Origin: Xanthostigma xanthostigma
Taxonomy: Eukaryota; Arthropoda; Insecta; Raphidioptera; Raphidiidae
Assembly: GCA_963575645.1 (NCBI GenBank)
Contig: OY754465.1
Location: forward strand, 30,887,501 to 30,951,500
Length of the DNA stretch: 64,000 nt
Direction: 5' to 3'
Part shown: piece by piece, positions 1 through 64,000 of the stretch
Position numbering within the stretch: position 1 is the first letter of the stretch
How the letters are laid out: every line of letters starts with the position of its first letter
The notes under the pieces: model-generated
The model's input: only the letters and a program-made list of their open reading frames with translations
What the model was told of the DNA's origin: nothing
Database searches by the model: none
Program-made: the position numbers and the translations under genes

Positions 1-990
1 AACTGCACATTTACTATCATTTTAACGCAGACAAGCAGTTTTTACATGCTTTACGACAATTAGGTGCAAATTAGTCCTTATAGGCAAAATTGCTTTATTT
101 CATGAAGGTAAGTTTATTTACACTATAACATTCTGGATTGGATCATTCTCTCATAAGAAAATGCAAACTGCATATTAACCATTATTTTAACGCATACAAG
201 CAGTTTTTACATGCTTTATGACAATTAGGGGCAAATGAGTCCTTATAGGCAAAATTGCTTTATTTTATGAAGGTAAGTCTATTTACACTATAACATTCAG
301 GTTTGGATTATTTTCTCATAAGAAAATGCAAACTGCATATAAACAATTATTTTAACGCAGACAAGCAGTTTTTACATGGTTTAAGACAATTAGGTGCAAA
401 TAAGTCCTTAAAGGCAAAATTGTTTTATTTTACAAAGGTAAGTCTACTTTCACTATAACATTCAGGTTTGGATCATTCTCTCATAAGAAAATGCAAACTG
501 CATTTTAAACATTATTTTAACGCAGACAAGCAGTTTTTACATGCTTTATGACAATTAGGGGCAAATGAGTCATTATAGGCAAAATTGCTTAATTTCATGA
601 AGGTATAACTATTAACATTATTATATTCAGGTTTGGATCATTCTCTCATAAGAAAATGCAAACTGCATATTAACCATTATTTTAACGCAGACAAGCAGTT
701 TTTACATGCTTTACGACAATTAGGTGCAAATGAGTCCTTATAGGCAAAATTGCTTTATTTTACAAAGGTAAGTTTACTTAAACTATAACATTCAGGTTTA
801 GATCATTCTCTCATAAGAAAATGCTAACTGCATATTAACCATTATTTTAACGCAGACAAGCAGTTTTTACATGCTTTATGACAATTAGGGGCAAATGAGT
901 CCTTATAGGCAAAATTGCTTTATATCATGAAGGTAAGTCTATTTACACTATAACATTCAGGTTTGGATCATTCTCTCATAAGAAAATGCA
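1..990 (+). repeat. Landmark cassette, gamma subtype, copy 1 (M3-M7)
   Basis: Six monomers with private variants: M3 begins AACTGCACATTT (1), then a B-like monomer ending GGATTATTTTCTC (166), M4 with TACATGGTTTAAGAC and AAGTCCTTAAAGG (331), M5 with GAGTCATTATAGG and GGTATAACT (496, motif at 602), M6 with GTTTACTTAAACT (661) and M7 with TTTATATCATG (826). The window begins at the first base of M3, so any M1 and M2 lie outside. This subtype has one more monomer between M3 and M4 than the alpha copies. Confidence 0.85.
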
Positions 991-1371
991 AACTGCATAT
1001 TAACCATTATTTTAACGCAGACAAGCAGTTTTTACATGCTTTATGACAATTAGGTGCAAATGAGTCTTTATAGGCAAAATTGCTTTATTTCATGAAGGTA
1101 AGTCTATTTACACTATAACATTCAGGTTTGGATCATTCTCTCATAAGAAAATGCAAACTGCATATTAACCATTATTTTAACGCATACAAGCAGTTTTTAC
1201 ATGCTTTATGACAATTAGGGCCAAATGAGTCCTTATAGGCAAAATTGCTTTATTTCATGAAGGTAAGTCTATTTACACTATAACATACAGGTTTGGATCA
1301 TTCTCTCATTAGAAAATGCAAACTGCATATTAACCATTATTTTAACGCAGACAAGCAGTTTTTACATGCTT
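1..1371 (+). repeat. 3,022-bp-offset duplication, left copy
   Basis: Bases 1-1371 match 3023-4393 with no difference that I could find, including rare variants such as ATTCTGGATTGG (131), GTTTAAGACAATTAGG, ATTAACATTATTATATTC and GGGCCAAATGAG. The match first breaks at 1372/4394 (CTTCACG against CTTTACG). Beyond this the offset becomes 2,857, meaning the right copy lost one monomer. The left copy may extend beyond the window. Confidence 0.88.
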
Positions 1372-2970
1372 CACGACAATTGCGTGCAAATGAGTCCTTA
1401 TAGGCAAAATTGCTTTATTTTACAAAGGTAAGTTTATTTACACTATAACATTCAGGTTTGGATCATTCTCTCATAAGAAAATGCAAACTGCATATTAACC
1501 ATTATTTAAACGCAGACAAGCAGTTTTTACATGCTTTACGACAATTAGGTGCAAATGAGTCTTTATAGGCAAAATTGCTTTATTTCATGAGGGTAAGTCT
1601 ATTTACACTATAACATTCAGGTTTGGATCATTTTCTCATAAGAAAATGCAAACTGCATATTAACCATTATTTTAACGCATACAAGCAGTTTTTACATGCT
1701 TTATGACAATTAGGGGCAAATGAGTCCTTATAGGCAAAATTGCTTTTTTTCATGAAGGTTAGTCTATTTACACTATAACATTCAGGTTTGGATCATTCTC
1801 TCATAAGAAAATGCAAACTGCATATTAACCATTATTTAAACGCAGACAAGCAGTTTTTACATGCTTCACGACAATTGCGTGAAAATGAGTTCTTATAGGC
1901 AAAATTGCTTTATTTTACAAAGGTAAGTCTATTTACACTATAACATTCAGGTTTGGATCATTCTCTCATAAGAAAATGCAAACTGCATGTTAACAATTAT
2001 TTTAACGCAGACAAGAAGTTTTTACATGCTTTATGACAATTAGGGGCAAATGAGTCCTTATAGGCAAAATTGCTTTATTTCATGAGGGTAAGTCTATTTA
2101 CACTATAACATTCAGGTTTGGATCATTCTCTCATAAGAAAATGCAAACTGCATATTAACCATTATTTTAACGCATACAAGCAGTTTTTACATGCTTTATG
2201 ACAACTAGGGGCAAATGGGTCCTTATAGGCAAAATTGCTTTATTTTATGAAGGTTAGTCTATTTACACTATAACATTCAGGTTTGGATTATTCTCTCATA
2301 AAAAAATGCAAACTGCATATTAACCATTATTTTAACGCATACAAGCAGTTTTTACATGCTTTATGACAATTAGGGGCAAATGGGTCCTTATAGGCAAAAT
2401 TGCTTTATTTTATGAAGGTTAGTCTATTTACACTATAACATTCAGGTTTGGATCATTCTCTCATAAGAAAATGCAAACTGCATATTATACATTATTTTAA
2501 CGCATACAAGCAGTTTTTACATGCTTTATGACAATTAGGGGCAAATGAGTCCTTATAGGCAAAATTGATTTATTTCATGAAGGTAAGTCTATTTACACTA
2601 TAACATTCAGGTTTAGATCATTCTCTCATAAGAAAATGCAAACTGCATATTTACTATCATTTTCACGCAGACAAGCAGTTTTTACATGCTTCACGACAAT
2701 TGCGTGCAAATGAGTCCTTATAGGCAAAATTGCTTTATTTTACAAAGGTAAGTCTATTTACACTATAACATTCAGGTTTGGATCATTCTCTCATAAGAAA
2801 ATGCAAACTGCATATTAACCATTATTTTAACGCATACAAGCAGTTTTTACATGCTTTATGACAATTAGGGGCAAATGGGTCCTTATAGGCAAAATTGCTT
2901 TATTTTATGAAGGTTAGTCTATTTACACTATAACATTCAGGTTTGGATTATTCTCTCATAAAAAAATGCA
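991..2970 (+). repeat. Filler run of ordinary monomers
   Basis: Twelve 165-bp monomers of types A, B, C and D follow the first cassette. The B monomer at 2146-2310, with GGATTATTCTCTCATAAAAAAATGC, recurs at 2806-2970, exactly four monomers (660 bp) away. The copy at 2146 has ACAACTAGGGGC where 2806 has ACAATTAGGGGC. The run ends at the out-of-register stub. Confidence 0.8.
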
Positions 2971-3022
2971 AACTGCATACTATAACATTAAGGTTTGGAT
3001 CATTCTCTCATAAGAAAATGCA
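2971..3022 (+). repeat. 52-bp truncated monomer at an out-of-register junction
   Basis: The monomer starting at 2971 runs only AACTGCATA and then jumps to CTATAACATTAAGG, the tail of a monomer, before the next AACTGCAC at 3023. About 113 bp, monomer positions 10 to about 122, are missing. The tail carries ATTAAGG instead of ATTCAGG, so its source was a different monomer from its left part. The stub sits exactly at the start of the second copy of the 3,022-bp duplication. Confidence 0.9.
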
Positions 3023-4012
3023 AACTGCACATTTACTATCATTTTAACGCAGACAAGCAGTTTTTACATGCTTTACGACAATTAGGTGCAAATTAGTCCT
3101 TATAGGCAAAATTGCTTTATTTCATGAAGGTAAGTTTATTTACACTATAACATTCTGGATTGGATCATTCTCTCATAAGAAAATGCAAACTGCATATTAA
3201 CCATTATTTTAACGCATACAAGCAGTTTTTACATGCTTTATGACAATTAGGGGCAAATGAGTCCTTATAGGCAAAATTGCTTTATTTTATGAAGGTAAGT
3301 CTATTTACACTATAACATTCAGGTTTGGATTATTTTCTCATAAGAAAATGCAAACTGCATATAAACAATTATTTTAACGCAGACAAGCAGTTTTTACATG
3401 GTTTAAGACAATTAGGTGCAAATAAGTCCTTAAAGGCAAAATTGTTTTATTTTACAAAGGTAAGTCTACTTTCACTATAACATTCAGGTTTGGATCATTC
3501 TCTCATAAGAAAATGCAAACTGCATTTTAAACATTATTTTAACGCAGACAAGCAGTTTTTACATGCTTTATGACAATTAGGGGCAAATGAGTCATTATAG
3601 GCAAAATTGCTTAATTTCATGAAGGTATAACTATTAACATTATTATATTCAGGTTTGGATCATTCTCTCATAAGAAAATGCAAACTGCATATTAACCATT
3701 ATTTTAACGCAGACAAGCAGTTTTTACATGCTTTACGACAATTAGGTGCAAATGAGTCCTTATAGGCAAAATTGCTTTATTTTACAAAGGTAAGTTTACT
3801 TAAACTATAACATTCAGGTTTAGATCATTCTCTCATAAGAAAATGCTAACTGCATATTAACCATTATTTTAACGCAGACAAGCAGTTTTTACATGCTTTA
3901 TGACAATTAGGGGCAAATGAGTCCTTATAGGCAAAATTGCTTTATATCATGAAGGTAAGTCTATTTACACTATAACATTCAGGTTTGGATCATTCTCTCA
4001 TAAGAAAATGCA
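3023..4012 (+). repeat. Landmark cassette, gamma subtype, copy 2
   Basis: Same monomer order as the cassette at the start of the window, shifted by 3,022 bp. GGTATAACT lies at 3624. I compared the two copies chunk by chunk and saw no difference through the cassette, so this is a very recent duplicate. It is preceded immediately by the 52-bp monomer stub. Confidence 0.85.
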
Positions 4013-4393
4013 AACTGCATATTAACCATTATTTTAACGCAGACAAGCAGTTTTTACATGCTTTATGACAATTAGGTGCAAATGAGTCTTTATAGGCAAA
4101 ATTGCTTTATTTCATGAAGGTAAGTCTATTTACACTATAACATTCAGGTTTGGATCATTCTCTCATAAGAAAATGCAAACTGCATATTAACCATTATTTT
4201 AACGCATACAAGCAGTTTTTACATGCTTTATGACAATTAGGGCCAAATGAGTCCTTATAGGCAAAATTGCTTTATTTCATGAAGGTAAGTCTATTTACAC
4301 TATAACATTCAGGTTTGGATCATTCTCTCATTAGAAAATGCAAACTGCATATTAACCATTATTTTAACGCAGACAAGCAGTTTTTACATGCTT
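3023..4393 (+). repeat. 3,022-bp-offset duplication, right copy
   Basis: Right-hand partner of bases 1-1371. The next monomer (4343-4507) is a hybrid whose left part matches the monomer at 1321 and whose right part matches the monomer at 1486. Weaker matching then continues at offset 2,857 (for example 1651 to 4508) until about 4777. Confidence 0.88.
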
Positions 4394-7139
4394 TACGACA
4401 ATTAGGTGCAAATGAGTCTTTATAGGCAAAATTGCTTTATTTTATGAGGGTAAGTCTATTTACACTATAACATTCAGGTTTGGATCATTTTCTCATAAGA
4501 AAATGCAAACTGCATATTAACCTTTATTTTAACGCATACAAGCAGTTTTTACATGCTTTATGACAATTAGGGGCAAATGAGTCCTTATAGGCAAAATTGC
4601 TTTTATTCATGAAGGTTAGTCTATTTACACTATAACATTCAGGTTTGGATCATTCTCTCATAAGAAAATGCAAACTGCATATTAACCATTATTTAAACGC
4701 AGACAAGCAGTTTTTACATGCTTCACGACAATTGCGTGAAAATGAGTCCTTATAGGCAAAATTGCTTTATTTTACAAAGGTTAGTCTATTTACACTATAA
4801 CATTCAGGTTTGGATCATTTTCTCAAAAGATAATGCAAACTGATCATTTCCTATTATTTTCACGCAGACAAGCAGTATTTACATGCTTTATGACAATTAG
4901 GTGCAAATGAGTCCTTATAGGCAAAATTGCTTTATTTCATAAAGGTAAGTCTAATTACACTATAACATTCAGGTTTGGATCATTCTCTCATTAGAAAATG
5001 AAAACTGCATATTTACTATCATTTTTACGCAGACAAGTAGTTTTTACATGCTTCACGACAATTAGGTGCAAATGAGTCCTTATAGGCAAAATTGCTTTAT
5101 TTCATGAGGGTAAGTCTATTTACACTATAACATTCAGGTTTGGATCATTCTCTCATAAGAAAATGCAAACTGCATATTTACTATCATTTTAACGCATACA
5201 AGCAGTTTTTACATGCTTTATGACAATTAGGTGCAAATGAGTCCTTATAGGCAAAATTGCTTCATTTTACAAAGGTAAGTCTATTTACACTAAAACATTC
5301 AGGTTTGGATAATTCTCTCATAAGAAAATGCAAACTGCATATTTATTTTAACGCAGACAAGCAGTTTTTACATGCTTCACGACAATTGCGTGCAAATGAG
5401 TCCTTATAGGCAAAATTGCTTTATTTTACAAAGGTAAGTCTATTTTCACTATAACATTCAGGTTTGGATCATTCTCTCGTAAGAAAATGCAAACTGCATA
5501 TTAACCATTATTTTAACGCATACAAGCAGTTTTTACATGCTTTATGACAATTAGGGGCAAATGAGTCCTTATAGGCAAAATTGCTTTATTTCATGAAGGT
5601 AAGTCTATTTACACTATAACATTCAGGTTTGGATCATTCTCTCATAAGAAAATGGAAACTGCATATTAACCATTCTTTTAACGCTGACAAGCAGTTTTTA
5701 CATGCTTTATGACAATTACTGGCAAATGAGTCCTTATAGGCAAAATTGCTTTATTTCATGAAGGTAAGTCTATTTACACTATAACATTCAGGTTTGGATC
5801 ATTCTCTCATAAGAAAATGCAAACTGCATATTAACCATTATTTTAACGCAGACAAGCAGTTTTTACATGCTTCACGACAATTGCGTGCAAATGAGTCCTT
5901 ATAGGCAAAATTGCTTTATTTTACAAAGGTTAGTCTATTTGCACTATAACATTCAGGTTTGGATCATTCTCTCATAAGAAATTTCAAACTGCATATTAAC
6001 CATTATTTAAACGCAGACAAGCAGTTTTTACATGCTTTTCGACAATTAGGTGCAAATGAGTCCTTATAGGCAAAATTGTTTTATTTTACAAAGGTTAGTC
6101 TATTTTCACTAAAACATTCAGGTTTGGATCATTCTCTCATAAGAAAATGCAAACTGCATATTAACCATTATTTTAACGCATACAAGCAGTTTTTACATGC
6201 TTTATGACAATAAGGGCCAATGAGTCCTTATAGGTAAAATTGCTTTAATTCATGAAGGTAAGTCTATTTACACTATAATATTCAGGTTTGGATCATTCTC
6301 TCATAAGAAAATGCAAACTGCATATTAACCATTATTTTAACGCTACAAGCAGTTTTTACATGCTTTATGACAATTAGGGGCAAATGAGTCCTTATAGGCA
6401 AAATTGCTTTATATCATGAAGGTAAGTCTATTTACACTATAACATTCAGGTTTGGATCATTCTCTCATAAGAAAATGCAAACTGCATATTAACCATTATT
6501 TTAACGCAGACAAGCAGTTTTTACATGCTTCACGACAATTGCGTGCAAATGAGTCCTTATAGGCCAAATTGCTTTATTTTACAAAGGTAAGTTTATTTAC
6601 ACTATAACATTCAGGTTTGGATCATTCTCTCATAAGAAAATGCAAACTGCATATTTACTATCATTTTAACGCAGACAAGCAGTTTTTACATGCTTCACGA
6701 CAATTGCGTGCAAATGAGTCCTTATAGGCAAAATTGCTTTATTTTACAAAGGTAAGTCTATTTACACTATAACATTCAGGTTTGGATCATTCTCTCATAA
6801 GAAAATGCAAACTGCATGTTAACCATTATTTTAACGCAGACAAGAAGTTTTTACATGCTTTATGACAATTACGGGGAAATGAGTCCTTATAGGCAAAATT
6901 GCTTTATTTCATGAAGGTTAGTCTATTTACACTATAACATTCAGGTTTGGATCATTCTCTCATAAGAAAATGCAAACTGCATATTAACCATTATTTTAAC
7001 GCAGACAAGCAGTTTTTACATGCTTCACGACAATTGCGTGCAAATGAGTCCTTATAGGCAAAATTGCTTTATTTTACAAAGGTTAGTCTATTTACACTAT
7101 AACATTCAGGTTTGGATCATTTTCTCAAAAGATAATGCA
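4013..7139 (+). repeat. Filler run with an orphan M1 monomer
   Basis: Ordinary monomers containing one isolated M1 (4838) and M2 (5003) that are not followed by the rest of the cassette. M1 recurs 2,302 bp later at 7140, where the cassette is complete. The run also holds a 159-bp monomer (5333-5491). Confidence 0.8.
5333..5491 (+). repeat. 159-bp monomer with a 6-bp deletion
   Basis: AACTGCATATTTATTTTAACG replaces the normal longer left end, a loss of six bases within the TTAACCATTATTTT stretch. The next monomer starts at 5492, 159 bp on. I saw this deletion only once. Confidence 0.8.
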
Positions 7140-8294
7140 AACTGATCATTTCCTATTATTTTCACGCAGACAAGCAGTATTTACATGCTTTATGACAATA
7201 AGGTGCAAATGAGTCCTTATAGGCAAAATTGCTTTATTTCATAAAGGTAAGTCTACTTACACTATAACATTCAGGTTTGGATCATTCTCTCATTAGAAAA
7301 TGAAAACTGCATATTTACTATCATTTTTACGCAGACAAGTAGTTTTTACATGCTTTACGACAATTAGGTGCGAATGAGTCCTTAGAAGCAAAATTACTTT
7401 ATTTTACAAAGGCAAGTCTATTTACACTATAACATTCAGGTTTAAATTATTCTCTCATAAGAAAATGCAAACTGCACATTTACTATCATTTTAACGCAGA
7501 CAAGCAGTTTTTACATGCTTTACGACAATTAGGTGCAAATGAGTCCTTATAGGCAAAATTGCTTTATTTCATGAAGGTAAGTCTATTTACACTCTAACAT
7601 TCAGTTTTGGATTATTTTCTCATAAGAAAATGCAAACTGCATATAAACCATTATTTTAACGCAGACAAGCAGTTTTTACATAGTTTACGACAATAAGGTG
7701 CAACTAAGTCCTTAAAGGCAAAATTGTTTTATTTTACAAAGGTAAGTCTACTTTCACTATAACATTCAGGTTTGGATCAGTCTCTCATAAGAAAATGCAA
7801 ACTGCATATTAAACATTATTTTAACGCTGACAAGCAGTTTTTACATGCTTTATGACAATTAGGGGCAAATGAGTCATTATAGGCAAAATTGCTTTATTTA
7901 ATGAAGGTATAACTATTTACACTATTATATTCAGGTTTGGATCATTCTCTCATAAGAAAATGCAAACTGCATATTAACCATTATTTTAACGCAGACAAGC
8001 AGTTTTTACATGCCTTACGACAATTAGGTGCAAATGAGTCCTTATAGGCAAAATTGCTTTACTTTACAAAGGTAAGTTTACTTAAACTATAACATTCAGG
8101 TTTGAATCATTCTCTCATAAGAAAATGCAAACTGCATATTAACCATTATTTTAACGCAGACAAGCAGTTTTTACATGCTTTACGACAATTAGGTGCAAAT
8201 GAGTCTTTATAGGCAAAATTGCTTTGTATCATGAGGGTAAGTCTATTTACACTATAACATTCAGGTTTGGATCATTCTCTCATAAGAAAATGCA
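7140..8294 (+). repeat. Landmark cassette, alpha subtype, copy 1 (M1-M7)
   Basis: Seven divergent monomers in order. M1 (7140) begins AACTGATCATTTCC and has CAGTATTTAC; it is preceded by CTCAAAAGATAATGC. M2 (7305) has ACAAGTAGTTTTT, GGTGCGAATG and CCTTAGAAGC. M3 (7470) begins AACTGCACATTT, M4 (7635) has TACATAGTTTACGACAATAAGG, and M5 (7800) has GGTATAACT at 7906. M6 (7965) has GTTTACTTAAACT and M7 (8130) has TTTGTATCATGAGGG. Ordinary monomers lie on both sides. The variants are specific to this set and recur in the same order elsewhere. Confidence 0.87.
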
Positions 8295-8620
8295 AACTGC
8301 ATATTTACTATCATTTTAACGCATACAAGCAGTTTTTACATGCTTTACGACAATTAGGTGTAAATGAGTCTTTATAGGCAAAATTGCTTTATTTCATGAG
8401 GGTAATTCTATTTTCACTATAACATTCAGGTTTGGATCATTCTTTCATAAGAAAATGCAAACTGCATATTAACTATTATTTTAACGCTACAAGCAGTTTT
8501 TACAAGCTTTTTGACAATTAGTTGCAAATGAGTCCTTATAGGCAAAATTGCTTTATTTCATTAGGGTAAGTCTATTTACACTATAACATTCAGGTTTGGA
8601 TCATTCTCTCATAAGAAAAT

Positions 8621-8630
8621 GCAAAAACTG
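8621..8630 (+). repeat. Marker: +2 bp GCAAAAACTG monomer boundary
   Basis: Two extra A residues at the monomer boundary. The same insertion is at 22623, 36268, 38247 and 54107. The successive spacings 14,002, 13,645 and 17,839 (8621 to 22623 to 36268 to 54107) equal those of the neighbouring alpha cassettes, which supports one common large repeat unit. The copy at 38247 belongs to the local 1,979-bp duplication. Confidence 0.85.
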
Positions 8631-11465
8631 CATATTAACCATTATTTTAACGCATACAAGCAGTTTTTACATGCTTTATGACAATTAGGGGCAAATGAGT
8701 CCTTATAGGCAAAATTGCTTTATTTCATGAAGGTAAGTCTATTTACCCTATAATATTCAGGTTTGGATCATTCTCTCATAAGAAAATGCAAACTGTATAT
8801 TAACCAATATTTTAACGCTACAAGCAGTTTTTACATGCTTTATGACAATTAGGGGCAAATGAGTCCTTATAGGCAAAATTGCTTTATTTCATGAAGGTAA
8901 GTCTATTTACACTATAACATTCAGGTTTGGATCATTCTCTCATAAGAAAATGCAAACTGCATATTAACCATTATTTTAACGCAGACAAGCAGTTTTTACA
9001 TGCTTCACGACAATTGCGTGCAAATGAGTCCTTATAGGCAAAATTGCTTTATTTTACAAAGGTAAGTCTATTTACACTATAACATTTAGGTTTGGATCAT
9101 TCTCTCATAAGAAAATGCAAACTGCATATTTACTATCATTTTAACGCATACAAGCAGTTTTTACATGCTTTATGACAATTAGGTGCAAATGAGTCTTTAT
9201 AGGCAAAATTGCTTTATTTCATGAGGGTAAATCTATTTACACTATAACATTTAGGTTTGGATCATTTTCTCATAAGAAAATGCAAACTGCATATAAACCA
9301 TTATTTTAACGCAGACAAGCAGTGTTTACATGGTTTACGACAATTAGGTGCAAATGAGTCCTTATAGGCAAAATTGCTTTATTTCATGAGGGTAAGTCTA
9401 TTTACACTATAACATTCAGGTTTAGATCATTCTCTCATAAGAAAATGCAAACTGCATATTTACTATCATTTTAACGCATACAAGCAGTTTTTACATGCTT
9501 CACGACAATTGCGTGCAAATGAGTCCTTATAGGCAAAATTGCTTTATTTTACAAAGCTAAGTCTATTTACACTATAACATTCAGGTTTGGATAATTCTCT
9601 CATAAGAAAATGCAAACTGCATATTAACCATTATTTTAACGCAGACAAGCAGTTTTTACATGCTTCACGACAATTGCGTGCAAATGAGTCCTTATAGGCA
9701 AAATTGCTTTATTTTACAAAGGTAAGTCTATTTTCACTATAACATTCAGGTTTGGATCATTCTCTCATAAGAAAATGCAAACTGCATATTAACCATTATT
9801 TTAACGCTACAAGCAGTTTTTACATGCTTTATGACAATTAGGGGCAAATGAGTCCTTATAGGCAAAATTGCTTTATTTCATGAAGGTAAGTCTATTTACA
9901 CTATAACATTCAGGTTTGGATCATTCTCTCATAAGAAAATGCAAACTGCATATTAACCATTATTTTAACGCAGACAAGCAGTTTTTACATGCTTCACGAC
10001 AATTGCGTGCAAATGAGTCCTTATAGGCAAAATTGCTTTATTTTACAAAGGTAAGTCTATTTACACTATAACATTTAGGTTTGGATCATTCTCTCATAAG
10101 AAAATGCAAACTGCATATTTACTATCATTTTAACGCATACAAGCAGTTTTTACATGCTTTATGACAATTAGAGGCAAATGAGTCCTTATAGGCAAAATTG
10201 CTTTATTTCATGAATGTAAGTCTATATACACTATAACATTCAGGTTTGGTTCATTCTCTCATAAGAAAATGGAAACTGCATATTAACCATTATTTTAACG
10301 CTGACAAGCAGTTTTTACATGCTTTATGACAATTAGGGGCAAATGAGTCCTTATAGGCAAAATTGCTTTATTTCATGAAGGTAAGTCTATTTACACTATA
10401 ACATTCAGGTTTGGATCATTCTCTCATAAGAAAATGCAAACTGCATATTAACCATTATTTTAACGCAGACAAGCAGTTTTTACATGCTTCACGACAATTG
10501 CGTGCAAATGAGTCCTTATAGGCAAAATTGCTTTATTTTACAAAGGTAAGTCTATTTACACTATAACATTCAGGTTTGGATCATTCTCTCATAAGAAAAT
10601 GCAAACTGCATATTAACCATTATTTAAACGCAGACAAGCAGTTATTACATGCTTTACGACAATTAGGTGCAAATGAGTCTTTATAGGCAAAATTGCTTTA
10701 TTTCATGAGGGTAAGTCTATTTACACTATAACATTCAGGTTTGGATCATTCTCTCATAAGAAAATGCAAACTGCATATTTACTATCATTTTCACGCAGAC
10801 AAGCAGTTTTTACATGCTTCACGACAATTGCGTGCAAATGAGTCCTTATAGGCTAAATTGCTTTATTTTACAAAGGTAAGTCTATTTTCACTATAACATT
10901 CAGGTTTGGATCATTCTCTCATAAGAAAATGCAAACTGCATATTAACCATTATTTTAACGCATACGAGCAGTTTTTACATGCTTTATGACAATTAGGGGC
11001 AAATGAGTCCTTATAGGCAAAATTGCTTTATTTCATGAAGGTAAGTCTATTTACACTATAACATTCAGGTTTGGATCATTCTCTCATAAGAAAATGCAAA
11101 CTGCATATTAACCATTATTTTAACGCATACAAGCAGTTTTTACATGCTTTATGACAATTAGGTGCAAATGAGTCCTTATAGGCAAAATTGCTTTATTTTA
11201 CAAAGGAAAGTCTATTTACACTATAACATTCAGGTTTCGAAATTCTCTCATAAGAAAATGCTAACTGCATATTAACCATTATTTTAACGCAGACAAGCAG
11301 TTTTTACATGCTTTATGACAATTAGGGGCAAATGAGTCCTTATAGGCAAAATTGCTTTATTTTATGAAGGTAAGTCTATTTACACTATAACATTCAGGTT
11401 TGGATCATTCTCTCATAAGAAAATGCAAACTGCATATTAACCATTATTTTAACGCAGACAAGCAT

Positions 11466-13239
11466 TTTTTACATGCTTCACGACAATTGCGTGCAAATGA
11501 GTCCTTATAGGCAAAATTGCTTTATTTTACAAAGGTAAGTCTATTTACACTATAACATTCAGGTTTGGATCATTCTCTCATAAGAAATTTCAAACTGCAT
11601 ATTAACCATTATTTAAACGCAGACAAGCAGTTATTACATGCTTTACGACAATTAGGTGCAAATGAGTCTTTATAGGAAAAAAAATTGCTTTATTTCATGA
11701 GGGTGAGTCTATTTACACTATAACATTAAGGTTTGGATCATTCTCTCATAAGAAAATGCAAACTGCATATTTACTATCATTTTCACGCAGACAAGCAGTT
11801 TTTACATGCTTCACGACAATTGCGTGCAAATGAGTCCTTATAGGCTAAATTGCTTTATTTTACAAAGGTAAGTCTATTTACACTATAACATTCAGGTTTG
11901 GATCATTCTCTCATAAGAAAATGCAAACTGCATATTAACCATTATTTTAACGCATACAAGCAGTTTTTACATGCTTTATGACAATTAGGGGCAAATGAGT
12001 CCTTATAGGCAAAATTGCTTTATTTCATGAAGGTAAGTGTATTTACACTATAACATTCAGGTTTGGATCATTCTCTCATAAGAAAATGCAAACTGCATAT
12101 TAACCATTATTTAAAAGCAGATAAGCAGTTTTTACATGCTTTACGACAATTAGGTGCAAATGAGTCTTTATAGGCAAAATTGCTTTATTTCATGAGGGTA
12201 AGTCTATTTACACTATACCATTCAGGTTTGGATCATTCTCTCATAAGAAAATGCAAACTGCATATTAACCATTATTTTAACGCAGACAAGCAGTTTTTAC
12301 ATGCTTCACGACAATTGCGTGCAAATGAGTCCTTATAGGCAAAATTGCTTTATTTTACAAAGGTAAGTCTATTTACACTATAACATTCAGGTTTGGATCA
12401 TTCTCTCATAAGAAATTTCAAACTGCATATTAACCATTATTTAAACGCAGACAAGCAGTTATTACATGCTTTACGACAATTAGGTGCAAATGAGTCTTTA
12501 TAGGAAAAAAAATTGCTTTATTTCATGAGGGTGAGTCTATTTACACTATAACATTAAGGTTTGGATCATTCTCTCATAAGAAAATGCAAACTGCATATTT
12601 ACTATCATTTTCACGCAGACAAGCAGTTTTTACATGCTTCACGACAATTGCGTGCAAATGAGTCCTTATAGGCTAAATTGCTTTATTTTACAAAGGTAAG
12701 TCTATTTACACTATAACATTCAGGTTTGGATCATTCTCTCATAAGAAAATGCAAACTGCATATAAACCATTATTTTAACGCATACAAGCAGTTTTTACAT
12801 GCTTTATGACAATTAGGGGCAAATGAGTCCTTATAGGCTAAATTGCTTTATTTCATGAAGGTAAGTGTATTTACACTATAACATTCAGGTTTGGATCATT
12901 CTCTCATAAGAAAATGCAAACTGCATATTAACCATTATTTAAAAGCAGATAAGCAGTTTTTACATGCTTTACGACAATTAGGTGCAAATGAGTCTTTATA
13001 GGCAAAATTGCTTTATTTCATGAGGGTAAGTCTATTTACACTATACCATTCAGGTTTGGATCATTCTCTCATAAGAAAATGCAAACTGCATATTAACCAT
13101 TATTTTAACGCAGACAAGCAGTTTTTACATGCTTCACGACAATTGCGTGCAAATGAGTCCTTATAGGCAAAATTGCTTTATTTTACAAAGGTAAGTCTAT
13201 TTACACTATAACATTCAGGTTTGGATCATTCTCTCATAA
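11466..13239 (+). repeat. 828-bp tandem duplication (five monomers)
   Basis: Bases from about 11466 recur 828 bp later up to about 13239. Shared rare variants are AAGAAATTTCAAACTGC (11583 and 12411), TATAGGAAAAAAAATTGC (11671 and 12499, a 3-bp insertion), ATTTAAAAGCAGATAAGC and ACTATACCATTC. The unit is 5 x 165 plus the 3-bp insertion. I noticed two differences between copies (TATTAACC against TATAAACC, and GGCAAAATTG against GGCTAAATTG). The left edge lies where GCATTTTTTAC (11464) contrasts with GCAGTTTTTAC (12292). Confidence 0.85.
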
Positions 13240-14239
13240 GAAAATGCAAACTGCATATTAACCATTATTTTAACGCAGACAAGCAGTTTTTACATGCTTC
13301 ACGACAATTGCGTGCAAATGAGTCTTTATAGGCAAAATTGCTTTATTTTACAAAGGTAAGTCTATTTACACTATAACATTCAGGTTTGGATCATTCACTC
13401 ATAAGAAAATGCAAACTGCATATTTACTATCATTTTAACGCATACAAGCAGTTTTTACATGCTTTATGACAATTACGGGGAAATGAGTCCTTATAGGCAA
13501 AATTGCTTTATTTCATGAAGGTAAGTCTATTTACACTATACCATTCAGGTTTGGATCGTTCTCTCATAAGAAAATGCAAACTGCATGTTAACCATTATTT
13601 TAACGCAGACAAGAAGTTTTTACATGCTTTATGACAATTACGGGGAAATGAGTCCTTATAGGCAAAATTGCTTTATTTCATGAAGGTAAGTCTATTTACA
13701 CTATAACATTCAGGTTTGGATCATTCTCTCATAAGAAAATGCAAACTGCATATTAACCATTATTTTAACGCAGACAAGCAGTTTTTACATGCTTTATGAC
13801 AATTAGGGGCAAATGAGTCCTTATAGGCAAAATTGCTTTATTTTATGAAGGTAAGTCTATTTACACTATAACATTCAGGTTTGGATCATTCTCTCATAAG
13901 AAAATGCAAACTGCATATTAACCATTATTTAAACGCAGACAAGCAGTTTTTACATGCTTTACGACAATTAGGTGCAAATGAGTCCTTATAAGCAAAATTG
14001 CTTTATTTTACAAAGGTAAGTCTATTTTCAATATAACATTCAGGTTTGGATCATTCTCTCATAAGAAAATGCAAACTGCATATTAACTATTATTTTAACG
14101 CATACAAGCAATTTTTACATGCTTTATTAATTATTAGGGGCAAATGAGTCCTTATAGGCAAAATTGCTTTATTTCATGAAGGTAAGTCTATTTACACTAT
14201 AATATTCAGGTCTGGATCATTCTCTCATAAGAAAATGCA

Positions 14240-14385
14240 AACTGCATATTAATCATTATTTTAACACTACAAGCAGTTTTTACATGCTTTATGACAATTA
14301 GGGGCAAAATTGCTTTATTTTATGAAGGTAAGTCTATTTACACTATAACATTCAGGTTTGGATCATTCTCTCATAAGAAAATGCA
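14240..14385 (+). repeat. 146-bp monomer with an 18-bp deletion, copy 1
   Basis: TTAGGGGCAAAATTGC joins what are normally two separate GGCAAA sites, removing 18 bp between them, the expected product of slippage between short direct repeats. One further base is missing in TTAACACTACAAG. A matching monomer lies at 30353. Confidence 0.88.
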
Positions 14386-14550
14386 AACTGCATATTAACC
14401 ATTATTTTAACGCAGACAAGCAGTTTTTACATGCTTCACGACAATTGCGTGCAAATTAGTCCTTATAGGCAAAATTGCTTTATTTTACAAAGGTAAGTTT
14501 ATTTACACTATAACATTCAGGTTTGGATCATTCTCTCATAAGAAAATGCA

Positions 14551-15540
14551 AACTGCATATTTACTATCATTTTTACGCAGACAAGTAGTTTTTACATGCT
14601 TCACGACAATTAGGTGCGAATGAGTCCTTAGAATCAAAATTACTTTATTTTACAAGGGCAAGTCTATTTACACTATAACATTCAGGTTTGGATCATTCTC
14701 TCATAAGTAAATGCAAACTGCATATTAACTATTATTTTAACGCATTCAAGCAGTTTTTACATGCTTTATGACAATTAGAGGCAAATGAGTCCTTATAGGC
14801 AAAATTGCTTTATTTCATGAAGGTAAGTCTATTTACACTATAACATTCAGGTTTGGATTATTTTCTCATAAGAAAATGCAAACTGCATATAAACTATTAT
14901 TTTAACGCAGACAAGCAGTTTTTACATGGTTTACGACAATAAGGTGCAAATAAGTCCTTAAAGGCAAAATTGTTTTATTTTACAAAGGTAAGTCTACTTT
15001 CACTATAACATTCAGGTTTGGATCAGTCTCTCATAAGAAAATGCAAACTGCATATTAAACAATATTTTAACGCTGACAAGCAGTTTTTACATGCTATATG
15101 ACAATTAGGGGCAAATGAGTTATTATAGGCAAAATTGCTTTATTTAATGAAGGTATAACTATTTACACTATTATATTCAGGTTTGGATCATTCTCTCATA
15201 AGAAAATGCAAACTGCATATTAACCATTATTTTAACGCAGACAAGCAGTTTTTACATGCTTTACGACAATTAGGTGCAAATGAGTCCTTATAGGCAAAAT
15301 TGCTTTACTTTACAAAGGTAAGTTTACTTAAACTATAACATTCAGGTTTGGATCATTCTCTCATAAGAAAATGCAAACTGCATATTAACCATTATTTTAA
15401 CGCAGAGAAGCAGTTTTTACATGCTTTACGACAATTAGGTGCAAATGAGTCTTTATAGGCAAAATTGCTTTATATCATGAGGGTAAGTCTATTTACACTA
15501 TAACATTCAGGTTTGGATCATTCTCCCATAAGAAAATGCA
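14551..15540 (+). repeat. Landmark cassette, beta subtype, copy 1 (M2-M7)
   Basis: M2 (14551, ACAAGTAGTTTTT, CCTTAGAATC) leads directly to a monomer with CGCATTCAAG and TTAGAGGC, then M4 with TACATGGTTTACGACAATAAGG, M5 with GGTATAACT at 15152, M6 and M7. The monomer before it is an ordinary type A, so M1 is absent here. Beta differs from alpha in lacking the AACTGCACATTT monomer and in reading TACATGG rather than TACATAG. It matches 31490-32479 at offset 16,939. Confidence 0.85.
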
Positions 15541-18176
15541 AACTGCATATAAACCATTATTTTAACGCTGATAAGCAGTTTTTACATGCTTTACGACAAT
15601 TAAGTGCAAATGAGTCCTTATAGGCAAAATTGCTTTATTTTACAAAGGTAAGTCTATTTTCACTATAACATTCAGGTTTGGATCTTTCTCTCATAAGAAA
15701 ATGCAAACTGCATATTAACTATTATTTTAACGCATACAAGCAGTTTTTACAAGCTTTATGACAATTAGGTGCAAATGAGTCCTTATAGGCAAAATTGCTT
15801 TATTTCATGAGGGTAAGTCTATTTACACTATAACATTCAGGTTTGGATCATTCTCTCATAAGAAAATTTAAAATGCATATTTACTATCATTTTAACGCAT
15901 ACAAGCAGTTTTTACATGCTTTATGACAATTAGGTGCAAATGAGTCTTTATAGGCAAAATTGCTTTATTTCATGAAGGTAAGTCTACTTACACTATAACA
16001 TTCAGGTTTGGATCATTCTCTCATAATAAAATGCAAACTGCATATTAACCATTATTTTAACGCAAACAAGCAGTTTTTACATGCTTTATGACAATTATTG
16101 GCAAATGAGTCCATATAGGCAAAATTGCTTTATTTTACAAAGGTAAGTCTATTTACACTATACATTCAGGTTTGGATCATTCTCTCGTAAGAAAATGCAA
16201 ACTGCATATTAACCATTATTTAAACGCAGACAAGCAGTTTTTACATGCTTTACGACAATTAAGTGCAAATGAGTCTTTATAGGCAAAATTGCTTAATTTC
16301 ATGAGGGTAAGTCTATTTACACTATAACATTCAGGTTTGGATCATTCTCTCATAAGAAAATGCAAACTGCATATTTACTATCATTTTTACGCAGACAAGC
16401 AGTTTTTAAATGCTTCACGACAATTGCGTGCAAATGAGTCCTTATAGGCAAAATTGCTTTATTTTACAAAGGTAAGTCTATTTACACTATAACATTCAGG
16501 TTTGGATCATTCTCTCATAAGAAAATGCAAACTGCATATTAACCATTATTTTAACGCATACAAGCAGTTTTTACATGCTTTATGACAATTAGGGGCAAAT
16601 GAGTCCATATAGGCAAAATTGCTTTATTTTACAAAGGTAAGTCTATTTACACTATACATTCAGGTTTAAATCATTCTCTCGTAAGAAAATGCAAACTGCA
16701 TATTAACCATTATTTAAACGCAGACAAGCAGTTTTTACATGCTTTATGACAATTAGGTGCAAATGAGTCTTTATAGGCATAATTGCTTTATTTCATGAAG
16801 GTAAGTCTATTTACACTATAACATTCAGGTTTGGATTATTCTCTCATAAGAAAATGCAAACTGCATATTAACCATTATTTTAACGCATACAAGCAGTTTT
16901 TACATGCTTTATGACAATTAGAGGCAAATGAGTCCTTATAGGCAAAATTGCTTTATTTCATGAAGGTAAGTCTATTTACACTTTAATATTCAGGTTTGGA
17001 TCATTCTCTCATAAGAAAATGCAAACTGCATATTAACCATTATTTTAACGCTACAAGCAGTTTTTACATGCTTTATGACAATTAGGTGCAAATGAGTCTT
17101 TATAGGCATAATTGCTTTATTTCATGAAGGTAAGTCTATTTACACTATAACATTCAGGTTTGGATTATTCTCTCATAAGAAAATGCAAACTGCATATTAA
17201 CCATTATTTTAACGCATACAAGCAGTTTTTACATGCTTTATGACAATTAGAGGCAAATGAGTCCTTATAGGCAAAATTGCTTTATTTCATGAAGGTAAGT
17301 CTATTTACACTATAATATTCAGGTTTGGATCATTCTCTCATAAGAAAATGCAAACTGCATATTAACAATTATTTTAACGCTACAAGCAGTTTTTACATGC
17401 TTTATGACAATTAGGGGCAAATGAGTCCTTATAGGCAAAATTGCTTTATTTCATGAAGGTAAGTCTATTTACACTATAACATTCACGTTTGGATCATTCT
17501 CTCATGAGAAAATGCAAACTGCATATTAACCATTATTTTAACGCAGACAAGCAGTTTTTACATGCTTCACGACAATTGCGTGCAAATGAGTCCTTATAGG
17601 CAAAATCGCTTTATTTTACAAAGGTAAGTTTATTTACACTATAACATTCAGGTTTGGATCATTCTCTCATAAGAAAATGCAAACTGCATATTAACCATTA
17701 TTTCAACGCAGACAAGCAGTTTTTACATGCTTTTCGACAATTAGGTGCAAATGAGTCTTTATAGGCAAAATTGCTTTATTTCATGAGGGTAAGTCTATTT
17801 ACACTATAACATTCAGGTTTGGATCATTTTCTCATAAGAAAATGCAAACTGCATATTAACCATTATTTTAACGCATACAAGCAGTTTTTACATGCTTTAT
17901 GACAATTAGGGGCAAATGAGTCCTTATAGGCAAAATTGCTTTTTTTCATGAAGGTTAGTCTATTTACACTATAACATTCAGGTTTGGATCATTCTCTCAT
18001 AAGAAAATGCAAACTGCATATTAACCATTATTTAAACGCAGACAAGCAGTTTTTACATGCTTCACGACAATTGCGTGAAAATGAGTCCTTATAGGCAAAA
18101 TTGCTTTATTTTACAAAGGTTAGTCTATTTACACTATAACATTCAGGTTTGGATCATTTTCTCAAAAAATAATGCA
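15541..18176 (+). repeat. Beta-to-alpha spacer 1
   Basis: About 2.6 kb of ordinary monomers with a set of private variants in fixed order: CGCTGATAAGC, GCAAACAAGC with TTATTGGC (16092), ACTATACATTC with GGTTTAAATC, GGCATAATTGC (16775 and 17104) and CTCATGAGAAAATG. The same order recurs in the spacers at 32.5-34.8 kb and 49.3-52.6 kb. Its right part belongs to the 2,966-bp duplication. Confidence 0.82.
16650..17330 (+). repeat. Nested dimer duplication (329 bp), first occurrence
   Basis: A two-monomer unit, one with GGCATAATTGC and GGATTATTCTCTC and one with CGCATACAAG and TTAGAGGC, is repeated at a spacing of 329 bp (GGCATAATTG near 16775 and 17104). The second copy has the one-base-shorter CGCTACAAG. 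Because the 2,966-bp duplication also contains it (19.74 and 20.07 kb), the dimer duplication came first. Edges are approximate. Confidence 0.8.
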
Positions 18177-19330
18177 AACTGATCATTTCCTATTATTTTC
18201 ACGCAGACAAGCAGTATTTACATGCTTTATGACAATTAGGTGCAAATGAGTCCTTATAGGCAAAATTGCTTTATTTCATAAAGGTAAGTCTACTTACACT
18301 ATAACATTCAGGTTTGGATCATTCTCTCATTAGAAAATGAAAACTGCATATTTACTATCTTTTTACGCAGACAAGTAGTTTTTACATGCTTCACGACAAT
18401 TAAGTGCGAATGAGTCCTTAGAAGCAAAATTACTTTTTTTTACAAAGGCAAGTCTATTTACACTATAACATTCAGGTTTGGATCATTCTCTCATAAGAAA
18501 ATGCAAACTGCACATTTACTATCATTTTAACGCAGACAAGCAGTTTTTACATGCTTTACGACAATTAGGTGCAAATGAGTCCTTATAGGCAAAATTGCTT
18601 TATTTCATGAAGGTAAGTCTATTTACACTCTAACATTCAGGTTTGGATTATTTTCTCATAAGAAAATGCAAACTGCATATAAACCATTTTTTTAACGCAG
18701 ACAAGCAGTTTTTACATAGTTTACGACAATAAGGTGCAAATAAGTCCTTAAAGGCAAAATTGTTTTATTTTACAAAGGTAAGTCTACTTTCACTATAACA
18801 TTCAGGTTTGGATCAGTCTCTCATAAGAAAATGCAAACTGCATATTAAACATTATTTTAACGCTGACAAGCAGTTTTTACATGCTTTATGACAATTAGGG
18901 GCAAATGAGTCATTTTAGGCAAAATTGCTTTATTTAATGAAGGTATAACTATTTACACTATTATATTTAGGTTTGGATCATTCTCTCATAAGAAAATGCA
19001 AACTGCATATTAACTATTATTTTAACGCAGACAAGCAGTTTTTACATGCTTTACGACAATTAGGTGCAAATGAGTCCTTATAGGCAAAATTGCTTTACTT
19101 TACAAAGGTAAGTTTACTTAAACTATAACATTCAGGTTTGGATCATTCTCTCATAAGAAAATGCAAACTGCATATTAACCATTATTTTAACGCAGACAAG
19201 CAGTTTTTACATGCTTTACGACAATTAGGTGCAAATGAGTCTTTATAGGCAAAATTGCTTTATATCATGAGGGTAAGTCTATTTACACTATAACATTCAG
19301 GTTTGGATCATTCTCTCATAAGAAAATGCA
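18177..19330 (+). repeat. Landmark cassette, alpha subtype, copy 2
   Basis: M1 (18177), M2 with a one-base loss in ACTATCTTTTTACG, M3 with AACTGCACATTT, M4 with TACATAGTTTACG, M5 with GAGTCATTTTAGG and GGTATAACT at 18942, M6 and M7. M1 is preceded by CTCAAAAAATAATGC. M1-to-M5 distance is 765 bp, one base less than in most copies because of the M2 loss. Confidence 0.87.
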
Positions 19331-19388
19331 AACTGCATATTTACTATCATTTTAACGCATACAAGCAGTTTTTACATGCTTTACGACA

Positions 19389-22354
19389 ATTGCGTGCAAA
19401 TGAGTCCTTATAGGCAAAATTGCTTTATTTTACAAAGGTAAGTCTATTTACACTATAACATTCAGGTTTGGATCATTCTCTCATAAGAAAATGCAAACTG
19501 CATATTAACCATTATTTTAACGCATACAAGCAGTTTTTACATGCTTTATGACAATTAGGGGCAAATGAGTCCATATAGGCAAAATTGCTTTATTTTACAA
19601 AGGTAAGTCTATTTACACTATACATTCAGGTTTAAATCATTCTCTCGTAAGAAAATGCAAACTGCATATTAACCATTATTTAAACGCAGACAAGCAGTTT
19701 TTACATGCTTTATGACAATTAGGTGCAAATGAGTCTTTATAGGCATAATTGCTTTATTTTATGAAGGTAAGTCTATTTACACTATAACATTCAGGTTTGG
19801 ATTATTCTCTCATAAGAAAATGCAAACTGCATATTAACCATTATTTTAACGCATACAAGCAGTTTTTACATGCTTTATGACAATTAGAGGCAAATGAGTC
19901 CTTATAGGCAAAATTGCTTTATTTCATGAAGGTAAGTCTATTTACACTATAATATTCAGGTTTGGATCATTCTCTCATAAGAAAATGCAAACTGCATATT
20001 AACCATTATTTTAACGCTACAAGCAGTTTTTACATGCTTTATGACAATTAGGTGCAAATGAGTCTTTATAGGCATAATTGCTTTATTTCATGAAGGTAAG
20101 TCTATTTACACTATAACATTCAGGTTTGGATTATTCTCTCATAAGAAAATGCAAACTGCATATTAACCATTATTTTAACGCATACAAGCAGTTTTTACAT
20201 GCTTTATGACAATTAGAGGCAAATGAGTCCTTATAGGCAAAATTGCTTTATTTCATGAAGGTAAGTCTATTTACACTATAATATTCAGGTTTGGATCATT
20301 CTCTCATAAGAAAATGCAAACTGCATATTAACAATTATTTTAACGCTACAAGCAGTTTTTACATGCTTTATGACAATTAGGGGCAAATGAGTCCTTATAG
20401 GCAAAATTGCTTTATTTCATGAAGGTAAGTCTATTTACACTATAACATTCACGTTTGGATCATTCTCTCATGAGAAAATGCAAACTGCATATTAACCATT
20501 ATTTTAACGCAGACAAGCAGTTTTTACATGCTTCACGACAATTGCGTGCAAATGAGTCCTTATAGGCAAAATCGCTTTATTTTACAAAGGTAAGTTTATT
20601 TACACTATAACATTCAGGTTTGGATCATTCTCTCATAAGAAAATGCAAACTGCATATTAACCATTATTTAAACGCAGACAAGCAGTTTTTACATGCTTTT
20701 CGACAATTAGGTGCAAATGAGTCTTTATAGGCAAAATTGCTTTATTTCATGAGGGTAAGTCTATTTACACTATAACATTCAGGTTTGGATCATTTTCTCA
20801 TAAGAAAATGCAAACTGCATATTAACCATTATTTTAACGCATACAAGCAGTTTTTACATGCTTTATGACAATTAGGGGCAAATGAGTCCTTATAGGCAAA
20901 ATTGCTTTTTTTCATGAAGGTAAGTCTATTTACACTATAACATTCAGGTTTGGATCATTCTCTCATAAGAAAATGCAAACTGCATATTAACCATTATTTA
21001 AACGCAGACAAGCAGTTTTTACATGCTTCACGACAATTGCGTGAAAATGAGTCCTTATAGGCAAAATTGCTTTATTTTACAAAGGTTAGTCTATTTACAC
21101 TATAACATTCAGGTTTGGATCATTTTCTCAAAAAATAATGCAAACTGATCATTTCCTATTATTTTCACGCAGACAAGCAGTATTTACATGCTTTATGACA
21201 ATTAGGTGCAAATGAGTCCTTATAGGCAAAATTGCTTTATTTCATAAAGGTAAGTCTACTTACACTATAACATTCAGGTTTAAATCATTCTCTCATTAGA
21301 AAATGAAAACTGCATATTTACTATCTTTTTACGCAGACAAGTAGTTTTTACATGCTTCACGACAATTAAGTGCGAATGAGTCCTTAGAAGCAAAATTACT
21401 TTTTTTTACAAAGGCAAGTCTATTTACACTATAACATTCAGGTTTGGATCATTCTCTCATAAGAAAATGCAAACTGCACATTTACTATCATTTTAACGCA
21501 GACAAGCAGTTTTTACATGCTTTACGACAATTAGGTGCAAATGAGTCCTTATAGGCAAAATTGCTTTATTTCATGAAGGTAAGTCTATTTACACTCTAAC
21601 ATTCAGGTTTGGATTATTTTCTCATAAGAAAATGCAAACTGCATATAAACCATTTTTTTAACGCAGACAAGCAGTTTTTACATAGTTTACGACAATAAGG
21701 TGCAAATAAGTCCTTAAAGGCAAAATTGTTTTATTTTACAAAGGTAAGTCTACTTTCACTATAACATTCAGGTTTGGATCAGTCTCTCATAAGAAAATGC
21801 AAACTGCATATTAAACATTATTTTAACGCTGACAAGCAGTTTTTACATGCTTTATGACAATTAGGGGCAAATGAGTCATTTTAGGCAAAATTGCTTTATT
21901 TAATGAAGGTATAACTATTTACACTATTATATTCAGGTTTGGATCATTCTCTCATAAGAAAATGCAAACTGCATATTAACTATTATTTTAACGCAGACAA
22001 GCAGTTTTTACATGCTTTACGACAATTAGGTGCAAATGAGTCCTTATAGGCAAAATTGCTTTACTTTACAAAGGTAAGTTTACTTAAACTATAACATTCA
22101 GGTTTGGATCATTCTCTCATAAGAAAATGCAAACTGCATATTAACCATTATTTTAACGCAGACAAGCAGTTTTTACATGCTTTACGACAATTAGGTGCAA
22201 ATGAGTCTTTATAGGCAAAATTGCTTTATATCATGAGGGTAAGTCTATTTACACTATAACATTCAGGTTTGGATCATTCTCTCATAAGAAAATGCAAACT
22301 GCATATTTACTATCATTTTAACGCATACAAGCAGTTTTTACATGCTTTACGACA
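19389..22354 (+). repeat. 2,966-bp tandem duplication, right copy
   Basis: Second copy of the eighteen-monomer block. The junction lies in the hybrid monomer 19331-19495: its left part (TTTACTATCATTTTAACGCAT, CTTTACGACAAT) matches the monomer at 22297, and its right part (TGCGTGCAAATGAG, TTTTACAAAGG) matches the monomer at 16365. The switch is therefore near 19385-19390, in register, as expected for unequal homologous exchange. Confidence 0.88.
21143..22296 (+). repeat. Landmark cassette, alpha subtype, copy 3
   Basis: Duplicate of the cassette at 18177, offset 2,966, with the same one-base loss in M2 and GGTATAACT at 21908. One visible difference is GGTTTAAATC for GGTTTGGATC at the M1/M2 boundary. 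Confidence 0.87.
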
Positions 22355-25300
22355 ATTAGGTGTAAATGAGTCTTTATAGGCAAAATTGCTTTATTTCATG
22401 AGGGTAAGTCTATTTTCACTATAACATTCAGGTTTGGATCATTCTCTCATAAGAAAATGCAAACTGCATATTAACTATTATTTTAACGCTACAAGCAGTT
22501 TTTACAAGCTTTATGACAATTAGTTGCAAATGAGTCCTTATAGGCAAAATTGCTTTATTTCATTAGGGGAAGTCTATTTACACTATAACATTCAGGTTTG
22601 GATCATTCTCTCATAAGAAAATGCAAAAACTGCATATTAACTATTATTTTAACGCATACAAGCAGTTTTTACATGCTTTATGACAATTAGGGGCAAATGA
22701 GTCCTTATAGGCAAAATTGCTTTATTTCATGAAGGTAAGTCTATTTACACTATAATATTCAGGTTTGGATTATTCTCTCATAAGAAAATGCAAACTGTAT
22801 ATTAACCATTATTTTAACGCTACAAGCAGTTTTTACATGCTTTATGACAATTAGGGGCAAATGAGTCCTTATAGGCAAAATTGCTTTATTTCATGAAGGT
22901 AAGTCTATTTACACTATAACATTCAGGTTTGGATCATTCTCTCATAAGAAAATGCAAACTGCATATTAACCATTATTTTAACGCAGACAAGCAGTTTTTA
23001 CATGCTTCACGACAATTGCGTGCAAATGAGTCCTTATAGGCAAAATTGCTTTATTTTACAAAGGTAAGTCTATTTACACTATAACATTTAGGTTTGGATC
23101 ATTCTCTCATAAGAAAATGCAAACTGCATATTTACTATCATTTTAACGCATACAAGCAGTTTTTACATGCTTTATGACAATTAGGTGCAAATGAGTCTTT
23201 ATAGGCAAAATTGCTTTATTTCATGAGGGTAAGTCTATTTACACTATAACATTTAGGTTTGGATCATTTTCTCATAAGAAAATGCAAACTGCATATAAAC
23301 CATTATTTTAACGCAGACAAGCAGTTTTTACATGGTTTACGACAATTAGGTGCAAATGAGTCCTTATAGGCAAAATTGCTTTATTTCATGAGGGTAAGTC
23401 TATTTACACTATAACATTCAGGATTGGATAATTCTCTCATAAGAAAATGCAAACTGCATATTAACCATTATTTTAACGCAGACAAGCAGTTTTTACATGC
23501 TTCACGACAATTGCGTGCAAATGAGTCCTTATAGGCAAAATTGCTTTATTTTACAAAGGTAAGTCTATTTTCACTATAACATTCAGGTTTGGATCATTCT
23601 CTCATAAGAAAATGCAAACTGCATATTAACCATTATTTTAACGCATACAAGCAGTTTTTACATGCTTTATGACAATTAGGGGCAAATGAGTCCTTATAGG
23701 CAAAATTGCTTTATTTCATGAAGGTAAGTCTATTTAAACTATAACATTCAGGTTTGGATCATTCTCTCATAAGAAAATGGAAACTGCATATTAACCATTA
23801 TTTTAACGCTGACAAGCAGTTTTTACATGCTTTATGACAATTAGGGGCAAATGAGTCCTTATAGGCAAAATTGCTTTATTTCATGAAGGTAAGTCTATTT
23901 ACACTATAACATTCAGGTTTGGATCATTCTCTCATAAGAAAATGCAAACTGCATAATAACCATTATTTTAACGCAGACAAGCAGTTTTTACATGCTTCAC
24001 GACAATTGCGTGCAAATGAGTCCTTATAGGCTAAATTGCTTTATTTTACAAAGGTAAGTCTATTTTCACTATAACATTCAGGTTTGGATCATTCTCTCAT
24101 AAGAAAATGCAAACTGCATATTAACCATTATTTTAACGCATACAAGCAGTTTTTACATGCTTTATGACAATTAGGGGCAAATGAGTCCTTATAGGCAAAA
24201 TTGCTTTATTTCATGAAGGTAAGTCTATTTACACTATAACATTCAGGTTTGGATCATTCTCTCATAAGAAAATGCAAACTGCATATTAACCATTATTTAA
24301 ACGCAGACAAGCAGTTATTACATGCTTTACGACAATTAGGTGCAAATGAGTCTTTATAGGCAAAATTGCTTTATTTCATGAGGGTAAGTCTATTTACACT
24401 ATAACATTCAGGTTTGGATCATTCTCTCATAAGAAAATGCAAACTGCATATTTACTATCATTTTCACGCAGACAAGCAGTTTTTACATGCTTCACGACAA
24501 TTGCGTGCAAATGAGTCCTTATAGGCTAAATTGCTTTATTTTACAAAGATAAGTCTTTTTTCACTATAACATTCAGGTTTGGATCATTCTCTCATAAGAA
24601 AATGCAAACTGCATATTAACCATTATTTTAACGCATACAAGCAGTTTTTACATGCTTTATGACAATTAGGGGCAAATGAGTCCTTATAGGCAAAATTGCT
24701 TTATTTCATGAAGGTAAGTGTATTTACACTATAACATTCAGGTTTAGATCATTCTCTCATAAGAAAATGCAAACTGCATATTAACCATTATTTAAAAGCA
24801 GACAAGCAGTTTTTACATGCTTTACGACAATTAGGTGCAAATGAGTCCTTATAGGCAAAATTGCTTTATTTCATGAGGGTAAGTCTATTTACACTATAAC
24901 ATTCAGGTTTGGATCATTCTCTCATAAGAAAATGCAAACTGCATATTTACTATCATTTTAACGCATACAAGCAGTTTTTACATGCTTTATGACAATTAGG
25001 TGCAAATGAGTCCTTATAGGCAAAATTGCTTTATTTTACAAAGGAAAGTCTATTTACACTATAACATTCAGGTTTCGAAATTCTCTCATAAGAAAATGCT
25101 AACTGCATATTAACCATTATTTTAACGCAGACAAGCAGTTTTTACATGCTTCACGACAATTGCGTGCAAATGAGTCCTTATAGGCTAAATTGCTTTATTT
25201 TACAAAGGTAAGTCTATTTTCACTATAACATTCAGGTTTGGATCATTCTCTCATAAGAAAATGCAAACTGCATATTAATCATTATTTTAACGCATACAAG

Positions 25301-27573
25301 CAGTTTTTACATGCTTTATGACAATTAGGGGCAAATGAGTCCTTATAGGCAAAATTGCTTTATTTCATGAAGGTAAGTCTATTTACACTATAACATTCAG
25401 GTTTGGATCATTCTCTCATAAGAAAATGGAAACTGCATATTAACCATTATTTTAACGCTGACAAGCAGTTTTTACATGCTTTATGACAATTAGGGGCAAA
25501 TGAGTCCTTATAGGCAAAATTGCTTTATTTTATGAAGGTAAGTCTATTTACACTATAACATTCAGGTTTGGATCATTCTCTCATAAGAAAATGCAAACTG
25601 CATATTAACCATTATTTTAACGCAGACAAGCATTTTTTACATGCTTCACGACAATTGCGTGCAAATGAGTCCTTATAGGCAAAATTGCTTTATTTTACAA
25701 AGGTAAGTCTATTTACACTATAACATTCAGGTTTGGATCATTCTCTCATAAGAAAATGCAAACTGCATATTAACCATTATTTAAACGCAGACAAGCAGTT
25801 TTTACATGGCTTACGACAATTAGGTGCAAATGAGTCCTTATAGGCAAAATTGCTTTATTTCATGAGGGTAAGTCTATTTACACTATAACATTCAGGTTTA
25901 GATCATTCTCTCATAAGAAAATGCAAACTGCATATTTACTATCATTTTAACGCATACAAGCAGTTTTTACATGCTTTATGACAATTAGGTGCAAATTAAT
26001 CCTTATAGGCAAAATTGCTTTATTTTACAAAGGTAAGTCTATTTACACTATAACATTCAGGTTTGGATAATTCTCTCATAAGAAAATGCAAACTGCATAT
26101 TAACCATTATTTTAACACAGACAAGCAGTTTTTACATGCTTCACGACAATTGCGTGCAAATGAGTCCTTATAGGCAAAATTGCTTTATTTTACAAAGGTA
26201 AGTCTATTTTCACTATAACATTCAGGTTTGGATCATTCTCTCATAGGAAATGCAAACTGCATATTAACCATTATTTTAACGCATACAAGCAGTTTTTACA
26301 TTCTTTATGACAATTAGGGGCAAATGAGTCCTTATAGGCAAAATTGCTTTATTTCATGAAGGTAAGTCTATTTACGCTATAACATTCAGGTTTGGATCAT
26401 TCTCTCATAAGAAAATGCAAACTGCATATTAACCATTAGTTTAACGCATACAAGCAGTTTTTACATGCTTTATGACAATAAGGGCCAAATGAGTCCTTAT
26501 AGGCAAAATTGCTTTAATTCATGAAGGTAAGTCTATTTACACTATAATATTCAGGTTTGGATCATTCTCTCATAAGAAAATGCAAACTGCATATTAACCA
26601 TTATTTAACCGCTACAAGCAGTTTTTACATGCTTTATGACAATTAGGGGCAAATGAGTCCTTATAGGCAAAATTGCTTTATATCATGAAGGTAAGTCTAT
26701 TTACACTACAACATTCAGGTTTGGATCATTCTCTCATAAGAAAATGCAAACAGCATATTAACCATTATTTTAACGCAGACAAGCAGTTTTTACATGCTTC
26801 ACGACAATTGCGTGCAAATGAGTCCTTATAGGCAAAATTGCTTTATTTTACAAAGGTAAGTTTATTTACACTATAACATTCAGGTTTGGATCATTCTCTC
26901 ATAAGAAAATGCAAACTGCATATTAACCATTATTTTAACGCAGACAAGCAGTTTTTACATACTTTACGACAATTAGGTGCAAATGAGTCTTTATAGGCAA
27001 AATTGCTTTATTTCATGAGGGTAAGTCTATTTACACTATAACATTCAGGTTTGGATCATTCTCTCATAAGAAAATGCAAACTGCATATTTACTATCATTT
27101 TAACGCAGACAAGCAGTTTTTACATGCTTCACGACAATTGCGTGCAAATGAGTCCTTATAGGCAAAATTGCTTTATTTCATGAAGGTAAGTCTATTTACA
27201 CTATAACATTCAGGTTTGGATCTTTCTCTCATAAGAAAATGCAAACTGCATATTAACCATTATTTAAACGCAGACAAGCAGTTTTTACATGCTTTACGAC
27301 AATTAGGTGCAAATGAGTCCTTATAGGCAAAATTGCTTTATTTTACAAAGGTTAGTCTATTTTCACTATAACATTAAGGTTTGGATCATTCTCTCATAAG
27401 AAAATGCAAACTGCATATTAACTATTATTTTAACGCATACAAGCAGTTTTTACAAGCTTTATGACAATTAGGTGCAAATGAGTCCTTATAGGCAAAATTG
27501 CTTTATTTCATAAGGGTAAGTCTATTTACACTATTACATTCAGGTTTGGATCATTCGCTCATAAGAAAATGCA

Positions 27574-27730
27574 AACTGCATATTTACTATCATTTTAACG
27601 CATACAAGCAGTTTTTACATGCTTTAATGTGCAAATGAGTCTTTATAGGCAAAATTGCTTTATTTCATGAAGGTAAGTCTATTTACACTATAACATTCAG
27701 GTTTGGATCATTCTCTCATAAGAAAATGCA
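27574..27730 (+). repeat. 157-bp monomer with an 8-bp deletion, copy 1
   Basis: GCTTTAATGTGCAAATG replaces the normal GCTTTATGACAATTAGGTGC region, a loss of eight bases (27621). I found this allele in three nearby monomers only. Confidence 0.88.
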
Positions 27731-28224
27731 AACTGCATATTAACCATTATTTTAACGCATACAAGCAATTTTTACATTCTTTATGACAATTAGGGGCAAA
27801 TGAGTCCTTATAGGCAAAATTGCTTTATTTCATGAAGGTAAGTCTATTTACACTATAATATTCAGGTTTGGATCATTCTCTCATAAGAAAATGCAAACTG
27901 CATATTAACCATGATTTTAACGCTACAAGCAGTTTTTACATGCTTTATGACAATTAGGTGCAAATGAGTCCTTATAGGCAAAATTGCTTTATTTTACAAA
28001 GGTTAGTCTATTTTTACTATAACATTAAGGTTTGGATCATTCTCTCATAAGAAAATGCAAACTGCATATTAACTATTATTTTAACGCATACAAGCAGTTT
28101 TTACAAGCTTTATGACAATTAGGTGCAAATGAGTCCTTATAGGCAAAATTGCTTTATTTCATAAGGGTAAGTCTATTTACACTATTACATTCAGGTTTGG
28201 ATCATTCGCTCATAAGAAAATGCA

Positions 28225-28381
28225 AACTGCATATTTACTATCATTTTAACGCATACAAGCAGTTTTTACATGCTTTAATGTGCAAATGAGTCTTTATAGG
28301 CAAAATTGCTTTATTTCATGAAGGTAAGTCTATTTACACTATAACATTCAGGTTTGGATCATTCTCTCATAAGAAAATGCA
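28225..28381 (+). repeat. 157-bp monomer with an 8-bp deletion, copy 2
   Basis: Same allele at 28272, 651 bp after the first. The interval is four monomers minus 8 (this deletion) minus 1 (a CGCTACAAG monomer). It again follows a monomer with ACAAGCTTTATG and ATTCGCTC. Confidence 0.88.
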
Positions 28382-28711
28382 AACTGCATATTAACCATTA
28401 TTTTAACGCATACAAGCAATTTTTACATGCTTTATGACAATTAGGGGCAAATGAGTCCTTATAGGCAAAATTGCTTTATTTCATGAAGGTAAGTCTATTT
28501 ACACTATAATATTCAGGTTTGGATCATTCTCTCATAAGAAAATGCAAGCTGCATATTAACTATTATTTTAACGCATACAAGCAGTTTTTACAAGCTTTAT
28601 GACAATTAGGTGCAAATGAGTCCTTATAGGCAAAATTGCTTTATTTCATAAGGGTAAGTCTATTTACACTATTACATTCAGGTTTGGATCATTCGCTCAT
28701 AAGAAAATGCA

Positions 28712-28868
28712 AACTGCATATTTACTATCATTTTAACGCATACAAGCAGTTTTTACATGCTTTAATGTGCAAATGAGTCTTTATAGGCAAAATTGCTTTA
28801 TTTCATAAAGGTAAGTCTATTTACACTATAACATTCAGGTTTGGATCATTCTCTCATAAGAAAATGCA
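28712..28868 (+). repeat. 157-bp monomer with an 8-bp deletion, copy 3
   Basis: Same allele at 28759, 487 bp after the second, that is three monomers minus 8. It reads ATAAAGGTAAG where the earlier copies have ATGAAGG. Confidence 0.88.
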
Positions 28869-30352
28869 AACTGCATATTAACTATTATTTTAACGCATAC
28901 AAGCAGTTTTTACAAGCTTTATGACAATTAGGTGCAAATGGGTCCTTATAGGCAAAATTGCTTTATTTCATGAGGGTAAGTCTATTTACACTATAACATT
29001 CAGGTTTGGATCATTCGCTCATAAGAAAATGCAAACTGCATATTTACTATCATTTTAACGCATACAAGCAGTTTTTACATGCTTTATGACAATTAGGTGC
29101 AAATGAGTCTTTATAGGCAAAATTGATTTATTTAATGAAGGTAAGTCTATTTACACTATAACATTCAGGTTTGGATCATTCTCTCATAAGAAAATGCAAA
29201 CTGCATATTAACCATTATTTTAACGCATACAAGCAATTTTTACATGCTTTATGACAATTAGGGGCAAATGAGTCCTTATAGGCAAAATTGCTTTATTTCA
29301 TGAAGGTTAGTCTATTTACACTATAATATTCAGGTTTGGATCATTCTCTCATAAGTAAATGCAAACTGCATATTAACCATTATTTTAACGCTACAAGCAG
29401 TTTTTACATGCTTTATGACAATTAGGGGCAAATGAGTCCTTATAGGCAAAATTGCTTTATTTCATGAAGGTAAGTCTATTTACACTATAACATTCAGGTT
29501 TGGATCCTTCTCTCATAAGAAAATGCAAACTGCATATTAACCATTATTTTAACGCAGACAAGCAGTTTTTACAAGCTTCACGACAATTGCGTGCAAATGA
29601 GTCCTTATAGGCAAAATTGCTTTATTTTACAAAGGTAAGTTTATTTACACTATAACATTCAGGTTTGGATCATTCTCTCATAAGAAAATGCAAACTGCAT
29701 ATTAACCATTATTTAAACGCAGACAAGCAGTTTTTACATGCTTTACGACAATTAGGTGCAAATGAGTCTTTATAGGCAAAATTGCTTTATTTCATGAGGG
29801 TAAGTCTATTTACACTATAACTTTCAGGTTTGGATCATTCTCTCATAAGAAAATGCAAACTGCATATTAACCATTATTTTAACGCAGACAAGCAGTTTTT
29901 ACATGCTTTATGACAATTACGGGCAAATGAGTCCTTATAGGCAAAATTGCTTTATTTTATGAAGGTAAGTCTATTTTCACTATAACATTCAGGTTTGGAT
30001 CATTCTCTCATAAGAAAATGCAAACTGCATATTAACTATTATTTTAACGCATACAAGCAGTTTTTACATGCTTTATGACAATTAGGTGCAAATGAGTCTT
30101 TATAGGCAAAATTGCTTTATTTCATGAAGGTAAGTCTATTTACACTATAACATTCAGGTTTGGATCATTCTCTCATAAGAAAATGCAAACTGCATATTAA
30201 CCATTATTTTAACGCATACAAGCAATTTTTACATGCTTTATGACAATTAGGGGCAAATGAGTCCTTATTGGCAAAATTGCTTTATTTCATGAAGGTTAGT
30301 CTATTTACACTATAATATTCAGGTCTGGATCATTCTCTCATAAGAAAATGCA

Positions 30353-30498
30353 AACTGCATATTAATCATTATTTAAACACTACAAGCAGTTTTTACATGC
30401 TTTATGACAATTAGGGGCAAAATTGCTTTATTTTATGAAGGTAAGTCTATTTACACTATAACATTCAGGTTTAGATCATTCTCTCATAAGAAAATGCA
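30353..30498 (+). repeat. 146-bp monomer with an 18-bp deletion, copy 2
   Basis: Same 18-bp deletion and same ACACTACAAG and CAGGTCTGGATC variants as the monomer at 14240, 16,113 bp away. Both are followed by a monomer with TGCGTGCAAATTAG. The shared set shows descent from one event rather than independent slippage. Confidence 0.88.
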
Positions 30499-31324
30499 AA
30501 CTGCATATTAACCATTATTTTAACGCAGACAAGCAGTTTTTACATGCTTTACGACAATTGCGTGCAAATTAGTCCTTATAGGCAAAATTGCTTTATTTTA
30601 CAAAGGTAAGTTTATTTACACTATAACATTCAGGTTTGGATCATTCTCTCATAAGAAAATGCAAACTGCATATTAACCATTATTTGAAACGCAGACAAGC
30701 AGTTTTTACATGCTTTACGACAATTAGGTGCAAATGAGTCTTTATAGGCAAACTTGCTTTATTTCATGAAGGTAAGTCTATTTACACTATAACATTCAGG
30801 TTTGGATCATTCTCTCATAAGAAAATGCAAACTGCATATTAACCATTATTTTAACGCATACAAGCAGTTTTTACATGCTTTATGACAATTAGGGGCAAAT
30901 GAGTCCTTATAGGCAAAATTGCTTTATTTCATGAAGGTTAGTCTATTTACACTATAACATTCAGGTTTGGATCATTCACTCATAAGAAAATGCAAACTGC
31001 ATATTAACCATTATTTAAACGCAGACAAGCAGTTTTTACATGCTTTACGACAATTAGGTGCAAATGAATCTTTATAGGTAAAATTACTTTATTTCATGAG
31101 GGTAAGTCTATTTACACTATAACATTCAGGTTTGGATCATTCTCTCATAAGAAAATGCAAACTGCATATTAACCATTATTTTAACGCAGACAAGCAGTTT
31201 TTACATGCTTCACGACAATTGCGTGCAAATGAGTCCTTATAGGCAAAATTGCTATATTTTACAAAGGTAAGTCTATTTACACTATAACATTCAGGTTTGG
31301 ATCATTTTCTCAAAAGATAATGCA

Positions 31325-32479
31325 AACTGATCATTTCCTATTATTTTCACGCAGACAAACAGTATTTACATGCTTTATGACAATTAGGTGCAAATGAGTC
31401 CTTATAGGCAAAATTGCTTTATTTTACAAAGGTAAGTCTACTTAAACTATAACATTCAGGTTTGGATCATTCTCTCATTAGAAAATGAAAACTGCATATT
31501 TACTATCATTTTTACGCAGACAAGTAGTTTTTACATGCTTCACGACAATTAGGTGCGAATGAGTCCTTAGAATCAAAATTACTTTATTTTACAAGGGCAA
31601 GTCTATTTACACTATAACATTCAGGTTTGGATCATTCTCTCATAAGAAAATGCAAACTGCATATTAACTATTATTTTAACGCATTCAAGCAGTTTTTACA
31701 TGCTTTCTGACAATTAGAGGCAAATGAGTCCTTATAGGCAAAATTGCTTTATTTCATGAAGGTAAGTCTATTTACACTATAACATTCAGGTTTGGATTAT
31801 TTTCTCATAAGAAAATGCAAACTGCATATAAACCATTATTTTAACGCAGACAAGCAGTTTTTACATGGTTTACGACAATAAGGTGCAAATAAGTCCTTAA
31901 AGGCAAAATTGTTTTATTTTACAAAGGTAAGTCTACTTTCACTATAACATTCAGGTTTGGATCAGTCTCTCATAAGAAAATGCAAACTGCATATTAAACA
32001 TTATTTTAACGCTGACAAGCAGTTTTTACATGCTATATGACAATTAGGGGCAAATGAGTCATTATAGGCAAAATTGCTTTATTTAATGAAGGTATAACTA
32101 TTTACACTATTATATTCAGGTTTGGATCATTCTCTCATAAGAAAATGCAAACTGCATATTAACCATTATTTTAACGCAGACAAGCAGTTTTTACATGCTT
32201 TACGACAATTAGGTGCAAATGAGTCCTTATAGGCAAAATTGCTTTACTTTACAAAGGTAAGTTTACTTAAACTATAACATTCAGGTTTGGATCATTCTCT
32301 CATAAGAAAATGCAAACTGCATATTAACCATTATTTTAACGCAGAGAAGCAGTTTTTACATGCTTTACGACAATTAGGTGCAAATGAGTCTTTATAGGCA
32401 AAATTGCTTTATATCATGAGGGTAAGTCTATTTACACTATAACATTCAGGTTTGGATCATTCTCCCATAAGAAAATGCA
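31325..32479 (+). repeat. Landmark cassette, beta subtype, copy 2 (with M1)
   Basis: M1 (31325) is a variant form with ACAAACAGTATTTAC and TTTTACAAAGG, preceded by CTCAAAAGATAATGC. M2 follows, then CGCATTCAAG (31680), M4 with TACATGG, M5 with GGTATAACT at 32091, M6 and M7. From M2 on it matches 14551 at offset 16,939, and the whole set matches 48174 or its neighbourhood at offset 16,849. Confidence 0.87.
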
Positions 32480-34786
32480 AACTGCATATTAACCATTATT
32501 TTAACGCTGATAAGCAGTTTTTACATGCTTTACGACAATTAAGTGCAAATGAGTCCTTATAGGCAAAATTGCTTTATTTTACAAAGGTAAGTCTATTTTC
32601 ACTATAACATTCAGGTTTGGATCTTTCTCTCATAAGAAAATGCAAACTGCATATTAACTATTATTTTAACGCATACAAGCAGTTTTTACAAGCTTTATGA
32701 CAATTAGGTGCAAATGAGTCCTTATAGGCAAAATTGCTTTATTTCATGAGGGTAAGTCTATTTACACTATAACATTCAGGTTTGGATCATTCTCTCATAA
32801 GAAAATGCAAAATGCATATTTACTATCATTTTAACGCATACAAGCAGTTTTTACATGCTTTATGACAATTAGGTGCAAATGAGTCTTTATAGGCAAAATT
32901 GCTTTATTTCATGAAGGTAAGTCTACTTACACTATAACATTCAGGTTTGGATCATTCTCTCATAATAAAATGCAAACTGCATATTAACCATTATTTTAAC
33001 GCAAACAAGCAGTTTTTACATGCTTTATGACAATTATTGGCAAATGAGTCCATATAGGCTAAATTGCTTTATTTTACAAAGGTAAGTCTATTTACACTAT
33101 ACATTCAGGTTTGGATCATTCTCTCGTAAGAAAATGCAAACTGCATATTAACTATTATTTAAACGCAGACAAGCAGTTTTTACATGCTTTACGACAATTA
33201 AGTGCAAATGAGTCTTTATAGGCAAAATTGCTTAATTTCATGAGGGTAAGTCTATTTACACTATAACATTCAGGTTTGGATCATTCTCTCAAAAGAAAAT
33301 GCAAACTGCATATTTACTATCATTTTTACGCAGACAAGCAGTTTTTACATGCTTCACGACAATTGCGTGCAAATGAGTCCTTATAGGCAAAATTGCTTTA
33401 TTTTACAAAGGTAAGTCTATTTACACTATAACATTCAGGTTTGGATCATTCTCTCATAAGAAAATGCAAACTGCATATTAACCATTATTTTAACGCATAC
33501 AAGCAGTTTTTACATGCTTTATGACAATTAGGGGCAAATGAGTCCATATAGGCAAAATTGCTTTATTTTACAAAGGTAAGTCTATTTACACTATACATTC
33601 AGGTTTAAATCATTCTCTCGTAAGAAAATGCAAACTGCATATTAACCATTATTTAAACGCAGACAAGCAGTTTTTACATGCTTTATGACAATTAGGTGCA
33701 AATGAGTCTTTATAGGCATAATTGCTTTATTTCATGAAGGTAAGTCTATTTACACTATAATATTCAGGTTTGGATCATTCTCTCATAAGAAAATGCAAAC
33801 TGCATATTAACCATTATTTTAACGCTACAAGCAGTTTTTACATGCTTTATGACAATTAGGGGCAAATGAGTCCTTATAGGCAAAATTGCTTTATTTCATG
33901 AAGGTAAGTCTATTTACACTATAACATTCACGTTTGGATCATTCTCTCATGAGAAAATGCAAACTGCATATTAACCATTATTTTAACGCAGACAAGCAGT
34001 TTTTACATGCTTCACGACAATTGCGTGCAAATGAGTCCTTATAGGCAAAATTGCTTTATTTTAAAAAGGTAAGTTTATTTACACTATAACATTCAGGTTT
34101 GGATCATTCTCTCATAAGAAAATGCAAACTGCATATTAACCATTATTTAAACGCAGACAAGCAGTTTTTACATGCTTTACGACAATTATGTGCAAATGAG
34201 TCTTTATAGGCAAAATTGCTTTATTTCATGAGAGTAAGTCTATTTACACTATAACATTCAGGTTTGGATCATTCTCTCATAAGAAAATGCAAACTGCATA
34301 TTAACCATTATTTAAACGCAGCCAAGCAGTTTTTACATGCTTCACGACAATTGCGTGAAAATGAGTCCTTATAGGCAAAATTGCTTTATTTTACAAAGGT
34401 AAGTCTATTTACACTATAACATTCAGGTTTGGATCAATCTCTCATAAGAAAATGCAAACTGCATGTTAACCATTATTTTAACGCAGACAAGAAGTGTTTA
34501 CATGCTTTATGACAATTACGGGGAAATGAGTCCTTATAGGCAAAATTGCTTTATTTCATGAAGGTAAGTCTATTTACACTATAACATTCAGGTTTGGATC
34601 ATTCTCTCATAAGAAAATGCAAACTGCATATTAACCGTTATTTTAACGCAGACAAGCAGTTTTTACATGCTTCACGACAATTGCGTGCAAATGAGTCCTT
34701 ATAGGCAAAATTGCTTTATTTTACAAAGGTTAGTCTATTTACACTATAACATTCAGGTTTGGATCATTTTCTCAAAAAATAATGCA
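32480..34786 (+). repeat. Beta-to-alpha spacer 2
   Basis: Same ordered variants as the spacer at 15541: CGCTGATAAGC, TTATTGGC (33031), ACTATACATTC with GGTTTAAATC (33601), GGCATAATTGC once only and CTCATGAGAAAATG. It aligns to the third spacer at offset 17,674. Near 34.2 kb it lacks one monomer (the GCTTTTTTTCATGAAGGTTAG one) that is present in the other two spacers. Confidence 0.82.
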
Positions 34787-35941
34787 AACTGATCATTTCC
34801 TATTATTTTCACGCAGACAAGCAGTATTTACATGCTTTATGACAATTAGGTGCAAATGAGTCCTTATAGGCAAAATTGCTTTATTTCATAAAGGTAAGTC
34901 TACTTACACTATAACATTCAGGTTTGGATCATTCTCTCATTAGAAAATGAAAACTGCATATTTACTATCATTTTTACGCAGACAAGTAGTTTTTACATGC
35001 TTCACGACAATTAGGTGCGAATGAGTCCTTAGAAGCAAAATTACTTTTTTTTACAAAGGCAAGTCTATTTACACTATAACATTCAGGTTTGGATCATTCT
35101 CTCATAAGAAAATGCAAACTGCACATTTACTATCATTTTAACGCAGACAAGCAGTTTTTACATGCTTTACGACAATTAGGTGCAAATGAGTCCTTATAGG
35201 CAAAATTGCTTTATTTCATGAAGGTAAGTCTATTTACACTCTAACATTCAGGTTTGGATTATTTTCTCATAAGAAAATGCAAACTGAATATAAACCATTA
35301 TTTTAACGCAGACAAGCAGTTTTTACATAGTTTACGACAATAAGGTGCAAATAAGTCCTTAAAGGCAAAATTGTTTTATTTTACAAAGGTAAGTCTACTT
35401 TCACTATAACATTCAGGTTTGGATCAGTCTCTCATAAGAAAATGCAAACTGCATATTAAACATTATTTTAACGCTGACAAGCAGTTTTTACATGCTTTAT
35501 GACAATTAGGGGCAAATGAGTCATTTTAGGCAAAATTGCTTTATTTAATGAAGGTATAACTATTTACACTATTATATTCAGGTTTGGATCATTCTCTCAT
35601 AAGAAAATGCAAACTGCATATTAACCATTATTTTAACGCAGACAAGCAGTTTTTACATGCTTTACGACAATTAGGTGCAAATGAGTCCTTATAGGCAAAA
35701 TTGCTTTACTTTACAAAGGTAAGTTTACTTAAACTATAACATTCAGGTTTGGATCATTCTCTCATAAGAAAATGCAAACTGCATATTAACCATTATTTTA
35801 ACGCAGACAAGCAGTTTTTACATGCTTTACGACAATTAGGTGCAAATGAGTCTTTATAGGCAAAATTGCTTTATATCATGAGGGTAAGTCTATTTACACT
35901 ATAACATTCAGGTTTGGATCATTCTCTCATAAGAAAATGCA
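34787..35941 (+). repeat. Landmark cassette, alpha subtype, copy 4
   Basis: M1 (34787, preceded by CTCAAAAAATAATGC), M2, M3 with AACTGCACATTT, M4 with TACATAGTTTACG, M5 with GAGTCATTTTAGG and GGTATAACT at 35553, M6, M7. It lacks the one-base M2 loss seen at 18177 and 21143. A private change is AACTGAATATAAACC at the start of M4. Confidence 0.87.
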
Positions 35942-36106
35942 AACTGCATATTTACTATCATTTTAACGCATACAAGCAGTTTTTACATGCTTTACGACAA
36001 TTAGGTGTAAATGAGTCTTTATAGGCAAAATTGCTTTATTTCATGAGGGTAAGTCTATTTTCACTATAACATTCAGGTTTGGATCATTCTCTCATAAGAA
36101 AATGCA

Positions 36107-38700
36107 AACTGCATATTAACTATTATTTTAACGCTACAAGCAGTTTTTACAAGCTTTATGACAATTAGTTGCAAATGAGTCCTTATAGGCAAAATTGCTT
36201 TATTTCATTAGGGGAAGTCTATTTACACTATAACATTCAGGTTTGGATCATTCTCTCATAAGAAAATGCAAAAACTGCATATTAACCATTATTTTAACGC
36301 ATACAAGCAGTTTTTACATGCTTTATGACAATTAGGGGCAAATGAGTCCTTATAGGCAAAATAGCTTTATTTCATGAAGGTAAGTCTATTTACACTATAA
36401 TATTCAGGTTTGGATCATTCTCTCATAAGAAAATGCAAACTGTATATTAACCATTATTTTAACGCTACAAGCAGTTTTTACATGCTTTATGACAATTAGG
36501 GGCAAATGAGTCCTTATAGGCAAAATTGCTTTATTTCATGAAGGTAAGTCTATTTACACTATAACATTCAGGTTTGGATCATTCTCTCATAAGAAAATGC
36601 AAACTGCATATTAACCATTATTTTAACGCAGACAAGCAGTTTTTACATGCTTCACGACAATTGCGTGCAAATGAGTCCTTATAGGCAAAATTGCTTTATT
36701 TTACAAAGGTAAGTCTATTTTCACTATAACGTTCAGGTTTGGATCATTCTCTCATAAGAAAATGCAAACTGCATATTAACCATTATTTTAACGCATACAA
36801 GCAGTTTTTACATGCTTTATGACAATTAGGGGCAAATGAGTCCTTATAGGCAAAATTGCTTTATTTCATGAAGGTAAGTCTATTTAAACTATAACATTCA
36901 GGTTTGGATCATTCTCTCATAAGAAAATGGAAACTGCATATTAACCATTATTTTAACGCTGACAAGCAGTTTTTACATGCTTTATGACAATTAGGGGCAA
37001 ATGAGTCCTTATAGGCAAAATTGTTTTATTTCATGAAGGTAAGTCTATTTACACTATAACATTCAGGTTTGGATCATTCTCTCATAAGAAAATGCAAACT
37101 GCATAATAACCATTATTTTAACGCAGACAAGCAGTTTTTACATGCTTCACGACAATTGCGTGCAAATGAGTCCTTATAGGCAAAATTGCTTTATTTTACA
37201 AAGGTAAGTCTATTTACACTATAACATTCAGGTTTGGATCATTCTCTCATAAGAAAATTCAAACTGCATATTAACCATTATTTAAACGCAGACAAGCAGT
37301 TATTACATGCTTTACGACAATTAGGTGCAAATGAGTCTTTATAGGCAAAATTGCTTTATTTCATGAGGGTAAGTCTATTTACACTATAACATTCAGGTTT
37401 GGATCATTCTTTCATAAGAAAATGCAAACTGCATATTTACTATCATTTTCACGCAGACAAGCAGTTTTTACATGCTTCACGACAATTGCGTGCAAATGAG
37501 TCCTTATAGGCCAAATTGCTTTATTTTACAAAGGTAAGTCTATTTTCACTATAACATTCAGGTTTGGATCATTCTCTCATAAGAAAATGCAAACTGCATA
37601 TTAACCATTATTTTAACGCATACAAGCAGTTTTTACATGCTTTATGACAATTAGGGGCAAATGAGTCCTTATAGGCAAAATTGCTTTATTTCATGAAGGT
37701 AAGTCTATTTACACTATAACATTCAGGTTTGGATCATTCTCTCATAAGAAAATGCAAACTGCATATTAACCATTATTTTAACGCAAAAAGCAGTTTTTAC
37801 ATGCTTTATGAAAATTAGGGGCAAATGAGTCCTTATAGGCAAAATTGCTTTATTTCATGAAGGTAAGTGTATTTACACTATAACATTCAGGTTTAGATCA
37901 TTCTCTCATAAGAAAATGCAAACTGCATATTAACCATTATTTAAACGCAGACAAGCAGTTTTTACATGCTTTACGACAATTAGGTGCAAATGAGTCCTTA
38001 TAGGCAAAATTGCTTTATTTCATGAGGGTAAGTCTATTTACACTATAACATTCAGGTTTGGATCATTCTCTCATAAGAAAATGCAAACTGCATATTAACT
38101 ATTATTTTAACGCTACAAGCAGTTTTTACAAGCTTTATGACAATTAGTTGCAAATGAGTCCTTATAGGCAAAATTGCTTTATTTCATTAGGGGAAGTCTA
38201 TTTACACTATAACATTCAGGTTTGGATCATTCTCTCATAAGAAAATGCAAAAACTGCATATTAACCATTATTTTAACGCATACAAGCAGTTTTTACATGC
38301 TTTATGACAATTAGGGGCAAATGAGTCCTTATAGGCAAAATTGCTTTATTTCATGAAGGTAAGTCTATTTACACTATAATATTCAGGTTTGGATCATTCT
38401 CTCATAAGAAAATGCAAACTGTATATTAACCATTATTTTAACGCTACAAGCAGTTTTTACATGCTTTATGACAATTAGGGGCAAATGAGTCCTTATAGGC
38501 AAAATTGCTTTATTTCATGAAGGTAAGTCTATTTACACTATAACATTCAAGTTTGGATCATTCTCTCATAAGAAAATGCAAACTGCATATTAACCATTAT
38601 TTTAACGCAGACAAGCAGTTTTTACATGCTTCACGACAATTGCGTGCAAATGAGTCCTTATAGGCAAAATTGCTTTATTTTACAAAGGTAAGTCTATTTA
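36107..38700 (+). repeat. 1,979-bp staggered duplication
   Basis: The monomer order CGCTACAAG with ACAAGCTTTATG and TTAGTTGC, then GCAAAAACTG, then TGTATATTAACC, starts at 36107 and again at 38086, 1,979 bp later (twelve monomers minus one base). Both match filler 2 from 22462. The copies separate after about four monomers because the first lacks the ACATTTAGG monomers present in the second and in filler 2. The end given is approximate. Confidence 0.78.
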
Positions 38701-39075
38701 CACTATAACATTTAGGTTTGGATCATTCTCTCATAAGAAAATGCAAACTGCATATTTACTATCATTTTAACGCATACAAGCAGTTTTTACATGCTTTATG
38801 ACAATTAGGTGCAAATGAGTCTTTATAGGCAAAATTGCTTTATTTAATGAGGGTAAGTCTATTTACACTATAACATTTAGGTTTGGATCATTTTCTCATA
38901 AGAAAATGCAAACTGCATATATACCGTTATTTTAACGCAGACAAGCAGTTTTTACATGGTTTACGACAATTAGGTGCAAATGAGTCCTTATAGGCAAAAT
39001 TGCTTTATTTCATGAGGGTAAGTCTATTTACACTATAACATTCAGGTTTAGATCATTCTCTCATAAGAAAATGCA

Positions 39076-39240
39076 AACTGCATATTTACTATCATTTTAA
39101 CGCATACAAGCAGTTTTTACATGCTTTATGACAATTAGGTGCAAATGAGTCCTTATAGGCAAAATTGCTTTATTTTACAAAGGTAAGTCTATTTACACTA
39201 TAACATTCAGGTTTGGATTATTCTCTCATAAGAAAATGCA
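39076..39240 (+). repeat. Type D monomer (reference copy)
   Basis: This 165-bp haplotype begins AACTGCATATTTACTATC in place of AACTGCATATTAACCATT. It continues with TTTTAACGCATAC, CTTTATGACAATTAGGTGC and TTTTACAAAGG. A sister form has TTTTCACGCAGAC with the type A middle and GGCTAAATTGC. Type D typically follows type C monomers in the filler runs. Confidence 0.85.
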
Positions 39241-42209
39241 AACTGCATATTAACCATTATTTTAACGCAGACAAGCAGTTTTTACATGCTTCACGACAAT
39301 TGCGTGCAAATGAGTCCTTATAGGCAAAATTGCTTTATTTTACAAAGGTAAGTCTATTTTCACTATAACATTCAGGTTTGGATCATTCTCTCATAAGAAA
39401 ATGCAAACTGCATTTTAACCATTATTTTAACGCATACAAGCAGTTTTTACATGCTTTATGACAATTAGGGGCAAATGAGTCCTTATAGGCAAAATTGTTT
39501 TATTTCATGAAGGTAAGTCTATTTACACTATAACATTCAGGTTTGGATCATTCTCTCATAAGAAAATGGAAACTGCATATTAACCATTATTTTAACGCTG
39601 ACAAGCAGTTTTTACATGCTTTATGACAATTAGGGGCAAATGAGTCCTTATAGGCAAAATTGCTTTATTTGATGAAGGTAAGTCTATTTACACTATAACA
39701 TTCAGGTTTGGATCATTCTCTCATAAGAAAATGCAAACTGCATAATAACCATTATTTTAACGCAGACAAGCAGTTTTTACATGCTTCACGACAATTGCGT
39801 GCAAATGAGTCCTTATAGGCAAAATTGCTTTATTTCATGAAGGTAAGTCTATTTACACTATAACATTCAGGTTTGGATCATTCTCTCATAAGAAAATGCA
39901 AACTGCATATTAACCATTATTTTAACGCATACAAGCAGTTTTTACATGCTTAATGAAAATTAGGGGCAAATGAGTCCTTATAGGCACAATTGCTTTATTT
40001 CATGAAGGTAAGTGTATTTACACTATAACATTCAGGTTTAGATCATTCTCTCATAAGAAAATGCAAACTGCATATTAACCATTATTTAAACGCAGACAAG
40101 CAGTTTTTACATGCTTTACGACAATTAGGTGCAAATGAGTCCTTATAGGCAAAATTGCTTTATTTCATGAGGGTAAGTCTATTTACACTATAACATTCAG
40201 GTTTGGATCATTCTCTCATAAGAAAATGCAAACTGCATATTTACTATCATTTTAACGCATACAAGCAGTTTTTACATGCTTTATGACAATTAGGTGCAAA
40301 TGAGTCCTTATAGGCAAAATTGCTTTATTTTACAAAGGAAAGTCTATTTACACTATAACATTCAGGTTTCGAAATTCTCTCATAAGAAAATGCTAACTGC
40401 ATATTAACCATTATTTTAACGCAGACAAGCAGTTTTTACATGCTTCACGACAATTGCGTGCAAATGAGTCCTTATAGGCTAAATTGCTTTATTTTACAAA
40501 GGTAAGTCTATTTTCGCTATAACATTCAGGTTTGGATCATTCTCTCATAAGAAAATGCAAACTGCATATTAATCATTATTTTAACGCATACAAGCAGTTT
40601 TTACATGCTTTATGACAATTAGGGGCAAATGAGTCCTTATAGGCAAAATTGCTTTATTTCATGAAGGTAAGTCTATTTACACTATAACATTCAGGTTTGG
40701 ATCATTCTCTCATAAGAAAATGGAAACTGCATATTAACCATTATTTTAACGCTGACAAGCAGTTTTTACATGCTTTATGACAATTAGGGGCAAATGAGTC
40801 CTTATAGGCAAAATTGCTTTATTTTATGAAGGTAAGTCTATTTACACTATAACATTCAGGTTTGGATCATTCTCTCATAAGAAAATGCAAACTGCATATT
40901 AACCATTATTTTAACGCAGACAAGCATTTTTTACATGCTTCACGACAATTGCGTGCAAATGAGTCCTTATAGGCAAAATTGCTTTATTTTACAAAGGTAA
41001 GTCTATTTACACTATAACATTCAGGTTTGGATCATTCTCTCATAAGAAATTTCAAACTGCATATTAACCATTATTTAAACGCAGACAAGCAGTTATTACA
41101 TGCTTTACGACAATTAGGTGCAAATGAGTCTTTATAGGCAAAATTGCTTTATTTCATGAGGGTAAGTCTATTTACACTATAACATTCAGGTTTGGATCAT
41201 TCTCTCATAAGAAAATGCAAAATGCATATTAACCATTATTTTAACGCATACAAGCAGTTTTTACATGCTTTATGACAATTAGGGGCAAATGAGTCCTTAT
41301 AGGCAAAATTGTTTTATTTCATGAAGGTAAGTGTATTTACAATATAACATTCAGGTTTGGATCATTCTCTCATAAGAAAATGCAAACTGCATATTAACCA
41401 TTATTTAAACGCAGACAAGCAGTTTTTACATGCTTTACGACAATTAGGTGCAAATGAGTCTTTATAGGCAAAATTGCTTTATTTCATGAGGGTAAGTCTA
41501 TTTACACTATACCATTCAGGTTTGGATCATTCTCTCATAAGAAAATGCAAACTGCATATTAACCATTATTTTAACGCAGACAAGCAGTTTTTACATGCTT
41601 CACGACAATTGCGTGCAAATGAGTCCTTATAGGCAAAATTGCTTTATTTTACAAAGGTAAGTCTATTTACACTATAACATTCAGGTTTGGATCATTCTCT
41701 CATAAGAAAATGCAAACTGCATATTAACCATTATTTAAACGCAGACAAGCAGTTTTTACATGGTTTACGACAATTAGGTGCAAATGAGTCCTTATAGGCA
41801 AAATTGTTTTATTTCATGAGGGTAAGTCTATTTACACTATAACATTCAGGTTTAGATCATTCTCTCATAAGAAAACGCAAACTGCATATTTACTATCATT
41901 TTAACGCATACAAGCAGTTTTTACATGCTTTATGACAATTAGGTGCAAATGAGTCCTTATAGGCAAAATTGCTTTATTTTACAAAGGTAAGTCTATTTAC
42001 ACTATAACATTCAGGTTTGGATAATTCTCTCATAAGAAAATGCAAACTGCATATATACCGTTATTTTAACGCAGACAAGCAGTTTTTACATGGTTTACGA
42101 CAATTAGGTGCAAATGAGTCCTTATAGGCAAAATTGCTTTATTTCATGAGGGTAAGTCTATTTTCACTATAACATTCAGGTTTGGATCATTCTCTCATAA
42201 GAAAATGCA

Positions 42210-42374
42210 AACTGCATATTAACCATTATTTTAACGCATACAAGCAGTTTTTACATGCTTTATGACAATTAGGGGCAAATGAGTCCTTATAGGCAAAATT
42301 GCTTTATTTCATGAAGGTAAGTCTATTTACACTATAACATTCAGGTTTGGATCATTCTCTCATAAGAAAATGCA
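42210..42374 (+). repeat. Type B monomer (reference copy)
   Basis: This 165-bp haplotype is defined by CGCATACAAG (positions 26-35), CTTTATGACAATTAGGGGC (49-67) and TTTCATGAAGGTAAG (98-112). It lacks the CACG/CGTG inverted pair of type A. Frequent derivatives are CGCTACAAG (one base shorter, often with TATAATATTC upstream) and ATGGAAACTGC followed by CGCTGACAAG. Confidence 0.9.
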
Positions 42375-45300
42375 AACTGCATATTAACCATTATTTTAAC
42401 GCAGACAAGCAGTTTTTACATGCTTCACGACAATTGCGTGCAAATGAGTCCTTATAGGCAAAATTGCTTTATTTTACAAAGGTAAGTCTATTTACACTAT
42501 AACATTCAGGTTTGGATCATTCTCTCATAAGAAATTTCAAACTGCATATTAACCATTATTTAAACGCAGACAAGCAGTTATTACATGCTTTACGACAATT
42601 AGGTGCAAATGAGTCTTTATAGGCAAAATTGCTTTATTTCATGAGGGTAAGTCTATTTACACTATAACATTCAGGTTTGGATCATTCTCTCATAAGAAAA
42701 TGCAAACTGCATATTTACTATCATTTTCACGCAGACAAGCAGTTTTTACATGCTTTATGACAATTAGGTGCAAATGAGTCTTTGTAGGCAAAATTGCTTT
42801 ATTTCATCAGGGGAAAGTCTATTTACACTATAACATTCAGGTTTGGATCATTCTCTCATAAGAAAATGCAAACTGCATATTAACCATTATTTTAACGCAG
42901 ACAAGCAGTTTTTACATGCTTCACGACAATTGCGTGCAAATGAGTCCTTATAGGCAAAATTGCTTTATTTTACAAAGTTAAGTCTATTTACACTATAACA
43001 TTCAGGTTTGGATCATTCTCTCATAAGAAAATGCAAACTGCATATTAACCATTATTTAAACGCAGACAAGCAGTTTTTACATGCTTTACGACAATTAGGT
43101 GCAAATGAGTCTTTATAGGCAAAATTGCTTTATTTCATGAGGGTAAGTCTATTTACACTATACCATTCAGGTTTGGATCATTCTCTCATAAGAAAATGCA
43201 AACTGCATATTAACCATTATTTTAACGCAGACAAGCAGTTTTTACATGCTTCACGACAATTGCGTGCAAATGAGTCCTTATAGGCAAAATTGCTTTATTT
43301 TACAAAGGTAAGTCTATTTACACTATAACATTCAGGTTTGGATCATTCTCTCATAAGAAAATGCAAACTGCATATTAACCATTATTTAAACGCAGACAAG
43401 CAGTTTTTACATGCTTTATGACAATTAGGGGCAAATGAGTCCTTATAGGCAAAATTGCTTTATTTCATGAAGGTAAGTGTATTTACACTATAACATTCAG
43501 GTTTGGATCATTCTCTCATAAGAAAATGCAAACTGCATATTAACCATTATTTAAACGCAGACAAGCAGTTTTTACATGCTTTACGACAATTAGGTGCAAA
43601 TGAGTCTTTATAGGCAAAATTGCTTTATTTCATGAGGGTAAGTCTATTTACAATATAACATTCAGGTTTGGATCATTCTCTCATAAGAAAATGCAAACTG
43701 CATATTTACTATCATTTTCACGCAGACAAGCAGTTTTTACATGCTTCACGACAATTGCGTGCAAATGAGTCCTTATAGGCTAAATTGCTTTATTTTACAA
43801 AGGTAAGTCTATTTACACTATAACATTCAGGTTTGGATCATTCTCTCATAAGAAAATGCAAACTGCATATTAACCATTATTTTAACGGATACAAGCAGTT
43901 TTTATGCTTTATGACAATTAGGGGCAAATGAGTCCTTATAGGCAAAATTGCTTTATTTCATGAAGGTAAGTGTATTTACACTATAACATTCAGGTTTGGA
44001 TCATTCTCTCATAAGAAAATGCAAACTGCATATTAACCATTATTTAAACGCAGACAAGCAGTTTTTACATGCTTTACGACAATTAGGTGCAAATGAGTCT
44101 TTATAGGCAAAATTGCTTTATTTCATAAGGGTAAGTCTATTTACACTATATTATTCAGGTTTGGATCATTCTCTCATAAGAAAATGCAAACTGCATATTA
44201 ACCATTATTTTAACGCAGACAAGCATTTTTTACATGCTTCACGACAATTGCGTGCAAATGAGTCCTTATAGGCAAAATTGCTTTATTGTACAAAGTTAAG
44301 TCTATTTACACTATAACATTCAGGTTTGGATCATTCTCTCATAAGAAAATGCAAACTGCATATTAACCATTATTTAAACGCAGACAAGCAGTTTTTACAT
44401 GGTTTACGACAATTAGGTGCAAATGAGTTCCTATAGGCAAAATTGCTTTATTTCATGAGGGTAAGTCTATTTACACTATAACATTCAGGTTTAGATCATT
44501 CTCTCATAAGAAAATGCAAACTGCATATTTACTATCATTTTAACGCATACAAGCAGTTTTTACATGCTTTATGACAATTAGGTGCAAATGAGTCCTTATA
44601 GGCAAAATTGCTTTATTTTACAAAGGTAAGTCTATTTACACTATAACATTCAGGTTTGGAAATTCTCTCATAAGAAAATGCTAACTGCATATTAACCATT
44701 ATTTTAACGCAGACAAGCAGTTTTTACATGCTTCACGACAATTGCGTGCAAATGAGTCCTTATAGGCAAAATTGCTTTATTTTACAAAGGTAAGTCTATT
44801 TTCACTATAACATTCAGGTTTGGATCATTCTCTCATAAGAAAATGCAAACTGCATATTAACCATTGTTTTAACGCATACAAGCAGTTTTTACATGCTTTA
44901 TGACAATTAGGGGCAAATGAGTCCTTATAGGCAAAATTGCTTTATTTCATTAAGGTAAGTCTATTTACACTATCACATTCAGGTTTGGATCATTCTCTCA
45001 TAAGAAAATGCAAACTGCATATTAACCATTATTTTAACGCAGACAAGCATTTTTTACATGCTTCACGACAATTGCGTGCAAATGAGTCCTTATAGGCAAA
45101 ATTGCTTTATTTTACAAAGGTAAGTCTATTTACACTATAACATTCAGGTTTGGATCATTCTCTCATAAGAAAATGCAAACTGCATATTAACCATTATTTA
45201 AACGCAGACAAGCAGTTTTTACATGGTTTACGACAATTAGGTGCAAATGAGTCCTTATAGGCAAAATTGCTTTATTTCATGAGGGTAAGTCTATTTACAC

Positions 45301-45325
45301 TATAACATTTACACTATAATATTCA
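45301..45325 (+). repeat. 14-bp internal tandem duplication in a monomer, copy 1
   Basis: TTTACACTATAACA is followed at once by TTTACACTATAATA and then TTCAGG, making this monomer 14 bp longer than normal. I saw this insertion only here and at 46799. Confidence 0.88.
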
Positions 45326-45685
45326 GGTTTGGATCATTCTCTCATAAGAAAATGCAAACTGCATATTAACCATTATTTTAACGCTACAAGCAGTTTTTAC
45401 AAGCTTTATGACAATTAGGGGCAAATGAGTCCTTATAGGCAAAATTGCTTTATTTCATGAAGGTAAGTCTATTTACACTATAACATTCAGGTTTGGATCC
45501 TTCTCTCATAAGAAAATGCAAACTGCATATTAACCATTATTTTAACGCAGACAAGCAGTTTTTACATGCTTCACGACAATTGCGTGCAAATGAGTCCTTA
45601 TAGGCAAAATTGCTTTATTTTACAAAGGTAAGTTTATTTACACTATAACATTCAGGTTTGGATCATTCTCTCATAAGAAAATGCA

Positions 45686-45850
45686 AACTGCATATTAACC
45701 ATTATTTAAACGCAGACAAGCAGTTTTTACATGCTTTACGACAATTAGGTGCAAATGAGTCTTTATAGGCAAAATTGCTTTATTTCATGAGGGTAAGTCT
45801 ATTTACACTATAACATTCAGGTTTGGATCATTCTCTCATAAGAAAATGCA
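45686..45850 (+). repeat. Type C monomer (reference copy)
   Basis: This 165-bp haplotype is defined by ATTTAAACGCAGAC (T to A change near position 23), CTTTACGACAATTAGGTGC, GAGTCTTTATAGG and TTTCATGAGGGTAAG. Some copies carry ACTATACCATTC or GTTATTACATGC. It commonly follows a type A monomer. These linked differences travel together in most but not all copies, so hybrids with A and B occur. Confidence 0.88.
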
Positions 45851-46798
45851 AACTGCATATTAACCATTATTTTAACGCAGACAAGCAGTTTTTACATGCT
45901 TTATGACAATTACGGGGAAATGAGTCCTTATAGGCAAAATTGCTTTATTTCATGAAGGTAAGTCTATTTACACTATACCATTCAGGTTTGGATCATTCTC
46001 TCATAAGAAAATGCAAACTGCATGTTAACCATTATTTTAACGCAGACAAGAAGTTTTTACATGCTTTATGACAATTACGGGGAAATGAGTCCTTATAGGC
46101 AAAATTGCTTTATTTCATGAAGGTAAGTCTATTTACACTATAACATTCAGGTTTGGATCATTCTCTCATAAGAAAATGCAAACTGCATATTAACCATTAT
46201 TTTAACGCAGACAAGCAGTTTTTACATGCTTTATGACAATTAGGGGCAAATGAGTCCTTATAGGCAAAATTGCTTTATTTCATAAGGGTAAGTCTATTTA
46301 CACTATATTATTCAGGTTTGGATCATTCTCTCATAAGAAAATGGAAACTGCATATTAACCATTATTTTAACGCTGACAAGCAGTTTTTACATGCTTTATG
46401 ACAATTAGGGGCAAATGAGTCCTTATAGGCAAAATTGCTTTATTTTATGAAGGTAAGTCTATTTACACTATAACATTCAGGTTTGGATCATTCTCTCATA
46501 AGAAAATGCAAACTGCATATTAACCATTATTTTAACGCAGACAAGCATTTTTTACATGCTTCACGACAATTGCGTGCAAATGAGTCCTTATAGGCAAAAT
46601 TGCTTTATTTTACAAAGGTAAGTCTATTTACACTATAACATTCAGGTTTGGATCATTCTCTCATAAGAAAATGCAAACTGCATATTAACCATTATTTAAA
46701 CGCAGACAAGCAGTTTTTACATGGTTTACGACAATTAGGTGCAAATGAGTCCTTATAGGCAAAATTGCTTTATTTCATGAGGGTAAGTCTATTTACAC

Positions 46799-46823
46799 TA
46801 TAACATTTACACTATAATATTCA
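46799..46823 (+). repeat. 14-bp internal tandem duplication in a monomer, copy 2
   Basis: Identical insertion 1,498 bp after the first. The interval equals nine monomers plus 14 minus one, so the insertion was copied with its surroundings and did not arise twice. Confidence 0.88.
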
Positions 46824-48173
46824 GGTTTGGATCATTCTCTCATAAGAAAATGCAAACTGCATATTAACCATTATTTTAACGCTACAAGCAGTTTTTACAA
46901 GCTTTATGACAATTAGGGGCAAATGAGTCCTTATAGGCAAAATTGCTTTATTTCATGAAGGTAAGTCTATTTACACTATAACATTCAGGTTTGGATCCTT
47001 CTCTCATAAGAAAATGCAAACTGCATATTAACCATTATTTTAACGCAGACAAGCAGTTTTTACATGCTTCACGACAATTGCGTGCAAATGAGTCCTTATA
47101 GGCAAAATTGCTTTATTTTACAAAGGTAAGTTTATTTACACTATAACATTCAGGTTTGGATCATTCTCTCATAAGAAAATGCAAACTGCATATTAACCAT
47201 TATTTAAACGCAGACAAGCAGTTTTTACATGCTTTACGACAATTAGGTGCAAATGAGTCTTTATAGGCAAAATTGCTTTATTTCATGAGGGTAAGTCTAT
47301 TTACACTATAACATTCAGGTTTGGATCATTCTCTCATAAGAAAATGCAAACTGCATATTAACCATTATTTTAACGCAGACAAGCAGTTTTTACATGCTTT
47401 ATGACAATTACGGGGAAATGAGTCCTTATAGGCAAAATTGCTTTATTTCATGAAGGTAAGTCTATTTACACTATACCATTCAGGTTTGGATCATTCTCTC
47501 ATAAGAAAATGCAAACTGCATGTTAACCATTATTTTAACGCAGACAAGAAGTTTTTACATGCTTTATGACAATTACGGGGAAATGAGTCCTTATAGGCAA
47601 AATTGCTTTATTTCATGAAGGTAAGTCTATTTACACTATAACATTCAGGTTTGGATCATTCTCTCATAAGAAAATGCAAACTGCATATTAACCATTATTT
47701 TAACGCAGACAAGCAGTTTTTACATGCTTTATGACAATTAGGGGCAAATGAGTCCTTATAGGCAAAATTGCTTTATTTTATGAAGGTAAGTCTATTTACA
47801 CTATAACATTCAGGTTTGGATCATTCTCTCATAAGAAAATGCAAACTGCATATTAACCATTATTTAAACGCAGACAAGCAGTTTTTACATGCTTTACGAC
47901 AATTAGGTGCAAATGAGTCCTTATAGGCAAAATTGCTTTATTTTACAAAGGTAAGTCTATTTTCACTATAACATTCAGGTTTGGATCATTCTCTCATAAG
48001 AAAATGCAAACTGCATATTAACTATTATTTTAACGCATACAAGCAGTTTTTACATGCTTTATGACAATTAGGTGCAAATGAGTCTTTATAGGCAAAATTG
48101 CTTTATTTCATGAAGGTAAGTCTATTTACACTATAACATTCAGGTTTGGATCATTTTCTCAAAAGATAATGCA

Positions 48174-49328
48174 AACTGATCATTTCCTATTATTTTCACG
48201 CAGACAAACAGTATTTACATGCTTTATGACAATTAGGTGCAAATGAGTCCTTATAGGCAAAATTGCTTTATTTTACAAAGGTAAGTCTACTTACACTATA
48301 ACATTCAGGTTTGGATCATTCTCTCATAAGAAAATGCAAACTGCATATTAACCATTATTTAAACGCAGCCAAGCAGTTTTTACATGCTTCACGACAATTG
48401 CGTGAAAATGAGTCCTTATAGGCAAAATTGCTTTATTTTACAAAGGTAAGTCTATTTACACTATAACATTCAGGTTTGGATCATTCTCTCATAAGAAAAT
48501 GCAAACTGCATATTAACTATTATTTTAACGCATTCAAGCAGTTTTTACATGCTTTATGACAATTAGAGGCAAATGAGTCCTTATAGGCAAAATTGCTTTA
48601 TTTCATGAAGGTAAGTCTATTTACACTATAACATTCAGGTTTGGATTATTTTCTCATAAGAAAATGCAAACTGCATATAAACCATTATTTTAACGCAGAC
48701 AAGCAGTTTTTACATGGTTTACGACAATAAGGTGCAAATAAGTCCTTAAAGGCAAAATTGTTTTATTTTACAAAGGTAAGTCTACTTTCACTATAACATT
48801 CAGGTTTGGATCAGTCTCTCATAAGAAAATGCAAACTGCATATTAAACATTATTTTAACGCTGACAAGCAGTTTTTACATGCTATATGACAATTAGGGGC
48901 AAATGAGTCATTATAGGCAAAATTGCTTTATTTAATGAAGGTATAACTATTTACACTATTATATTCAGGTTTGGATCATTCTCTCATAAGAAAATGCAAA
49001 CTGCATATTAACCATTATTTTAACGCAGACAAGCAGTTTTTACATGCTTTACGACAATTAGGTGCAAATGAGTCCTTATAGGCAAAATTGCTTTACTTTA
49101 CAAAGGTAAGTTTACTTAAACTATAACATTCAGGTTTGGATCATTCTCTCATAAGAAAATGCAAACTGCATATTAACCATTATTTTAACGCAGAGAAGCA
49201 GTTTTTACATGCTTTACGACAATTAGGTGCAAATGAGTCTTTATAGGCAAAATTGCTTTATATCATGAGGGTAAGTCTATTTACACTATAACATTCAGGT
49301 TTGGATCATTCTCCCATAAGAAAATGCA
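48174..49328 (+). repeat. Landmark cassette, beta subtype, copy 3
   Basis: M1 (48174) with ACAAACAGTATTTAC, followed not by M2 but by a type A/C hybrid with CGCAGCCAAGC, then CGCATTCAAG (48529), M4 with TACATGG, M5 with GGTATAACT at 48940, M6 and M7. The M2 position has therefore been replaced while spacing was kept at 766 bp between M1 and the M5 motif. Confidence 0.85.
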
Positions 49329-50343
49329 AACTGCATATTAACCATTATTTTAACGCTGATAAGCAGTTTTTACATGCTTTACGACAATTAAGTGCAAATG
49401 AGTCCTTATAGGCAAAATTGCTTTATTTTACAAAGGTAAGTCTATTTTCACTATAACATTCAGGTTTGGATCTTTCTCTCATAAGAAAATGCAAACTGCA
49501 TATTAACTATTATTTTAACGCAGACAAGCAGTTTTTACATGGTTTACGACAATAAGGTGCAAATAAGTCCTTAAAGGCAAAATTGTTTTATTTTACAAAG
49601 GTAAGTCTACTTTCACTATAACATTCAGGTTTGGATCAGTCTCTCATAAGAAAATGCAAACTGCATATTAAACATTATTTTAACGCTGACAAGCAGTTTT
49701 TACATGCTATATGACAATTAGGGGCAAATGAGTCATTATAGGCAAAATTGCTTTATTTAATGAAGGTATAACTATTTACACTATTATATTCAGGTTTGGA
49801 TCATTCTCTCATAAGAAAATGCAAACTGCATATTAACCATTATTTTAACGCAGACAAGCAGTTTTTACATGCTTTACGACAATTAGGTGCAAATGAGTCC
49901 TTATAGGCAAAATTGCTTTACTTTACAAAGGTAAGTTTACTTAAACTATAACATTCAGGTTTGGATCATTCTCTCATAAGAAAATGCAAACTGCATATTA
50001 ACCATTATTTTAACGCAGAGAAGCAGTTTTTACATGCTTTACGACAATTAGGTGCAAATGAGTCTTTATAGGCAAAATTGCTTTATATCATGAGGGTAAG
50101 TCTATTTACACTATAACATTCAGGTTTGGATCATTCTCCCATAAGAAAATGCAAACTGCATATTAACCATTATTTTAACGCTGATAAGCAGTTTTTACAT
50201 GCTTTACGACAATTAAGTGCAAATGAGTCCTTATAGGCAAAATTGCTTTATTTTACAAATGTAAGTCTATTTTCACTATAACATTCAGGTTTGGATCTTT
50301 CTCTCATAAGAAAATGCAAACTGCATATTAACTATTATTTTAA
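48669..50343 (+). repeat. 825-bp tandem duplication (exactly five monomers)
   Basis: Monomers M4 to M7 plus the CGCTGATAAGC monomer are repeated at exactly 825 bp: M4 at 48669 and 49494, GGTATAACT at 48940 and 49765. The monomer 49494-49658 is the hybrid: its left end TATTAACTATT matches the monomer at 50319, and from AGACAAG onward it matches M4 at 48669. The switch lies between about 49509 and 49522. One difference noticed is ACAAATGTAAG against ACAAAGGTAAG (near 50268). Confidence 0.9.
49494..50153 (+). repeat. Landmark cassette, beta subtype, copy 4 (M4-M7 only)
   Basis: Partial cassette made by the 825-bp duplication, with GGTATAACT at 49765. It has no M1 to M3 because the duplicated segment starts within M4. 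Confidence 0.86.
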
Positions 50344-52625
50344 CGCATACAAGCAGTTTTTACAAGCTTTATGACAATTAGGTGCAAATGAGTCCTTATA
50401 GGCAAAATTGCTTTATTTCATGAGGGTAAGTCTATTTACACTATAACATTCAGGTTTGGATCATTCTCTCATAAGAAAATGCAAAATGCATATTTACTAT
50501 CATTTTAACGCATACAAGCAGTTTTTACATGCTTTATGACAATTAGGTGCAAATGAGTCTTTATAGGCAAAATTGCTTTATTTCATGAAGGTAAGTCTAC
50601 TTACACTATAACATTCAGGTTTGGATCATTCTCTCATAATAAAATGCAAACTGCATATTAACCATTATTTTAACGCAAACAAGCAGTTTTTACATGCTTT
50701 ATGACAATTATTGGCAAATGAGTCCATATAGGCTAAATTGCTTTATTTTACAAAGGTAAGTCTATTTACACTATACATTCAGGTTTGGATCATTCTCTCG
50801 TAAGAAAATGCAAACTGCATATTAACTATTATTTAAACGCAGACAAGCAGTTTTTACATGCTTTACGACAATTAAGTGCAAATGAGTCTTTATAGGCAAA
50901 ATTGCTTAATTTCATGAGGGTAAGTCTATTTACACTATAACATTCAGGTTTGGATCATTCTCTCATAAGAAAATGCAAACTGCATATTTACTATCATTTT
51001 TACGCAGACAAGCAGTTTTTACATGCTTCACGACAATTGCGTGCAAATGAGTCCTTATAGGCAAAATTGCTTTATTTTACAAAGGTAAGTCTATTTACAC
51101 TATAACATTCAGGTTTGGATCATTCTCTCATAAGAAAATGCAAACTGCATATTAACCATTATTTTAACGCATACAAGCAGTTTTTAATGGCTTTATGACA
51201 ATTAGGGGCAAATGAGTCCATATAGGCAAAATTGCTTTATTTTACAAAGGTAAGTCTATTTACACTATACATTCAGGTTTAAATCATTCTCTCGTAAGAA
51301 AATGCAAACTGCATATTAACCATTATTTAAACGCAGACAAGCAGTTTTTACATGCTTTATGACAATTAGGTGCAAATGAGTCTTTATAGGCAAAATTGCT
51401 TTATTTCATGAAGGTAAGTCTATTTACACTATAATATTCAGGTTTGGATCATTCTCTCATAAGAAAATGCAAACTGCATATTAACCATTATTTTAACGCT
51501 ACAAGCAGTTTTTACATGCTTTATGACAATTAGGGGCAAATGAGTCCTTATAGGCAAAATTGCTTTATTTCATGAAGGTAAGTCTATTTACACTATAACA
51601 TTCACGTTTGGATCATTCTCTCATGAGAAAATGCAAACTGCATATTAACCATTATTTTAACGCAGACAAGCAGTTTTTACATGCTTCACGACAATTGCGT
51701 GCAAATGAGTCCTTATAGGCAAAATTGCTTTATTTTAAAAAGGTAAGTTTATTTACACTATAACATTCAGGTTTGGATCATTCTCTCATAAGAAAATGCA
51801 AACTGCATATTAACCATTATTTAAACGCAGACAAGCAGTTTTTACATGCTTTACGACAATTAGGTGCAAATGAGTCTTTATAGGCAAAATTGCTTTATTT
51901 CATGAGGGTAAGTCTATTTACACTATAACATTCAGGTTTGGATCATTTTCTCATAAGAAAATGCAAACTGCATATTAACCATTATTTTAACGCATACAAG
52001 CAGTTTTTACATGCTTTATGACAGTTAGGGGCAAATGAGTCCTTAGAGGCAAAATTGCTTTTTTTCATGAAGGTTAGTCTATTTACACTATAACATTCAG
52101 GTTTGGATCATTCTCTCATAAGAAAATGCAAACTGCATATTAACCATTATTTAAACGCAGCCAAGCAGTTTTTACATGCTTCACGACAATTGCGTGAAAA
52201 TGAGTCCTTATAGGCAAAATTGCTTTATTTTACAAAGGTAAGTCTATTTACACTATAACATTCAGGTTTGGATCAATCTCTCATAAGAAAATGCAAACTG
52301 CATGTTAACCATTATTTTAACGCAGACAAGAAGTGTTTACATGCTTTATGACAATTACGGGGAAATGAGTCCTTATAGGCAAAATTGCTTTATTTCATGA
52401 AGGTAAGTCTATTTACACTATAACATTCAGGTTTGGATCATTCTCTCATAAGAAAATGCAAACTGCATATTAACCGTTATTTTAACGCAGACAAGCAGTT
52501 TTTACATGCTTCACGACAATTGCGTGCAAATGAGTCCTTATAGGCAAAATTGCTTTATTTTACAAAGGTTAGTCTATTTACACTATAACATTCAGGTTTG
52601 GATCATTTTCTCAAAAAATAATGCA
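50154..52625 (+). repeat. Beta-to-alpha spacer 3
   Basis: Third copy of the ordered variant series: CGCTGATAAGC, TTATTGGC (50705), ACTATACATTC with GGTTTAAATC (51275), CTCATGAGAAAATG, GCTTTTTTTCATGAAGG and CGCAGCCAAGC. It has no GGCATAATTGC monomer. A private feature is CAGTTTTTAATGGC near 51178. Confidence 0.82.
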
Positions 52626-53780
52626 AACTGATCATTTCCTATTATTTTCACGCAGACAAGCAGTATTTACATGCTTTATGACAATTAGGTGCAAATGAGT
52701 CCTTATAGGCAAAATTGCTTTATTTCATAAAGGTAAGTCTACTTACACTATAACATTCAGGTTTGGATCATTCTCTCATTAGAAAATGAAAACTGCATAT
52801 TTACTATCATTTTTACGCAGACAAGTAGTTTTTACATGCTTCACGACAATTAGGTGCGAATGAGTCCTTAGAAGCAAAATTACTTTTTTTTACAAAGGCA
52901 AGTCTATTTACACTATAACATTCAGGTTTGGATCATTCTCTCATAAGAAAATGCAAACTGCACATTTACTATCATTTTAACGCAGACAAGCAGTTTTTAC
53001 ATGCTTTACGACAATTAGGTGCAAATGAGTCCTTATAGGCAAAATTGCTTTATTTCATGAAGGTAAGTCTATTTACACTCTAACATTCAGGTTTGGATTA
53101 TTTTCTCATAAGAAAATGCAAACTGCATATAAACCATTATTTTAACGCAGACAAGCAGTTTTTACATAGTTTACGACAATAAGGTGCAAATAAGTCCTTA
53201 AAGGCAAAATTGTTTTATTTTACAAAGGTAAGTCTACTTTCACTATAACATTCAGGTTTGGATCAGTCTCTCATAAGAAAATGCAAACTGCATATTAAAC
53301 ATTATTTTAACGCTGACAAGCAGTTTTTACATGCTTTATGACAATTAGGGGCAAATGAGTCATTTTAGGCAAAATTGCTTTATTTAATGAAGGTATAACT
53401 ATTTACACTATTATATTCAGGTTTGGATCATTCTCTCATAAGAAAATGCAAACTGCATATTAACCATTATTTTAACGCAGACAAGCAGTTTTTACATGCT
53501 TTACGACAATTAGGTGCAAATGAGTCCTTATAGGCAAAATTGCTTTACTTTACAAAGGTAAGTTTACTTAAACTATAACATTCAGGTTTGGATCATTCTC
53601 TCATAAGAAAATGCAAACTGCATATTAACCATTATTTTAACGCAGACAAGCAGTTTTTACATGCTTTACGACAATTAGGTGCAAATGAGTCTTTATAGGC
53701 AAAATTGCTTTATATCATGAGGGTAAGTCTATTTACACTATAACATTCAGGTTTGGATCATTCTCTCATAAGAAAATGCA
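52626..53780 (+). repeat. Landmark cassette, alpha subtype, copy 5
   Basis: M1 to M7 with the same variants as the cassette at 34787, offset 17,839, and GGTATAACT at 53392. This is the last cassette I could find in the window. Confidence 0.87.
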
Positions 53781-56700
53781 AACTGCATATTTACTATCAT
53801 TTTAACGCATACAAGCAGTTTTTACATGCTTTACGACAATTAGGTGTAAATGAGTCTTTATAGGCAAAATTGCTTTATTTCATGAGGGTAAGTCTATTTT
53901 CACTATAACATTCAGGTTTGGATCATTCTCTCATAAGAAAATGCAAACTGCATATTAACTATTATTTTAACGCTACAAGCAGTTTTTACAAGCTTTATGA
54001 CAATTAGTTGCAAATGAGTCCTTATAGGCAAAATTGCTTTATTTCATTAGGGGAAGTCTATTTACACTATAACATTCAGGTTTGGATCATTCTCTCATAA
54101 GAAAATGCAAAAACTGCATATTAACCATTATTTTAACGCATACAAGCAGTTTTTACATGCTTTATGACAATTAGGGGCAAATGAGTCCTTATAGGCAAAA
54201 TAGCTTTATTTCATGAAGGTAAGTCTATTTACACTATAATATTCAGGTTTGGATCATTCTCTCATAAGAAAATGCAAACTGTATATTAACCATTATTTTA
54301 ACGCTACAAGCAGTTTTTACATGCTTTATGACAATTAGGGGCAAATGAGTCCTTATAGGCAAAATTGCTTTATTTCATGAAGGTAAGTCTATTTACACTA
54401 TAACATTCAGGTTTGGATCATTCTCTCATAAGAAAATGCAAACTGCATATTAACCATTATTTTAACGCAGACAAGCAGTTTTTACATGCTTCACGACAAT
54501 TGCGTGCAAATGAGTCCTTATAGGCAAAATTGCTTTATTTTACAAAGGTAAGTCTATTTTCACTATAACGTTCAGGTTTGGATCATTCTCTCATAAGAAA
54601 ATGCAAACTGCATATTAACCATTATTTTAACGCATACAAGCAGTTTTTACATGCTTTATGACAATTAGGGGCAAATGAGTCCTTATAGGCAAAATTGCTT
54701 TATTTCATGAAGGTAAGTCTATTTAAACTATAACATTCAGGTTTGGATCATTCTCTCATAAGAAAATGGAAACTGCATATTAACCATTATTTTAACGCTG
54801 ACAAGCAGTTTTTACATGCTTTATGACAATTAGGGGCAAATGAGTCCTTATAGGCAAAATTGTTTTATTTCATGAAGGTAAGTCTATTTACACTATAACA
54901 TTCAGGTTTGGATCATTCTCTCATAAGAAAATGCAAACTGCATAATAACCATTATTTTAACGCAGACAAGCAGTTTTTACATGCTTCACGACAATTGCGT
55001 GCAAATGAGTCCTTATAGGCAAAATTGCTTTATTTTACAAAGGTAAGTCTATTTACACTATAACATTCAGGTTTGGATCATTCTCTCATAAGAAAATTCA
55101 AACTGCATATTAACCATTATTTAAACGCAGACAAGCAGTTATTACATGCTTTACGACAATTAGGTGCAAATGAGTCTTTATAGGCAAAATTGCTTTATTT
55201 CATGAGGGTAAGTCTATTTACACTATAACATTCAGGTTTGGATCATTCTTTCATAAGAAAATGCAAACTGCATATTTACTATCATTTTCACGCAGACAAG
55301 CAGTTTTTACATGCTTCACGACAATTGCGTGCAAATGAGTCCTTATAGGCCAAATTGCTTTATTTTACAAAGGTAAGTCTATTTTCACTATAACATTCAG
55401 GTTTGGATCATTCTCTCATAAGAAAATGCAAACTGCATATTAACCATTATTTTAACGCATACAAGCAGTTTTTACATGCTTTATGACAATTAGGGGCAAA
55501 TGAGTCCTTATAGGCAAAATTGCTTTATTTCATGAAGGTAAGTCTATTTACACTACAACATTCAGGTTTGGATCATTCTCTCATAAGAAAATGCAAACTG
55601 CATATTAACCATTATTTTAACGCAAAAAGCAGTTTTTACATGCTTTATGAAAATTAGGGGCAAATGAGTCCTTATAGGCAAAATTGCTTTATTTCATGAA
55701 GGTAAGTGTATTTACACTATAACATTCAGGTTTAGATCATTCTCTCATAAGAAAATGCAAACTGCATATTAACCATTATTTAAACGCAGACAAGCAGTTT
55801 TTACATGCTTTACGACAATTAGGTGCAAATGAGTCTTTATAGGCAAAATTGCTTTATTTCATGAGGGTAAGTCTATTTACACTATAACATTCAGGTTTGG
55901 ATCATTCTTTCATAAGAAAATGCAAATTGCATATTTACTATCATTTTCACGCAGACAAGCAGTTTTTACATGCTTCACGACAATTGCGTGCAAATGAGTC
56001 CTTATAGGCTAAATTGCTTTATTTTACAAAGGTAAGTCTATTTTCACTATAACATTCAGGTTTGGATCATTCTCTCATAAGAAAATGCAAACTGCATATT
56101 AATCATTATTTTAACGCATACAAGCAGTTTTTACATGCTTTATGACAATTAGGGGCAAATGAGTCCTTATAGGCAAAATTGCTTTATTTCATGAAGGTAA
56201 GTCTATTTACACTATAACATTCAGGTTTGGATCATTCTCTCATAAGAAAATGGAAACTGCATATTAACCATTATTTTAACGCTGACAAGCAGTTTTTACA
56301 TGCTTTATGACAATTAGGGGCAAATGAGTCCTTATAGGCAAAATTGCTTTATTTTATGAAGGTAAGTCTATTTACACTATAACATTCAGGTTTGGATCAT
56401 TCTCTCATAAGAAAATGCAAACTGCATATTAACCATTATTTTAACGCAGACAAGCATTTTTTACATGCTTCACGACAATTGCGTGCAAATGAGTCCTTAT
56501 AGGCAAAATTGCTTTATTTTACAAAGGTAAGTCTATTTACACTATAACATTCAGGTTTGGATCATTCTCTCATAAGAAATTTCAAACTGCATATTAACCA
56601 TTATTTAAACGCAGACAAGCAGTTATTACATGCTTTACGACAATTAGGTGCAAATGAGTCTTTATAGGCAAAATTGCTTTATTTCATGAGGGTAAGTCTA

Positions 56701-59700
56701 TTTACACTATAACATTCAGGTTTGGATCATTCTCTCATAAGAAAATGCAAACTGCATATTTACTATCATTTTCACGCAGACAAGCAGTTTTATATGCTTC
56801 ACGACAATTGCGTGCAAATGAGTCCTTATAGGCTAAATTGCTTTATTTTACAAAGGTAAGTCTATTTACACTATAACATTCAGGTTTGGATCATTCTCTC
56901 ATAAGAAAATGCAAAATGCATATTAACCATTATTTTAACGCATACAAGCAGTTTTTACATGCTTTATGACAATTAGGGGCAAATGAGTCCTTATAGGCAA
57001 AATTGTTTTATTTCATGAAGGTAAGTGTATTTACACTATAACATTCAGGTTTGGATCATTCTCTCATAAGAAAATGCAAACTGCATATTAACCATTATTT
57101 AAACGCAGACAAGCAGTTTTTACATGCTTTACGACAATTAGGTGCAAATGAGTCTTTATAGGCAAAATTGCTTTATTTCATGAGGGTAAGTCTATTTACA
57201 CTATACCATTCAGGTTTGGATCATTCTCTCATAAGAAAATGCAAACTGCATATTAACCATTATTTTAACGCAGACAAGCAGTTTTTACATGCTTCACGAC
57301 AATTGCGTGCAAATGAGTCCTTATAGGCAAAATTGCTTTATTTTACAAAGGTAAGTCTATTTACACTATAACATTCAGGTTTGGATCATTCTCTCATAAG
57401 AAAATGCAAACTGCATATTAACCATTATTTAAACGCAGACAAGCAGTTTTTACATGGTTTACGACAATTAGGTGCAAATGAGTCCTTATAGGCAAAATTG
57501 TTTTATTTCATGAGGGTAAGTCTATTTACACTATAACATTCAGGTTTAGATCATTCTCTCATAAGAAAATGCAAACTGCATATTTACTATCATTTTAACG
57601 CATACAAGCAGTTTTTACATGCTTTATGACAATTAGGTGCAAATGAGTCCTTATAGGCAAAATTGCTTTATTTTACAAAGGTAAGTCTATTTACACTATA
57701 ACATTCAGGTTTGGATAATTCTCTCATAAGAAAATGCAAACTGCATATTAACCATTATTTTAACGCAGACAAGCAGTTTTTACATGCTTCACGACAATTG
57801 CGTGCAAATGAGTCCTTATAGGCAAAATTGCTTTATTTTACAAAGGTAAGTCTATTTTCACTATAACATTCAGGTTTGGATCATTCTCTCATAAGAAAAT
57901 GCAAACTGCATATTAACCATTATTTTAACGCATACAAGCAGTTTTTACATGCTTTATGACAATTAGGGGCAAATGAGTCCTTATAGGCAAAATTGCTTTA
58001 TTTCATGAAGGTAAGTCTATTTACACTATTACATTCAGGTTTGGATCATTTTCTCATAAGAAAATGGAAACTGCATATTAACCATTATTTTAACGCTGAC
58101 AAGCAGTTTTTACATGTTTTATGACAATTAGGGGCAAATGAGTCCTTATAGGCAAAATTGCTTTATTTCATGAAGGTAAGTCTATTTACACTATAACATT
58201 CAGGTTTGGATCATTCTCTCATAAGAAAATGCAAACTGCATATTAACCATTATTTTAACGCAGACAAGCAGTTTTTACATGCTTCACGACAATTGCGTGC
58301 AAATGAGTCCTTATAGGCAAAATTGCTTTATTTTACAAAGGTAAGTCTATTTACACTATAACATTCAGGTTTGGATCATTCTCTCATAAGAAATTTCAAA
58401 CTGCATATTAACCATTATTTAAACGCAGACAAGCAGTTATTACATGCTTTACGACAATTAGGTGCAAATGAGTCTTTATAGGCAAAATTGCTTTATTTCA
58501 TGAGGGTAAGTCTATTTACACTATAACATTCAGGTTTGGATCATTCTCTCATAAGAAAATGCAAACTGCATATTTACTATCATTTTCACGCAGACAAGCA
58601 GTTTTTACATGCTTTATGACAATTAGGTGCAAATGAGTCTTTGTAGGCAAAATTGCTTTATTTCATCAGGGGAAAGTCTATTTACACTATAACATTCAGG
58701 TTTGGATCATTCTCTCATAAGAAAATGCAAACTGCATATTAACCATTATTTTAACGCAGACAAGCAGTTTTTACATGCTTCACGACAATTGCGTGCAAAT
58801 GAGTCCTTATAGGCAAAATTGCTTTATTTTACAAAGTTAAGTCTATTTACACTATAACATTCAGGTTTGGATCATTCTCTCATAAGAAAATGCAAACTGC
58901 ATATTAACCATTATTTAAACGCAGACAAGCAGTTTTTACATGCTTTACGACAATTAGGTGCAAATGAGTCTTTATAGGCAAAATTGCTTTATTTCATGAG
59001 GGTAAGTCTATTTACACTATACCATTCAGGTTTGGATCATTCTCTCATAAGAAAATGCAAACTGCATATTAACCATTATTTTAACGCAGACAAGCAGTTT
59101 TTACATGCTTCACGACAATTGCGTGCAAATGAGTCCTTATAGGCAAAATTGCTTTATTTTACAAAGGTAAGTCTATTTACACTATAACATTCAGGTTTGG
59201 ATCATTCTCTCTTAAGAAAATGCAAACTGCATATTAACCATTATTTAAACGCAGACAAGCAGTTTTTACATGCTTTATGACAATTAGGGGCAAATGAGTC
59301 CTTATAGGCAAAATTGCTTTATTTCATGAAGGTAAGTGTATTTACACTATAACATTCAGGTTTGGATCATTCTCTCATAAGAAAATGCAAACTGCATATT
59401 AACCATTATTTAAACGCAGACAAGCAGTTTTTACATGCTTTACGACAATTAGGTGCAAATGAGTCTTTATAGGCAAAATTGCTTTATTTCATGAGGGTAA
59501 GTCTATTTACAATATAACATTCAGGTTTGGATCATTCTCTCATAAGAAAATGCAAACTGCATATTTACTATCATTTTCACGCAGACAAGCAGTTTTTACA
59601 TGCTTCACGACAATTGCGTGCAAATGAGTCCTTATAGGCTAAATTGCTTTATTTTACAAAGGTAAGTCTATTTACACTATAACATTCAGGTTTGGATCAT

Positions 59701-62700
59701 TCTCTCATAAGAAAATGCAAACTGCATATTAACCATTATTTTAACGGATACAAGCAGATTTATGCTTTATGACAATTAGGGGCAAATGAGTCCTTATAGG
59801 CAAAATTGCTTTATTTCATGAAGGTAAGTGTATTTACACTATAACATTCAGGTTTGGATCATTCTCTCATAAGAAAATGCAAACTGCATATTAACCATTA
59901 TTTAAACGCAGACAAGCAGTTTTTACATGCTTTACGACAATTAGGTGCAAATGAGTCTTTATAGGCAAAATTGCTTTATTTCATGAGGGTAAGTCTATTT
60001 ACACTATACCATTCAGGTTTGGATCATTCTCTCATAAGAAAATGCAAACTGCATATTAACCATTATTTTAACGCAGACAAGCAGTTTTTACATGCTTCAC
60101 GACAATTGCGTGCAAATGAGTCCTTATAGGCAAAATTGCTTTATTGTACAAAGTTAAGTCTATTTACACTATAACATTCAGGTTTGGATCATTCTCTCAT
60201 AAGAAAATGCAAACTGCATATACTCATTATTTAAACGCAGACAAGCAGTTTTTACATGGTTTACGACAATTAGGTGCAAATGAGTTCCTATAGGCAAAAT
60301 TGCTTTATTTCATGAGGGTAAGTCTATTTACACTATAACATTCAGGTTTAGATCATTCTCTCATAAGAAAATGCAAACTGCATATTTACTATCATTTTAA
60401 CGCATACAAGCAGTTTTTACATGCTTTATGACAATTAGGTGCAAATGAGTCCTTATAGGCAAAATTGCTTTATTTTACAAAGGTAAGTCTATTTACACTA
60501 TAACATTCAGGTTTGGAAATTCTCTCATAAGAAAATGCTAACTGCATATTAACCATTATTTTAACGCAGACAAGCAGTTTTTACATGCTTCACGACAATT
60601 GCGTGCAAATGAGTCCTTATAGGCAAAATTGCTTTATTTTACAAAGGTAAGTCTATTTTCACTATAACATTCAGGTTTGGATCATTCTCTCATAAGAAAA
60701 TGCAAACTGCATATTAACCATTGTTTTAAAGCATACAAGCAGTTTTTACATGCTTTATGACAATTAGGGGCAAATGAGTCCTTATAGGCAAAATTGCTTT
60801 ATTTCATTAAGGTAAGTCTATTTACACTATCACATTCAGGTTTGGATCATTCTCTCATAAGAAAATGGAAACTGCATATTAACCATTATTTTAACGCTGA
60901 CAAGCAGTTTTTACATGCTTTATGACAATTAGGGGCAAATGAGTCCTTATAGGCAAAATTGCTTTATTTTATGAAGGTAAGTCTATTTACACTATAACAT
61001 TCAGGTTTGGATCATTCTCTCATAAGAAAATGCAAACTGCATATTAACCATTATTTTAACGCAGACAAGCATTTTTTACATGCTTCACGACAATTGCGTG
61101 CAAATGAGTCCTTATAGGCAAAATTGCTTTATTTTACAAAGGTAAGTCTATTTACACTATAACATTCAGGTTTGGATCATTCTCTCATAAGAAAATGCAA
61201 ACTGCATATTAACCATTATTTAAACGCAGACAAGCAGTTTTTACATGGTTTACGACAATTAGGTGCAAATGAGTCCTTATAGGCAAAATTGCTTTATTTC
61301 ATGAGGGTAAGTCTATTTACACTATAACATTCAGGTTTAGATCATTCTCTCATAAGAAAATGCAAACTGCATATTTACTATCATTTTAACGCATACAAGC
61401 AGTTTTTACATGCTTTATGACAATTAGGTGCAAATGAGTCCTTATAGGCAAAATTGCTTTATTTTACAAAGGTAAGTCTATTTACACTATAACATTCAGG
61501 TTTGGATAATTCTCTCATAAGAAAATGCAAACTGCATATTAACCATTATTTTAACGCAGACAAGGAGTTTTTACATGCTTCACGACAATTGCGTGCAAAT
61601 GAGTCCTTATAGGTAAAATTGCTTTATTTTACAAAGGTAAGTCTATTTTCACTATAACATTCAGGTTTGGATCATTCTCTCATAAGAAAATGCAAACTGC
61701 ATATTAACCATTATTTTAACGCATACAAGCAGTTTTTACATGCTTCACGACAATTGCGTGCAAATGAGTCCTTATAGGCAAAATTGCTTTATTTTACAAA
61801 GGTAAGTCTATTTACACTATAACATTCAGGTTTGGATCATTCTCTCATAAGAAAATGGAAACTGCATATTAACCATTATTTTAACGCTGACAAGCAGTTT
61901 TTACATGCTTTATGACAATTAGGGGCAAATGAGTCCTTATAGGCAAAATTGCTTTATTTCATGAAGGTAAGTCTATTTACACTATAACATTCAGGTTTGG
62001 ATCATTCTCTCATAAGAAAATGCAAACTGCATATTAACCATTATTTTAACGCAGACAAGCAGTTTTTACATGCTTCACGACAATTGCGTGCAAATGAGTC
62101 CTTATAGGCAAAATTGCTTTATTTTACAAAGGTAAGTCTATTTACACTATAACATTCAGGTTTGGATCATTCTCTCATAAGAAATTTCAAACTGCATATT
62201 AACCATTATTTAAACGCAGACAAGCAGTTATTACATGCTTTACGACAATTAGGTGCAAATGAGTCTTTATAGGCATAATTGCTTTATTTCATGAGGGTAA
62301 GTCTATTTACACTATAACATTCAGGTTTGGATCATTCTCTCATAAGAAAATGCAAACTGCATATTTACTATCATTTTCACGCAGACAAGCAGTTTTTACA
62401 TGCTTCACGACAATTGCGTGCAAATGAGTCCTTGTAGGCTAAATTGCTTTATTTTACAAAGGTAAGTCTATTTACACTATAACATTCAGTTTTGGATCTT
62501 TCTCTCATAAGAAAATGCAAACTGCATATTAACCATTATTTTAACGCATACAAGCAGTTTTTACATGCTTTATGACAATTAGGGGCAAATGAGTCCTTAT
62601 AGGCAAAATTGCTTTATTTCATGAAGGTTAGTGTATTTACACTATAACATTCAGGTTTGGATCATTCTCTCATAAGAAAATGCAAACTGCATATTAACCA

Positions 62701-64000
62701 TTATTTAAACGCAGACAAGCAGTTTTTACATGCTTTACGACAATTAGGTGCAAATGAGTCTTTATAGGCAAAATTGCTTTATTTCATGAGGGTAAGTCTA
62801 TTAACACTATATTATTCAGGTTTGGATCATTCTCTCATAAGAAAATGCAAACTGCATATTAACCATTATTTTAACGCAGACAAGCAGTTTTTACATGCTT
62901 CACGACAATTGCGTGCAAATTAGTCCTTATAGGCAAAATTGCTTTATTTTACAAAGGTAAGTCTATTTTCACTATAACATTCAGGTTTGGATCATTCTCT
63001 CATAAGAAAATGCAAACTGCATATTATACATTATTTTAACGCATACAAGCAGTTTTTACATGCTTTATGACAATTAGGGGCAAATGAGTTCTTATAGGCA
63101 AAATTGCATTATTTCATGAAGGTAAGTCTATTTACACTATAACATTCAGGATTGGATCATTCTCTCATAAGAAAATGCAAACTGCATATTAACCATTATT
63201 TAAACGCTGACAAGCAGTATTTACATGCTTTATGACAACTAGAAGCAAATGAGTCTTTATAGGCAAAATTGCTTTATTTCATTAAGGTAAGTCTATTTAG
63301 ACTATAACATTCAGGTTTGGATCATTCTCTCATAAGAAAATGCAAACTGCATATTAACTCTTATTTTAACGCATACAAGCAGTTTTTACAAGCTTTATGA
63401 CAATTAGGTGCAAATGAGTCCTTACAGGCAAAATTGCTTTATTTCATGAAGGTAAGTCTATTTTCACTATAACATTCAGGTTTGGATCATTCTCTCATAA
63501 GAAATTGTAAACTGCATATTAACCATTATTTTAACGCAGACAAGCAGTTTTTACATGCTTCACGACAATTGCGTGCAAATGAGTCCTTATAGGCAAAATT
63601 GCGTTATTTTACAAAGGTAAGTCTATTTTCACTATAACATTCAGGTTTGGATCGTTGTCTCATAAGAAAATGCAAACTGCATATTAACCATTATTTTAAC
63701 GCATACAAGCAGTTTTTACATGCTTTATGACAATTAGGGGCAAATGAGTCCTTATAGGCAAAATTGCTTTATTTCATTAAGGTAAGTCTATTTACACTAT
63801 AACATTCAGGTTTGGATCATTCTCTCATAAGAAAATGCAAACTGCATATTTACTATCATTTTAACGCATACAAGCAGTTTTTACATGCTTTATGACAATT
63901 AGGTGCAAATGAGTCCTTATAGGCAAAATTGCTTTATTTTACAAAGGTAAGTCTATTTACACTATAACATTCAGGTTTGGATCATTCTCTCATAAGAAAA
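53781..64000 (+). repeat. Long filler run 4 (runs off the window)
   Basis: At least 10.2 kb of ordinary A/B/C/D monomers with no cassette. Its left part matches 35942-38000 at offset 17,839 (for example GCAAAAACTG 36268 and 54107, CGCAAAAAGC 37782 and 55621). From about 58.3 kb it matches 42.5 kb onward at offset 15,859 (for example CATCAGGGGAAAG 42805 and 58664). From about 61 kb to the end the monomers are ordinary without a match I could place. Confidence 0.83.
57244..57408 (+). repeat. Type A monomer (reference copy)
   Basis: This 165-bp copy represents the commonest haplotype. Its diagnostic blocks are ACGCAGACAAG at positions 25-35, CTTCACGACAATTGCGTGC at 49-67 and TTTTACAAAGGTAAG in the 98-112 region. 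The first and second of the CACG/CGTG pair form a short inverted repeat around CAATTG. Type A usually follows a B-like monomer and precedes a C or D monomer in the filler runs. Compare the copies at 6975, 42375 and 59056. Confidence 0.9.

Follow-up and report, generated by a model that had tools for sequence, protein, structure and literature searches.

The window analysed here, a stretch of 64,000 bp from the snakefly Xanthostigma xanthostigma, consists entirely of one 165-bp satellite arranged head to tail, as seen with both TRF and segmentation, the latter resolving 386 full monomers, all on the same strand. The mean pairwise identity among these monomers is 92.2%, and no 30-mer is common to the whole 64 kb and its reverse complement. 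The window sits inside a satellite block of ~3 Mb that lies midway along a 69-Mb chromosome. A search of the 64 kb for CENP-B-box-like matches found none, and the literature searched held neither a match to the monomer sequence AAGCAGTTTTTACATGC nor a paper pairing 165 bp with a centromeric satellite and a chromosome-level genome. Features recognised within the array are collected in Table 1.

Table 1. The satellite array and the duplications, insertion and junction found within it (window coordinates).
Feature	Position	Strand	Copies, offset, identity or basis
165-bp satellite array	1..64000	+	TRF; segmentation; no reverse-complement 30-mers
3,022-bp offset duplication, left window end	1..4341	+	exact over 1,286 bp; block 165-1319 vs 3187-4341, 99.9%
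Out-of-register junction CTGCATACTATAACATT	2973..2989	+	scar; 5 copies in 159 kb read
Alpha-bearing block, 14 monomers	6809..9118	+	matches 34456-36765 and 52295-54604, 98.8-98.9%
Alpha-bearing stretch	6974..9448	+	matches 20977-23450, 98.6%
GCAAAAACTG 2-base insertion	8621..8630	+	copies 22623, 36268, 38247, 54107; 37-mer genome search
Beta-bearing block, 14 monomers	14550..16857	+	matches 31489-33796, +16,939 bp, 99.4%
Overlapping duplication, 19 monomers	16199..22295	+	16199-19329 vs 19165-22295, +2,966 bp, 99.5%
Alpha-bearing block, 13 monomers	20977..23120	+	matches 34621-36765 and 52460-54604, 99.2%
Beta-bearing block, 6 monomers	31654..32643	+	matches 48503-49492, +16,849 bp, 99.9%
Beta-bearing block, 15 monomers, adjoins alpha block	31819..34290	+	copied at 49493-51964, +17,674 bp, 99.6%
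Alpha-bearing block, 23 monomers	34291..38084	+	copied at 52130-55923, +17,839 bp, 99.9%
17-monomer block without GGTATAACT	42209..45011	+	copied at 58068-60868, +15,859 bp, 99.5%
Two identical 7-monomer blocks	45012..47677	+	45012-46179 and 46510-47677, +1,498 bp
Tandem duplication, exactly 5 monomers	48668..50317	+	+825 bp, 99.6%
Copy of 31819-34290	49493..51964	+	
Copy of 34291-38084	52130..55923	+	

A first-pass annotation had described this DNA as a higher-order repeat with a unit of 80-110 monomers, built of a beta cassette, an alpha cassette and variable filler. A motif search of the window recovered its alpha motif, GGTATAACT, at 7906, 21908, 35553 and 53392, and the same motif also stands at the places called beta (15152, 32091 and 48940). 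These coordinates were right but the set was incomplete, four of the eleven GGTATAACT sites (602, 3624, 18942 and 49765) having been omitted; the first two precede position 7140, where the annotated stretch began. The extra sites at 18942 and 49765 exist because of the overlapping duplication and the 5-monomer tandem duplication in Table 1, respectively. All of the proposed spacings (14,002, 13,645, 17,839, 16,939 and 16,849 bp) are present in an exact 100-mer offset histogram, and the filler lengths of 7.2, 10.2 and 13.4 kb agree with the motif positions. The second marker, GCAAAAACTG, was found at its four annotated positions and at a fifth, 38247, but it is not the independent marker it had been taken for: it lies 715 bp downstream of GGTATAACT within the same duplicated block and is a linked mutation. 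A 37-mer around it has five genome matches at ≤1 mismatch, all inside the window, so that within the genome the insertion is restricted to a span of 46 kb. In the 159 contiguous kb read around this locus there are four sites of the beta variant GCTATATGACAATTAGG, each within the window, with no recurrence in the 75 kb downstream. Four of the five copies of the CTGCATACTATAACATT junction lie upstream of the window.

Duplication of multi-monomer segments is pervasive. The window contains 33 blocks of 5-23 monomers with a score of at least 25, at many offsets, and no block reached that score when the monomers were reshuffled 30 times; the duplications are therefore not due to chance. Near-identical diagonals are present at 13.6, 14.0, 16.8-16.9 and 17.7-17.8 kb, so that duplication of segments over 13-18 kb was borne out, but each covers only 6-23 monomers (15 at 14,003 bp, 13 at 13,644, 14 at 16,939, 6 at 16,849, and 23 at 17,839 plus 15 at 17,674). 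Neighbouring segments do differ by whole-monomer gains and losses, as had been proposed, and the offset of the beta-bearing block at 31819 is one monomer short of that of the adjoining alpha-bearing block. Comparably strong offsets run from 825 bp to 45 kb; in the exact 100-mer ranking 2,966 bp is second of all, and this offset together with 17,674, 15,859, 1,498 and 3,022 bp ranks above 13,645, 16,849 and 14,002 bp. Over the 159 kb we found 86 blocks of 6-27 monomers, covering 786 of 962 monomers, with offsets below 50 kb in 85 of the 86, and each neighbourhood shows its own offsets. Among segments taken from other places in the array, 5 of 66 pairs have any common block (score at least 24). 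This stretch is thus a mosaic of many overlapping copies whose offsets vary widely, more numerous than chance would give and confined to short distances.

These data bear directly on whether the landmarks mark a true unit of beta, alpha and variable filler, perhaps old and decayed. The three beta cassettes in the window are each followed by alpha, diagonals occur at the predicted offsets, and successive units share 51-66% collinear monomers (44/83, 55/83 and 48/85 for alpha units, 52/102 for beta units), well above the means of 21-26 monomers in permuted controls. Units of 85 and 100 monomers cut arbitrarily are about equally collinear, however, with a mean of 49 collinear monomers (range 36-66) in 40 overlapping pairs. 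The landmark spacings, 85, 83 and 108 monomers for alpha and 103 and 102 for beta, do not form a stable tandem period, and near-identity does not extend along the unit, the matches at any one offset involving 6-23 of 83-108 monomers. Monomers do differ more from one another (92.2% identity) than do the copies, where the 98.6-99.9% identity is that of duplicated blocks at the previously annotated offsets. Beyond the window the pattern stops, in the 75 kb downstream and the 20 kb upstream; the GCAAAAACTG marker is confined to the window, and the 159 kb were read without a dominant period of 80-110 monomers. The 28 GGTATAACT sites in this region are spaced from 660 bp to 20.6 kb apart, the next site downstream of the window lying 20.6 kb away. 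Elsewhere on the same chromosome (C2) the exact motif sites listed are unevenly spread, some of them hundreds of kb from the next. Among these sites, four other places on C2 also have motif pairs separated by 3,463-3,467 bp, which favours a higher-order repeat and hints at an older order that counts against a purely local origin; these distant pairs are known from their positions, and the counterpart spacing in the window is 3,462 bp. An older motif pair spanning ~21 monomers may therefore exist on C2. On balance, a true higher-order repeat of 80-110 monomers seems very unlikely.

The best reading is that the apparent giant unit is a patchwork produced by ordinary local turnover rather than a regular long repeat, and we consider it highly probable that the window is a patchwork of local duplications. 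Unequal exchange or break-induced replication would have generated them, in what is probably a centromeric or pericentromeric block. Runs of ~5-27 monomers would be copied repeatedly, as a rule keeping the monomer register and staying within ~50 kb, while other runs would be lost, copying and loss both proceeding through unequal sister-chromatid exchange or break-induced replication. Rare variant monomers, such as those with GGTATAACT or the GCAAAAACTG insertion, would ride along in a copied run and so mark the copies, and overlapping rounds over tens of kilobases could leave a patchwork that resembles one huge unit when viewed through few landmarks. The graded identity of the alpha copies (98.6, 99.2 and 99.9%) speaks for successive events. 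A neutral simulation of duplication and deletion gave block numbers and coverage similar to those observed, a result that indicates plausibility only, since the parameters were chosen by the analyst. Several observations sit less comfortably with a local patchwork. The longest simulated blocks, at 38-124 monomers, exceed the observed 27, and the density of blocks by offset is not smooth, 15-20 kb being denser than 10-15 kb. Adjoining or overlapping copies do occur (825, 828 and 2,966 bp), but such contact is seen for only 7 of the 86 blocks across the 159 kb; simple tandem duplication would therefore need later events that parted the copies, or the copies were laid down at a distance.

Near-identical blocks in a single satellite are hard to assemble, and part of the duplications could be errors in which satellite was collapsed, repeated or misjoined. 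The blocks here reach 99.9% identity, and two unplaced contigs (C15 and C25) start with the 165-bp satellite. Yet there is no N across the 58 loci examined, and the graded divergence of the blocks and the one-monomer difference between offsets (17,674 vs 17,839 bp) are unlike a simple misjoin, making this explanation highly improbable.

Patchy duplications are also known from the CEN178 repeats of Arabidopsis. The window resembles such irregular local satellite duplications in its nested, overlapping copies of variable length, its short copying distances and its want of a single period; it differs in organism and monomer, and either mechanism may act here. Both unequal exchange and break-induced replication have been modelled for satellite arrays (PMC8997354). 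With alpha-satellite higher-order repeats the array has in common a nucleosome-like monomer length, segments duplicated at ~99% and more divergent single monomers, but here no tandem unit runs along the array, which instead carries 5-27-monomer runs at many local offsets. The range of 2-20 monomers against which the proposed unit had been compared is too narrow, as PMC8997354 describes a 34-mer in human Y alpha satellite and PMC12428378 describes 58-mer and 84-mer superHORs in orangutan.

Judged from the genomic distribution of the satellite, the block is most likely a candidate centromere or pericentromere. On each of C1-C11 the satellite sites listed fall within a single interval inside the chromosome, apart from a 0.5-kb outlier patch on C1; C12 has one listed site and C13 none, which weighs against a centromeric role. 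The same patchwork could have arisen in pericentromeric or other heterochromatin that is not the centromere, position by itself being no proof of function, and the sites listed on C1 extend over 3.8 Mb, within which the strand changes many times. The single internal interval on the 11 chromosomes with at least two listed sites, with the 165-bp satellite as the sole candidate considered, argues against this alternative, which we regard as rather unlikely. Holocentric chromosomes were considered and set aside: the genome contains a CENP-A-like open reading frame, H3-like with a longer loop in a gapless alignment to a CENP-A chimera, which speaks for ordinary centromeres without proving them. Among the smaller contigs, C28 (17,745 bp) carries COX1 and COX2, both open under the invertebrate mitochondrial code.

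The satellite also shows a tendency in its orientation. On C2, loci are on the + strand up to 31,034,835 and on the - strand from 31,034,837, except that small - patches occur at 29.015 and 29.048 Mb, and a 34-mer across the switch junction has a single genome match at ≤2 mismatches. Among the 175 sites of three complete lists, the mean position of + sites is to the left of that of - sites on 7 of 8 two-strand chromosomes, C2 being the exception, where the two - sites belong to the left patch; the count becomes 11 of 11, among the matches listed, once hand-picked sites are added, and the sign-test values (0.035 and 0.0005, respectively) are both optimistic, because some of these data had first drawn attention to the pattern. 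A strict rule in which the left-most site is + and the right-most - (11 of 11) was dropped; it is contradicted by sites on C1 and C2, including 1.4 kb of - satellite outside the first + site on C1. We tentatively suggest a looser rule, in which the satellite is mostly + toward the left arm and - toward the right, so that blocks point inward, a sense unaffected by turning a contig round.

Satellite arrays in centromere-like regions that switch strand are known from Tribolium, where PMC13081366 describes macro-dyads that range from a few kb up to 75 kb and whose inversion sites are conserved. Halves in opposite orientation were likewise found on C2, with arms of the order of 1-2 Mb, unlike the at most 75 kb given for Tribolium; a conserved inversion-site sequence was not found, the C2 junction being the one large switch read. 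That sole large junction is private to C2, and the polarity rule is therefore not the result of one dyad spread everywhere. Whole-arm exchange or fusion could maintain the polarity, and arms whose centromeric repeats face the same way might recombine between chromosomes without forming dicentrics.

This locus, for which distances and identities have been measured, illustrates how a local patchwork of satellite duplications can mimic an enormous regular unit if few landmarks are followed. If the polarity rule is true, uniform arm-facing polarity would be both a trace and a condition of satellite homogenisation between chromosomes, and inward polarity, should a complete map bear it out, would offer a testable sign that centromeres of different chromosomes have exchanged sequence.

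The window, C2:30,887,501-30,951,500 of an assembly of 623 Mb in 28 contigs, is filled throughout by a 165-bp tandem repeat on one strand only. Segmentation gave 386 full monomers, 325 of them exactly 165 bp and ten of odd length, with a mean pairwise identity of 92.2% and 254 distinct sequences; neither a tRNA nor an ORF of at least 120 aa was found in the window. Genome-wide, one exact 22-mer of the monomer has 28,076 forward and 31,343 reverse occurrences, and the window holds 162; extrapolating the window's rate throughout would put the satellite at about 23 Mb of the genome.

The first-pass annotation read this array as a higher-order repeat with a unit of 80-110 monomers, composed of a beta cassette, an alpha cassette and a long filler. 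Its coordinates and spacings for the cassette motifs were correct, and long diagonals are present at those spacings, both as exact 100-mers and as monomer blocks, that is, runs of near-identical monomers duplicated at one offset. The motifs are more numerous in the window than reported, with 11 sites rather than 7 for the cassette motif GGTATAACT and 5 rather than 4 for the second marker GCAAAAACTG. The latter had been taken as independent, but it lies in the same block as GGTATAACT, 715 bp apart, and because the two are carried together its equal spacing is no independent evidence. GCAAAAACTG is a single insertion, copied locally: a 37-mer around it has five genome matches at up to one mismatch, all inside the window, and the fifth copy, at 38247, is without GGTATAACT 715 bp upstream. 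Over 159 kb of contiguous plus-strand array (the window, 20 kb to its left and 75 kb to its right), GGTATAACT has 28 sites at spacings of 660 bp to 20.6 kb, and the beta variant is confined to the window. A 48-mer around GGTATAACT has 166 genome matches at up to 2 mismatches; among the 100 listed, 35 are exact, all on C2 in patches from 29.48 to 31.03 Mb, and 8 of these 35 are inside the window. Motif pairs 3,463-3,467 bp apart, known from motif positions alone, occur at least four times.

The proposed units would span 83-108 monomers, whereas the runs matching at the proposed offsets span 6-23: 15 monomers at 14,003 bp, 13 at 13,644 and 23 at 17,839, with further runs of 15 at 17,674, 14 at 16,939 and 6 at 16,849. 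Among exact 100-mers, offsets of 2,966, 15,859, 1,498 and 3,022 bp outrank those of 13,645, 16,849 and 14,002. Collinear matches number 44/83, 55/83 and 48/85 between alpha units and 52/102 between beta units, against averages of 21-26 and a highest value of 30 in permuted controls; the array holds real order. Arbitrary cuts into units of 85 and 100 monomers gave a mean of 49 (36-66) over 40 overlapping adjacent pairs, a comparison of frames rather than an independent sample, since these cuts overlap the proposed units. The alpha/beta frame catches the array's order no better than other frames, and two of the three tests for a higher-order repeat went against such a unit in the window. Even if real, an 80-110-mer would not be far beyond known cases, because an excerpt of PMC12428378 reports orangutan superHORs of 58 and 84 monomers.

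Duplication is instead seen in shorter blocks, 86 of which, each of 6-27 monomers, cover 786 of the 962 monomers in the 159 kb. Their offsets differ by neighbourhood, with 7,642 and 7,807 bp upstream of the window, 7,428, 12,715, 22,453 and 30,209 bp downstream, and 24,086 and 2,804 bp further on. All are below 50 kb except one at 85 kb (85/86 below), and block density drops with distance, unevenly, 15-20 kb being denser than 10-15 kb. Among 12 segments read elsewhere, only 5 of 66 pairs share a block of score at least 24, and mean identity between segments is about that within them, except for L019, a locus that is satellite in part only.

Tandem duplication of monomer runs is directly visible where copies abut or overlap, as they do at offsets of 825 and 2,966 bp within the window and in 7 of the 86 blocks of the 159 kb. 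Most copies lie apart, so they would have been either pushed apart by later events or placed at a distance from the start. Identity among the alpha copies is graded (98.6, 99.2 and 99.9%), which suggests successive events, and departures from the monomer register are few, comprising a single out-of-register scar present in five copies in the 159 kb and the window's ten odd-length monomers. Monomer runs might be duplicated by unequal exchange or by break-induced replication, for which an excerpt of PMC8997354 gives models in satellite arrays; both fit, and they are indistinguishable here. A neutral simulation with 20, 40 or 80 duplication/deletion events (four runs each) produced 18-56, 29-90 and 60-222 blocks vs 86 observed, holding 47-69%, 61-80% and 72-89% of monomers vs 82% observed, and its longest blocks (38-124 monomers) exceeded the observed 27. 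Markers with 4-6 copies over more than 150 monomers arose in 1/4, 2/4 and 4/4 runs, respectively.

Beyond the window's right edge the array changes from + to -, a single base separating the two runs, and a 34-mer at this junction has a single genome match at up to 2 mismatches; no N bases occur in the 58 loci read. In the 4.6-kb non-satellite insert that precedes the flip, a tandem repeat with a unit of some 120 bp can be made out by eye, in about nine copies. In the three full site lists used for strand order (49, 75 and 51 sites), the mean + position lies left of the mean - position on 7/8 two-strand chromosomes. C2 departs from this, having just two - sites in these lists, both in a small left-hand patch. 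With hand-picked sites added from among the other matches listed, + lies left of - on 11/11 (C1-C11). More than one switch is present on C1, C4 and C5, and on C2 and C6 too on further sites. Contig orientation is no cause, since a + then - block reads + then - when turned round. The satellite arrays tend to point inward from both arms, a tendency we offer as a lead rather than an established rule. According to an excerpt of PMC13081366, satellite macro-dyads had until then been documented only in Tribolium. An excerpt of PMC7230836 mentions that repeats have a polarity in telocentric and Robertsonian chromosomes of the mouse, which suggests that inward polarity could reflect arm exchange. The C1 block carries a small dyad at its left end, in two copies about 17 kb apart.

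The first 150 bases of C1, C3-C6, C8-C10, C12 and C13 (L038, L040-L043, L045-L047, L049, L050) carry tandem repeats with a unit length of about 20 bp, some of them T-rich, e.g. CCCTTTTTTGGGCCGTTTTTT. Chromosome ends may be unusual, because TTAGG, TCAGG or similar runs were not seen in the loci read, contig starts included. C11 may not start at a chromosome end, since its bases 4-201 already match a histone gene.

Positions of features in the assembly outside the window
Feature	Position	Strand	Remark
CENP-A-like histone H3 variant ORF (L058)	C2:24,266,120-24,266,640	minus	histone model, PDB match
Non-satellite insert, 4.6 kb (L032, L033)	C2:31,026,742-31,031,341		before strand flip
Strand flip (L033)	C2:31,034,836	+ to -	~83 kb right of window
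Small dyad (L003, L008)	C1:39.513-39.533 Mb	- then +	at least 1.4 kb - satellite, then + satellite
Isolated 0.5-kb patch of 165-bp satellite (L001)	C1:6,899,277-6,899,759		far from C1 block
Clustered histone gene matches	C11:1-52,000; C11 6.79-8.19 Mb; C12:16.03-16.20 Mb		

Ten-kb samples on C2 contain the satellite from 29.89 to 31.96 Mb and lack it at 26.89, 28.89, 32.95 and 34.95 Mb, and C2 sites among the matches listed extend from 29.015 to 32.018 Mb. Each of C1-C11 has one internal interval among the sites listed, except for the small patch on C1; among the matches listed, a single site falls on C12 and none on C13. With the histone model, the candidate CENP-A-like ORF on C2 reaches 95.5 bits, vs 165 for the best H3 genes. 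In the PDB it is nearest to a chain named H3.2/CENP-A (chimera), with 96 residues of each sequence in the alignment, vs 94 for canonical H3 chains, as would be expected of a longer loop 1, which is a CENP-A trait. We infer that the C2 satellite block is a putative centromere or pericentromere, and we class the window as a local duplication patchwork within what is probably a centromeric satellite.
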